From: a virus
Length of the DNA: 41,763 bases
Reading direction: 5' to 3' (one strand)
IMG/VR virus record: IMGVR_UViG_3300005533_000055
Coordinates: 1 to 41,763 of that record
This document shows positions 1-41,763 of this stretch, piece by piece; the first letter of the stretch is position 1, and each line of letters starts with the position of its first letter. The notes under the pieces are model-generated. The model worked only from the letters and a program-made list of their open reading frames with translations, ran no database searches and was not told the DNA's origin. The position numbers were made by a program, and so were the translations under genes.

Positions 1-26
1 TCCGCGTTCGCGCGGTGCGCTCCGGT
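1..26 (+). repeat. DGR variable repeat VR2, 3' portion with IMH-like end
   Basis: Bases 1-26 align with the last 26 bases of TR (1210-1235). The only differences are at TR adenines: AC of an AAC codon becomes TC, and CAC becomes CGC. After the shared GGT the sequence continues CAG, as in VR1, whereas TR continues GAG. This is the usual VR-versus-TR difference at the initiation of mutagenic homing end. The invariant last 21 bases are identical in VR1, VR2 and TR. Confidence 0.85.
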
Positions 27-32
27 CAGTAA
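1..32 (+). CDS. 3' end of DGR target protein 2 (partial)
   Basis: The first 29 bases read in frame (from base 3) as RVRAVRSGQ followed by TAA at 30-32. This matches the end of the variable repeat of the complete target gene just downstream, including the terminal CAG where the template has GAG. It is therefore the C-terminal end of a second DGR-diversified protein. The rest of that gene is most likely the truncated DUF1566-like gene at the right end of the window (41413-41763), with the two halves separated by the contig break. Joining the ends is an inference from the matching repeat halves, not something seen directly. Confidence 0.8.
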   Translation, partial: RVRAVRSGQ

Positions 33-65
33 CTCGGCTTTTGATTCTTTCGCCAGGGGATCTCA

Positions 66-641
66 ATGACTTCACTCGCCACCGAATTCCGCAAGCTGAT
101 CGCGGAGCGCATCCACACCGCCTCCGCGGCCGAAGTATTCGCGATCGCTCACACGCTCTGCGCCGCGAACGAGACGCCGGTCGTTCGTGCAGCTCCGGCG
201 CCGCAGATCGACGAGCGCTTCACGCGGCTCGGGAAGGACGGCCGGCCGACGATGGACGCGCAGGACGATTGGGTCGCCGTCTATGACTCGAAAACGAACC
301 TGACCTGGACGCGTCGAGTACTCGACTGCGGCGCGAAACCATGGGCCGATGCGTTGAAAGCCGCGTCCCAGGTCAGGCTCTTCGGCAAGGACGACTGGCG
401 CGCGCCGACGATCGAAGAGCAGCTCTCGATCATCGATTACACGCGTTGCGATCCGGCGGTCGACACGAGCTTCTTCGACGGCGACGCCGGCTGGTGTTGG
501 ACGTCGACGCCTGCGGCATCCCCCGCGGGCTACGCGTGGGGCGTCAACCTGGACTTCGGCGATTCCCTCCGCGGCTACCAGGCGGACGACAACCTCGTTC
601 GCGCGGTGCGCTCCGGTCAGCAGCTAGGCCTATCGGTCTAG
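66..641 (+). CDS. DGR target protein 1, DUF1566/Lcl-type C-type-lectin-like fold
   Basis: This 191-residue protein ends in a DUF1566 (Lcl_C)-like domain, marked by DLTWTR-type sequence, WRAPTIEEQ, a WCWTSTP strand and a closing RAVRSG. These features are typical of DGR-diversified ligand-binding modules with a C-type lectin fold. Residues about 153-184 are encoded by VR1. The mutable positions, which are AAC-derived codons in TR, appear here as Gly, Asp, Phe, Leu and Tyr. An AGGGGA ribosome site precedes the ATG. No signal peptide or membrane segment is visible in the N-terminal half. It lies directly downstream of the other target gene's end and five bases upstream of avd, so the cassette is probably one transcript. 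The ligand is unknown. It is not next to the tail genes, so a virion location is not assured. Confidence 0.88.
   Translation: MTSLATEFRKLIAERIHTASAAEVFAIAHTLCAANETPVVRAAPAPQIDERFTRLGKDGRPTMDAQDDWVAVYDSKTNLTWTRRVLDCGAKPWADALKAASQVRLFGKDDWRAPTIEEQLSIIDYTRCDPAVDTSFFDGDAGWCWTSTPAASPAGYAWGVNLDFGDSLRGYQADDNLVRAVRSGQQLGLSV
520..617 (+). repeat. DGR variable repeat VR1
   Basis: This 98-base repeat aligns without gaps to TR at 1138-1235. I count 14 mismatches and all fall at adenines in TR (A to G, T or C). The other 11 TR adenines are unchanged and no non-adenine base differs. The repeat starts in a run of five C and ends in the shared CGCTCCGGT, after which VR reads CAG and TR reads GAG. Adenine-specific substitution is the signature of DGR mutagenic retrohoming. 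Confidence 0.95.
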
Positions 642-645
642 GCCG

Positions 646-1077
646 ATGCGCTCGCAGCTGCCGCCCATCGTGAAGAGCGCCGCGCGCGTGACGGCGGTGA
701 TCGAGGAAGCCGTTTCGCGGTTTCCCCGGCGCCACCGTTACACCGCCGGCGCCGATCTTCGCCAGGCGGCGCGCGATGTCAATCGGCGGGCGCATTACGC
801 CTGGCGCGATCGGAAGGCGCAGCTGCAGCGCGTCCGCGAGCTCGTGCTCGCGGTCGACGACCTCAAGCTCGAGCTGCAGTTGGCCAAGGACATCAACGCG
901 TTCGTGAGCTTCGCGCAGTTCGAGGCGATCGCGGAGCTCGTCAGTTCTCTCGGCAGGCAGGTAGGGGGATGGCTGAAGGCGCTGCGGAGCTCGGGCCAGA
1001 ATGTACGTGACCCTGATCACGTACAGCGTGCCCCGATACTGAGTTCCCTTTCGGCCTCGCAAGAGGCAAATCCGTGA
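646..1077 (+). CDS. avd: DGR accessory variability determinant (Avd-like four-helix protein)
   Basis: This is a 143-residue, highly basic, helix-rich protein. Its length, charge and position between the target gene and the RT match Avd, the pentameric four-helix-bundle protein that binds the DGR RT and template RNA and is required for mutagenic cDNA synthesis (family knowledge). Visible features are a basic helical segment (RRHRY...DVNRRAHYAWRDRK), an acidic/basic helix (RELVLAVDDLKLELQLAKDIN) and an amphipathic helix (FEAIAELVSSLGRQVGGWLKAL), the last two resembling the Avd and 23S rRNA intervening-sequence protein fold. The stop overlaps the RT start as GTGA, implying translational coupling. 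The C-terminal tail after about residue 120 looks disordered. Confidence 0.82.
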   Translation: MRSQLPPIVKSAARVTAVIEEAVSRFPRRHRYTAGADLRQAARDVNRRAHYAWRDRKAQLQRVRELVLAVDDLKLELQLAKDINAFVSFAQFEAIAELVSSLGRQVGGWLKALRSSGQNVRDPDHVQRAPILSSLSASQEANP

Positions 1078-2360
1078 CGACGCAGTGCTACCGACAAGGA
1101 TGTGCTGAAGGGTCCCAACTGGAAGGGATAGCGCTGGCCCCCGCGGGCTACGCGTGGAACGTCAACCTGAACAACGGCAATTCCAACCGCAACAACCAGA
1201 CGAACGACAACCACGTTCGCGCGGTGCGCTCCGGTGAGTGTCGCTTCGCGGCGTCCTTCCGCGACCTCTACTCTGCCTGGCGGGAGGCCCGGCGCGGCAA
1301 GAAGCCGAGCCAGGAACAGCTCGCCTTCGATGCCCGCTGGATCGACCGGCTGCTCGAGATCCGCGACCGGCTGAATGATCTGAGCTGGCGGCCGAGCGCG
1401 CCGACCTGCTTCATCGCGACGGCGCCGAAGGCCCGGGAGATCCACGCGCCGGCGTTCGCGGACCGCGTGGTGCATCACTACCTGGTGCCGCGTCTCGAGG
1501 CGATCTTCGAGCCGATGTTCATCCACGACAGCTACTCGAACCGTAAGGGCAAAGGCACGCACGCGGCGGTCGATCGGCTGCGCGACTTCGTGCGCGAGGT
1601 CGCGAGCGGCCAGGGCGGCGGCTTCTACCTGCAGCTCGACGTCCGCAACTTCTTCAACTCCATCCACCGGCCGACGCTATACCGGCTGCTGAAAGCACAG
1701 ATGGAGCGGGCAGGCCTCGCGCTGCCGATCCGTCGTGCCGTGCATTCGCTGCTCGCGCACTCTACCGACAAGACGGGCGTCATTTACGCCTGCACCGAGG
1801 CCGAGCGCGCTGCCGTGCCGCCGCACAAGCGGCTCGAGAATTCGGCGCCCGGCTGCGGCATCGCGATAGGGAATCTCTCGAGCCAGTTCTTCGCGAACGT
1901 CTACCTCGACCGGCTCGACCAGTTCGTGAAGCACACGCTCAAGGCTCAGCGCTACCTACGGTACGTCGACGACCTGGTCCTTGTGCACCGCGACCGCGAG
2001 CAGCTCGAGGGGTGGCAGCGGCGGATCGCGGCCTTCCTGCACTACGAGCTCCGCCTCGAGCTCAAGCCGGACGCGAAGCTGCGGCAGCTCCGTTCCGGCA
2101 TCGACTTCCTCGGCTACGTCGTCTTCCCGACACACGCAGTCGTCCGCAGGCGGGTCGTCGCGCACGCCCGGTCGAAGCTGGCCGCGTGGGAACGGCGGCA
2201 CGTCCGCGCCGGCGAGATCTCGAACCGGCGCGGCGCGCTCGACGAGCTCCGGTCTACCTGGTCGAGCTACGCCGGCCACTTCTCACACGCGAGCAGCTAC
2301 CGGCTGCGGTGCCGGCTGTTCGATCGATTCAGGTGGCTCGCGAAGGCGCTGCCGCGATGA
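1074..2360 (+). CDS. DGR reverse transcriptase with in-frame template repeat
   Basis: This 428-residue ORF contains a DGR-type RT. It has QLDVRNFFNSI (about 187-197, first catalytic Asp), GNLSSQFFANVYLDRLD (about 266-282, the SQ motif that distinguishes DGR RTs), YVDD at 297-300 and a GIDFLGYVV motif. It copies template RNA into adenine-mutated cDNA for insertion at the VRs. The GTG start at 1074 overlaps the avd stop (GTGA) and has GAGG seven bases upstream. With this start, residues about 22-54 are encoded by TR itself. No in-frame ATG, GTG or TTG occurs between TR and the first RT motifs. The only alternative is the GTG at 1224 inside TR. About 380 residues remain after TR, close to a normal DGR RT. 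The 3' end overlaps the HTH gene as ATGA. Confidence 0.93.
   Translation: MTTQCYRQGCAEGSQLEGIALAPAGYAWNVNLNNGNSNRNNQTNDNHVRAVRSGECRFAASFRDLYSAWREARRGKKPSQEQLAFDARWIDRLLEIRDRLNDLSWRPSAPTCFIATAPKAREIHAPAFADRVVHHYLVPRLEAIFEPMFIHDSYSNRKGKGTHAAVDRLRDFVREVASGQGGGFYLQLDVRNFFNSIHRPTLYRLLKAQMERAGLALPIRRAVHSLLAHSTDKTGVIYACTEAERAAVPPHKRLENSAPGCGIAIGNLSSQFFANVYLDRLDQFVKHTLKAQRYLRYVDDLVLVHRDREQLEGWQRRIAAFLHYELRLELKPDAKLRQLRSGIDFLGYVVFPTHAVVRRRVVAHARSKLAAWERRHVRAGEISNRRGALDELRSTWSSYAGHFSHASSYRLRCRLFDRFRWLAKALPR
1138..1235 (+). repeat. DGR template repeat TR
   Basis: This adenine-rich block in an otherwise GC-rich region carries 25 adenines, mostly as AAC codons, which is the arrangement that gives maximum amino-acid diversity on adenine mutagenesis. 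It is 98 bases long, homologous to VR1 (520-617) and to both halves of VR2. After the shared end, TR reads GAG and the VRs read CAG (IMH* versus IMH). It lies inside the RT reading frame, in the same codon phase as the VRs. Confidence 0.95.
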
Positions 2361-2695
2361 GCCCCGCGTACCTCAGCGTCGGGCAAGCCGCTGAATTGCT
2401 TGGGTGCAGCGCCGATACGGTGCGCGCCTGGGCGCGCCGCGGTATCGTGCCGGGCGCGAAGTTGGGGAAGCTCTGGCGTTTCGACGCCGAGGCGCTTCGC
2501 GACGCGATCAAATCGAAGACCGCGGAGAAGAACGAACCATGCCGCTCTACCGACGAGCTCGGAGTCCCTACTGGTGGGTCCGCTTCTCGATCGGCGGCCG
2601 CCGCGTTCGCGAGTCTACCGGCACCAAAGACCGCGAGGCGGCGGAGCAGTACGAGACCGTCGCTCGTGCTCGTGCATGGCGGGAAACGCGCTTAG
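2357..2695 (+). CDS. Excisionase/MerR-type helix-turn-helix protein (Xis-like)
   Basis: The first about 60 residues form a classic excisionase-family winged helix (LSVGQAAELLGCSADTVRAW, then RGIVPGAKLGKLWRF and a helix ending DAIKS). Such proteins bind DNA at attachment sites as recombination directionality factors or act as small regulators. The ATG overlaps the RT stop as ATGA, so it is translationally coupled to the DGR. The reading frame runs 157 bases into the integrase gene. The tail from about residue 62 is Ser/Ala/Arg-rich and is simply the integrase N-terminus in another frame. Its position directly before the integrase favours Xis. Recombination function is inferred. Confidence 0.72.
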   Translation: MSPAYLSVGQAAELLGCSADTVRAWARRGIVPGAKLGKLWRFDAEALRDAIKSKTAEKNEPCRSTDELGVPTGGSASRSAAAAFASLPAPKTARRRSSTRPSLVLVHGGKRA

Positions 2696-3576
2696 GCCAG
2701 GCGACGCACGCCTGGAAGGACGCGGCTGCGCGGTGGGAGACCGAGACAGCGACGAAGCGCTCGGCCGACAAGGATCGGCAGATGCTGGCCTGGTTCGCGA
2801 AGAACGAGAAGTTCGCGAGCCTCGACGTCGCCGAGATCTCGCCCGATGTGATCGCGGCCGCGCGCGCGAAGCTCGCCGAGGGGCTCAGCGAGAACACGGT
2901 CAACAAGTACCTCGCGCTCGTGCGCGCAATCCTGCGCAAGGCCTCGAGCGAGTGGGGATGGCTCGCGGCCGCGCCGAAGGTGCCGATGTTCCGGATCCGG
3001 CCGCCGGACCCGCGCTTCCTGACGCGCGCGCAGTTCGGGAAGCTGATCCGGCACCTGCCGACGCACACCGCCGACATGGCGAAGTTCGCGGTGCTGACCG
3101 GGCTACGGCGATCGAACATCACCGGGTTGACCTGGGACCGCGTCGACCTCAAGCGCGGGACCGCGTTCGTGCCGGCGAGCCAGGCGAAGGGTGCGAAGGC
3201 GATCGCCGTGCCGCTGAGCGCCGAGGCGGTGCGCGTGCTGAAACGCTGGAAGGGAAAGCACGAGACGAGGGTCTTCGTGTTTCAAGGGGAACCAGTCCAC
3301 CAGGTCGCGACGAAAGCCTGGCGGAAGGCGGTCAAGGCGGCGGGGCTCGAGGAGGGCTTCCGGTTCCACGACCTGAGACACACCTGGGCGAGCTGGCAGG
3401 TGCAGGCGGAGACACCGTTGTCGGTGGTCCAGGAACTCGGCGGCTGGTCATCGTTCGAGATGGTGCGGCGCTACGCGCACCTGAGCCCGGCGCACCTCAA
3501 GAAGTACGCCGGGAGGGTCAAACTTGGCACACTGGCGGGGCACACTCGAAGGCACAAGGAGAAGCGCGGTGCTTAA
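2539..3576 (+). CDS. int: Tyrosine-recombinase integrase
   Basis: This 345-residue site-specific recombinase has an N-terminal arm-binding region with WWVRFSIGGRRVRESTGT, a SAM-like core-binding domain (about 60-145) and a catalytic domain. Catalytic residues visible are Arg190 (TGLRRSNITGL), His277 and Arg280 (HDLRH), Trp303 in the third His/Trp position (ELGGWSS) and nucleophile Tyr312 (RRYAHLSP). The start at 2539 is chosen because the fold begins there and a GGAGAAG ribosome site lies about nine bases upstream. The longer open frame to 2404 overlaps the Xis-like gene. It ends 13 bases before the tRNA-derived attP core, the usual int-attP arrangement. Confidence 0.95.
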   Translation: MPLYRRARSPYWWVRFSIGGRRVRESTGTKDREAAEQYETVARARAWRETRLGQATHAWKDAAARWETETATKRSADKDRQMLAWFAKNEKFASLDVAEISPDVIAAARAKLAEGLSENTVNKYLALVRAILRKASSEWGWLAAAPKVPMFRIRPPDPRFLTRAQFGKLIRHLPTHTADMAKFAVLTGLRRSNITGLTWDRVDLKRGTAFVPASQAKGAKAIAVPLSAEAVRVLKRWKGKHETRVFVFQGEPVHQVATKAWRKAVKAAGLEEGFRFHDLRHTWASWQVQAETPLSVVQELGGWSSFEMVRRYAHLSPAHLKKYAGRVKLGTLAGHTRRHKEKRGA

Positions 3577-3589
3577 GTCATTGATTAAA

Positions 3590-3634
3590 TGGTGGCTAGG
3601 GGGGGAGTCGAACCCCCGACCCCGGGGTTATGAA
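3590..3634 (-). other. attP core: 3' end of an elongator tRNA-Met (CAT)
   Basis: Read on the minus strand this is the anticodon loop TTCATAA, the 3' side of the anticodon stem (CCCCG), a variable loop, a perfect T arm (GGGGG, TTCGACT, CCCCC), the acceptor 3' strand CCTAGCC and ACCA. The 5' half is absent: the bases upstream of the loop (CCGGA) cannot pair with CCCCG, and no GGCTAGG acceptor strand occurs upstream. It is therefore a tRNA 3' remnant, not a gene, and restores the host tRNA-Met on integration. The TAGCCACCA end and GGGGTC variable region resemble elongator rather than initiator tRNA-Met. Confidence 0.88.
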
Positions 3635-3706
3635 TCCGGGATACGCATAGAGACGCGTGAATCGAACCCGGTAAAACCCGGGTTTCGGCGGGGGATCAAT
3701 GGGGCT

Positions 3707-3964
3707 GTGGCCGCTTACGGGCCGTTCTGGCGGCCTCTAATCGGCTCCGGTGGTACGAAAAGGGCACACTGCGGCCGCCTAGCGGCTGCCTTGGCGCTCG
3801 GCGCGTTGGCCACTGGCTGCGCTACCTGTCGCGAGCATCCCGTCGCGTGCGCGGCATCAGTGGTAGTCGTCGGAGTGATCGCCGCCCACGAGATCGATCA
3901 GCGACGGGGCAACCGGCAGGCGATCCAGCACCCGAATTGCTGGCCGAACTGCCCGGTCATGTAA
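3707..3964 (+). CDS. Possible small lipoprotein
   Basis: The open frame encodes a basic stretch, then LAAALALGALATGCATCREH, which looks like a lipoprotein signal with the Cys of the LATGC lipobox as acylation site. A second hydrophobic segment (VACAASVVVVGVIAA) and a short tail follow. The start is uncertain. GTG at 3707 is the nearest usable codon, and a longer frame from 3524 would run through attP and is unlikely. No clear ribosome site is seen. The gene lies between attP and the end of the late operon, a common place for accessory genes. The stop overlaps the next ATG (TAATG). I do not recognise a family. Confidence 0.42.
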   Translation: MAAYGPFWRPLIGSGGTKRAHCGRLAAALALGALATGCATCREHPVACAASVVVVGVIAAHEIDQRRGNRQAIQHPNCWPNCPVM

Positions 3965-4203
3965 TGCCGCGGGACCCGTTCAACCTGCCGCTGCAGCTGC
4001 CGATGCTGCCCTACCACACCCGGGCGTGGAACCAGGAGCACGCCGATCGGCACGTCGCGCTCCTCAATGCGGCGCGGGAGCGATTCGCTCGCGGACCCAA
4101 TCCGACAGCTCCTTCTGCCGGGCCGAGCACACCGCGTACGCCCGAACGTCCTGTTCGTGACACGCCTGAATCGCTTCTGCCTTGGCCTCTAGAGTTCGGC
4201 TAG
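3964..4203 (+). CDS. Hypothetical protein, convergent overlap with Rz1
   Basis: This 79-residue frame starts at an ATG overlapping the previous stop (TAATG). The N-terminal half (MPRDPFNLPLQLPMLPYH and a following helix) lies in otherwise non-coding DNA. The C-terminal half is Pro/Thr-rich and antisense to Rz1, so may be shadow sequence. No family is recognised. The TAATG coupling to the lipoprotein-like frame is the main support. Confidence 0.3.
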   Translation: MPRDPFNLPLQLPMLPYHTRAWNQEHADRHVALLNAARERFARGPNPTAPSAGPSTPRTPERPVRDTPESLLPWPLEFG

Positions 4204-4393
4204 CGAGGTCCGCCGGGAGCTGGCAGAGGATCGGCTGGCAGGCTTGCGTGAGCGTCTCCGGCTCCCGGTCGAGGTGCTCCTGGCAGACTCCACGCGGCGG
4301 CGTTCCAGCGCAGGCCGAAATTGCCAGACAGATCAGCGCAGCCGTGAGCGTCGACGACGACCTGCGGCAGCTTCCCGAATTGATCCTGGACAC
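4064..4393 (-). CDS. Rz1: Rz1-like outer-membrane spanin (o-spanin) lipoprotein
   Basis: This 109-residue lipoprotein has a basic N-terminus, a hydrophobic core and the lipobox ISAC, with Cys28 as predicted acylation site, followed by a Pro-containing, Cys-rich periplasmic part. O-spanins pair with the inner-membrane i-spanin and fuse the membranes in the last lysis step. The GTG start at 4393 is preceded by GGAGG about eight bases upstream. It begins inside the i-spanin gene in another frame and extends 136 bases past its end, which is the classic nested Rz/Rz1 layout. It ends the late operon. Confidence 0.85.
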   Translation of the reverse strand: MSRINSGSCRRSSSTLTAALICLAISACAGTPPRGVCQEHLDREPETLTQACQPILCQLPADLASRTLEAKAEAIQACHEQDVRAYAVCSARQKELSDWVRERIAPAPH

Positions 4394-4628
4394 GTTGCAG
4401 GCCTCCGTTCACGGCGTTGAGGAAGTCGAGAGTGCGGCCGCGCGCCGCATCGTCCGCGGCCGCGCGCGCCTGTAGCGCCGCGTTCGCCTTATCCAACGCC
4501 TGCGCATCGGCCGCGAGCTCGGACTTGTGGATCGATCCGGCCTCGTCGTAGCGGCCCTTCGCGTAGGAGCCGCCGAGCGCCAGCCCGAGGACGAGCAGCA
4601 GGACGCCGTAGATCTCGAGGCGGGTCAC
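4200..4628 (-). CDS. Rz: Rz-like inner-membrane spanin (i-spanin)
   Basis: This protein of about 142 residues has an N-terminal signal-anchor (IYGVLLLVLGLALGGSYA) followed by a long Ala/Lys/Asp-rich coiled coil (residues about 30-95) and a Pro-rich end. It would span the periplasm from the inner membrane and bind the o-spanin encoded within it. The start chosen is GTG at 4628, which has AGGGAG eight bases upstream and lies one base after the previous stop. A GTG at 4652 in the same frame would add eight residues and overlap the upstream gene. Confidence 0.85.
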   Translation of the reverse strand: MTRLEIYGVLLLVLGLALGGSYAKGRYDEAGSIHKSELAADAQALDKANAALQARAAADDAARGRTLDFLNAVNGGLQRVQDQFGKLPQVVVDAHGCADLSGNFGLRWNAAAWSLPGAPRPGAGDAHASLPADPLPAPGGPR

Positions 4629-4629
4629 G

Positions 4630-4914
4630 TTAGAAGCTCCCTTTCCGAACACCCGTCAACAGGTCGTCGACGACAGCGCTCTCGGTCCCGGGCCAGTGCG
4701 TGATGCGCGCGAAACCGTCCGCGTTCGGCTGATCGATGCCCGGCACTGGCGGCGAGAAGTAGGCGCCCGAGGCCTTCAGGCGCTTGACGAAATCGCGCGT
4801 GATGCAGTCCGGGCAGCTCGGCTGCCCGCAGCCTTCGACTGTGCCGCCGTCCTTGATCTCGCGCTGGCAGCCGTGGCCACCGACCGCCTGGATCTCGACT
4901 CGGAAAGTACCCAT
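4630..4914 (-). CDS. Conserved small phage protein with Cys cluster
   Basis: This 94-residue protein has a central cysteine cluster (GCGQPSCPDCITRDFVKRL) that could bind zinc, plus an upstream Cys, and ends with a THWPGTES motif. From memory, similar CPDC...REFV...L...HWPG proteins of unknown role occur next to spanin genes in proteobacterial phages. It sits directly upstream of Rz and is probably co-translated with it. No membrane segment is visible. Function is unknown. Confidence 0.75.
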   Translation of the reverse strand: MGTFRVEIQAVGGHGCQREIKDGGTVEGCGQPSCPDCITRDFVKRLKASGAYFSPPVPGIDQPNADGFARITHWPGTESAVVDDLLTGVRKGSF

Positions 4915-4960
4915 GAATTTCTCCAGTAATTACCCAGAAAGAAGGGGGTTATTTGTCAGT

Positions 4961-5326
4961 TCACGTCGCCTTGCCGACGCTCGCGAACAACGGGGAGGCC
5001 CACGGCGCCCATTTCCCGGTGGCGAGTTTTAAGCCGAGGTACACAAGCGGCTGGAAGATCGCGACCACGACCTCTAGCGGCACGGTGAGGTGGTTGGACA
5101 GGTAATGAGCCGCAGAGAACGTCGCGAACACCGCGCATACCCTGACGAGGTATCCGTGGGCATCGCCCTTCACGACGAGCGACAGCGGCCACTTGACCCC
5201 CTGCCCGACAGCAATGCCGGCAGCCCACGCAATCAGGATCGTGAGCGTCGGCCCCATCACAAGAAGCGCCGTATCGGTGGCGCCGAATGAATTGAGGATC
5301 TTGTTGACGACTGCCATCGTTTCCAT
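4961..5326 (-). CDS. Small multi-pass membrane protein, candidate holin
   Basis: This 121-residue protein has about three hydrophobic segments: ALLVMGPTLTILIAWAAGIA, VRVCAVFATFSAAHYL and VPLEVVVAIFQPLVYLGLKL. Size, topology and position among lysis genes fit a class I-like holin or holin accessory, but the sequence family is not recognised. It lies two bases downstream of the DUF5675-like candidate lysin and upstream of the spanins. Another small membrane protein could equally be the holin. Confidence 0.65.
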   Translation of the reverse strand: METMAVVNKILNSFGATDTALLVMGPTLTILIAWAAGIAVGQGVKWPLSLVVKGDAHGYLVRVCAVFATFSAAHYLSNHLTVPLEVVVAIFQPLVYLGLKLATGKWAPWASPLFASVGKAT

Positions 5327-5327
5327 G

Positions 5328-5771
5328 TCAGCTCCTAGTGATCGTCAGCGTGTGGCCAGCGCTGTTCGCGCCGAGCAGCGCGAGCAGATCCGCGATCGCG
5401 TCCTTGCTCGACTCGACCGCGGGCTCGACCTTGCCGGTCGCAGGGTCGAGCATCGGCAGGCCGTTGAGGCCGAGCGCGATGCAGCCGAGCAGTTGTGGCG
5501 CCCAGTTGGCGCTGTGGATCTCGCACCTTGAGCGGGTCCCGTGCCTGCCGTCTGCCGTGACGCCGAGCGATGGATTCTCAAGACACCATGTCCACGCCTG
5601 GTGCTTCGGCGAGAAGTACGGGATCAGGTCGTAGGTCCCCGCGGGCACGCACGACTGGTCTGCGGCGTTATTCCGCCACGGCAGCTCGAGCGTGTAGAGC
5701 GAGAGCTCGGCAGCCAGCATCGTCCCGGTCGTCGCGACGTCCCCGGGATGGGTGGTCATCAGCAGCTGCAC
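5328..5771 (-). CDS. DUF5675-like protein, candidate peptidoglycan peptidase (endolysin)
   Basis: This 147-residue protein matches the DUF5675 pattern: LYTLELPWRNN near the N-terminus, SCVPAGTYDLIP, a W-C-LEN strand, then IHSANWAPQLLGCIALG with His86 and Cys97. The His/Cys pair resembles an L,D-transpeptidase or carboxypeptidase active site, and DUF5675 proteins have been proposed as such enzymes in phages. No lysozyme, amidase or transglycosylase is visible elsewhere in the lysis cassette, making this the best endolysin candidate. It has no signal peptide, so export would need a holin. The enzymatic role is inferred. Confidence 0.7.
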   Translation of the reverse strand: MQLLMTTHPGDVATTGTMLAAELSLYTLELPWRNNAADQSCVPAGTYDLIPYFSPKHQAWTWCLENPSLGVTADGRHGTRSRCEIHSANWAPQLLGCIALGLNGLPMLDPATGKVEPAVESSKDAIADLLALLGANSAGHTLTITRS

Positions 5772-5782
5772 GGACGGTCACC

Positions 5783-6178
5783 TCAGCTGCAAGGCGGCCG
5801 TGAAAGCTGCTGACCGCTATTGAGCCTCTGGTAGCGAAGCTCGAGGTCGTCCAGATGGAGCTGCTCGGAGTAGCGGAGCTGGACTGGCAGCCGGCCGCAA
5901 AGAATCTCCGAGACGATGCGTATCTCGCCGGCGAGCTGCAGTTTCAGGATCTCGTTGAGCTGCTCGCTATGCAGCGCGAGCTGCTGCTTGACGGACGCGA
6001 GGTCATCGGCTTTCGCCCACGGCCCCGGCAGCATCGGTGCGAAGCGATCGCAGACGTAAGCGATCCACAGGCCGGCGACGATGACGGCACAGAGGAACAC
6101 GATTCGCAGCGAGCGCGTGTCCTTCGAACCGAGAAAGCGCGTGACCAGGCTGACGGCCGTGTCGACGGTCTCCGGCAC
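5783..6178 (-). CDS. Single-pass membrane protein with coiled coil, lysis region
   Basis: This 131-residue protein has one strong transmembrane segment (LRIVFLCAVIVAGLWIAYVC, about residues 24-43) followed by a heptad-rich helix (DDLASVKQQLALHSEQLNEIL). It could be a holin, antiholin or i-spanin-like protein. A separate Rz is already present, so holin/antiholin is more likely. The family is not recognised. It is tightly packed between the candidate lysin and a 51-residue membrane peptide. Confidence 0.65.
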   Translation of the reverse strand: MPETVDTAVSLVTRFLGSKDTRSLRIVFLCAVIVAGLWIAYVCDRFAPMLPGPWAKADDLASVKQQLALHSEQLNEILKLQLAGEIRIVSEILCGRLPVQLRYSEQLHLDDLELRYQRLNSGQQLSRPPCS

Positions 6179-6182
6179 GATG

Positions 6183-6338
6183 CTACTTCCCCGCCTTCGC
6201 GAGCTCTGCCCGCGCCTTCGCGACTTCTTCCTGGATCGCGGCCGCGACCTTCGAGGCCTCGGCGCGGTCCTTCCACCACCAGATGACGCCGGCGCCTGCG
6301 ATCAGGCCGAATCCCAAGCCATAGAAAAATGCGTGCAT
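6183..6338 (-). CDS. Small membrane peptide (51 aa)
   Basis: The start at 6338 is set by a strong AGGAG six bases upstream of ATG. The longer open frame upstream is shadow sequence. The peptide has an N-terminal hydrophobic helix (FFYGLGFGLIAGAGVIWWW) and a charged amphipathic helix (DRAEASKVAAAIQEEVAKAR). This one-TM plus charged-tail form is common among small phage holin-like or inhibitor peptides. It lies four bases upstream of the previous membrane gene in transcription order. Function is unknown. Confidence 0.72.
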   Translation of the reverse strand: MHAFFYGLGFGLIAGAGVIWWWKDRAEASKVAAAIQEEVAKARAELAKAGK

Positions 6339-6339
6339 C

Positions 6340-6915
6340 TCACGCTCCTCGATTGAGCTGGAAAGTGAACCCGCACCAGAGCTGGCGCAGGTCCCGCGTA
6401 TCGAATCCGTCCTCGTCGGCCGGCACGAGCGTCCAGCCGATCCGCAGCTGCAGCGCGCCGCGGCGCAGGAGCCAAAGGCCTGCGTATGGCCCCTGCCACG
6501 CGAGCGACCAGAACCAACCGCCGCCCGCCGGCAGAGGCTCATAGAGGTTTCGGTTATTGCCGATCGAGTGCACGCGCGCCGGCTTGACCGTGAAGCCGAA
6601 GCCCCGCGTGAAGCGCAGGTTCGAGACCTTGTTCCGCCAGGCGCACCAGACGAACGCGCGCCAGCGGTCCGACTTGCCCATCAGGTACGGCTGGCCGTTG
6701 ACCATCGGCGGTGGGATCACGCCATCCTCGAGGTTCGACCAGAGCCAGGCCCATGGCGGCGCCCAGCGGAAGACCGCGCGGCCGTTCGCGCCGGGCGCGA
6801 GCGTCCAGTCACGGCGCCATGCGAGATAGCCGACGATCGGCAGGCCGAGGATCGAGAGCACTAGCGACAGCGCGATCATCAGCGGCCAGAGCGCGATCCG
6901 GATGATCCACATCAT
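6340..6915 (-). CDS. Phage membrane-anchored conserved hypothetical protein
   Basis: This 191-residue protein starts MMWIIRIALWPLMIALSLVL, with one long or two short hydrophobic segments, followed by a Trp-rich soluble domain containing WCAWRNKVSNLRFTRGFGF and GGGWFWSLAWQGPYAGLW. Similar Trp-rich proteins with a W-R-N-x3-N-L-R motif occur in tailed phages beside tail-tip or lysis genes (recalled, not searched). The ATG at 6915 overlaps the upstream stop as ATGA. Function is unknown. Confidence 0.75.
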   Translation of the reverse strand: MMWIIRIALWPLMIALSLVLSILGLPIVGYLAWRRDWTLAPGANGRAVFRWAPPWAWLWSNLEDGVIPPPMVNGQPYLMGKSDRWRAFVWCAWRNKVSNLRFTRGFGFTVKPARVHSIGNNRNLYEPLPAGGGWFWSLAWQGPYAGLWLLRRGALQLRIGWTLVPADEDGFDTRDLRQLWCGFTFQLNRGA

Positions 6916-7343
6916 GCGAGCGCCCTCCGCGCAGTCGCGATCTGATCGTCGATCGACTTGATCCGCGCAAGCGCGGCCGGGTCGCCGAGCAGGTGCTCGC
7001 GGATCGCGCGCGCCTGCGATCGCTCGAGCTGCTCGATCGATGCGAGCGCCGCTGCGTGCGCGGCAACCCGCGCCGCCATCGCCGCGGTCAGTTGCCAGCG
7101 CTTCGTGTCGGCGTTCCACTCATAGTCAGGCGAAGGCTGCGGCGGCTGCCATTCGACGACATCGCCTGTAGCGAGGTCCACGCGCTTCGATAGCGAATCG
7201 TGCGCGCCGTCGACAAAGGCGCTGCCCTCAGGCGTGTGCAGCTTCACCGATGCTAGATGCGCTGCATCGTCCCCGATGTCGGTGCCGTAGGTGCGACCGG
7301 TGAGCAGGCCAGTCGCTGTGTCGTAGAAGCTAACTATCCGCAT
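6912..7343 (-). CDS. Hypothetical protein, tail-fibre-associated position
   Basis: This 143-residue protein starts with a strand-rich region (MRIVSFYDTATGLLTGRTYG), contains DYEWNADTKRWQL and ends in a long helix (about 88-143). The two-part build, with an N-terminal beta domain and C-terminal helix, resembles tail-fibre assembly or phage accessory proteins encoded just after tail-tip genes. It lies three bases after the tail-tip gene and overlaps the next gene. I cannot assign a precise family. Confidence 0.7.
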   Translation of the reverse strand: MRIVSFYDTATGLLTGRTYGTDIGDDAAHLASVKLHTPEGSAFVDGAHDSLSKRVDLATGDVVEWQPPQPSPDYEWNADTKRWQLTAAMAARVAAHAAALASIEQLERSQARAIREHLLGDPAALARIKSIDDQIATARRALA

Positions 7344-7346
7344 GGC

Positions 7347-9776
7347 TCAGCGCTTGATCGCTTCGGTCTTGAAGATCCAGTTATTGATCGTGTAGCTGGT
7401 CGTTCCGAAGTTGTAGACGCCGATCGTGCTGAAGTAATAGGTCTGCGTCGTGTTCGCAGGGAGCGCGAACACAGCCTCGTTCGAGAACGCGACGGACTGC
7501 CGCAGATTTGCCGCCTGTGAGTTCTGATCGAAGATGCGAAACGTATTCAGGCCTGCCAGCGTCCCGGTGCCGCCCCAGATAAACGGCGAGTCGGCATTCA
7601 CACCGGTCGTGAAGGTGCACCAGCCGGAGGCGGTGACGACTACCGTGCACGCATAGGGGAACGGCCCGACAGTCAGTGAAGCGACGGTCGTAGAGCCCAG
7701 GTTGCTGCCAGCTGTGCCGGTCCCCGTCGTGCTCTGCACGGTCGTCGCGGAATTCAGCAGCAGCTGCGGCGTGTCGATCCCGCCGACCACTGTCGGGATC
7801 GTGTACGTATACGCCGGGAGCCCCGCGAGCGACTCGAGACCGCCGCCCCAGATATTGAAGCTCTGGAACTTGAAGTTGACCGTCGCGCCGAACAGCCCAG
7901 CATCGAGCGGCATCTTGAAGACGTTGCCGTCGAGCCGTACGAAAGCCGAGCCGCTCGAGTGCGCGCCGATCGTCGAGCCGTACTGCCCGCGGCGCATGTA
8001 CTTCGTGCCGCCGGACAGACCGGTCGACGTGAAGGTATAAGCGCCAGGCGCGGTCAGCGTGCAGTACTCGAACGAGACGATCTCGGTGTCGACCAGCGCC
8101 AGCAGCCGCATGTTGTCGGCGTCGCCGGCCGAGCCGCCCGAGAGCTGCAGCGCCGTATTGTTGAGCGTGATCGAAAGCGTGTTCGTCGTGTCGGGATCGG
8201 AGCCCGATGCGAAGTTCGCCGAGAGCGTGCCATAGCGCGCCGGGCTCGTGATCACGCCGACCTGGGCGTAGATCGTGCCGCCATCGAGCGACATCCAGAC
8301 GTTGCAGCCGCCCCAGAGCACCGAGGCACTCGGGCCGCTGACCGCGATCCAGAATTCGTAGCCGCCGTTCGAGCCCACCAGCATCGGCGGTGCGGCGAGC
8401 ACCTTAGGCGTCTGCACCGAGCCTGGCGCCTGCGCATAGTTCGGCACGAAGCCACCGCTCGCCTGCGCGCCGTACTGCGGCGCCGTGCCGGGCCCGATCG
8501 GGAGCTCCTCGACCGTGAACTTGATCTCGTCGGTCGAGTCGTCGCCTTCCTCCATCTTGAGGATCCGGACGAGCGTGTTCACGAGGCCGAGCGTCGGATC
8601 GACGAGCGCGAGGATGTCCATAGGCTCGGGCAGGCAGTAGTCCGGCGTCGCCTTGAATTCGAACTGGTTCGGATAGTAGAGCGCCTTGTTCTTCTCGAAC
8701 TCGGCGACCTGGCGCGCCACCGAGAGCTGCGTCACCGCATCGAGCTTCAGCGTCTGCGCGACCCGTTCGCCGTTCGCCGCGATGTCGGCGTCGTCCTTTG
8801 CCTCCGCCGGCGCGGTGTTGTAGCTGTTCGAGCGATCGAGGAACTCGGCCCGGATGACGTTGAAGAGATCGCTCGATGGCTTCGCGACCAGGACGACTGG
8901 ATCCTCGTCCGGCGCCGCTACGAAGCCCGAATCGCTGATCGTGTAGATCGGCGTCGTGATCGCACCGCCAGCGCCATTGCCCGGCGTGAAGCTCGCGCCG
9001 TTCCCGGACACCGCGACGTCGGCGCGCGGGATGATCTTCGCGACGCCGGCGGCGGACCAGACCCACTCGCTGTTTGTGATCTTGAGGATGTCGGCGAGGA
9101 AGTCCTTCGCCGGCCGCTGACTGGTCTCGATCGGCGAGATCGTGAGGCCGAGCGCCTTGCAGTACTGCTGGAAGCTGTTCGCGCCGGTGAGCGATGCGAG
9201 GTAGTTGAAGCCGCAGCCGTAGTTCGCGTCGGTGCAGTAGCCGTTGACGACGTTGTAGGGTTCCGCATCGCCGCCGAGCGTCACATCGGTGAAGAAGCCC
9301 TGGATCTCCCACGAGTAGTTCGCGAGGCCTGCGGAGCTCCCGAGTCCGACCGACGCGTTCGCGACGTAGGCGGTGTGATCGAACGGGTCGGCCTGCGCCG
9401 GGAAGTTGGTCGTCAGGTAGGACCAGGCCGCCTGCCCGCCGGCGCCGGTGAAGAGCGTGAAGCCGAGGTTCGCGACCGTCTGCAGCGACTTGTCGACCCA
9501 CACCTGGCCGATGCCGGTGATCGGGCCTTCGCACAGCCCGAGCGCGACCGCGGCGCTGTAGGTGTAGCTCGTGTTGCCGCTACCGCCGCCACCGCCCTTC
9601 CCGCCCGCGCTCTGCGTGTGCGGCGTTGCCGTGAAGCTGCCGTACCAGATCAGCGTGCCAGCGAGCCGGTTCTTGCCAAAGACCAGCGGGACCGGGCCGC
9701 CGTACGCCGAGCGCTGCAGCTGGATCGCGTTGTAGCGCTTCTCGGTCTGCGCCTGCGCATGGCCGCCGCCGCTCAC
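7347..9776 (-). CDS. Tail tip/host-specificity protein (gpJ-like, Phage-tail_3 type)
   Basis: This 809-residue protein starts with the stretch typical of tip-attachment proteins (YNAIQLQRSAYGGPVPLVFG), then a Gly-rich linker and YSAAVALGLCEGPITGIGQVW. The middle part has KDFLADILKITNSEWVWS and a VDPTLGLVNTLVRILKMEE region like gpJ hub domains. The C-terminal about 350 residues are Ser/Thr/Gly-rich beta sequence probably exposed as receptor-binding domains. It would form the central tail tip and contact the host. It overlaps the NlpC gene by four bases (ATGA), completing an NlpC/DUF2163/DUF2460 tail-tip module. Confidence 0.9.
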   Translation of the reverse strand: MSGGGHAQAQTEKRYNAIQLQRSAYGGPVPLVFGKNRLAGTLIWYGSFTATPHTQSAGGKGGGGGSGNTSYTYSAAVALGLCEGPITGIGQVWVDKSLQTVANLGFTLFTGAGGQAAWSYLTTNFPAQADPFDHTAYVANASVGLGSSAGLANYSWEIQGFFTDVTLGGDAEPYNVVNGYCTDANYGCGFNYLASLTGANSFQQYCKALGLTISPIETSQRPAKDFLADILKITNSEWVWSAAGVAKIIPRADVAVSGNGASFTPGNGAGGAITTPIYTISDSGFVAAPDEDPVVLVAKPSSDLFNVIRAEFLDRSNSYNTAPAEAKDDADIAANGERVAQTLKLDAVTQLSVARQVAEFEKNKALYYPNQFEFKATPDYCLPEPMDILALVDPTLGLVNTLVRILKMEEGDDSTDEIKFTVEELPIGPGTAPQYGAQASGGFVPNYAQAPGSVQTPKVLAAPPMLVGSNGGYEFWIAVSGPSASVLWGGCNVWMSLDGGTIYAQVGVITSPARYGTLSANFASGSDPDTTNTLSITLNNTALQLSGGSAGDADNMRLLALVDTEIVSFEYCTLTAPGAYTFTSTGLSGGTKYMRRGQYGSTIGAHSSGSAFVRLDGNVFKMPLDAGLFGATVNFKFQSFNIWGGGLESLAGLPAYTYTIPTVVGGIDTPQLLLNSATTVQSTTGTGTAGSNLGSTTVASLTVGPFPYACTVVVTASGWCTFTTGVNADSPFIWGGTGTLAGLNTFRIFDQNSQAANLRQSVAFSNEAVFALPANTTQTYYFSTIGVYNFGTTSYTINNWIFKTEAIKR

Positions 9777-10207
9777 GGCTTCAGCCGCCAGTAGCTATCG
9801 AGCCGATGCTCGAGCGACCGGCGCTCGACGAGCTCGACCATTCCGACCGGCCGGTAGGAATGGATCATATAGGTCTCGTCGACGATGATCGCGCCGTGCG
9901 CCGCGTGTCGGCCGAAGTTGTACATCGCGACGTCGCCGCGATGGCCCTCCTCGACCCGCTCGGCGTACTGGAGGACCCAGCCGAGATAGCGCGCCTCTTC
10001 GCGGTGCAGGAACCACTGCTCCGGATACGGCCGTGGGTCGACGCCGATCGCGACGCCGGCCGCGATCTGGTAGACGCGCAGCAGGATCATCGCGCAGTCG
10101 ACGCCGACGCCCTTGACGTCGCCCATGTGGTGGTACGGCGTCTTCAGCCAGGTCATCGCCTCGGCGACGATCCGGTCGGCGAGCTCAGGGGCTATACGGT
10201 CGGCCAT
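9773..10207 (-). CDS. NlpC/P60-family tail-tip peptidase
   Basis: This 144-residue protein matches the phage NlpC/P60 family. The catalytic Cys is in GVGVDCAMI (Cys38), the His in HAAHGAIIVD (His104), and a third polar residue could be His116. Such proteins sit at the tail tip and cut peptidoglycan peptides during DNA entry, or are structural hubs related to lambda gpK. It overlaps DUF2163 upstream by 23 bases and the gpJ-like gene downstream by four. Length is normal for the family. Confidence 0.9.
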   Translation of the reverse strand: MADRIAPELADRIVAEAMTWLKTPYHHMGDVKGVGVDCAMILLRVYQIAAGVAIGVDPRPYPEQWFLHREEARYLGWVLQYAERVEEGHRGDVAMYNFGRHAAHGAIIVDETYMIHSYRPVGMVELVERRSLEHRLDSYWRLKP

Positions 10208-11153
10208 AGCCGCCCCCGGTCGTCGAGCCGGCGACGTTGCCGGCCTGGCCGCCGCGCGCCGGCGCCGGCGGGTTATAGGTGCCCCCGTCGTAGAGCGTCT
10301 CGGGCGTCGGCACGAAGCGATAGCCGCGGTAGTGCGCGGTGTTCGAGAACTTGGCCGAGCAGGTCGCCTGCTGCTTGTCGCAGCCCGGGAGGATCGTGAA
10401 CGTGTCGCCCGGCGCCGGCGCCGACTGGAACGGCTTCACCGTCGTCACGGTGCCGCTCGCATGTGCATACGCCTGCACTGCGTACGAGAGGCCATTGTTC
10501 GCGCCCGACGTGAAGGTCAGCACGCCGAGCGCGAAGTAGCCGTCGGCCTGCGTGAGGCCGCTCGTGATCGAGTTGCCAGAAGGCGCGGTCGCGACCGATC
10601 CGGAGACGCGGAATGTCGCCTTGGCAAGCGTGCAGCCGGCGTCGTATAGCGTGTGCACGCAGCCGGCCTGGAACAGGTTGCGCGGCATCTGCTGGTTCAG
10701 GATCGCGGTGTAGGCCTCGATCGTCAGCAGCGCCGCCATGCGCCCGACCTTCCAGGTCGAGACGCGACCCGGGAAGAACGGCACCGCGCCGAGGCTCGTG
10801 TCGAGCGGCGAGCCCATGAAGACTCGCGAGAAGATGAAGTCGGCGTTGCGGAAGAGGCCGTTGCGCACGGCCTGCAGGAGCGAACCACCGCCGATAGTGG
10901 GAACGTTCGGGCTGTCCCACTTTGGCGCGAGCGTCATCTCCAGCGTCGGGACCGTGATCCCGACTTCCTGCGTGAAGCTGCCGCGTTTGATCACGAGGCC
11001 GGTGTTGTAGAGATTGCCTCCGACCGTCAGCGGCTGGCCATAACTGGTCCAGTAGTAGACCGCGCCGCCCTGCAGCGTGAACTGAAAGATCTCGGCCCGG
11101 TAATACTGCCGGCTCGCGATCAGCGCTAGGATCGCTCCGTTCGTCGTCTTCAT
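10185..11153 (-). CDS. DUF2163/BR0599-type tail-tip protein
   Basis: This 322-residue protein has the features of phage DUF2163 proteins: an N-terminal domain binding the next hub (ASRQYYRAEIFQFTLQGG), a central VGRMAALLTIEAYTAILNQQMPRNLFQAGCVHTLYDAGC segment with paired cysteines, and the C-terminal BR0599-like signature LPGCDKQQATCSAKF...HYRGYRFVPTPE. These are hub or baseplate components equivalent to gene transfer agent gp14-type proteins. It overlaps both neighbours by a few bases, supporting one co-translated tail-tip block. The Gly/Pro-rich C-terminus is probably flexible. Confidence 0.9.
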   Translation of the reverse strand: MKTTNGAILALIASRQYYRAEIFQFTLQGGAVYYWTSYGQPLTVGGNLYNTGLVIKRGSFTQEVGITVPTLEMTLAPKWDSPNVPTIGGGSLLQAVRNGLFRNADFIFSRVFMGSPLDTSLGAVPFFPGRVSTWKVGRMAALLTIEAYTAILNQQMPRNLFQAGCVHTLYDAGCTLAKATFRVSGSVATAPSGNSITSGLTQADGYFALGVLTFTSGANNGLSYAVQAYAHASGTVTTVKPFQSAPAPGDTFTILPGCDKQQATCSAKFSNTAHYRGYRFVPTPETLYDGGTYNPPAPARGGQAGNVAGSTTGGGYGRPYSP

Positions 11154-12892
11154 ACGAATTCAGATTCGAATTCGATCTGCGTATTTGAAGACGCGTCCCA
11201 CATGCGGTTCGCGAACTCGGCAAGATCGAGCGGCTCGTCCGACGTGAAACGTGCGCGATAAAAGAACGAGCCGGTCCAGCTGAGCGTCGCGTTCACCGCC
11301 GGCGCCGCGGTGAAGCTCACAACGCCGTTCGCGCCGATCGTGTAGTCAGTCGCCGAGACGGTTGCGGTCGTCGTCGGCAGATACATAGTCGGGTTGCTCC
11401 CGACCTCGAGCTGTAGGCCCCAAGCCGTGATGCCGTTCGCAACGTTGCCGGCGTAGCCCAGAAGGCCGTCGGTAGTCGTCGGCCCGATGTACGCCGAAAT
11501 CGAGGTTGCCGCGCTCGCTTTGTTCGCAGTGACGGTGACCCGGTAAAAATTATTGCGCGCGACCGTGATGGTCGCCCGCACATTGCGCCACGTCGAGCCG
11601 GTCTGAACGGTGCCGACCGAGCCGAAGCCGGACAGATTGAACCAGACCGTTACGTTGCTCGTGGCATCGAATAGCTCGAGCCAGCAGAGCGTGCGGCTCA
11701 GGTTTGCTTCGACATACGCCGTGAACGAGATGTCTTCATTCGCCGCCGGCACCGTGACGGTTTGGTGCACCGAATGGAAGGTGTTCGTCACCGTCTCTTT
11801 GATCGTGCAGGCGGTGTTCGTGTTGTCCGGCGCGACGCTGACTGCGTTCGTCGGCGTGCTCGCATCGGGCGACCACGTCGTCCCGAGCGTCTGAGACTGG
11901 AGCAGCAGATTCGTGCGCAGGGTCGGCGACATCAGCTCGGGGAGCGAGAACCTGGTCACGTAGATCGCCGGGCCGCCATCCAGGTTCTGGACGATGTCGG
12001 GCTTACCGCCGGATCCGAGCGAGACGCCGTCGGTGGAATATTGCGCCACGAGCTGCGCGGTCGTCGTCGAGCCGTCACCGGTGAAAAAGGCCTGCTGCGT
12101 GACGGTATTGAAATCGGGGTCAAGCCAGAGAAACGTATCGCCCTGGCCGGTCATCGAATTGACGAAGCCCGCGAGAGTCTTCGCATCGCTGACCGTGACA
12201 CCGGCGGCGCCGGTCGGAATGTACGGGGTCGCGACCGTGCCGGTCTCCAGCTGTGCGCCCCAGAGCAGAAGGTCGACCGTGTCCGAGGTGCCAAAAGTGC
12301 CGCGCAGGAATACGTTGAAATTGATGACGGTCTGCGGCAGGTTCAGCCATACGTTGCTGCTGACCTGGAAGCGCTGCCAGACAGGCGTGACCGTGACGGT
12401 CGAAGCCCACGCGCTTTGATCGGTTTCCTCGAGCAGCACTTGCGCGGTGCCGCTGACGGTGCGCATCCAGATGCTGAACGTGTAGACCTGGCCTGGTACG
12501 CCGGTGACGGCTGCGCCGAGCAGCCGGCTGTAGTCGCTGCCGGTAGCCCCGCCGTTTAGGTTGAAAAAGAGCCGGTCGGCGGTATAGGTGCCGTCGGGCG
12601 CTGGGTTACCGACGTAATTCGCCTCGAGCTGCGGAGCGACGCCGGCGCCGTTTGCGGTCCGCGTCCAGCCCTGCGAAAAATCCTGCGACCACCTCAGCAG
12701 GTTGGTCCGGGTCACCGTGTCGTCGAGCCACTCCCACGAGATCTTCCAGCGCCACCGGGGCCATGGGCTCTTCGCGATCGCCGAGACCTGGCCCGCGACC
12801 GAGCGCGTGAGGCCGGTCGAGCCGCCGATCGGGATCTTACTATCGGTGAAGTTGAGCCCGACGAGGTAGTACGGGAAGACCAGGTTGCTCAT
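11150..12892 (-). CDS. DUF2460-like distal tail protein with two binding-domain insertions
   Basis: The first about 60 residues and the last about 50 (DEPLDLAEFANRMWDASSNT) match DUF2460 distal tail proteins, which usually have around 210 residues. This one has 580. The excess consists of two related segments: 62-227, from RTNLLRWSQDF to WGAQLETGTVATPYIPT, and 326-507, from RTNLLLQSQTL to WGLQLEVGSNPTMYLPT. Each looks like a beta-sandwich carbohydrate-binding-type module. They probably decorate the tail tip and help adsorption. Domain identity is inferred from start and end motifs. It overlaps the tape-measure gene by four bases. Confidence 0.82.
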   Translation of the reverse strand: MSNLVFPYYLVGLNFTDSKIPIGGSTGLTRSVAGQVSAIAKSPWPRWRWKISWEWLDDTVTRTNLLRWSQDFSQGWTRTANGAGVAPQLEANYVGNPAPDGTYTADRLFFNLNGGATGSDYSRLLGAAVTGVPGQVYTFSIWMRTVSGTAQVLLEETDQSAWASTVTVTPVWQRFQVSSNVWLNLPQTVINFNVFLRGTFGTSDTVDLLLWGAQLETGTVATPYIPTGAAGVTVSDAKTLAGFVNSMTGQGDTFLWLDPDFNTVTQQAFFTGDGSTTTAQLVAQYSTDGVSLGSGGKPDIVQNLDGGPAIYVTRFSLPELMSPTLRTNLLLQSQTLGTTWSPDASTPTNAVSVAPDNTNTACTIKETVTNTFHSVHQTVTVPAANEDISFTAYVEANLSRTLCWLELFDATSNVTVWFNLSGFGSVGTVQTGSTWRNVRATITVARNNFYRVTVTANKASAATSISAYIGPTTTDGLLGYAGNVANGITAWGLQLEVGSNPTMYLPTTTATVSATDYTIGANGVVSFTAAPAVNATLSWTGSFFYRARFTSDEPLDLAEFANRMWDASSNTQIEFESEFV

Positions 12893-15150
12893 GCAAACCG
12901 GAATTCCCGGTGCGCCTGCTTGATCGCGGCGACGAGATCGCTCCGGTGCACCATGAAGTAATCACCGGAGCCCTTGACGTTCACGCTGAGCGAGCTCGCC
13001 CGCGTGCGCGAGGCCTGCGGGCCCTGACCCGTTCCCGCGGCCGCCATCGAGCGGACGGCGTTCGCTAGATGCGCCGGCAGCACCATTTCCTTCGGATGCA
13101 GCTTCGTGACCGGCGTGACGCCGGCGGGCACGTCATAGCCGCCGGCCGCCGCGACCGAGGCGCTCGCCGATTCCGCGGCCGCGCCCATCGCGATGCCGAA
13201 CGCCGGCGCGCCGAGATCGACCGGCCAGGGCGCGCCTGCGAAGCTCGCCGTGCCCGCGGCCATCGCCTCGCCCGCCGAGGCCTTGATGATCCCCAGCGAC
13301 GTCAGCTTCTTGATCGCCCACATCGCGAGGTGCTGCGCGGCCCACTCCGCGGCCATGCGCGCAATCTCGTTGATCACCGCGTCGACGATCGACTTGAACA
13401 GGCCCTGGATCGTCTGCGCGAGCGTCGCGGTGCCGTCGAGGAAGTTCTTGATCACGCCCTGGAAGCCCGACTGCAGCGATTTGAAGAAGTCGTTCCACAG
13501 CTTCATGCGCTCGCGATCGGCCTGCTTGTCGATCTTGAGCAGCTCGGCGTCGTGCTTCTTCTCGGCGAGCGCGATTTCGTCCATGACCTTGAGGCGCTGG
13601 ACTCGATCGGCCTGCACCAGTGCCAGGCGCTCGCGCAGACCCTGCGCCTCGATCTGGAAGCGCTGCTGCTCGAGCTTGCGGGTCTCGGCGAGCTCCTGCT
13701 CCTTCGTGATCTCGCCGGCCGCGAGCTCGTCGGCGAGCGCGGCCTTCTTGATCTGGATCTCCTCGAGGCCCATGCGCTCCCGCTGCTTGGCAGATTCCTC
13801 GTCGAGCGCGAGCTCCTCGGCGTGCAGCTTCTTCTTCGCCGCGAGGATCTCGGCCTCGATCGAGGTGCGCAGCTTCTTGTCGGCCTCGGACGTGCCGGTG
13901 ACGAGCGACATCTTCTGCTGCCAGTAGTCGATGTCGGCGGCGATATCGTGCTGGCGGAATGCGCCCTCGGCCTCCTTGATCGCGTCGAGCTGGACCTTCC
14001 ATTCCTTGAGGCGATCGTCGGGGCTGCGCTGCTTCTTCTCGAGGTCGAAGCTCTTGCCCTTGCCAGGCGCCTGCGCCTTGTCGCCCTCGGCAAACAGGTT
14101 ATAGATCTTGCTGGCGGCGTCCTTCGCATCGCCGACGATGTCCTGGAATCCGGTCTTCCAGCGCAGCGCGACGTCACCCGCGATCCCCTTCATCGCCTCG
14201 CCGGCGCCCTTGAAGTCGCCGTGTGCCGCCTTCCAGACGGCCGAACCGATGCCAGTGAAGACGTCTGCAACGGTGCCGGCGATGATCAGCAGCGTGCTCG
14301 CGATCGCGTCGCAGGCGGCTTTGAGCACCCAGAACGCCGCCACCAGGCCGCCGACCGCGCCCTTGATCACGACGATCGCGCCGGGCCCGATCTCGCGGAA
14401 CCACTTCGCGAGCTGCGTCAGCACCGGCAGCAGCGCATCGCCGATGGCTTTCGCCATCCCGAGCATCGTGTCCTTCGCCTCGGCGGTCGCCTTGCGATTC
14501 TCCGCGAAGGCGGCGACGTTCTGCTGGCTGACGACTAGCCCGAGCTCCTCCGCACTCTTCGCCGCCTCGTCCATTCCCTCTTTCGTGAGGCGCAGCACCG
14601 GCGAGTTGGCGGTGACGGACTTGCCGAAGGCCACCTGCGCCGCGAGATTGCGGTCGGTGCCGGCGGTGTAGCCATTCACCACCGTGATCGCGTCGAGCAT
14701 GATGTCCTTCATGCCGCGCAGGTGCCCGCTCGAGTCGCGGGTCACGATCCCCATCTTGTTGAGCTGGTCTTCGTGCGTGCGGAGCGATCGCGTCAGCCCG
14801 CGCGTCGCCGCGTCGAAGTCGTCCGTCTTGCCGCCGACGTCCTCGATCGCGACCGCGTAGTCGGAGGCCTCGCTCGCCGAGATCCCGAGCGACTTGCCGA
14901 GGGCGATCGAATTGCCCTCCCATTCCTTCGTCGCATCGATGATCTTATTGAAGGCCTCGCCGCCGGCGATCACTCCGGTGATGGCGAGCATCGCCGTCTG
15001 CAGCTTGAGCGCGGCCGCCTGGATCGCCTCGAAGTGCGACTTGATCTGGCTCGCGGCGCCCTGGATCGTCTGCTGCAGCTGCTTGATTGCGGCCTGCGCG
15101 CTCGCGCTGTCACCGGTGACGACTACTTTTGCGGTCAGCTCATCGGCCAC
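12889..15150 (-). CDS. Tail tape measure protein
   Basis: This 753-residue protein has the expected build. The N-terminus is helical (SASAQAAIKQLQQTIQGAAS), followed by hydrophobic segments around 250-300 (IVVIKGAVGGLVAAFWVLK and ASTLLIIAGTVADVFTGIG), a long coiled coil around 420-560 (AEILAAKKKLHAEELALDEE and following), and a C-terminal part with LWNDFFKSLQSGFQGVIKNF and GGYDVPAGVTPVTKLHPKE common to lambda-gpH-type proteins. It sets tail length and is injected during infection. Its position right after the G/GT chaperones is diagnostic. It overlaps GT by 11 bases. Confidence 0.93.
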   Translation of the reverse strand: MADELTAKVVVTGDSASAQAAIKQLQQTIQGAASQIKSHFEAIQAAALKLQTAMLAITGVIAGGEAFNKIIDATKEWEGNSIALGKSLGISASEASDYAVAIEDVGGKTDDFDAATRGLTRSLRTHEDQLNKMGIVTRDSSGHLRGMKDIMLDAITVVNGYTAGTDRNLAAQVAFGKSVTANSPVLRLTKEGMDEAAKSAEELGLVVSQQNVAAFAENRKATAEAKDTMLGMAKAIGDALLPVLTQLAKWFREIGPGAIVVIKGAVGGLVAAFWVLKAACDAIASTLLIIAGTVADVFTGIGSAVWKAAHGDFKGAGEAMKGIAGDVALRWKTGFQDIVGDAKDAASKIYNLFAEGDKAQAPGKGKSFDLEKKQRSPDDRLKEWKVQLDAIKEAEGAFRQHDIAADIDYWQQKMSLVTGTSEADKKLRTSIEAEILAAKKKLHAEELALDEESAKQRERMGLEEIQIKKAALADELAAGEITKEQELAETRKLEQQRFQIEAQGLRERLALVQADRVQRLKVMDEIALAEKKHDAELLKIDKQADRERMKLWNDFFKSLQSGFQGVIKNFLDGTATLAQTIQGLFKSIVDAVINEIARMAAEWAAQHLAMWAIKKLTSLGIIKASAGEAMAAGTASFAGAPWPVDLGAPAFGIAMGAAAESASASVAAAGGYDVPAGVTPVTKLHPKEMVLPAHLANAVRSMAAAGTGQGPQASRTRASSLSVNVKGSGDYFMVHRSDLVAAIKQAHREFRFA

Positions 15151-15382
15151 CGGGCAGTGCTCCTGGCTTGAACGGTGCGGGCGCTCGCGGCGCGACGTCG
15201 AAGAGACTCAGGCCGCCCTCGGCCGTCTCCGCCGGCTTGGCGCTCTCGCCGAAACCTAGATAGCGCGCGATCATCAGATGCACCGGCGGGTTGAGCGCGT
15301 GGTACGCGTTGATCGCCGCCAGTCTGGGAAGGGTCACGAACTCGTCGATGTACTCCCAGGTCCAGCCCGGGAACGACGCCAT
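15140..15382 (-). CDS. Tail assembly chaperone, T part of GT frameshift product
   Basis: The nominal ORF of 80 residues starts at an ATG overlapping the G-like stop (TGATG). However, the same frame is open further upstream and reads DWDELYVHLMASFPGWTWEY, a continuous conserved-looking segment, so the real product is most likely a G-T fusion made by -1 frameshifting rather than a separately initiated protein. GT fusions bind the tape measure and recruit tail subunits. The FPGWTWEYIDEF motif is typical of this position. It ends inside the tape-measure start region. Confidence 0.82.
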   Translation of the reverse strand: MASFPGWTWEYIDEFVTLPRLAAINAYHALNPPVHLMIARYLGFGESAKPAETAEGGLSLFDVAPRAPAPFKPGALPGGR

Positions 15383-15735
15383 CAGGTGGACGTAGAGCTC
15401 GTCCCAGTCGACGCTACGCCCGTCGCTTCCCCCGCCGGTTCGCCCTCCTTGCGCTTCTCCATCCCGGAGGCGGTCAGCACCTTGTCGAGCAGCGGCTTCA
15501 GCTCGCCGAACGGCACCTCGTCAAGCACGACGTCTTCGGTGATCTCCGGCGTGTTCGCGCCGAAGGCCGCCGCGATCACCGTCGCCATCGCATCGATGTG
15601 CTCTGGCTTGAGGTCCTCGATCTCCTGCTGGACCAGGTGCAGCACCGGCACGATCTTCTTGACCGTGCGCAGGTTGAAGGGCGGGACGACGAGCTCGCCC
15701 CGCCCGGGGAAAACGACCTTCGTGCCATCGCGCAT
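15382..15735 (-). CDS. Tail assembly chaperone, G-like protein
   Basis: This 117-residue protein lies between the major tail protein and the tape measure, the universal place for tail chaperones. It has a beta N-terminus (VVFPGRGELVVPPFNLRTVKK) and helical middle. The last about 30 residues (KRKEGEPAGEATGVASTGTS) are low complexity because the ribosome is there reading the out-of-phase version of the T coding region. It is the abundant short product. Frameshifting before its stop would yield GT. Its start is three bases from the end of the major tail protein gene. Confidence 0.85.
   Translation of the reverse strand: MRDGTKVVFPGRGELVVPPFNLRTVKKIVPVLHLVQQEIEDLKPEHIDAMATVIAAAFGANTPEITEDVVLDEVPFGELKPLLDKVLTASGMEKRKEGEPAGEATGVASTGTSSTST
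15427..15433 (-). promoter_or_regulatory. Candidate -1 frameshift site, G to GT
   Basis: On the minus strand the heptamer is GGGGGAA, read in the G frame as GCG GGG GAA. Slipping back one base places the ribosome in the T frame, where reading runs GSDGRSVDWDELYVHLM and on into the T ORF without a stop. P-site repairing is perfect. A-site repairing has one mismatch, so the site is plausible rather than canonical. It is the best candidate in the overlap, about 50 bases before the G stop. Confidence 0.5.
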
Positions 15736-15738
15736 CCG

Positions 15739-16518
15739 CTACTCCTCCGTCGACCAGCCCATCACCTGGCCGGCCCCGTTGTCGAAGGCGGAGAAGTCGA
15801 ACTCCGGCACCATGAAGTCCTCGTTCTTGAAGTTCGCGGCCATCTTCGTGGCGACGCACTTGTAGAACTGGAAGTTGGTCAGCTTGCCGAGGTACGAGAC
15901 CGTGAGGTCCGCGCGGAACGCGGGCGCAAAGCCCATCTGCACGTTCTGCACCGTCTGCTTCTGGCCCGAGCCGGCCGAGCTCACGGTGTACTGGAAGTTG
16001 ATCAGCACCGAGATGCCCGACACGTTGTCGGCCGACGCGAACGTGTAGACGCCGGTCGCGACGTTCACCGAGTACTGGCCGGCCGCCGGCGCCGAGGCGA
16101 CGCGCGTGAACGGCAGGCCGGTCGCTACGTTGAAGACGCCGAGGTCCGCGGCATAGACACCGCCGCTCGGCGGCGTCGGCGTGATCTGGAAGGGCGTCGT
16201 GGGGATTGCGGTGCCGGCGCTGCCATCCGTGAAGTTCGCGACGTAGCCGGTCGCGAGCGTCTGGCCGAAGAAGATCGCGTTCCAGACGCCGGCGAAGATG
16301 CGCGCCGGCTTGACCTTGATCTGCACCTTCGTTTTACCGCGCGCGGCCGCGGCCGGGAACGAGTTCTGGCCGTACAGCTCCTTGAGGTCGCCGGAGATGT
16401 CGACCGAGCCATCCTGCAGCACCGCTAGCGGCCAGGGCGTCGGGTTCGCGACCGTGTTGCCGAAGGCGTCCTGCAGCTGCGTGACGTACATGTTGCCGGC
16501 GCCGAATGCGAATTGCAT
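15739..16518 (-). CDS. Major tail tube protein
   Basis: This 259-residue, beta-rich protein has a starting motif MQFAFGAGNMYVTQLQDAFGN and a KELYGQNSFPAAAARGKTKVQIKVK segment characteristic of tail tube subunits in this type of phage. The middle includes an Ig-like strand pattern (AAGQYSVNVATGVYTFASAD). Order (terminator protein, tube, chaperones, tape measure) supports the call. It has a strong ribosome site (AAGGAGA) about eight bases before the ATG, directly behind a hairpin with a T tract, suggesting separate control of this highly expressed gene. Confidence 0.88.
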   Translation of the reverse strand: MQFAFGAGNMYVTQLQDAFGNTVANPTPWPLAVLQDGSVDISGDLKELYGQNSFPAAAARGKTKVQIKVKPARIFAGVWNAIFFGQTLATGYVANFTDGSAGTAIPTTPFQITPTPPSGGVYAADLGVFNVATGLPFTRVASAPAAGQYSVNVATGVYTFASADNVSGISVLINFQYTVSSAGSGQKQTVQNVQMGFAPAFRADLTVSYLGKLTNFQFYKCVATKMAANFKNEDFMVPEFDFSAFDNGAGQVMGWSTEE

Positions 16519-16534
16519 GGACTGTCTCCTTCAG

Positions 16535-16564
16535 AAAATAGAAAGGCCCGCGCGCTGGCGGGCC
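16535..16564 (-). terminator. Terminator-like hairpin ahead of the tail tube gene
   Basis: On the minus strand GGCCCGC (16564-16558) pairs with GCGGGCC (16551-16545) around a six-base loop and is followed by TTTCTATTTTC. It lies between the tail terminator gene and the tail tube gene. The T tract runs directly into the tube gene's ribosome site, so a full terminator would need a new promoter almost on top of it. It may instead be a partial terminator or an mRNA 3'-end stabiliser. Confidence 0.75.
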
Positions 16565-16591
16565 TCGTGAATTCGTGGCGGGTTGGAGGGG

Positions 16592-17017
16592 TTAGACGGC
16601 TCTGATCCTGATCGGAATGATCGCGACGGCCTGGTTGCCGAGCGTGCCTTCGTCGGTCTCGATCGTGCCCTCGACCCAGGCGTGCGTGACGATGCCGCCG
16701 AGCGTGCACTTGCCGGTCATCTGGTTATCCGGTACGAGCGTCGCGAGCACGGCGTCGACCTGGGTATTCAGCGCGGTCGAAGGCAGCCTGTCGGTGCTGA
16801 CGTTGACGTACACCAGCAGGTCGAGCTCGAAGATCCACCGCACCGGGCGGCCGTCGGCCTGCTCGGCTAGCTCCTTGCGCTGGCTCTGGTAAAGCGCCGG
16901 CTGCTGGCTCGGTGGGACGTCGGTCCAGTGCTTCAGGCGCCGCGATGTCGTGACGAAGCCAGGCGCGGCCGAGATCTTGGCGAAAAGCGCGGCGTAGATC
17001 GCCTCGCGCGCGTTCAT
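16592..17017 (-). CDS. Tail terminator/minor tail protein U-like
   Basis: This 141-residue protein has an N-terminal helix (REAIYAALFAKISAAPGF), then KHWTDVPPSQQPALYQSQ, and an alternating beta/helix pattern with RWIFELDLLVYVNVS and NTQVDAVLATLVPD. This is the usual look of gpU-like tail terminators, which cap the tail tube for joining to the head. It is located between the gp10-like gene and the tail tube gene. Length is typical (about 130-150). Confidence 0.8.
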   Translation of the reverse strand: MNAREAIYAALFAKISAAPGFVTTSRRLKHWTDVPPSQQPALYQSQRKELAEQADGRPVRWIFELDLLVYVNVSTDRLPSTALNTQVDAVLATLVPDNQMTGKCTLGGIVTHAWVEGTIETDEGTLGNQAVAIIPIRIRAV

Positions 17018-17499
17018 ACGCCGCCGCCGACGATCGCGCGACCGAGTGCGGCGTTGATCTCCTCGCCGATCGCGGGCCGCATCTCCTCGAGCGCGGTCCG
17101 CAGGAACGAGCGCTCTGCGTAGTGCTTGGTGCCTGGCGGATGCTTAGCGAAGTACGTCTCGCGCGCCTTGCCGAGGAGCGTCCGCGGACCGCCGCGCGCG
17201 CCGGCACCGACCTTGCGATCGAAGCCGTATTCCCAGGCCGCGCCATAGCCGACGTTTGTCCCCACGATGCCGGCGGGCCGGTCCGAGGTCTCGTCGAGCA
17301 TCCGCGTCGTGATCGAGCGGCGCAGACGGCCGGTCCGGACGTTCAGCACCTCGCCTGTCAGCTTCTCGGCTTTGACCTTCGCGAGGATGCGCAGGCACGC
17401 GCGCGCGATGCCACGCGAGGTCGCTGTGCGGACGTCGACGCCGAGGCGGGCCAGCTTCTCCGCGAGCAGCTCGCCGCCGATGAGCGTGCCCTTCAGCAT
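17014..17499 (-). CDS. HK97 gp10-like head-tail connection protein
   Basis: This 161-residue protein has the family's helix (GGELLAEKLARLGVDVRTA), then VLNVRTGRLRRSITTRM, the RTGRL motif seen in HK97 gp10-type proteins, and a HYAERSFLRTALEEM C-terminal helix. These are minor head-tail completion components. The ATG at 17499 overlaps the preceding stop (TAATG). The longer frame upstream is shadow. It overlaps the tail terminator gene by four bases. Confidence 0.87.
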   Translation of the reverse strand: MLKGTLIGGELLAEKLARLGVDVRTATSRGIARACLRILAKVKAEKLTGEVLNVRTGRLRRSITTRMLDETSDRPAGIVGTNVGYGAAWEYGFDRKVGAGARGGPRTLLGKARETYFAKHPPGTKHYAERSFLRTALEEMRPAIGEEINAALGRAIVGGGV

Positions 17500-18065
17500 T
17501 AGAGCGGGATGACCTTCTTCCAGTTGTTGAGGATCGTCATCACGCTCGCCGGGAAGTCCTTCTGCGAGAACGCGGTCGTCTCGCCAGCGAGGCCTTTCGA
17601 GACGACGCCGATGCGATCGCGCTCGCGATAGCGCAGTGAGATCACCTCGATGCAGGCCTGTGCGAGCTCGGACGGCGTCGTGGCGAAGCCCGCGGTATAG
17701 CTCACGACGACGTTCTGCATGTCGCGCGTGAACTGGTAGCCGCCGCGCAGCGAGATCGCAGTCGGGCTGAAAACATAGCCCGGCGCCGCGACCGCGGTCG
17801 ATTGCGGGATCGGCTGGTCGTCGATCGTGAGCGAGGCGACCGCCGTGACCGGGTAGTTGGCGAACGAGAGCCGGAAGCCGCCATTGCCGTCGCGCGTCTC
17901 GGTGTACGAGGCGCTCGCGATCGTTCGATTCAACCACTGCTGGATGTACTTCGACGCGGCAGTGATCAGCCGCGACAGCAGCGGGTCGTCCTGGACCGAG
18001 GTCGCCGGCACGCTGAGCCACGCCTTGACGTCGGCGAGGTTCGTCAGGTCGGCGGGATCGGACAC
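17499..18065 (-). CDS. Head-tail connector/adaptor protein (gp6/gp15-like)
   Basis: This 188-residue protein starts with DLTNLADVKAWLSVP...DDPLLSRLITAASKYIQQWLNR, the conserved helical core of connector proteins that dock under the portal ring. A beta insertion follows, then SELAQACIEVISLRYRERDRIG, the second conserved helix pair. It links portal to the completion proteins. It sits between the capsid region and gp10, as in HK97-type gene order. Confidence 0.87.
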   Translation of the reverse strand: MSDPADLTNLADVKAWLSVPATSVQDDPLLSRLITAASKYIQQWLNRTIASASYTETRDGNGGFRLSFANYPVTAVASLTIDDQPIPQSTAVAAPGYVFSPTAISLRGGYQFTRDMQNVVVSYTAGFATTPSELAQACIEVISLRYRERDRIGVVSKGLAGETTAFSQKDFPASVMTILNNWKKVIPL

Positions 18066-18068
18066 GGG

Positions 18069-18257
18069 CTATTCCGCGGTCGAAGTCGAGGAATCGAGCA
18101 CCGTGAAGCCGTGCGAGACCGCATCCGAGACCGCCTCGATCGGCAGCTCGATGACGCCCTTCTTGTTCGGGCGATATTCGACGCCGTCGTGACTGAACTG
18201 CACGCAGCCGTTCGGCGCCTGCAGCTTCGCGAGCTCGGCCGCTTTCTCTTCCGACAT
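18069..18257 (-). CDS. Small protein between capsid and connector
   Basis: This 62-residue acidic protein has GCVQFSHDGVEYRPNKKGVI, a small beta module resembling short proteins commonly encoded after the major capsid gene in siphophages, and a Ser/Thr-rich tail. It has a strong ribosome site (GAAGGAGA) directly behind a terminator hairpin, as for the tail tube gene. Role unknown. It could be a head completion or decoration peptide. Confidence 0.72.
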   Translation of the reverse strand: MSEEKAAELAKLQAPNGCVQFSHDGVEYRPNKKGVIELPIEAVSDAVSHGFTVLDSSTSTAE

Positions 18258-18274
18258 CTGGAGGTCTCCTTCAG

Positions 18275-18302
18275 AAAAGGGCGGGGCCGCGGGGCCCCGC
18301 CC
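18275..18302 (-). terminator. Terminator hairpin after the major capsid gene
   Basis: On the minus strand GGGCGGGGCC (18302-18293) and GGCCCCGCCC (18288-18279) form a perfect 10-bp GC stem with a four-base loop, followed by TTTTC. It lies just after the capsid stop and its T tract leads straight into the ribosome site of the 62-residue gene. This is the strongest intrinsic terminator structure I see in the window. Confidence 0.85.
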
Positions 18303-18335
18303 GAATGGGCTTGATCGAGAGGGGAGTCGAGCCGA

Positions 18336-19847
18336 TCAGCCGTTTCCGATGTTGTAGATCACGCCGATCGCGAACGGCGCGTACACGGCGAGGACTTCCT
18401 CGGCATAGACGCCCATCTCGTACTGCCGGGTGCGCGGCGGCCAGTCGATCTGGTAGTAGCCGCGGCGCTCCTTGACTTCGGCCACGTTCGGGACGTGGTT
18501 GCTCTGGTATTGCGCCGGCAGGTCGGTCGTGTGCAGCAGGATAGTGCCCGGCGGGATCGTCGGGTGGATCTTGATCGGGATCTTCCGGCCGCCGTCGAGC
18601 GCGAACGGATTGAAGTAGAAGTCGATCCCGCCGCTCGCGACCATCCGGTACTCGCTCATGTTCGCGTCGTCCGCCGCTGCCGTATAGCGGAGCAGCGGGC
18701 CGCTCGCGTTCGAGAGCACCTTGTTCGTGATGTTCTTGTACTCCTGGGAGTTCACGTACATCACGCTCGGGGACAGCCGGTAGTTGTCCCAGAGGGACTG
18801 CAGCGCCGTGTCGATCTCGTTGACCGAGCCGCGGCCAGAGCTCGTCAGCGGAGTGCCGGTGCCGGCCGTGCCGGTCGCCAGCGACGAGACGTAGCCGCCC
18901 GACTTCGCCGCCCAGGTCAGCAGCCCGTCGTAGGCGAGCGAGGCGTTCTGGGAGTTGTCCGCCGTGACCGCCGAGGCGTTCTGCGTGCCCTGGCTCGCGA
19001 TCGAGGTGATGAGCACCGAGTTGATCGTGGTGATCGCCGTGATCTTCTCGTTGCCCGCCGTGCCGCAGTACCAGGCGTACGCGGCCGCGCCTGCGATCGC
19101 GGTGACGGTCCCGGTGATCGAGCCGTTCGGGCCGGTGATCGCGCCTGAGGACGCGGACGCCGACTTCTGCGAGCTGCCACCGTTCAGCGTGTAGGTGAGG
19201 CCGTCCGCACCGGTGATCACCTGCGACGTCGCGACGCCGCCGGAGATCGACGCCATCTTGTAGCCCTCGTAGGTCAGGGCCACGACGATGACGTTGTACG
19301 TCGCCGACGCGAGCGAGCCGCCCGAGTTGGAGCCGACGACGGTCGGCGTCGCCGGCGTGCCGAGCGCGAGCGAATTGTTGCCGCCGAGGATCGCGTTCTC
19401 TTCCTTGATCATCGTCTGCTGCAGCAGGCGGATCGCGGCGGTCGCCTTGATGTCTTCGAACGAACGCGCGGCGGTGACCGACTCGTAGCTGACCTGGTCT
19501 TCCTCGCCGATCGTCACGTACGTCGCGGCCTTGTTCGACGTCGTGTAGGACATGCGCGCGGAGCGCTGGCCTTCCGGGACCCACGGCATCGCGCTGTAGC
19601 CGGAGCCGGTGATTGCCGACACCACGCGCCAGTTCGTCGCCGTGCCGGTCTCGCCGGGCACGCGCGGGATCGCGTTGCGGAGCGGCGTCAGGACCGGGTA
19701 GAGGTTCTTCGCGGGCGCCTGCAGGTCGTAGCCGACCAGGCCGGTGCCGGTCGTCACGCTCTTGCGCAGGGTGTCGTTCGTGATATCGCCGTTCGGCGTG
19801 GCCTGCGCGGCCTTGAGCAGCGCAAGCGTTTCTGCGGTGACGTTCAT
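18336..19847 (-). CDS. Major capsid protein (HK97 fold) with Ig-like insertion
   Basis: This 503-residue protein has HK97-fold landmarks: LRKSVTTGTGLVGYDLQAP and the N-arm and E-loop region to 110 (MPWVPEGQRSARMSYTTSNK), spine helix FEDIKATAAIRLLQQTMIKEENAIL, and a C-terminal P domain/A domain with VMYVNSQEYKNITNKVL, IDFYFNPFALDGGRKIPIK and GYYQIDWPPRTRQYEMGVY. Residues about 163-300 are Gly/Ser/Thr-rich beta sequence (GTPATPTVVGSNSGGS to VLITSIASQGTQ) absent from minimal capsids, probably one or two surface Ig-like domains. The ribosome site is GGAGGA. Terminator hairpins flank the gene on both sides. Confidence 0.92.
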   Translation of the reverse strand: MNVTAETLALLKAAQATPNGDITNDTLRKSVTTGTGLVGYDLQAPAKNLYPVLTPLRNAIPRVPGETGTATNWRVVSAITGSGYSAMPWVPEGQRSARMSYTTSNKAATYVTIGEEDQVSYESVTAARSFEDIKATAAIRLLQQTMIKEENAILGGNNSLALGTPATPTVVGSNSGGSLASATYNVIVVALTYEGYKMASISGGVATSQVITGADGLTYTLNGGSSQKSASASSGAITGPNGSITGTVTAIAGAAAYAWYCGTAGNEKITAITTINSVLITSIASQGTQNASAVTADNSQNASLAYDGLLTWAAKSGGYVSSLATGTAGTGTPLTSSGRGSVNEIDTALQSLWDNYRLSPSVMYVNSQEYKNITNKVLSNASGPLLRYTAAADDANMSEYRMVASGGIDFYFNPFALDGGRKIPIKIHPTIPPGTILLHTTDLPAQYQSNHVPNVAEVKERRGYYQIDWPPRTRQYEMGVYAEEVLAVYAPFAIGVIYNIGNG

Positions 19848-19860
19848 CGTCTGTCCTCCA

Positions 19861-19891
19861 AAAATGAAAAACCCCGCTCGAGGCGGGGTTC
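19861..19891 (-). terminator. Terminator hairpin between protease and capsid genes
   Basis: On the minus strand AACCCCGC (19891-19884) pairs with GCGGGGTT (19878-19871) around a five-base loop, followed by TTTCATTTTT. It lies between the prohead protease gene and the capsid start, whose ribosome site follows the T tract within about ten bases. Confidence 0.82.
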
Positions 19892-19916
19892 TGAATTCGG
19901 GGTTCGGGTTTGAGGT

Positions 19917-21422
19917 TTAGGGGCGCGCGCCGATCTGGATGGTCGGATTCGCGCGGTGGATTACTTTGGCGAGCGTGGCGGCCTCGTCGACCGTGCCGTC
20001 TGCTTTCATGACGGGCTTCATGCCGGGCGAGTCATCGCCGGCTGGGGTGTCCTCGGTCTTCGTTACGGCGATGGGCCGCGTGATGCCCTTCGCGGGCGCG
20101 GGCTGGTCCTCGAGGACCTTGATGCGCTTCGTGAGCGCCTCGATCAGCGCAGCCGCCTCGCCGAGCTTGGCGGTGACTTTCGCGAGCGGATCCTCGGGCG
20201 GCGGCGGAGTCGCGGCGGCGACCTTGAGCGCATCGCCCGGCTTCGCGGCATCGTCCTTCTGCTCGTCCTCGCCCTTGTAGCCAATCGACGCCATCTTGTC
20301 GCAGGCGTCCTTGGCGGCGCCGAAGCACTTCTCCGCGTGACCGACGCACTTGGCCATGTGATCGGCGATCTCGCCGGCGGGCTTGTCGGCCGCCTCCTTG
20401 CAGGCCTTGACGCACTTCTCGGCATGGCCGAAGCACTTCGTCATATGGCCGTGCGCTTCCTCGAGCGCGTCTTTCGTCGCCTGGCTGAACTTGGCGCCCG
20501 CCTTCGTGGCGTCGGCGCGCGCCGCCGACTCGAGGATCTCGATCGGCTTCTTGAGCGAGGCGAGCAGCTCGGCCGTTTCCTCGGCCGTCATTTCCTCGAA
20601 GCACTGGATGCCCGCGGCCAGCCACTCGCGCAGCTTCGCCGGCAGTGGCGAGTTGTCTTCCTCCCACTCGGCCTCGCATTCGGCGTCCTGCGTCATCCAG
20701 CCGATGCGCTGCAGGAGGTCCGCGAACATCGAGAGCGCGCCCATGCCCTTCTTGAACTTCGCCGGCACGATCTTCGCGCGCGGCGGCGGCGCGGCCTTCG
20801 CGATCGCGGCGAGCGCGACGGCGAGCATGTCCTTTGGCGAAAGCGTGCGCTTGTTGAGAATGAGCCCGAGCTGCTCGATCGCCTCCTTGTCCTCCTTCGC
20901 GATCTTCGCGGCGTTCTCGGCCGCGGTCGGCTCCTTCGCCGGCACCGGCGGCGGATCTGCGGGCTTCAGCTCGTCGGCGTCAGCCTTGTACATCGTGAAG
21001 ACCGCATCCGGGTTCGCCGGCCGGTCGACCAGGCTGACCTCGATCAGCTTGATGCCGGTGATCAGCGTCTTGTCCTTCTCGTCGCGCGAGAGGACCTTGC
21101 CGCCGACGCTGAAGCCCTTGTAGACCTTCGTCTCGACCTTCTTGACGGCGACCGGATCAACTACGTGCGCGGCGAACTGCGTCTTGCCCTCGCCATCGAC
21201 CTGCGCCTCGATCGCGGTGCCCGCCGCCTGCGGCTGGTGCATCTCGCGCACCGCGCCGAACTTCATGTAATCGGGCAGCGCTTGCTTCATCGCCTCGGGG
21301 CTGATGCGCTCGCCGTCCGAGTCGACCGCGCCGCTCGAGGCAACGCCATAGACCTTCAGCGTGCCGTCTTCCTGCGCCTCGACCTTCGAGATCTCGACGT
21401 AGCGGCGCACGAGCTGGTTCAT
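19917..21422 (-). CDS. Prohead protease (XkdF-like) fused to scaffold-like region
   Basis: This 501-residue protein has an N-terminal XkdF/S78-like protease domain (residues about 20-145: VYGVASSGAVDSDGERISPEAM, MHQPQAAGTA with His62, KGFSVGGKV with Ser105, and KLIEVSLVDRPANPDA). It would mature the capsid. The long remainder is helical and charged, as in scaffold fusions. Unusually, residues about 324-375 carry two Cys/His-rich helical repeats (HMTKCFGHAEKCVKAC and HMAKCVGHAEKCFGAAKDAC), which look metal-binding. The C-terminal coiled coil (KVTAKLGEAAALIEALTKR) suggests oligomerisation. It lies directly ahead of the capsid gene. Confidence 0.87.
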   Translation of the reverse strand: MNQLVRRYVEISKVEAQEDGTLKVYGVASSGAVDSDGERISPEAMKQALPDYMKFGAVREMHQPQAAGTAIEAQVDGEGKTQFAAHVVDPVAVKKVETKVYKGFSVGGKVLSRDEKDKTLITGIKLIEVSLVDRPANPDAVFTMYKADADELKPADPPPVPAKEPTAAENAAKIAKEDKEAIEQLGLILNKRTLSPKDMLAVALAAIAKAAPPPRAKIVPAKFKKGMGALSMFADLLQRIGWMTQDAECEAEWEEDNSPLPAKLREWLAAGIQCFEEMTAEETAELLASLKKPIEILESAARADATKAGAKFSQATKDALEEAHGHMTKCFGHAEKCVKACKEAADKPAGEIADHMAKCVGHAEKCFGAAKDACDKMASIGYKGEDEQKDDAAKPGDALKVAAATPPPPEDPLAKVTAKLGEAAALIEALTKRIKVLEDQPAPAKGITRPIAVTKTEDTPAGDDSPGMKPVMKADGTVDEAATLAKVIHRANPTIQIGARP

Positions 21423-21441
21423 TGCGTGGTCTCCAGATGGT

Positions 21442-21762
21442 TTACTGAGCGCGCACCGGCAGGATCCCGCCGAGCGTGAGTGTCTTGACCGCGTTCGTGG
21501 TCGACGCCTTGACGACGATGTCGTAGTCGGTCAAGTCGACGCCGCCCTGGACCGGCACGAAGTACTTCGTGTTCGTCGGGTCGAAGGCGTTGCCGCCGGC
21601 GAGAACGTTGCCCGGGCTCGGGTCGGTGCCATAGAGCACCGCGATCGACACGGTCGGCGTGCCCGTGAGCGTCTCGCCGGTCGCGAGCCCGAGGCTGAAA
21701 TCGAACGTCAGGACCTGCTTCTCGGCCGGGTCCTTCGCGTCGAAGCGATTCGCGGTCGTCAA
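21442..21762 (-). CDS. Small structural protein, fibre-tail adaptor-like
   Basis: This 106-residue protein starts with a KDPAEKQVLTFDFSLGLATG segment and ends DYDIVVKASTTNAVKTLTLG, the pattern of small beta-sandwich proteins often labelled phage fibre-tail adaptor in siphophages. In those phages a typical opening is K-D-P-x-E, a central V-x-V strand and a final ILPV. It lies two bases downstream of the repeat-protein gene. Structural role is inferred from pattern and position. Confidence 0.68.
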   Translation of the reverse strand: MTTANRFDAKDPAEKQVLTFDFSLGLATGETLTGTPTVSIAVLYGTDPSPGNVLAGGNAFDPTNTKYFVPVQGGVDLTDYDIVVKASTTNAVKTLTLGGILPVRAQ

Positions 21763-21763
21763 T

Positions 21764-23011
21764 TCAGCAGCTCCACTTGACCGTGAACGGCCGCGCGCCG
21801 AGCCGCGCCGAGAACGCGCGCGCCTGCAGCGAGGCAGTGAACGTCCGCGCCCTCAGCACCACCGTGAAGCACGGGTTCGGGCTGTAGGTGAAGACGATCG
21901 GCGAGACGCCGGTGAACTGCGGCGCCCACGGATCCGGCCACTTCTTGCGCGGCAGCCCCTGCAGGTCGACCGTCGAGATCGGCGGCGGGACATTCGGCAG
22001 CCGCGGCCCCGGCGGATGCCATGGATCGGTCCAGCGCTTGCGCGGTAGCCCGTCAAACAAGACACCGATCGGCGGCGCCGGCGGAAGCAACGGCTGCGGC
22101 GGAGCGTCTGCAGCGAGCCGACGCAGGCTCAGCGGCAGGTCATACAGGTTCGCGATCGGCGGCGCGACCGCCACGACGACCGAGTAGATCGCCGGCTGCG
22201 GAGCGGCGTCCTGCGCGAACCGTGCTTGCGCTTTCCAGACGTCGTACTGATTCGAGATCGGCGGTGGCGCCGGATACGCGGTGGCGTTCTGGATCGCATC
22301 GATCGACCAGCGGACCGGCGGCCGCGGCCCGTCATAGACCGTCGGAATGATCGGCGGTGCTGTCGGCAGCACCGGGCCCGGCGGCATCCACGGATCAACC
22401 CAGCGCTTTTTCGGCAGCGCGTCGTACGTGTTCGCGATGACCGGTGCGATGACGACCGTGACGCTGAGCGCCGTCGCATTGACTACCGCGTCCTGCGCGA
22501 GTTTCCTCGGCGGCGGAACGTGGTCGTACACGTTCGCGATAGCGAACGCCGGCGGCAGCAGCGTCGGGTTGACGAAAGCGTCGACCGAGAACTTCCGCGG
22601 AGGCCTCGGCCCCTCGTGGAAGTTTGAGATCGGGAACGCTGGCGGGTAGACCGTCGCGTTCTGGATCGCATCGGCGGTCAGTCGAGGTGGAGGCCTCGGA
22701 CCGTCATAGACGTTCGAAACCGGAAACGCCGGCGGTCGATAAGCCGCGTCACCCGGCCGGCAATCGGCCGCCAGCCGCGGTGGCGGCCGCGGCAGGTCGA
22801 ACAGATTCTGGATCGGGAACGCGGGCGGCAGGTACGGCGCGCGCTGCGGGATCCAGTCTGCCGCCAACCGCGCCGGCGGCTTCGGCATGTCGTACCGGTT
22901 GCAGATCGGCGGCGGAGCGGGCAGCTCCGTCGGATTGTTGAACGCGTCCGGCTGCCACCGCTTCGGCGGCGGCTGCGGCTGAATGATTGGCGCACGGGTG
23001 ATGTCAGCCAC
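21764..23011 (-). CDS. Proline-rich tandem-repeat protein of unknown function
   Basis: This 415-residue protein is built of about 12 imperfect repeats of 27-37 residues. Each opens with P-x-P-P-hydrophobic-x-N-x-Y-D, followed by P-P-x-R, a basic/hydrophobic cluster and D-A-x-x-N/Q-x. Examples are FPVSNVYDGPRPPPRLTADA and FPIQNLFDLPRPPPRLAADC. Three short Val/Ala-rich strands break the series. The last about 45 residues switch to ten-residue beta repeats (RARTFTASLQ, ARAFSARLG, ARPFTVKW). It lies in the head region between the fibre-adaptor-like and another structural-type gene. It may be an extended fibre or capsid surface protein. No known family is recognised. Confidence 0.8.
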   Translation of the reverse strand: MADITRAPIIQPQPPPKRWQPDAFNNPTELPAPPPICNRYDMPKPPARLAADWIPQRAPYLPPAFPIQNLFDLPRPPPRLAADCRPGDAAYRPPAFPVSNVYDGPRPPPRLTADAIQNATVYPPAFPISNFHEGPRPPRKFSVDAFVNPTLLPPAFAIANVYDHVPPPRKLAQDAVVNATALSVTVVIAPVIANTYDALPKKRWVDPWMPPGPVLPTAPPIIPTVYDGPRPPVRWSIDAIQNATAYPAPPPISNQYDVWKAQARFAQDAAPQPAIYSVVVAVAPPIANLYDLPLSLRRLAADAPPQPLLPPAPPIGVLFDGLPRKRWTDPWHPPGPRLPNVPPPISTVDLQGLPRKKWPDPWAPQFTGVSPIVFTYSPNPCFTVVLRARTFTASLQARAFSARLGARPFTVKWSC

Positions 23012-23043
23012 GACGGATCACCCGCGCGCCGAAGCGCCTTTGC

Positions 23044-23553
23044 TCAGTACGGCTCGTAGATCAGATGAGCCGCGACAGCGCCCGGTGTCGTGCCAGCGCC
23101 GCAAGAGAGCAGCGCCTCGCCGAGATCCGCGGTGTTGCCGAGGATAGAGAACGGCGCGGTGAAGGCGCTGTTCCACTTCGCGATGCCGCCGTAGGTATTG
23201 AGCCCGACGTTCAGCTTCGCGTCCGTGGTCACCGCCGACCGCTGCGGTCCGGTCGCGGCCGCCGTGAACGTCACCGGTGCCGCCGCGAGCGCCGCCGTGC
23301 TCGGATGCATCGGGCCGTCCGAAGCCGGCGCGGCAAGGGCGGTTGGCGTCGTTTCGATTGTCGAGACCCGCGCGAAGGTGAGATTGCCTGCGGCGGTCGA
23401 GCCGGCGAGCCCCGAGACCATGATCTCGAGTACGTCGATCAGCTGCGTGCCGGAGCCGCCCTTTATCGCCGCGTAGGTGCCGCTCGTCAGGGCCGTAGTA
23501 TCGTTCTGCGCTGTCGGCGTGAACGAACCGGTCTGGAAAAGTCGCTTGGCCAT
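23044..23553 (-). CDS. Putative head decoration/structural protein
   Basis: This 169-residue, Ala/Thr/Gly-rich beta-type protein has MAKRLFQTGSFTPTAQNDTT and LNTYGGIAKWNSAFTAPFSI. Low charge and alternating hydrophobicity suggest a beta-sandwich or decoration protein. A GGAG site lies about eight bases before the ATG. It sits in the cluster of small structural-type genes between MuF and the protease. No family recognised. Confidence 0.7.
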   Translation of the reverse strand: MAKRLFQTGSFTPTAQNDTTALTSGTYAAIKGGSGTQLIDVLEIMVSGLAGSTAAGNLTFARVSTIETTPTALAAPASDGPMHPSTAALAAAPVTFTAAATGPQRSAVTTDAKLNVGLNTYGGIAKWNSAFTAPFSILGNTADLGEALLSCGAGTTPGAVAAHLIYEPY

Positions 23554-23555
23554 TG

Positions 23556-23930
23556 TCAGGTCTCCGTGAAGGTTGGCACGAGTAGGGGCGCGTGACAGTT
23601 GCCGCCGGCGATGCGATAGCGCCCGCTGCGCACCAGGTCGGCGATTTCAGAGAATGAACGGTGGATGTAGCCGGGCGACGCCGCGGCCGCGCCGCACTCG
23701 TCGCAGATGTACTCGCCGCAGGAACGGCAGAAGGAACGCGGCCGTGTGCGCAAGGGGTTCTTGATCATCACGCCGCGGCAATGGCAGCAGGACAGCGTCG
23801 CGATCTCGTGGAACGTACCCTCGCCCAGCGACTTCGCGCCGACTCGATGCGCCAGGCGCTCGTCATTGATGCCGGGCGAGCTCCGGTGATCGATCGACAG
23901 CACGCCTTCGAAGCGCTTGAGTGACTTCAT
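23556..23930 (-). CDS. Conserved phage zinc-ribbon protein
   Basis: This 124-residue protein has an N-terminal segment LSIDHRSSPGIND and GEGTFHEIATLSCCHC, then NPLRTRPRSFCRSCGEYICDEC: two CxxC pairs plus a further CxxC, a zinc-ribbon arrangement. I recall this I-D-H-R-x-S-P-G plus zinc-ribbon pattern as a widespread phage protein of unknown function encoded among head genes. A metal site is clear from the motif; its role is not. It overlaps the next gene upstream by four bases. Confidence 0.8.
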   Translation of the reverse strand: MKSLKRFEGVLSIDHRSSPGINDERLAHRVGAKSLGEGTFHEIATLSCCHCRGVMIKNPLRTRPRSFCRSCGEYICDECGAAAASPGYIHRSFSEIADLVRSGRYRIAGGNCHAPLLVPTFTET

Positions 23931-24640
23931 AGGATCGCCTGCCCTAACAGGCCGGATGCCGCTGCGGCCTCGTCAAAGATCGCCATGCAAGTGACCCAGT
24001 TGTCGCCGGCGCCGCTCGCCGTGTACGTCGCTGCCTGCGATGCGATCGCAGTCACCCGTTTGTGCTCGGTGAAAAGCCGCGCGACGGTGCCGCCGTAAAT
24101 GTTCGTCCACTCCGAGGCCCCGAGCGTGTAGCCCGCGCCGGTATCGGCCGAAGCCGTCACCGAGTCGTTGTTCGTGTTCATCGCGAACGCCGAAATCAAC
24201 GCCGGCTGCGCCGTGTTGCTCACGGCGCCGGAGCTGATCGCTCCTACCCCGGTCCCGACGGCCGCCTGATCCTGTGCGTGGTGAGCATCTGGCGCGGTAG
24301 TCACGCCGCCGGTGATCTCGCGGATCGCGACTCCGCGGAACGTCGTCGCCGCGCTGAAATTGCAGGTGACGGTCGGCGTGCCGCTCGAGGCATTGTTCGT
24401 GAAGGCCGCGTGCGCCAGCCGTTGGGCGTTGCCGGCGTCGTTTACGTTATCGAGGTTCGCCGGATAGGTCCCGTTCGTCGGGTCCGAGAAATTGTTGATC
24501 GTGACGCCGCCGCCGGTGTCGTTCGATCCGGCGACGTGGAAGGTGCTACCGACGGTGCAGGCGCTTGCGAACGCGACGCCGATCGAAGAACCCGAGGCGG
24601 AGTTCGCGATCGCGGTTTCTTGAGCGACCGCGATTGTCAT
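23927..24640 (-). CDS. Putative surface/fibre protein, jelly-roll-like
   Basis: This 237-residue, Ala/Gly/Thr/Asn-rich protein has the alternating strand pattern of a beta sandwich (VGSTFHVAGSND, TVTCNFSAATTFRGVAIREI, TYTASGAGDNWVTCMAIFDE). The spacing, with a final AIFDE strand, resembles concanavalin-like or jelly-roll phage surface proteins. It overlaps both neighbours by four bases. No family is confidently recognised. A role on the capsid or as a fibre is inferred. Confidence 0.7.
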   Translation of the reverse strand: MTIAVAQETAIANSASGSSIGVAFASACTVGSTFHVAGSNDTGGGVTINNFSDPTNGTYPANLDNVNDAGNAQRLAHAAFTNNASSGTPTVTCNFSAATTFRGVAIREITGGVTTAPDAHHAQDQAAVGTGVGAISSGAVSNTAQPALISAFAMNTNNDSVTASADTGAGYTLGASEWTNIYGGTVARLFTEHKRVTAIASQAATYTASGAGDNWVTCMAIFDEAAAASGLLGQAIL

Positions 24641-25056
24641 GCGAGACCGCCCATCGAGATCTGCGGGCTACACACCCGGAAGATGTCGAGCCAGACCCGG
24701 TAAAGGTCGGTCGGCGCCATCACGATGACGGTCGGATTCACATCAGGCGATAACAGACCGAGCCGCCGGATCACCGCGTCGGCGGCGAGCGCATTACCGG
24801 CCTTGTCCGTCCAAGGCCCGGCGTCGTAATCGACAAACGCATCCTCCAGCCAGGTCGCGCCGCCGTCGTGGCTTCGCTCGATCCGGATCTTGAACACCGT
24901 GCCGGGAGTCGTCGGATAGCCGAGGCCGGGCGCCACTGTCAGCTGCCACGCGGAATACGCAGCGCCCACCTGCGGGCTGAGGAACGGTCCGTGCGTGCCG
25001 ACGCCGAGCAGCGCCGTCGGCAGCACGAAGATGCCCGTCGGCGTAACCGCCGGCAT
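24637..25056 (-). CDS. Putative beta-rich structural protein
   Basis: This 139-residue protein has Trp-containing strands (YSAWQLTVAPGLG, FKIRIERSHDGGATWLEDAF, DLYRVWLDIF). SHDGGATW resembles an Asp-box-like turn found in beta-propellers and phage structural proteins, but only one copy is present. It is co-translated with the downstream gene (four-base overlap). No family assigned. Confidence 0.68.
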   Translation of the reverse strand: MPAVTPTGIFVLPTALLGVGTHGPFLSPQVGAAYSAWQLTVAPGLGYPTTPGTVFKIRIERSHDGGATWLEDAFVDYDAGPWTDKAGNALAADAVIRRLGLLSPDVNPTVIVMAPTDLYRVWLDIFRVCSPQISMGGLA

Positions 25057-25113
25057 GGAGCGCGATCTACTTCCGGCTAGACTTCGATAGCGCGAGGGTG
25101 GGCGTCACCGTGG

Positions 25114-25542
25114 TCAGGTCGCAGTGACGCCCGTGGCAGGGTTTGGCTTGCAGGTGACCCCCGTCGCGTACGAGACCGGATTTGTTGGATTCGACGGCGT
25201 GTTCGGATAGACGGCCGTCGCGCTCGAATTGACGACGATTGTGAAGAAGACGGTCCCGCAAGCGACGGGCACGTTCGCAGTCGTGGCGACTCCGGACGTG
25301 AGCGAGAGAGAACCGACTGTTGCCCCGCCCGACGTTCGCGACCACGAGATCGTATAGCCCGCGATGTCACCGGTCGCGATCGCCGTGCAGCCGGTCGGTG
25401 GCGAGGTGCAGTCGTTGTAGGTGGTCGGGTTGGTCCAGTTGAGCGTCGCGGTCGTGCCTGCGGCGTGAGCCAGCGGCACGGCGATCGCAACGGCCAGGAA
25501 GCCGAGCACCGCCGCGAACAGGGTCGGCAGGAACTTGCGCAT
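25114..25542 (-). CDS. Exported Fn3/Ig-like protein within the structural cluster
   Basis: This 142-residue protein starts with a clear Sec signal: basic MRK, hydrophobic core (LFAAVLGFLAVAIAVPL) and cleavage-like AHA around residue 27. The mature part is one beta-sandwich with fibronectin-type-III features (TATLNWTNPTTYND, IAGYTISWSRTSGG, CGTVFFTIVVNSSA) and four cysteines that could form disulfides. It has a strong GAGGAG ribosome site. A secreted protein amid virion genes is unusual. It could remodel the infected cell surface or be a virion protein whose N-terminus is a membrane anchor. Confidence 0.78.
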   Translation of the reverse strand: MRKFLPTLFAAVLGFLAVAIAVPLAHAAGTTATLNWTNPTTYNDCTSPPTGCTAIATGDIAGYTISWSRTSGGATVGSLSLTSGVATTANVPVACGTVFFTIVVNSSATAVYPNTPSNPTNPVSYATGVTCKPNPATGVTAT

Positions 25543-25545
25543 CGA

Positions 25546-26229
25546 TCACTCCTCGGAGTCGGATTCGGTCGTCAGCACCGGCACGACGTCGCACCGGCAA
25601 TTCGGATGCAGCGGCGGCCCATCGCCGCCGTCGTTCGGAAATTCGTCGTCGAGCGGCACTTCTTCGCCATCGAGCTCGGCGCACTCATCGCAGCAGTCGG
25701 GCGCGGTGAGCCAGCGCTTCGAGGCGACCTCGCCGCTCTGCCGGTAGGCCTCGAGGTTGCCCTGCACGTCCGCGATCGCGGTCTCGGTGCGCGCGATCAC
25801 CGAGGCGCGTTCCTCGCTGAACGCGTAGCTGCCGGAGATCTCGTTCGCTAGCTCCTCGTTCGAGGCGCCCTCCTCGAGCGCGTCCTCGACGGCCGAGCGC
25901 AGCATGTCGCGCGTCGCCTCGTCGATCACCCATTCGGCGTTCGGGTTGTCGACGAGCTCGCCGTCGACCCAGCGCTTGCCGACCATCTCGGCCGCGCGAT
26001 CGCGCGCGTACGCGACGCCGGCCTCGTTGACCAGGTCGACGATCGCCTTCGAATCCTCGACGCCGATCTGCGCGAGCGCATCGAGGCCTCCGGCCTGCGC
26101 GGCCGCGAGCAGCGCGTCGTCAATTCCCTCGTAGAGGACCGCGATGTCATCACCGAGACCTATCGCCTCGAGGATCGCCTTCGCCTGGTCGTGCTCGTCC
26201 TTTCGGACCGACGCGATGCGCTTCAGCAC
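25546..26229 (-). CDS. MuF-like head morphogenesis protein (probably portal fusion)
   Basis: The last about 100 residues are a MuF/SPP1 gp7-type domain (ASVIARTETAIADVQGNLEA, WLTAPDCCDECAELDGEEV, HPNCRCDVVPV), a minor capsid protein bound to the portal and often injected. The nominal start is GTG at 26229, but the same frame is open upstream and reads GITPLDRDRTSIARPREELR from an A9 run. That is a natural continuation of a portal C-terminus, so this is probably the second part of a portal-MuF fusion made by slippage. See the A9 feature. Confidence 0.85.
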   Translation of the reverse strand: MLKRIASVRKDEHDQAKAILEAIGLGDDIAVLYEGIDDALLAAAQAGGLDALAQIGVEDSKAIVDLVNEAGVAYARDRAAEMVGKRWVDGELVDNPNAEWVIDEATRDMLRSAVEDALEEGASNEELANEISGSYAFSEERASVIARTETAIADVQGNLEAYRQSGEVASKRWLTAPDCCDECAELDGEEVPLDDEFPNDGGDGPPLHPNCRCDVVPVLTTESDSEE

Positions 26230-26258
26230 CGCGGCCTTCCACTTCGTGAGCTGCTGGC

Positions 26259-27764
26259 TCAGTAGGTGGCGGAGCTCCTCACGCGGCCGCGCGATCGACG
26301 TGCGATCGCGATCGAGCGGCGTGATGCCTTTTTTTTTACGAGCTTCCCCGCCTTGCCGCCGCCGGCGGCCGGGGGCGCTGTCACGCCTCCCGGGCCGCCG
26401 GCACTTGCTGCCGCCTCGGGGTTATTGGGGTCCAACGCCGGCGGCGGAGGCGGATTCACCTCCTCGAGCTGCTCCGGCGTCATCGCGTCGCGCCCAAGGT
26501 CCGCGCGGACCTCGCTCGGCGCGATCACCTTGTTCTGCAGGTAGATCTGGTTGACCTCTGCCTGCACGAGCTGGTCGAGCTCGGCGGTCTGCTGCCAGTC
26601 GAACTTGAGGTCGGTGTAACCGAACCAGCGCCAGATGATCTGGTTCATCAGCCCGGCGACCCACTGCATGCAGGGGCCGAGGCCTTCCTCGAGCGCGACT
26701 TCCTGGGCGGTGTCGCTCGTCGCGCGGTTCATCTGCTTGACGAACGCCGTCGGCGGCAGGCTGAAGGCGTAACAGACGATGCGCGCGAGCCACTCGTCGA
26801 AGTCGTCCTTGAGCGCGCGCTCCTTCGTGTCGATCGGCTTGACGTCGCTCGGCACGAACATGGTGCCGGCGCGGTTCTCGAGGTTGCCCTCGAGCAGGCC
26901 ATCCCACCATTCCTTGAACTGGCGCGTCTGGTCCGGATTCCATTCCTTCGGCACGCCGAAGATCAGGTCCGGCGTCGAGCCGCGCGAGAAGTACGTCAGC
27001 TGCTGCAGCTGCTTGCGGATCGCGATGTTGACCGTGACGACGATCTGCTCGACCGGCGAGAAGCCATAGAGCTTGTTGGTGCGCGGGTTGCGCGGCAGGT
27101 ACAGCAGCTCGTCGCGGTGGTAGTCCACCGCCGGCAGGCCCTTGAGCGCCTGCTGATACGCGGGCTCGGGCGGCAGCGGCGTCCGGCCGTCCGGGTTGAT
27201 CAGCCGCGTGATCGTGCCGCCGTCCATCGGATCGAGCGAGTAGACGCCGCCACCTCGCGTCGCGCGCGGGTACACCGTCGCCGCATCGATGACGAACATG
27301 TCCTCGAGGACCATCCGCAGCCACGTCTTCCAGTCGTGCTCGCGATCGGGGAGCTGCAGGAAGTCCTGCACCTGCTGGCAACGGTCGTCCGGGTCTTTCT
27401 CGTCGTCCTTCGGCACGACGCCGAACTCGAGGTTGCAGAGCTGGTCCTTGCGGGTCTCGATCGCGAGCCGCACGACGTCGCACGAGTCCGCGAGCGCGCG
27501 CAGCTGGCCGAAGCTGATCGCCTCATCGCCGCGCGGCGTGTAGCGATAGTTGACGTAGACCGGATAGTCGAACTGGCGGCCCTGCGCCTCGCGCTGCGCG
27601 ACTGGCGTCAGCGGCTGGCCCGGCCCGAACCACGCTTCCGGCCCGGCGCCGGTCACGACGTAGCGCACCGCGCCCGTGAGCCTTGCGATGATGCCCGGCG
27701 CGATCGGCGTCTTGACGCCGTCGGATGCGGCGGCGCCCGGCAATGCTTTCGGCCGTGCGGCCAT
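26259..27764 (-). CDS. Portal protein
   Basis: This 501-residue protein has a portal build. The N-terminus includes YVNYRYTPRGDEAISFGQLRAL, then DVVRLAIETRKDQLCNLEF, MVLEDMFVIDAATVYPR (wing), DELLYLPRNPRTNKLYGFSPVEQIV, and KDDFDEWLARIVCYAFSLPPTAF, the stem/crown region of SPP1/HK97-like portals. It forms the dodecameric DNA gate and the packaging motor base. After K479 in an A9 run, the frame reads ASRRSIAIARRSRGR, which is the out-of-frame image of a sensible sequence (GITPLDRDR...) in the -1 frame. The last 22 residues are probably not the main native end. Confidence 0.92.
   Translation of the reverse strand: MAARPKALPGAAASDGVKTPIAPGIIARLTGAVRYVVTGAGPEAWFGPGQPLTPVAQREAQGRQFDYPVYVNYRYTPRGDEAISFGQLRALADSCDVVRLAIETRKDQLCNLEFGVVPKDDEKDPDDRCQQVQDFLQLPDREHDWKTWLRMVLEDMFVIDAATVYPRATRGGGVYSLDPMDGGTITRLINPDGRTPLPPEPAYQQALKGLPAVDYHRDELLYLPRNPRTNKLYGFSPVEQIVVTVNIAIRKQLQQLTYFSRGSTPDLIFGVPKEWNPDQTRQFKEWWDGLLEGNLENRAGTMFVPSDVKPIDTKERALKDDFDEWLARIVCYAFSLPPTAFVKQMNRATSDTAQEVALEEGLGPCMQWVAGLMNQIIWRWFGYTDLKFDWQQTAELDQLVQAEVNQIYLQNKVIAPSEVRADLGRDAMTPEQLEEVNPPPPPALDPNNPEAAASAGGPGGVTAPPAAGGGKAGKLVKKKASRRSIAIARRSRGRVRSSATY
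26329..26337 (-). promoter_or_regulatory. A9 run: -1 frameshift/transcriptional slippage site, portal to MuF
   Basis: On the coding strand nine A are read GTA AAA AAA AAG, containing the classic heptamer A AAA AAG in the portal frame. A -1 shift continues as AAA GGC ATC ACG with conserved-looking portal-tail sequence and joins the MuF ORF. The product would have about 740 residues. Polymerase slippage on A9 would do the same. A homopolymer sequencing error in a single fused gene is the alternative. Confidence 0.65.
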
Positions 27765-27767
27765 CGG

Positions 27768-28076
27768 CTAGACGGAAGCGCCCGTCGCGTCGATCCAGCC
27801 CGTGTTCGCCGCGTTGCGCCAGATCGGCTTGCCGACGCCGGCGGCGAGCGTCGTATCGAAGTACGGCTGCCCCGGATAGGTCACGGTCGGACGCACCGCG
27901 CTCGCGGTGTCTGGCGCGGGCACGAAGCCGGCGCCGGCGAAGTCGTCCATGCGGACTACGCTCGTGTCGACCTGGCAGCGACCGGTCGCGTCGATCGTGG
28001 TCGCGTTGCCGGCCGAGTCGGAGAACGTACCGCCAGGCGGAATGTTCGGCGGCGCGACCAGCGTGACCAGGCTCAC
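27768..28076 (-). CDS. Small structural-type protein, paralogue of the next gene upstream
   Basis: This 102-residue protein resembles the 106-residue protein at 28080-28400. Both open with a hydrophobic N-terminus and APP-N, continue with a D-A/D-F strand and R-P-T, then Y-F/M-x-D-x-T-L followed by G-K-x-I and a Trp, and end D-x-T-G-A-x-V. The Y-x-D-x-T-L-G-K-P-I-W pattern occurs in short display-type modules of many phage structural proteins. It lies between large terminase and portal. Role unknown. Confidence 0.7.
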   Translation of the reverse strand: MSLVTLVAPPNIPPGGTFSDSAGNATTIDATGRCQVDTSVVRMDDFAGAGFVPAPDTASAVRPTVTYPGQPYFDTTLAAGVGKPIWRNAANTGWIDATGASV

Positions 28077-28079
28077 GGC

Positions 28080-28400
28080 TCAGACCACCGCGCCGGTCAC
28101 GGGATCGCGCCACTGCGTCCCGTCATACATGATCGCCTTGCCGAGCGTCGAGTCGATCATGTACGTGTCCTTCGCGATGCCCGCGGTCGGCCGGTTCGCG
28201 GTCGTCGCGACCTGCGAGCCGCACTGGTGCCAGCCGTTCCGGATCAGCTGGAACGCATCGTGATCGGGCACGTCGAGCGTCGAGCCGACTGCCGCCGAGT
28301 AGGTTCGGCCAGGCTGGCCAGAGCCCGCATTGACGGTGATCGGGTTGACGCCTTTCTGCGCGTTCGCCGGCGGGGCGACTCGGATGGTCATCACAGACAC
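28080..28400 (-). CDS. Small structural-type protein, paralogue of 27768-28076
   Basis: This 106-residue protein has an N-terminal beta part (PITVNAGSGQPGRTYSAAVG and VPDHDAFQLIRNGW) resembling small phage head proteins, and a C-terminal module TYMIDSTLGKAIMYDGTQW-RDPVTGA shared with its neighbour. The pair is probably a tandem duplication. It lies two bases downstream of the large terminase gene. Function is unknown. Confidence 0.7.
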   Translation of the reverse strand: MSVMTIRVAPPANAQKGVNPITVNAGSGQPGRTYSAAVGSTLDVPDHDAFQLIRNGWHQCGSQVATTANRPTAGIAKDTYMIDSTLGKAIMYDGTQWRDPVTGAVV

Positions 28401-28401
28401 C

Positions 28402-29727
28402 TCACTGCTGTTGCTGCTTGCGCGCCTGCATGGCCCTGACCTCCTGCTCGTAGTAGAGCAGCAGGCCTGTATTCACGTTGCGGATCAGCGGCTGCAGCGC
28501 GTAGCGGACCGCGTCCCAGATGTGGTTGTGCTCGTCGACGACGTCGGGCAGCACGTCGCCGGTGAGCTTGTCGATCTTGTACGAGTAGAGCAGCGCCTCT
28601 TCCGCGCTGTGCGGACAGCGCTGGTGGATCACGATCTGCTCGTACTGCCGCAGGTGCGCGATGCCGTCCTCGACGCTGCCCTTCCACTTCTCGACGCCCT
28701 GCAGCCGCGGGTAGCCGTGCCGCTGCAGGTAGCTGATCGTCTCGGGCCGCGCATTGTCGCCGCGGATCGTGTGATCGCGCGCGCCCGGGACCTGGTCGAA
28801 CAGCGCCGGCGTCGCATCGATGTCGCGGCCGATCGCGTAGGCCTCGTGCTCGATGTAGAGCCGCGCGCCGTTGATCCAGCACTTGACCAGCGTCGTCGGA
28901 TCCTGCGAGAAGCCCCAGTCGGCGCCGAAGTACGGCCCATCCCAGGCCGGCACCTTCGGGCCGTCCGGCTTCGCCGGATCCTTCGGCTTGAGCGGAACCT
29001 CGAAGGCCTGGACGACGTACTTGCCCTTCAGGATCTGCGCCGCACTGTTCCGGCGGAACTTGCCTTCCCAGACGTGCTGGTAGGCATCCGGGTCGACGCG
29101 CGCGAGCCGGTCCTTGTCGGCGATCATCGCCGGCGGCAGCCACGGGTTGTCGCGCCAGTTGGTCTCGACGATGCGCGCGTTCGGCACCGGGTCGACCAGG
29201 AAGCGCTGCGAGGTCGGATCCTTCTCGAGGTCCGGGTTGAACGAGCACCAGATCTCGGCGCCGCGGTTGCGGAAGACCGTCGGCGTGATGTAGCGCCAGC
29301 TCTCCTCGCTGACCCGCTCGCCCTCCTCGATCCAGAGGATGTGGATGCCTTCCGAGGACTTGAACTTAGCCGGTTCGGTCTTGATGCCGGCGAAGAAGAA
29401 GCGCGTGCGCGTCAGCCGGCACGTAATCGCGCGATCGTTGACGTTGAAATACGGCTCGAGGTTGAGCGCCTCGATCTGCGCGACGATCGTCTGGTGGACC
29501 GATTCCTTGATCGACGTCTGGTACTCGCGCGCGCACGCGATGCGCAGCGGGCGCTTCAGCGCAATCAGGACCGCGACGCGCGCGAAGCCCCAGCTCTTGA
29601 GGCCGCCGCGGCCGCCATACATCGCCTTGTAGTCCGACGGGATCCAGTTGCCGTCGGCGTCGAAGAAGAGATCACGAACCTTCGGCGCCAGGACCGGGGC
29701 TGCCGGGCCCGCCGTTTGCGAATCCAA
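28402..29727 (-). CDS. terL: Terminase large subunit
   Basis: This 441-residue packaging ATPase-nuclease has Walker A GGRGGLKS (38-45), Walker B ILWIEEGE (130-137), coupling motif CSFNP (161-165) and RNase-H-like nuclease acidic residues Asp270 (GADWGFSQD), Asp324 (GDNARPE) and Asp398/Asp405 (DEHNHIWDAVRY). It cuts concatemeric DNA and drives it into proheads. The start at 29727 is TTG; there is no ATG before the ATPase core. It overlaps the small terminase gene by 56 bases in another frame, so the TTG start and coupling are plausible. It belongs to the PBSX/Terminase_3-like group by eye. Confidence 0.95.
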   Translation of the reverse strand: MDSQTAGPAAPVLAPKVRDLFFDADGNWIPSDYKAMYGGRGGLKSWGFARVAVLIALKRPLRIACAREYQTSIKESVHQTIVAQIEALNLEPYFNVNDRAITCRLTRTRFFFAGIKTEPAKFKSSEGIHILWIEEGERVSEESWRYITPTVFRNRGAEIWCSFNPDLEKDPTSQRFLVDPVPNARIVETNWRDNPWLPPAMIADKDRLARVDPDAYQHVWEGKFRRNSAAQILKGKYVVQAFEVPLKPKDPAKPDGPKVPAWDGPYFGADWGFSQDPTTLVKCWINGARLYIEHEAYAIGRDIDATPALFDQVPGARDHTIRGDNARPETISYLQRHGYPRLQGVEKWKGSVEDGIAHLRQYEQIVIHQRCPHSAEEALLYSYKIDKLTGDVLPDVVDEHNHIWDAVRYALQPLIRNVNTGLLLYYEQEVRAMQARKQQQQ

Positions 29728-30118
29728 TGTTGATCACCGGTGGCACGAGCTGCGTGCCGTCCTTCCCGAGCAGCTCGGTCTTTGCCGGCGCATCGAGGCC
29801 GAGCAGCTTCGCGCGACGCTCCGAGATCTTGAGCCGGATCTCGGCAGCACGCAGGTCGTCGATCGGCTCGAGCCGGCGGAGCTCAGCATCGAGCCGGCGG
29901 AGCTCGAGCGCCTTGACGTGCTCGGCCGCTTCGTCGTGGCGGCGCAGCTGGTCCTCGAGCGCCTTCTTGACGAGCCGGTGCGCTGCCTGCTTGGCGATCC
30001 CGAGCTGCAGCCCGACCTCGTGATACGTCAGGCCGCGCGCGCGGAGCTCGAGTGCCCGCTCGCGCTTCTGCAGGGACGTGATCCGTCCGGGCAGTGCGGC
30101 CTGTGTGCTTTTACCCAT
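29672..30118 (-). CDS. terS: Terminase small subunit-like protein
   Basis: This 148-residue protein has an N-terminal helix-turn-helix (LTYHEVGLQLGIAKQAAHRL, about 30-50) followed by a long charged helical region (KALEDQLRRHDEAAEHVKAL and on), consistent with DNA recognition plus oligomerisation in small terminases. A Gly/Pro-rich tail follows. It directly precedes the large subunit and is the first gene after the presumed late promoter. No Shine-Dalgarno is obvious before the ATG. Confidence 0.82.
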   Translation of the reverse strand: MGKSTQAALPGRITSLQKRERALELRARGLTYHEVGLQLGIAKQAAHRLVKKALEDQLRRHDEAAEHVKALELRRLDAELRRLEPIDDLRAAEIRLKISERRAKLLGLDAPAKTELLGKDGTQLVPPVINIGFANGGPGSPGPGAEGS

Positions 30119-30166
30119 GGGGAGGCCGGTGGTCCCTCGTAGGAGACGACTGGCCGAGGATGTCAG

Positions 30167-30196
30167 CTTTTAGTGTCTAGACATCTAGACTGTCAA
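30167..30196 (-). promoter_or_regulatory. Putative late promoter with palindrome in its spacer
   Basis: On the minus strand a perfect -35 TTGACA (30196-30191) is followed 18 bases later by TAAAAG (30172-30167) as -10. The spacer is filled by a perfect inverted repeat GTCTAGA-TG-TCTAGAC (30190-30175). It lies between the late-regulator gene, whose stop overlaps the -35, and small terminase, the place for a late promoter. The palindrome is probably the site of a repressor or activator. Confidence 0.68.
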
Positions 30197-30564
30197 GCGA
30201 ATTCGTACAGCCGCGGACCGAGCGCACCCTGCACGTAGCGCAGCGCTCCCTTCCAGTGCACGTAGATCGCGGCCCGCGAGATCCCGAGCCGCTGTGCTTT
30301 GACCGACACCGGCGTGCCGGTCGCGTACCACACCTTGAGCAGCGCGTTCACGTCCCGGGGCGCCGCGATCACAATGGAATCAACCACCTCGATCCATTCG
30401 GGCTCCTGGCCGGAGCCGCCGCCGAGCACAGCGCCGTCGTGGAGCATCCGGATCGCCTCGAGCGGATGCAGCGGTTTTGGCTCGCCATGACGGTCGTAGC
30501 TGCCCCACCGGTCCAGCAGTCGATCGACGCGCTCGAGGTCGCCGGAAAGCCCTGATGCCCCCAT
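30193..30564 (-). CDS. Probable late regulator/antiterminator (Q-like)
   Basis: This 123-residue protein ends in a helix-turn-helix of the sigma-region-4/antitermination type (VSVKAQRLGISRAAIYVHWKGALRYVQ), preceded by ALLKVWYATG. The pattern V-D-S-I-V...L-L-K-V-W-Y...L-G-I-S-R...Y is typical of small phage Q-like or RinA/ArpU-like regulators. Its place as last early gene, right before the late promoter and terminase, strongly supports late activation. Which mechanism it uses is not visible. Confidence 0.75.
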   Translation of the reverse strand: MGASGLSGDLERVDRLLDRWGSYDRHGEPKPLHPLEAIRMLHDGAVLGGGSGQEPEWIEVVDSIVIAAPRDVNALLKVWYATGTPVSVKAQRLGISRAAIYVHWKGALRYVQGALGPRLYEFA

Positions 30565-30571
30565 CCGGATC

Positions 30572-30916
30572 TCAGTGCGGCGTGATCAGGCGCTTCGCGC
30601 CGATCTTCTCGAGCAGCGATGCGCGCTGGCCCTTGAGGTTCTGGACGATCGTGTTGAACACCGGCACCTCGACCTCGGGCCGGCCGTGGCAGATCGCGGA
30701 CAGGATCGCGCCGACGGTCGCCTCGAGCAGCGCGACATCGCAGGCGAGGCCTCGCGTGTCGACGATCGGCGCCTGGCCGTGGACCTCGCGGTGCTTGTAG
30801 TAGCGCTGCAGCGTCTCGGCGAACTTGATCGATTCCTCGTTGTAGCGGTCGACGTGCGGCTTCGCGGGCTCCTCCGCCGGTGGCGCGCCGTTCATCGGAT
30901 CCGGCTGGTCTTCCAT
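30572..30916 (-). CDS. Hypothetical early protein
   Basis: This 114-residue protein starts at ATG 30916 with GAGGAGGG five bases upstream; the longer open frame is shadow. It has a Pro-rich start (MEDQPDPMNGAPPAEEPAKP) and helical segments (IKFAETLQRYYKHREVHGQ, LLEATVGAILSAICHG, VQNLKGQRASLLEKI). No family recognised. It lies two bases after the nuclease-like gene and seven before the late regulator. Confidence 0.72.
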   Translation of the reverse strand: MEDQPDPMNGAPPAEEPAKPHVDRYNEESIKFAETLQRYYKHREVHGQAPIVDTRGLACDVALLEATVGAILSAICHGRPEVEVPVFNTIVQNLKGQRASLLEKIGAKRLITPH

Positions 30917-30918
30917 CA

Positions 30919-31323
30919 CTACCCTCCTCGTTTCGTGCAGACGTCTGCAACGCGCTGGTGGATCAGCCGCTGCGTGAGCGCGATCGCCTCGCCCTTCGTG
31001 ACCATGTCCTGCTCGAAGCGCAGCACGGTCCAGCCGAGCAGCGCGGCCGCGGCGTACTTGCGGCAGTCCTCGCGAAAGCCCTCGGGGTTCGCGTGCCGGC
31101 CCATCGTGACGATCTGTCCGCCGATCCGCCGCACGACCAGGCCCTCGATCTCGACGGCGATCGCCAACTGCTTCCAAGCGAAGTCGAAGCGCCACTCGCG
31201 GCCGATGGACAGCGCGAAGCGGTGATTGCGCTCGAAGGTCGGCAGCTTGAAGCTCTTGCAGTGGAACGCGAACAGGTCCTCGAAGCGCTCGCGCTTGGCG
31301 CGCTTGTCCTGGATCGCCAGCAT
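30919..31323 (-). CDS. PD-(D/E)XK-like small endonuclease (phage VSR/DUF559-like)
   Basis: This protein of about 134 residues has EWRFDFAWKQLAIAVEIEGL, a D-x-n-E-x-E nuclease-fold signature, and GRHANPEGFREDCRKYAAAALLGWTVLRF, a typical C-terminal helix-strand of DUF559/VSR-like nucleases. It could resolve or nick DNA during recombination or packaging. ATG 31323 is used. TTG at 31341, overlapping the previous stop as TTGA, would add six residues. It lies in the leftward early operon. Confidence 0.75.
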   Translation of the reverse strand: MLAIQDKRAKRERFEDLFAFHCKSFKLPTFERNHRFALSIGREWRFDFAWKQLAIAVEIEGLVVRRIGGQIVTMGRHANPEGFREDCRKYAAAALLGWTVLRFEQDMVTKGEAIALTQRLIHQRVADVCTKRGG

Positions 31324-31337
31324 TCCCCCGAGGTCGT

Positions 31338-31631
31338 TCAAGATCGCCAGCTCGGCGTGACGGTGAAGTCGTCCGGCAGGCGATTCGGCCGATCGAGCAT
31401 CGCGCCGGGACGCCAGCCTGGCTGGAACATCCACTCGCGCGGGATGCCGGTGCCGGACATCGTGACGTAGCCACCTGGTGCCGGCGGCCAGAGGAACGTC
31501 ACGAAGGCCTGCATCGGCAGGCCCTCGCCGACGACGTTCGAGGCGCAGAGCGCGCCGCGGATCAGCTGGAAGAGCCGCCTAGTCTCGGCTTCCTCGAGCC
31601 GCTCCGGCTTCTTGCGGTGAACGCGGCGCAT
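31338..31631 (-). CDS. Hypothetical early protein
   Basis: This 97-residue protein has a basic N-terminus (MRRVHRKKPERLEEAETRRL) and a Trp/Pro-rich half (VTFLWPPAPGGYVTMSGTG, IPREWMFQPGWRPG). It overlaps the upstream gene at one base and is followed closely by the nuclease-like gene, consistent with co-translation. No family recognised. Confidence 0.68.
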   Translation of the reverse strand: MRRVHRKKPERLEEAETRRLFQLIRGALCASNVVGEGLPMQAFVTFLWPPAPGGYVTMSGTGIPREWMFQPGWRPGAMLDRPNRLPDDFTVTPSWRS

Positions 31632-32170
31632 CAGTGCGCCGGATTGCCGGGAGGCGGCCGGTCGTCGGCCATCTCGAGCGGGAGCTCGTTCTGCTTGCCT
31701 GACTTCTTCGCGCGCTTGCCGTCGGTGATCTCGATCGAGATCTCGTGGTTCATGTACGCGCTCAGCTGCCCGATCTTCTCGGACGGCGGCGTTGACTGGA
31801 CCTGCACCGACATCGCGGTCATGCCGCCCGGCTGCGGTGAGAGCGAGACGCGCGCGAGCTTCGAGTGCTCGAGCTCGATCAGCGTCGGGCCCATGCCGAC
31901 GTGCAGGTGCACGAGCGCGTCCTCGAACTTGTCGACGAGCGTGAAGGCGTGGAACTGCGGGAACGCCGGCGATGAGAATCCGGCATCGTCCTTGACGAAC
32001 AGCGCGCCGTGCGCCTTCGGGTCCTCGAGCAGCGCGTTGAGCTCCTCCGGCTCGAGCATGATCGCACCGACCGTGACGTCGCAGGCCGGCACGTCCTCGT
32101 CGCCGTGCTTCTCGGTCCGGACGTTGATCGACGACGAGATCTTGGCGCTTCGCCTAGTGATCGTGAGCAT
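31631..32170 (-). CDS. Hypothetical early phage protein
   Basis: This 179-residue protein starts at ATG 32170, overlapping the previous stop (TAATG). It contains KISSSINVRTEKHGDEDVPA, then CDVTVGAIMLEPEELNALL and a beta-rich middle. Similar D-V-P-A-x-D/C opening proteins are encoded near replication or recombination genes of proteobacterial phages (recalled only). It ends in a Lys-rich, Pro-rich tail (KRAKKSGKQNELPLEMADD). Function unknown. Confidence 0.75.
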   Translation of the reverse strand: MLTITRRSAKISSSINVRTEKHGDEDVPACDVTVGAIMLEPEELNALLEDPKAHGALFVKDDAGFSSPAFPQFHAFTLVDKFEDALVHLHVGMGPTLIELEHSKLARVSLSPQPGGMTAMSVQVQSTPPSEKIGQLSAYMNHEISIEITDGKRAKKSGKQNELPLEMADDRPPPGNPAH

Positions 32171-32385
32171 TAGGCCCTCCCCTGCTGTTGCTGGTTTCGT
32201 TCGTGCGTCTCGCAAATCGACTTGCAGATTCCCGCGGTCGAGCCGGCGCCGATCTCTTTGCTCGGCTGCTTCGGCGTCAGGAAAAACGCGATGTAATGCG
32301 CGGCGCCGTCGATCAGGTTCTTCGCGACGGTGTAGCGGCCGCACTTCGATCGGATGTGGTAGCGATCGCCCTCGAGCCAGATCAC
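32170..32385 (-). CDS. Small hypothetical protein (71 aa)
   Basis: The start is GTG at 32385, overlapping the upstream stop as GTGA. The sequence begins MIWLEGDRYHIRSKCGRYTV, a compact beta module seen in small phage proteins, and ends in a Gln-rich tail with two Cys (AGICKSICETHERN). The longer frame upstream is shadow of the winged-helix gene. Function unknown. Confidence 0.7.
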   Translation of the reverse strand: MIWLEGDRYHIRSKCGRYTVAKNLIDGAAHYIAFFLTPKQPSKEIGAGSTAGICKSICETHERNQQQQGRA

Positions 32386-32717
32386 AGCGGCCACCAGGTC
32401 AGCGCCGCGCGGCCGGTCACCTCGCAGGTGCGCAGCTCGCCGCCGTTGCGGATGAAGCCGTCGTCGCGGAGCTCGGGCAGCCGGCGCGCCAGGACGTAGC
32501 GGTCGATCTCGAGCTTGAACGCGAGCTCGCGGGACGTGAGGCCGGGGTTGCTCTTCACCGCCGCGAGCGCGAATCCGCACTGCGCCGCTGCAGATCCGGT
32601 CGCCGAGACGTAGTCGGCGGCGATGTGTGAGCTGGCGGGGTCCTTGCGGCGGGCGCGTGGCCGGGTGCGGGCGACCTCGATCCAGTCGATCTGCGGCGCT
32701 GCGTCAACGGCGCTCAT
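32382..32717 (-). CDS. Winged-helix DNA-binding protein
   Basis: This 111-residue protein has a C-terminal winged helix (ALAAVKSNPGLTSRELAFKL, EIDRYVLARRLPELRDDGFI, RNGGELRTCEVTGRAALTW), with the typical helix-helix-wing order. The N-terminal half contains DPASSHIAADYVSATGSAAA, a pattern often found in phage proteins that act with replication genes. It is coupled to the replication-type gene by a four-base overlap. It could be a helicase loader-like or regulatory protein. Confidence 0.75.
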   Translation of the reverse strand: MSAVDAAPQIDWIEVARTRPRARRKDPASSHIAADYVSATGSAAAQCGFALAAVKSNPGLTSRELAFKLEIDRYVLARRLPELRDDGFIRNGGELRTCEVTGRAALTWWPL

Positions 32718-33265
32718 GGGGTCGTCGCCTTGGCGGCTGCAAGCGGTTTGACGATCTCGCCGAGGCGCTGCATCGCGGTAGCTCTGGCGGCTTGCGCCTT
32801 CTCGGGGTCCTCAGCCGGCCTATTGGCCGTCCCGTTCTCGCTCTTAAGATCCTTTACAGGTCCAGATACAGATCCAATCCCCCGACGAGGGCTCGATGCA
32901 CCCTCGCGAGGGCTCGATGAAGCGTCGCGAGGCTTCGGCGAATCTGGCAGCTTGGATTGAGACGGGCGGTCGATCTTCTGGTGCACCGACCACTTGACGA
33001 CCTGCAAATACGTTGCGCCGTCAACCACATAGCGATCGATACAGCGCTCGCGTTCGAGTTCTTCGAGCCAGCCGTCGATCAGATTGGCAGCGTCGTCGTC
33101 GTACGGGTAGAGAAGACTCGCGAGGACTCGCGAGGCCGCGCGAGCCTTCCCCGAGTCATCGCACAAGGTCCACAACTGGATAAACAGCAGTCGCGCATCG
33201 CGTGTTAAGCGCCCGACCGACTCGCTGTGCGGGAACTCCGGCTTGATGGTGCGAATGCGCGCCAT
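32714..33265 (-). CDS. Replication protein, N-terminal winged-helix type (O/DnaD-like)
   Basis: This 183-residue protein starts MARIRTIKPEFPHSESVGRL and continues with RDARLLFIQLWTLCDDSGKA, the signature opening of phage replication or DnaD-like proteins. Residues 1-95 form the DNA-binding domain. A Ser/Pro/Arg repeat segment (PREGASSPRRG) and a charged tail replace the usual C-terminal domain. The repeat segment is encoded by 21-bp DNA repeats that may be origin iterons. It is the central gene of the leftward early operon. Confidence 0.8.
   Translation of the reverse strand: MARIRTIKPEFPHSESVGRLTRDARLLFIQLWTLCDDSGKARAASRVLASLLYPYDDDAANLIDGWLEELERERCIDRYVVDGATYLQVVKWSVHQKIDRPSQSKLPDSPKPRDASSSPREGASSPRRGIGSVSGPVKDLKSENGTANRPAEDPEKAQAARATAMQRLGEIVKPLAAAKATTP
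32838..32940. other. Candidate replication origin with 21-bp iterons
   Basis: Three copies of CGAGGGCTCGATG-type sequence (32886-32898, 32907-32919, and a divergent copy at 32928-32940) are spaced exactly 21 bp apart inside the replication gene. Next to them, 32838-32882 is clearly more A+T-rich than the surroundings. Iterons inside the initiator gene beside an A+T-rich stretch mimic the lambda ori. The spacing also equals seven codons, so a protein repeat is the alternative. Confidence 0.5.
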
Positions 33266-33268
33266 GGC

Positions 33269-33451
33269 CTAAGCGGCCTCGGTTGGAGGCGGCGAAGGGA
33301 CCAGGTGCGGCGGCCCGGGCGGTACGCGGGCACGCTCAAGGCGGTCGAGCTCGGAAGCGCAGGCGTAGGCGTCCTTCCACTTGCGCGCCGCGATGTGCCG
33401 GCGCATCTGGATCAGGGCCAGCAGCTGGTCGACTTCGACCCCTAACCTCAT
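33269..33451 (-). CDS. Small hypothetical protein (60 aa)
   Basis: This 60-residue protein has an N-terminal helix region (DQLLALIQMRRHIAARKWKD AYACASELDRLER split over two helices) and a Pro-rich tail. A two-helix hairpin is likely. It overlaps the upstream gene by four bases and precedes the replication gene. No family recognised. Confidence 0.62.
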   Translation of the reverse strand: MRLGVEVDQLLALIQMRRHIAARKWKDAYACASELDRLERARVPPGPPHLVPSPPPTEAA

Positions 33452-33708
33452 GATTTGGGGCCTTTCCGTCTCGCTCCGGCGTCTTCCGTCTCGAATCCAG
33501 GCAATTCCGTCTGGTTTCCGTTGGCGATTACGCGCCGGGCATAGACCCTGTAGGCGTGAGCCTTGCGATCAGCCCATTCCTGCAGCACCTGGCGCGCGAC
33601 GGATTCCATCGTGCGGTCGAAGGCCATGGCCTCGGCCTCGAGCGCGGCGTGCACGGTTTCGCTGATCGCGACGCGGTCGAACTTGAGGTCGCGCAGCGGC
33701 ACGCTCAT
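33448..33708 (-). CDS. Small hypothetical early protein (86 aa)
   Basis: This 86-residue protein has a short strand plus helices (FDRVAISETVHAALEAEAMA, FDRTMESVARQVLQEWADRK), loosely like a ribbon-helix-helix protein, and a basic end. It lies 37 bases downstream of the Cro-like gene. That gap contains a small 5-bp hairpin (33719-33732) with no T tract. Function unknown, perhaps DNA-binding. Confidence 0.65.
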   Translation of the reverse strand: MSVPLRDLKFDRVAISETVHAALEAEAMAFDRTMESVARQVLQEWADRKAHAYRVYARRVIANGNQTELPGFETEDAGARRKGPKS

Positions 33709-33745
33709 GAGTTATGTCGAGCCCCCCGGCTCAAAAAGAAAGCTG

Positions 33746-34000
33746 CTAGGCCGCTGCTTCGCCCGTGCGTTCCGTTCCGCCGCTCGAGCGCCGCAGGAAT
33801 GCCCAGTCGACATCCGGCCGGAGGTCCTCGCAGCGCACGGCCCCGCCGCTCTCACGCTCGATCGCGATGCACAGCTTTTCGGCGCAGCTGCGGTATCCGT
33901 AGCTGACGTTGCGAAGGTGACCGGCCGTGGAATCGCATGACTTCGCAAACGCTTCCCGCTGTTCGGCGGTCAGGTCCGCGAGGTAGGTCTTCAGGTCCAT
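33746..34000 (-). CDS. Cro/YdaS-like early regulator
   Basis: This 84-residue protein has a helix-turn-helix arrangement typical of YdaS/Cro-like proteins: MDLKTYLADLTAEQREAFAK, then STAGHLRNVSYGYRSCAEKL and a closing DLRPDVDWAFLR. YdaS-like proteins act as Cro in several lambdoid phages. It is divergent to the repressor and its promoter overlaps operator sites. The start codon lies almost at the predicted transcription start, with no ribosome site upstream, so the mRNA is probably leaderless. Confidence 0.85.
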   Translation of the reverse strand: MDLKTYLADLTAEQREAFAKSCDSTAGHLRNVSYGYRSCAEKLCIAIERESGGAVRCEDLRPDVDWAFLRRSSGGTERTGEAAA

Positions 34001-34005
34001 GACCG

Positions 34006-34035
34006 ATTATCACCATACGGTGATGACGAAATCAA
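34006..34035 (-). promoter_or_regulatory. Promoter of the leftward early (cro) operon
   Basis: On the minus strand TTGATT (34035-34030) and GATAAT (34011-34006) are separated by 18 bases, a good sigma70 match. An operator (34008-34025) overlaps the spacer and -10. A start point about seven bases past the -10 falls at the cro start codon. Confidence 0.75.
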
Positions 34036-34066
34036 CACCATTTGGGGATTTCACCAAATGGTGCTT
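34008..34066. promoter_or_regulatory. Three operator sites between cro and the repressor
   Basis: Sites are TATCACC-ATAC-GGTGATG (34008-34025), a weaker AACACC-ATTT-GGGGAT (34034-34049) and TTTCACC-AAAT-GGTGCTT (34049-34066). All share the CACC-N4-GGTG core with dyad symmetry. They fill the divergent intergenic region as OR1-3 do in lambda. Confidence 0.8.
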
Positions 34067-34085
34067 ACCGCGTCACACTCAACCC

Positions 34086-34541
34086 ATGGATATCAAGGCT
34101 GTACGCATCGCGGCCCTTCAGGGGCACGTCGATCGCCTCGACGGCGGCAACGTGTCCGCGTTCGCCCGGCGCGTCGGGCGCCAGCAGTCGTTCGTGTCAG
34201 AAGTCCTCAAGGGGAAGCGCTCGTTTTCCGAAAAACTCGCCCGGGCGCTGGAGCTGAAGCTCGGGCTCGAGCGGAACGCTCTCGACTCGCCGGCCGGTGA
34301 GCCGGGCTCGCCCAAGCGGGCTTTGCGGGTCGCCGAAGGCGTCGCCGCGTGGGGCCTCGAGCTCTCGCGCGAAGCGGCCGAAGTCGGCTCAGAATGGATG
34401 AAGATCGAGGACGAATCGATCCGCAAGGCGATCCTCGTATTGATCGAGACGGTCGGCTCGCAGCAGGTTCTCAAGAAGCGCGCAGCGCGCGCGCCGGCCA
34501 AGAAACCACGGCACAAGGACGCACCGTATGCGACGACTTAG
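34086..34541 (+). CDS. Prophage repressor, HTH-only (CI-like)
   Basis: This 151-residue protein has a helix-turn-helix at about 22-58 (NVSAFARRVGRQQSFVSEVL, KGKRSFSEKLARALELKLGL) typical of phage repressors. The rest is helical (RVAEGVAAWGLELSREAAEV) with a basic, unstructured end. There is no S24/LexA-like peptidase domain, so RecA-stimulated self-cleavage is not expected. ATG 34086 is chosen because the HTH starts soon after and the longer frame would run through the operators. No ribosome site is visible. It overlaps the lipoprotein gene by 14 bases. Confidence 0.85.
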   Translation: MDIKAVRIAALQGHVDRLDGGNVSAFARRVGRQQSFVSEVLKGKRSFSEKLARALELKLGLERNALDSPAGEPGSPKRALRVAEGVAAWGLELSREAAEVGSEWMKIEDESIRKAILVLIETVGSQQVLKKRAARAPAKKPRHKDAPYATT

Positions 34542-34932
34542 CCCCCTCCTCGCAGCCGCGATCGCCGGCTGCGCGACGACTTCGGCAGCCGATCGCCAGG
34601 TCGCGCAGGCTCGCCTCGACCTCACTGCGCCGATATGCAGCGCGCCGCGCGAATGCGAGGCAGCCTGGGCCGCCGCCAGGAATTGGGTCATCGGTCACTG
34701 CGGGATGAAGATCCAGACGATGACCGACGGCTTCATCGAGACGTACAACTCGACGGACATGAGCCTCGCCTGCCGCGTAAGCCGCGATCCGCGCCCGGCC
34801 GGCGGATATCTATTCAGGGTCGCCGTCTCGTGCGGCAACATCTTCGGCTGCCAGACCCCGCCGATGCGCGCCGCGCAGGATTTCAACGACTCCGTCAACG
34901 CCGCGACCCAGCCTTTCCGCGGCGCACAATAG
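34528..34932 (+). CDS. Lipoprotein co-expressed with the repressor (lysogenic conversion/exclusion candidate)
   Basis: This 134-residue protein has a short signal MRRLSPLLAAAIAGCATT with lipobox AIAGC (Cys15). The mature part has a further six cysteines (CSAPREC, GHC, LACR, SCGNIFGCQ) suggesting disulfides in the periplasm. It begins inside the repressor gene and is transcribed in the same direction, so should be made in lysogens. That is typical of superinfection-exclusion or host-modifying morons. No family recognised; function inferred from context. Confidence 0.8.
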   Translation: MRRLSPLLAAAIAGCATTSAADRQVAQARLDLTAPICSAPRECEAAWAAARNWVIGHCGMKIQTMTDGFIETYNSTDMSLACRVSRDPRPAGGYLFRVAVSCGNIFGCQTPPMRAAQDFNDSVNAATQPFRGAQ

Positions 34933-34945
34933 CGCCGAAGCGAGT

Positions 34946-34990
34946 CATCACCGTTTGGTGTTGACGCCTATCACCAGTCGGTGATAGTCT
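34946..34990 (+). promoter_or_regulatory. Rightward early promoter with two operators
   Basis: Operators are CATCACC-GTTT-GGTGTTG (34946-34963) and a perfect TATCACC-AGTC-GGTGATA (34969-34986). Between and over them lie -35 TTGACG (34961-34966) and a -10 of GATAGT (34983-34988) at 16-base spacing. The next gene starts at 35027 with GGAG upstream. Confidence 0.75.
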
Positions 34991-35026
34991 GCGCTCCACG
35001 GTCCACCCGGACCGCTGGAGACGCAG

Positions 35027-35239
35027 ATGCGATCGATCCTCGAATCCGAAGCCGCAAAGCGGAATCCAGCCGCCGTTGAGAGCTTCGAGACCGCTGTCGC
35101 GAATGCGCGCGCCGCGATCGACACTCCCGCCTACGAACCAGCGCTCGCCAAGGCCGTGAAGGCCTACGAGTGGCTCCTGGTCGTTGACGCGCTCGCGACG
35201 TGCCAGCGCGTCGAACGCGAGCTGGCGGTGCGGCTGTGA
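35027..35239 (+). CDS. Small early protein (70 aa)
   Basis: This 70-residue helical protein (AAVESFETAVANARAAIDTP, ALAKAVKAYEWLLVVDALAT) is the first gene behind the rightward operator-controlled promoter. It has a GGAG ribosome site eight bases before the ATG. The stop overlaps the next GTG. No family recognised. First early genes often encode host-takeover or regulatory peptides, but nothing here shows that directly. Confidence 0.7.
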   Translation: MRSILESEAAKRNPAAVESFETAVANARAAIDTPAYEPALAKAVKAYEWLLVVDALATCQRVERELAVRL

Positions 35240-35526
35240 ACACTACGCACACGCCCGGGCCCTGGAGCGTGTCCGCACGCGGCTACGAGGTCTGCCAGGC
35301 GGACAGCAAGGAGTTCGTCGCCGACTGCTTCGGCGCCTACTCGCAGAGCGCGCTCGACAAGGCTAACGCGCGCCTGATCGCGACCGCCCCCGAGCTGCTC
35401 GCCCTCGCCCGCCAGTACGCGAGCGAGTGTGGCGAATGTGCCGGCGCCGGAATCACGATCGACGACAAGCCATGCGGCGAATGCGCGGACATCCGCGCGA
35501 TCATCGAGAAGGCGACGCAGCCATGA
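35236..35526 (+). CDS. Ea22/TPGPW-type early protein
   Basis: This 96-residue protein starts at GTG 35236 (GTGA overlap). It has the common phage pattern HTPGPWSV near the N-terminus and ANARLIATAPELLALAR, followed by CGECAGAG...CGEC, which could bind a metal. Such T-P-G-P-W proteins are frequent in early regions of temperate phages; their function is unknown. Confidence 0.8.
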   Translation: MNTTHTPGPWSVSARGYEVCQADSKEFVADCFGAYSQSALDKANARLIATAPELLALARQYASECGECAGAGITIDDKPCGECADIRAIIEKATQP

Positions 35527-35762
35527 CCGGCGGCCAGGCGTTCCTCGGCTTCGCCATCTTCTGCGGCGTGCTCGTGCTGAGCGGCGTCGTGGGTCTCATG
35601 GTCGGCAAGGTCCTGCGCTTCGGCTCCGATTGCGACGAGCTGCTGCCTCCGCCCTCGCGCGACTGTCGGCGTTCGCCGGTCGTCGGCGAGGCGCGCAGTG
35701 GCTACCAGCGCATCCCCGACGATGAAGAGCTGCCCGCGTTCCTGCGCCGGCAGGCGGACTGA
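35523..35762 (+). CDS. Small single-pass membrane protein (79 aa)
   Basis: The start at 35523 overlaps the previous stop (ATGA). One long transmembrane helix (FLGFAIFCGVLVLSGVVGLM) is followed by a basic, Pro-rich cytoplasmic or periplasmic tail. The longer frame upstream is shadow. Position in the rightward early operon suggests an accessory role. Function unknown. Confidence 0.72.
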   Translation: MTGGQAFLGFAIFCGVLVLSGVVGLMVGKVLRFGSDCDELLPPPSRDCRRSPVVGEARSGYQRIPDDEELPAFLRRQAD

Positions 35763-35766
35763 CGCC

Positions 35767-35997
35767 GTGAGCGTCGAGCGCTGCAAGCACTGCCAGCGGT
35801 ACGTCGATACCGATTTCGTCGACGCGTACGAGGGCGGCGACGAACCGGTCTGCGAATCCTGCCGCGAACGGCTCTATTCAGGCTGCGGCGAATGCGGCGA
35901 GACCTACCTGATCGAGGAGCTCGAGGGCGAGGACAACCTCTGCGCAGGTTGCCGCGGCGCGTCTGACTCGATGCGCGAAGCGGGAGTCGAGGCGTGA
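35767..35997 (+). CDS. Small double zinc-finger protein (76 aa)
   Basis: The start is GTG 35767. The protein has three CxxC pairs plus one further pair (CKHC, CESC, CGECGE, CAGC) separated by short acidic loops, giving two likely zinc sites. It is acidic and small, similar to phage zinc-ribbon peptides. It overlaps the next gene by four bases. Function unknown. Confidence 0.75.
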   Translation: MSVERCKHCQRYVDTDFVDAYEGGDEPVCESCRERLYSGCGECGETYLIEELEGEDNLCAGCRGASDSMREAGVEA

Positions 35998-36215
35998 GCC
36001 CGCTCTGGCAGATGGCCTGCGAGCTCGCGCGGCAGAAGCGGCACGACCTGCTGATCGCCGAACAGCAGCGCCTCGAGAACATCCGCGCGCAGCGCTGGCA
36101 CCGCAAGTTCATGCGCGGCGAGATCCCGGTCGACGACGCCGGCGATCCGCCGCCTCGCGATCCCTACGTCGAGTACTGCAACGAGGTCGGCGTCTCGCCG
36201 CACGGTCCGCTATGA
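35994..36215 (+). CDS. Small hypothetical protein (73 aa)
   Basis: This 73-residue protein has a charged helix (QMACELARQKRHDLLIAEQQ) followed by RWHRKFMRGEIPVDDAGDPP and a short end. The GTG start overlaps the previous stop, and the stop overlaps the YqaJ ATG, so it is coupled to the recombination genes. No family recognised. Confidence 0.68.
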   Translation: MSPLWQMACELARQKRHDLLIAEQQRLENIRAQRWHRKFMRGEIPVDDAGDPPPRDPYVEYCNEVGVSPHGPL

Positions 36216-37156
36216 ACGCACCCGCCTTCGACGTCGCGCTTCACATCACAGGCATCGGCTCCTCGAGCGCGGCCGCGTGCGCGGGCGTGAGCCCCTACCG
36301 CACGCCGCTCGAGGAGTACAACCGCTTCGTCACCGCTATCGAGAATTCCGGCAAGCCGCGGCCGGCCGCCGCGAACGACTCCGATATCGATCCGGAGAAA
36401 GCCTTCTTCGGCCACATGATGGAGCCGGTGATCGCGAAGGCCTTCGAGCGCGAGACCGGCCTCAAGGTCCGGCGCAACGCGCGCACGTTCCGCTCGAAGG
36501 CGCATCCGCACCTGATCGCGACGCCGGATTCCTTCATCCTCGGCGAGCGCGCGATCCTCGAGTTCAAGACCGCCGGCCTGCGCACGATCCGGATGTGGGG
36601 CGAGGAAGGGACCGACGAGGTCCCGATGCACTACCTGATCCAGGTGGCGCACCAGATGTTCGTGATCGGCTACGAGAAGGCGCAGCTCGCGGTGCTGCTC
36701 GGCGCGAACGACCTCCGCATCTACCGGATCGATCGCGACCCGGAGCTCGAGCAGCTGCTCACCGAGCGGCTCGCAGACTTCTGGCGCCGGGTGCAGCAGC
36801 GCGACCCGCCGCCGCCGACATCGCTCGACGATTGCGACCTGCGCTGGCCGCAGGACAACGGCAAGCAGATCGTCGCGACGCCGGCGATCGCGAAGGCCAT
36901 CGAGCAGCTGCGCGAGACGAACGCACAGATCAAGCCGCTCGAGCAGACCGCCGGCGAGCTCGAGCTGCAGGTTAAGACGTTCATGGGTGAGTACGCCGAG
37001 GTCCTCGTCAACCACGACGGCAAGCCCTTGTCGACCTGGAAGACGCAGACCGCGAACCGCCTCGATTCCACGCGGCTCAAGGCCGAGCAGCCGGAGCTGT
37101 ACGCCGCCTATCTCAAGGCATCCACGAGCCGCGTGTTTCGGCTCAAGAAGGGGTAA
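36212..37156 (+). CDS. YqaJ-type viral recombinase/exonuclease
   Basis: This 314-residue protein belongs to the YqaJ/lambda-exonuclease type. It has GIGSSSAAACAGVSPYRTPLEEY at the start, E-x-n-FFGHMMEPVIAKAFE, LIATPDSFI with the catalytic Asp, ILEFKTAG with the E-x-K pair and HYLIQVAHQMFV with the conserved Gln and His. It degrades one strand of dsDNA ends to feed an annealing protein. The C-terminal 80 residues are coiled. It lies seven bases upstream of the presumed annealing partner. Confidence 0.9.
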   Translation: MNAPAFDVALHITGIGSSSAAACAGVSPYRTPLEEYNRFVTAIENSGKPRPAAANDSDIDPEKAFFGHMMEPVIAKAFERETGLKVRRNARTFRSKAHPHLIATPDSFILGERAILEFKTAGLRTIRMWGEEGTDEVPMHYLIQVAHQMFVIGYEKAQLAVLLGANDLRIYRIDRDPELEQLLTERLADFWRRVQQRDPPPPTSLDDCDLRWPQDNGKQIVATPAIAKAIEQLRETNAQIKPLEQTAGELELQVKTFMGEYAEVLVNHDGKPLSTWKTQTANRLDSTRLKAEQPELYAAYLKASTSRVFRLKKG

Positions 37157-37162
37157 TCCGAC

Positions 37163-38269
37163 ATGGCAGCCGAAGAACGCGAAGTGACGATGGCGCCCGA
37201 CACGGCGCTCGTGAGTTCGATCAGCAAAGCCGAGCTCGACCAGGCGATCACGACTGCGCGCCAGTACCCGCGCAGCCTCAAGCGCTTCCTGAGCGAATGC
37301 CTCGACATGGCGACGCTGAACGAGCGCATCGCGCAGGAGTGCATCTACGCGCTGCCCCGCGACGGCCGGATTATCGAGGGCCCGAGCGCGCGGCTTGCGG
37401 AGATCGTGGCATCCGCGTGGGGCAACTGCCGCGCCGGCGCGCGCGTGGTCGAGGAAAGTCGCGAGTTCGTGACCGCGCAGGGCGTCTTCATGGACCTCGA
37501 GCGCAACGTCTCGATCACCTTCGAGGTCCGGAGGCGCATCACCGGGCGCGACGGCCGGCGCTTCAAGGCCGACATGATCGGCGTCACCGGCAATGCCGCC
37601 TGCTCGATCGCGCTCCGGAACGCCGTTTTCAAGGGCATCCCGAAGGCCTTCTGGTCCGACATCTACGACGCGGCGCGCAAGGTCGTCGCCGGCGACTCGA
37701 AGACGATCGCGAACCGGAGGGCCGAGGCGCTCTCGTACCTGCAGAAGCTCGGCGCGACCGAGCCGATGGTGCTCGCGAAGCTTGGCGTCGCCGGCGTCGA
37801 GGACATCGGCCTCGACGAGCTCGTGCTGCTGCGAGGCCTCGCGACCGCGATCAAGGAAGGCGACACGACCGTCGAGGAGGCCTTCGCTCCGGAGCCGCCG
37901 GCGGGAAGCCAGCCGGCCTCGCAGACGGCGCGCGCGAAGGATGCGCTCCGGGCCGCGGATCCGAAGCCGGCCGAGGCCGCGCCGGCACCGCCTCCGCCCG
38001 CCGAGAAGATCCCGATGTTCTCGGTCGAGACCGCGATCACGGCGCTCAAGAGCGCGCCGACGCAGCCGCTGCTCCGCAAGGCCTGGCAGGACATCGTGCT
38101 CGACTTCCACGAGACGAAGCGCGAGCTGCCGCTCGATGTCGAGGCCGTCTACCACGACCTCAAGGAGACGCTGCCGGAGGCCGAGCCGCCGAAGGAGCAG
38201 CTGCAGATGACGCCGCCGCCCGCGGCCGCTGAGAAGCACCAGCAGACTCGGGCCGGCCGGAAGGCGTGA
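37163..38269 (+). CDS. Putative single-strand annealing/recombination protein
   Basis: This 368-residue protein has the conserved phage pattern ARQYPRSLKRFLSECLDMAT, YALPRDGRIIEGPSARLAEI, then ADMIGVTGNAACSIALRNAV and a Pro-rich linker (about 270-300) to a short C-terminal domain. Proteins of this kind regularly follow YqaJ-type exonucleases, and I infer an annealing role like that of RecT or Erf. I cannot confirm the fold by reading. The start codon is preceded by a GGGG-containing site. It overlaps the next gene by four bases. Confidence 0.72.
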   Translation: MAAEEREVTMAPDTALVSSISKAELDQAITTARQYPRSLKRFLSECLDMATLNERIAQECIYALPRDGRIIEGPSARLAEIVASAWGNCRAGARVVEESREFVTAQGVFMDLERNVSITFEVRRRITGRDGRRFKADMIGVTGNAACSIALRNAVFKGIPKAFWSDIYDAARKVVAGDSKTIANRRAEALSYLQKLGATEPMVLAKLGVAGVEDIGLDELVLLRGLATAIKEGDTTVEEAFAPEPPAGSQPASQTARAKDALRAADPKPAEAAPAPPPPAEKIPMFSVETAITALKSAPTQPLLRKAWQDIVLDFHETKRELPLDVEAVYHDLKETLPEAEPPKEQLQMTPPPAAAEKHQQTRAGRKA

Positions 38270-38838
38270 AGAGCGCGGCGCTGCAGTCGGCGATCCTCGA
38301 GCTCCTCGAAGAGGAATCCGGGACGCCGACGCAGATCCGCCAGCGGCTAGAGACCGCCGGCGCGCCGCTCAAGTTCGCGACGATCGAAACCACGCTCCAG
38401 GCGCTGCAACGGCTCGGCCGGGTGATCCGCTGCGCCGACGGCGTGTACGCCAGAGCCGAGAACCCGGCGCCGCCAGCGGCAACGCCGGCCGCTGAACCGA
38501 CGGAGACAACGATGGCGACGAAGACCTGCCCGACCTGCAAGAAGACGAAGCCCGAGTCGGAGTTCGTCAAGAACGGCAAGTGCAAGCTGTGCAACCGCGC
38601 CTACATGGCGCAGTACCGCGATCCGAAGAAGATCCGGCGGGCGAACGGTGAGAAACCGTCGCCGGCGAAAGCGCCGCGCGTGGCGCGGCCGCACCGCGGC
38701 AGCATGGTCGTCGACCACCGGATCTCTATCAACATCGTCGACGTCGACGACAAGCACTACGCCTTCACGATCAGCGCACGGCAGGCGCTCGAGCTCCGCC
38801 AGGCGCTGGCCGGCATCACGCTAGGGGAAGTCGCATGA
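38266..38838 (+). CDS. Winged-helix plus zinc-finger protein
   Basis: This 190-residue protein starts at GTG 38266 (GTGA overlap). Residues 1-65 form a winged helix (LQSAILELLEEESGTPTQIR, TIETTLQALQRLGRVIRCAD). After a Pro/Ala linker comes CPTCKKTKPESEFVKNGKCK-LC, an HNH-associated-like zinc finger. The C-terminal part (IVDVDDKHYAFTISARQALE) is a small beta-alpha unit. It is probably a DNA-binding early protein. No precise family. Confidence 0.72.
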   Translation: MKSAALQSAILELLEEESGTPTQIRQRLETAGAPLKFATIETTLQALQRLGRVIRCADGVYARAENPAPPAATPAAEPTETTMATKTCPTCKKTKPESEFVKNGKCKLCNRAYMAQYRDPKKIRRANGEKPSPAKAPRVARPHRGSMVVDHRISINIVDVDDKHYAFTISARQALELRQALAGITLGEVA

Positions 38839-40439
38839 TCGAATCGATTCAGAACATCCCGCTCAACCGCCTGCTGCTTAGCGAGACCGGCGCGCAGTCC
38901 GAGCGGCGCAAGCGCTTCGACAAGGCCGCGCTCGGCGAGCTGACCGAAAGCCTCAAGGAGTTCGGCCTGCTGCAGCCGATCGTCGTCCGCCCTAGGCCCG
39001 AGAACGGCATCGGCGGCCCTACGAACTTCGACATCGTCGCCGGCGAGCGGCGGTTCCTCGCAGCGCAGGCCGCGGGCCTCACCGAGATCTCGGCGAGCGT
39101 GCGCGAGCTCACCGACGAGCAGGTCCTCGAAATCCAGCTGATCGAGAACCTGCAGCGCGAAGGCCTGCACGAGCTCGTCGAGGCCGAGGGCTACGAGACG
39201 CTGATGCGCTCGCACGGCTACACCGTCGACGACCTGGTCGCGAAGGTCGGCAAGTCGAAAGGCTACGTCTACGGACGCTTGAAGCTGCTCGCGCTCTCGA
39301 AGCCGTCGCGCAAGGCCTTCTTCGACGGCGAGCTCTCGGCGTCGATCGCGCTGCTCGTCGCCCGCATCCCGAACGACCAGCTGCAGGCCGAGGCGCTCGA
39401 GATCATCCTCGGCGGCCAGGGCGAGCACCCGATGAGCTATCGCGCCGCGGCGGAGTTCGTGCACGACAACTTCATGCTCAAGCTCGGCGGCGCGCCGTTC
39501 CCGATCGCCGACGCGACGCTGCTGCCGGCGGCCGGGCCCTGCGGCACCTGCCCGAAGCGCACGGGCAACGCGCCCGACCTGTTCGGCGACGTCAAGGGTG
39601 CAGACGTCTGCACGGACCCGGTGTGCTTCAAGGCAAAGAAGCTGGCGCACTTCGAGCGCCGCGTCGCCAAGGCACGCGCCGACGGCCAGAACATCATCGA
39701 GGGCAAGGCGGCGCAGGCGGTCGCGCGCTACGGCACGCACAACCTCGAGGGCGGCTACGTGGCGCTCACCGAGAAGTGCTACGACGACGCGAAGCAGCGC
39801 ACCTACCGGCAGATCCTCGGCAGCACCGCGAAGCCGGAGCTGCTGCTCTTCAAGGGCAAGAAGTGGCAGGACGGCGACGAGGTCGACACGGTCGAGCTGA
39901 TCGAAGTCGTCAAGCGTTCGGCGCTCGACGGGCTTATCTCAAAGCGGCGCGAGACCGCCGGCGGAAGCTCAAACAACTACCGCAGCCAGCAACGCGCGCA
40001 GGAGAAGAAGGCCCGACGCGAAATGGCGCTTCGCACCGAGCTCGTGCGCCGGATCCGCGCGAAGCGTGGCTCGAAGGAGCTCAGCCTCGCCGAGCTCAAG
40101 CAGGTCGCGCTGGCCTTCTGGCATCGCCTCGACCACGACGCGAAGACGCACCTGTTCAAGCTGTGGGGCCGCGAGCCGACGGTCAAGAAGTCGGGGTACT
40201 TCACGAGCCGCAACTTCTCGATCGACACCGAGGTCGCGAAGGCGAGCGCCGGCGAGCTCGCCGCGCTGCTGATCGACGTAACGCTCGGGCCCGACATCCG
40301 CGCGTCGACCTACTCGCTCGACAAGCCGGCGCGGATCTATGAGGCCTGCAAGCGCTACGGCATCAAGCCGGAGAAGGTGCGGGCCGAGCTCCTGGCCGCG
40401 GAGAAGGCGAAGGCCAAGAAGCCGGCGAAGAAGAAGTGA
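38835..40439 (+). CDS. ParB/RepB-like nuclease-domain protein
   Basis: This 534-residue protein starts with a ParB N-terminal domain: LLLSETGAQSERRKRFDKAA, LKEFGLLQPIVVRP, GERRF (70-74) and ENLQRE (104-109). A helix-turn-helix follows (TVDDLVAKVGKSKGYVYGRL). It then has a Cys cluster (CGTCPKRTG...VCTDPVCF, about 236-262) and a long Lys/Arg-rich region ending KKPAKKK. ParB proteins bind centromere-like DNA with CTP, but no ParA is present, so partition is unlikely. A role in recombination, replication or gene control is inferred. It is nearly twice the usual ParB length. Confidence 0.85.
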   Translation: MIESIQNIPLNRLLLSETGAQSERRKRFDKAALGELTESLKEFGLLQPIVVRPRPENGIGGPTNFDIVAGERRFLAAQAAGLTEISASVRELTDEQVLEIQLIENLQREGLHELVEAEGYETLMRSHGYTVDDLVAKVGKSKGYVYGRLKLLALSKPSRKAFFDGELSASIALLVARIPNDQLQAEALEIILGGQGEHPMSYRAAAEFVHDNFMLKLGGAPFPIADATLLPAAGPCGTCPKRTGNAPDLFGDVKGADVCTDPVCFKAKKLAHFERRVAKARADGQNIIEGKAAQAVARYGTHNLEGGYVALTEKCYDDAKQRTYRQILGSTAKPELLLFKGKKWQDGDEVDTVELIEVVKRSALDGLISKRRETAGGSSNNYRSQQRAQEKKARREMALRTELVRRIRAKRGSKELSLAELKQVALAFWHRLDHDAKTHLFKLWGREPTVKKSGYFTSRNFSIDTEVAKASAGELAALLIDVTLGPDIRASTYSLDKPARIYEACKRYGIKPEKVRAELLAAEKAKAKKPAKKK

Positions 40440-41038
40440 AGTCGCCGGTCGAAGCCTTCCCGCTCGCGTGGCCGCCCGGCTGGCGGCGCACGCAATCGCG
40501 CAAGGGCGCGCAGTTCTCGACCTACGGCCGCGAGCTCGCGGTAATCGATGGGCTCAAGCGCGTCATCTCGGAGCTCGAGCGGCTCGGCGTCACGTCGCGC
40601 GATGATATCGTCGTATCGACGAACCTGCGCACGCGCTTGGACGGCCTGCCGCGTTCCGACCAGGCGGAGCCGACCGACCCGGGCGCCGCGGTCTACTGGC
40701 AGCGCGGCAAGAAGACCGAGTGCATCGCGATCGACCGTTACAAGCGCGTCGCCGACAACCTCGCCGCGATCGCCGCGACCCTCGAGGCCATGCGCGCGAT
40801 CGAGCGGCACGGCGGCGCCGAGATCCTCGACCGCGCCTTCACCGGCTTCGCCGCGCTGCCGGCGCCCGAGCAGCCGTTCCAGGTGCTCGGCATCGGCGCG
40901 AACGCCACGCGCGCCGAGATCGACGCGGCCTGGCGGAAGCTCGCGGCCGAGAACCATCCGGACCGGCCGGGCGGCGATGCCGACAAGATGGCGCGCATCA
41001 ACGCCGCGCGAGATGCGCTGCTGGAACAGCGACCGTGA
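40436..41038 (+). CDS. J-domain (DnaJ-like) phage protein
   Basis: This 200-residue protein has an N-terminal part starting with FPLAWPPGWRRT, a form common in phage early proteins, and VISELERLGVTSRDDIVVST. The C-terminal about 55 residues are a J-domain: FQVLGIGANATRAEIDAAWR, the HPD motif at about 174-176 and KMARINAARDALL. J-domains stimulate Hsp70 ATPase, and phages use this to remodel replication complexes. It overlaps the ParB gene by four bases. Confidence 0.85.
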   Translation: MKSPVEAFPLAWPPGWRRTQSRKGAQFSTYGRELAVIDGLKRVISELERLGVTSRDDIVVSTNLRTRLDGLPRSDQAEPTDPGAAVYWQRGKKTECIAIDRYKRVADNLAAIAATLEAMRAIERHGGAEILDRAFTGFAALPAPEQPFQVLGIGANATRAEIDAAWRKLAAENHPDRPGGDADKMARINAARDALLEQRP

Positions 41039-41079
41039 AGTCTCGCGTGATTTACCGCCCTTCGGCATTCTCCCTACTA

Positions 41080-41097
41080 CGGCGCAATTCAGCGCCG
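41080..41097 (+). promoter_or_regulatory. Small hairpin ahead of the TPR-like gene
   Basis: CGGCGC and GCGCCG form a perfect 6-bp stem with loop AATTCA, 13 bases before the ATG at 41111. No T tract follows, so it is not a terminator. The next gene's GGGAGA ribosome site lies just behind it. It may affect expression of the following genes. I see no clear promoter. Confidence 0.4.
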
Positions 41098-41110
41098 ACC
41101 GGGAGAAGCC

Positions 41111-41392
41111 ATGCGCCGCGAAGACATCATGGTCGACAGAAATCTGCGGGGAGTTGCTCTTGAGAAGGCCGGAGACATCGAGGCTGCAATTGCGCTCTAC
41201 GAAGCCAATGTTAGAGATCGCTTCGACGGTTCGCACCCATACGACCGATTGCGTGTGCTCTATCGCAAGCTCGGTCGAATCGCAGATCTCATGCGCGTCG
41301 CGCGAGCCTATTGCGCGCTTGCCGGCGGCGATCCGACTCTCAAGCTCAAATTCCAAAGACTGATCGAGCACACCACAACCGACACCGGATGA
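41111..41392 (+). CDS. TPR-like small protein, atypical composition
   Basis: This 93-residue helical protein has tetratricopeptide-like repeats: LRGVALEKAGDIEAAIALYE is a good TPR helix pair, and PYDRLRVLYRKLGRIADLMR a second. A GGGAGA site lies six bases before the ATG. By eye the gene is less GC-rich than its neighbours and uses codons such as AAT, AGA and ATT more freely, suggesting separate acquisition. It lies directly ahead of DGR target 2. Function unknown; TPRs bind proteins. Confidence 0.75.
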   Translation: MRREDIMVDRNLRGVALEKAGDIEAAIALYEANVRDRFDGSHPYDRLRVLYRKLGRIADLMRVARAYCALAGGDPTLKLKFQRLIEHTTTDTG

Positions 41393-41412
41393 ACTGACCG
41401 AAGGGAGATTCA

Positions 41413-41763
41413 ATGTACCGCCTCACCAAGATCGCTGCCGACGGCACCGACCTTCCGGCCGATGCGACTGGCCACCTCGCCGTGCGCCTCGACCACCAGC
41501 TGCTCGCGCAGCCGATCATCTGGACCGCGCACCGCTCGCCAAAGCGCCTCACCTGGAAGCAGGCGAAGGCCTGGGCCGAGAAGCTCGACATCAACGGCTG
41601 GAGCTGGCGCCTCCCGACGGTCGAGGAGGCCTTACTGCTGCCGGACCGCTCGCGCACCGAGTATCCGCTCGTCGACCCGGCGTCCTTTCCCGACTGCGAC
41701 GGCGAGTGGATCTGGACCGGCACGGAGGATCGCGTTCCCCCCGCGGGCTGCGCGTGGGGCGTC
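41413..41763 (+). CDS. DGR target protein 2, DUF1566/Lcl-type (5' part, cut by window end)
   Basis: This 117-residue partial protein has the same C-terminal build as target 1: KRLTWKQAKAWAEKLDINGW, SWRLPTVEEALLL, DCDGEWIWTGTED and then VPPAGCAWGV, the start of a VR. AAGGGAG lies about five bases before the ATG. Its end is probably the fragment at 1-32. The N-terminal about 45 residues differ from target 1, so this is a distinct protein sharing only the lectin-like module. No signal peptide visible. The ligand is unknown. Confidence 0.88.
   Translation, partial: MYRLTKIAADGTDLPADATGHLAVRLDHQLLAQPIIWTAHRSPKRLTWKQAKAWAEKLDINGWSWRLPTVEEALLLPDRSRTEYPLVDPASFPDCDGEWIWTGTEDRVPPAGCAWGV
41738..41763 (+). 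repeat. DGR variable repeat VR2, 5' portion
   Basis: These 26 bases align to the first 26 of TR (1138-1163). Differences are at adenines only: TAC becomes TGC and AAC becomes GGC. Together with bases 1-26, this accounts for 52 of 98 repeat bases. The missing 46 correspond to the adenine-richest, most variable middle. Confidence 0.88.

Follow-up and report, generated by a model that had tools for sequence, protein, structure and literature searches.

The question raised by this locus is why a viral contig should stop on both sides inside what looks like the same repeat, and what those two ends say about the genome from which it came. The stretch of DNA analyzed in this study (the window) is IMG/VR virus record IMGVR_UViG_3300005533_000055, with a length of 41,763 bases, and an end-overlap check of the entire 41,763-base record found no terminal overlap. 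The answer begins with the DGR cassette at the left end of the window, where TargetB, avd, the template repeat (TR) and the reverse transcriptase (RT) ORF follow one another on the plus strand and are followed in turn by a tyrosine integrase. TargetB, the first DGR target (66..641), is a protein of 191 aa with a C-type-lectin fold and is of the Lcl_C/DUF1566 kind (PF07603, 9e-25). Its AlphaFold prediction has a mean pLDDT of 88.7, and the best PDB fold match is 8q4e, the Legionella Lcl C-terminal domain (E 3e-4, prob 1.00), after which come C-type lectins. The first variable repeat, VR1 (520..617, plus strand), is identical to TR over 98 bases except at 14 of the 25 TR adenines, and all 14 of its 14 differences fall at TR adenines, a placement with a chance probability of P = 1.4e-10. 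The avd gene, the accessory variability determinant (646..1077, plus strand), matches phrog_3206 ('Avd protein of DGR', 1.6e-18) and scores 39.6 bits against Pfam bAvd, for which the cut-off is 40. TR itself (1138..1235, plus strand) consists of the 98 bases common to the VRs and is followed by a TR-type GTGAG end. The RT ORF (1074..2360, plus strand) is open through TR; it matches phrog_1423 (1.3e-96) and RVT_1, its best PDB sequence match is 8ub7, a reverse transcriptase, and tblastn returned RTs of DGR phages, with the IGNLSSQ and YVDD motifs present. An IMH-type difference between the 3' ends of TR and VR was also found, and a relative of this phage, L145, has the same G/C difference. The locus thus shows adenine-based TR/VR differences, an RT of DGR type, Avd, a target of C-type-lectin fold with a VR at its 3' end and an IMH-type difference, the features by which a DGR is recognized.

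Not only in the window but also in 28 of 28 relatives, the RT reading frame stays open across TR. In most members it coincides with the frame of the target gene, and several lack a start codon between TR and the RT domain. Because of this, a translated version of the target's variable loop may be present at the N-terminus of RT.

The second DGR target, TargetA, is the gene that is cut by the ends of the window. Its 5' part (41413..41763, plus strand) comprises exactly 117 codons and matches Lcl_C (PF07603, 1.5e-9) over profile positions 10-94 of 117, and its end (3..32, plus strand) supplies the last 9 codons and the stop, RVRAVRSGQ*. A match that stops at 94/117 is what is expected of a gene cut in its variable repeat. 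The sequence-only reading of this DNA had proposed that bases 41738-41763 and 1-26 are parts of one second variable repeat (VR2) with changes at adenines only, and this was confirmed. The 5' part (41738..41763, plus strand) corresponds to TR positions 1-26 with A13G, A21G and A22G, and the 3' part (1..26, plus strand) to TR positions 73-98 with A73T and A76G; 5 of the 5 differences from TR in the visible parts are therefore at TR adenines. Adenine-tolerant matches to TR 1-26 and to TR 73-98 number exactly three each in the window (TR, VR1 and VR2), with none on the other strand and none in 20 simulated windows, and an adenine-tolerant TR scan found no third VR within the window. The BLAST E-values of the VR2 ends are 5.6e-6 (right) and 7.1e-8 (left). 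The left window end carries GTCAG, as does VR1, rather than the GTGAG of TR, which indicates that this end belongs to a VR and is not a cut TR. If VR2 has the length of TR, the gap between its halves is 46 bases; with that gap the total length is divisible by 3, and the gene running from 41413 to 32 is in frame.

The join can be judged from relatives that carry the same genes on one molecule. In L145, whose RT is 65% identical to that of the window, the order TargetA-VR2-TargetB-VR1-avd-TR-RT is found on a single molecule. Its TargetA is complete, with Lcl_C covered to the last position (117/117), and is 56% identical to that of the window over all 117 residues, while TargetB is 53% identical over its full length. 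The same single-molecule order is present in L178 and G028, also from IMG/VR, and the RTs of these three relatives are 60-66% identical to that of the window. Spacing agrees as well: the starts of TargetA and TargetB are 458 (L145), 438 (L178) and 439 (G028) bases apart, compared with 462 in the window when a 46-base gap is allowed, and the distance from VR2 to TR is 1,204 in L145, 1,216 in L158, 1,204 in G005 and 1,151 in G028, compared with 1,209 in the window with the same gap. A VR lies 900-1600 bases 5' of TR in 19 of the 28 clade members. In the four phages that allowed a measurement, each of the ten TRs and VRs spans 60 bases from one conserved anchor to the other, which makes the 46-base estimate of the gap firm. 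In G028, RecE and p37163 lie 5' of TargetA, in the same order as at the right end of the window. The proposal that 46 bp are missing is upheld by the TR length, the restored frame and the invariant repeat length of the relatives, and the proposal that the two halves complete one gene (41413 to 32) is upheld by the in-frame join and the intact homologue in L145. The sequences thus document the DGR anatomy, the restriction of substitutions to adenines, the division of VR2 between the two ends and, in relatives, the gene order and spacing.

Several other features of these relatives were recorded. Extra VRs that lie 3.8-6.4 kb 5' of TR and belong to other targets are found in L147, L151, L153, L158, L159, L161, L167 and L175. 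Within 38835-41038 of the window, shortly 5' of TargetA, a DnaJ-like gene (phrog_9210) adjoins a ParB-like gene, whereas in L145 the dnaJ gene (11131-11706) lies between RT and the integrase. A single-sequence search of IMG/VR with RT gave no match and an alignment query was needed. Exact-pattern DNA scans of IMG/VR with TR and the TargetA flank, which may leave out near records, did not reveal this phage in any other record.

Closure of the genome is indicated by the same group of viruses. Exact terminal overlaps, as closed assemblies typically show, were present in 7 of the 18 TerL relatives inspected (G004, 123 bases; G008, G007, G016 and G030, 127 each; G014, 70; G027, 55), and the other eleven had none. 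Five of the overlapping relatives, with lengths of 39.7-41.9 kb and overlaps of 70-127 bases, are closed circles, and the window closed with the 46-base gap would measure 41,809 bases, within the size of these circles. The gene order, spacing and closed circles of the relatives strongly support the reading that both ends belong to one gene and one repeat and that the genome is circular or circularly permuted, and hence essentially complete. The earlier claim of a circular genome is borne out in this wider form, since the contig would be compatible with either a true circle or a terminally redundant permuted genome. The tyrosine integrase (2404..3576, plus strand; PF00589 6.4e-36, phrog_1) marks a temperate phage, and the window is best explained as an essentially complete temperate siphophage genome of ~41.8 kb. 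A scan of the window found no tRNA genes that could hint at an attachment site, and the absence of host DNA is compatible with the genes examined, which are a subset of all genes. The closest RTs from cellular genomes (L381-L387, L390) are those of Lysobacter, Dokdonella, Dyella, Xanthomonas, Stenotrophomonas and further Gammaproteobacteria, a hint that the host may be one of the Lysobacterales.

The location of the break inside VR2 is clear, and the remaining issue is its cause. The sequence-only reading had suggested that the genome was probably broken at a hypervariable site and that the gap hints at active VR2 diversity. The position of the break stands, and VR2 diversity as its cause is plausible and favoured. 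In the proposed mechanism, the DGR (avd, TR and RT) would reverse-transcribe TR RNA, making errors at adenines, and the resulting cDNA would replace VR1 in TargetB and VR2 in TargetA, thereby varying the ligand face of two tandem proteins of C-type-lectin fold. Phage individuals in the sample would probably have differing VR2 cores, and an assembler would then find no single path across TR positions 27-72, such that the contig would stop on both sides. This presumes that the DGR of the window phage is active and that VR2 is diverse in its population, both of which we infer from the sequence. VR2 heterogeneity is the likely cause of the break, and the full explanation, in which a temperate DGR phage with a circular or permuted genome was linearized in VR2 through diversity of that repeat in the population, is considered probable.

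Contigs from other sources offer some support for this mechanism. Three alignment scans yielded 236 loci with DGR-like RTs, 216 of them with recognizable TR/VR pairs. Among the metagenome DGR contigs, 6 of 93 upstream contig ends were inside a VR (L150, L187, L230, L322, L353 and L367), where a smoothed distribution of ends (kernels of 250-1000 bases) would predict 2.3-2.5. This is an enrichment of ~2.4-fold (Poisson p 0.03-0.04), which is modest; it suggests that contigs end in VRs somewhat more often than chance would give. Both window ends stop adjoining a TR adenine, but this carries little weight because only 2 of these 6 ends in VRs of other contigs do the same; a rule that contig ends always adjoin a TR adenine was tried and failed for this reason. 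Another contig that ends in the VR2 of TargetA is that of G003, a TerL relative whose TargetA shares 61% identity with that of the window. On this contig (L096), ~3 kb separate two Lcl_C genes (7560-7982 and 10667-11086); the sequence terminates within the VR carried by the second gene, and neither a TR nor an RT gene was detected there. The collection also shows that VRs vary from one individual to another. L244 and L246 represent the same phage in two separate samples, and all 17 sites at which they differ over 5.4 kb fall within the VR or at its edge. This pattern in L244 and L246 is a direct sign of DGR activity. One observation counts against diversity as the cause, namely that VR1 is served by the same DGR as VR2 and assembled without a break. 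With one TR serving both repeats, VR2 might have outpaced VR1 in the rate or breadth of its diversification in the sampled population, in which case only VR2 would have broken the assembly, but this idea is offered tentatively and is rather doubtful.

Among the alternatives, the best placed is a random break, due to a coverage dip or to chance, in a population where VR2 is uniform. Normal assembly of VR1 would fit with this, as would the fact that the enrichment of VR ends elsewhere is so limited. However, a random cut in 41.8 kb has a chance of only ~0.2% of hitting the ~98-base VR2, and the homologous VR2 also terminates G003. A GC dropout is unlikely as well, given a GC content of 50% in the TR core and 65% in the VR1 core compared with 67% in the window. 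A random break is therefore considered unlikely. Next comes the possibility that the core of VR2 is near VR1 or TR and that assembly with a short k broke there although the population is not diverse. Exact 3' stretches of 22-25 bases are common to TR, VR1 and VR2, and the unsequenced 46-base core of VR2 leaves room for such a repeat. Against this, VR2 has fixed differences from TR at positions 13, 21, 22, 73 and 76 and from VR1 at 13, 73 and 76, which cap any exact repeat at ~59 bases with VR1 and ~50 with TR, and an artefact of this kind would then need k below ~60. The 127-base overlaps of several relatives point to assemblies at k = 127, which may not be the assembler of this sample, and at that k such repeats would not break contigs. 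Exact repeats in the known sequence also fail to explain both contig ends, and this alternative is likewise improbable.

The two remaining alternatives concern the join rather than the break. The ends could come from different molecules, either two strains or two phages sharing the cassette, and a record without terminal overlap leaves room for this. However, the order, spacing and frame of the join match the single molecules L145, L178 and G028, and the closed length agrees with that of the closed-circle relatives, which makes a mixed origin very improbable. Natural termini of a linear virion genome, to which a record without end overlap would lend itself, were rejected: both ends fall in the middle of a gene, ~46 bases are missing, and in relatives that gene runs through VR2 inside the contig. 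A circular or permuted temperate phage genome that was broken in a diverse VR2 thus remains the preferred reading.

What the two variable proteins do for this phage is a separate matter. TargetA and TargetB form a pair away from the tail genes, and a tail protein (7347-9776) is encoded on the strand opposite to the DGR targets. Because the pair does not adjoin tail genes, a role in adsorption is putative only, and the targets may instead serve in lysogenic conversion or as a virion accessory protein.

With the data presented here, a contig without terminal overlap can be recognized as the essentially complete genome of a temperate phage that has two DGR targets, and the case shows how DGR variable repeats can mask the completeness of viral genomes. 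If it is true that VR2 outpaces VR1, contig ends in VRs could be read as a marker of live DGR activity in metagenomes that does not depend on reads. The excess of such ends in the small survey could likewise help to locate DGRs active at the time of sampling.

The cassette can be compared with several known systems. Like the DGR of Bordetella phage BPP-1 (mtd-avd-TR-brt), it has the target-avd-TR-RT order, adenine-specific TR/VR differences, a target of C-type-lectin fold and an RT of the DGR kind. It differs from BPP-1 in three respects: a tandem pair of DUF1566/Lcl_C targets takes the place of the single Mtd, these targets lie away from the tail genes, and TR is located inside the open RT frame. 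Overlap of TR with the RT ORF is known from DiGReF group 3 (PMC3521204), DGRs with several VRs have been published (PMC3521204), and among the Pfam domains of DGR targets, DUF1566 is described as the commonest (PMC6642488). In the multi-VR DUF1566 DGRs (PMC3521204; PMC6642488), which include a Stenotrophomonas example (PMC6642488), one TR serves several VRs in paralogous DUF1566 genes as it does in the window, and the window differs from them in nothing essential. That DGR variable repeats break contig assemblies is stated in a part of PMC8008677 that cites Minot et al. 2012, and the window resembles the breaks at hypervariable DGR loci described there in that the contig ends in a variable repeat. 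What sets the window apart is that a single VR contains both contig ends, an arrangement that is also evidence of circular closure. The IMG/VR relatives L145, L178 and G028 have the same TargetA-TargetB-avd-TR-RT order, but their contigs, unlike the window, are continuous through VR2. The window is a two-target DUF1566/Lcl_C phage DGR, of which the components and the assembly breaks in VRs were already published and the phage member is new.
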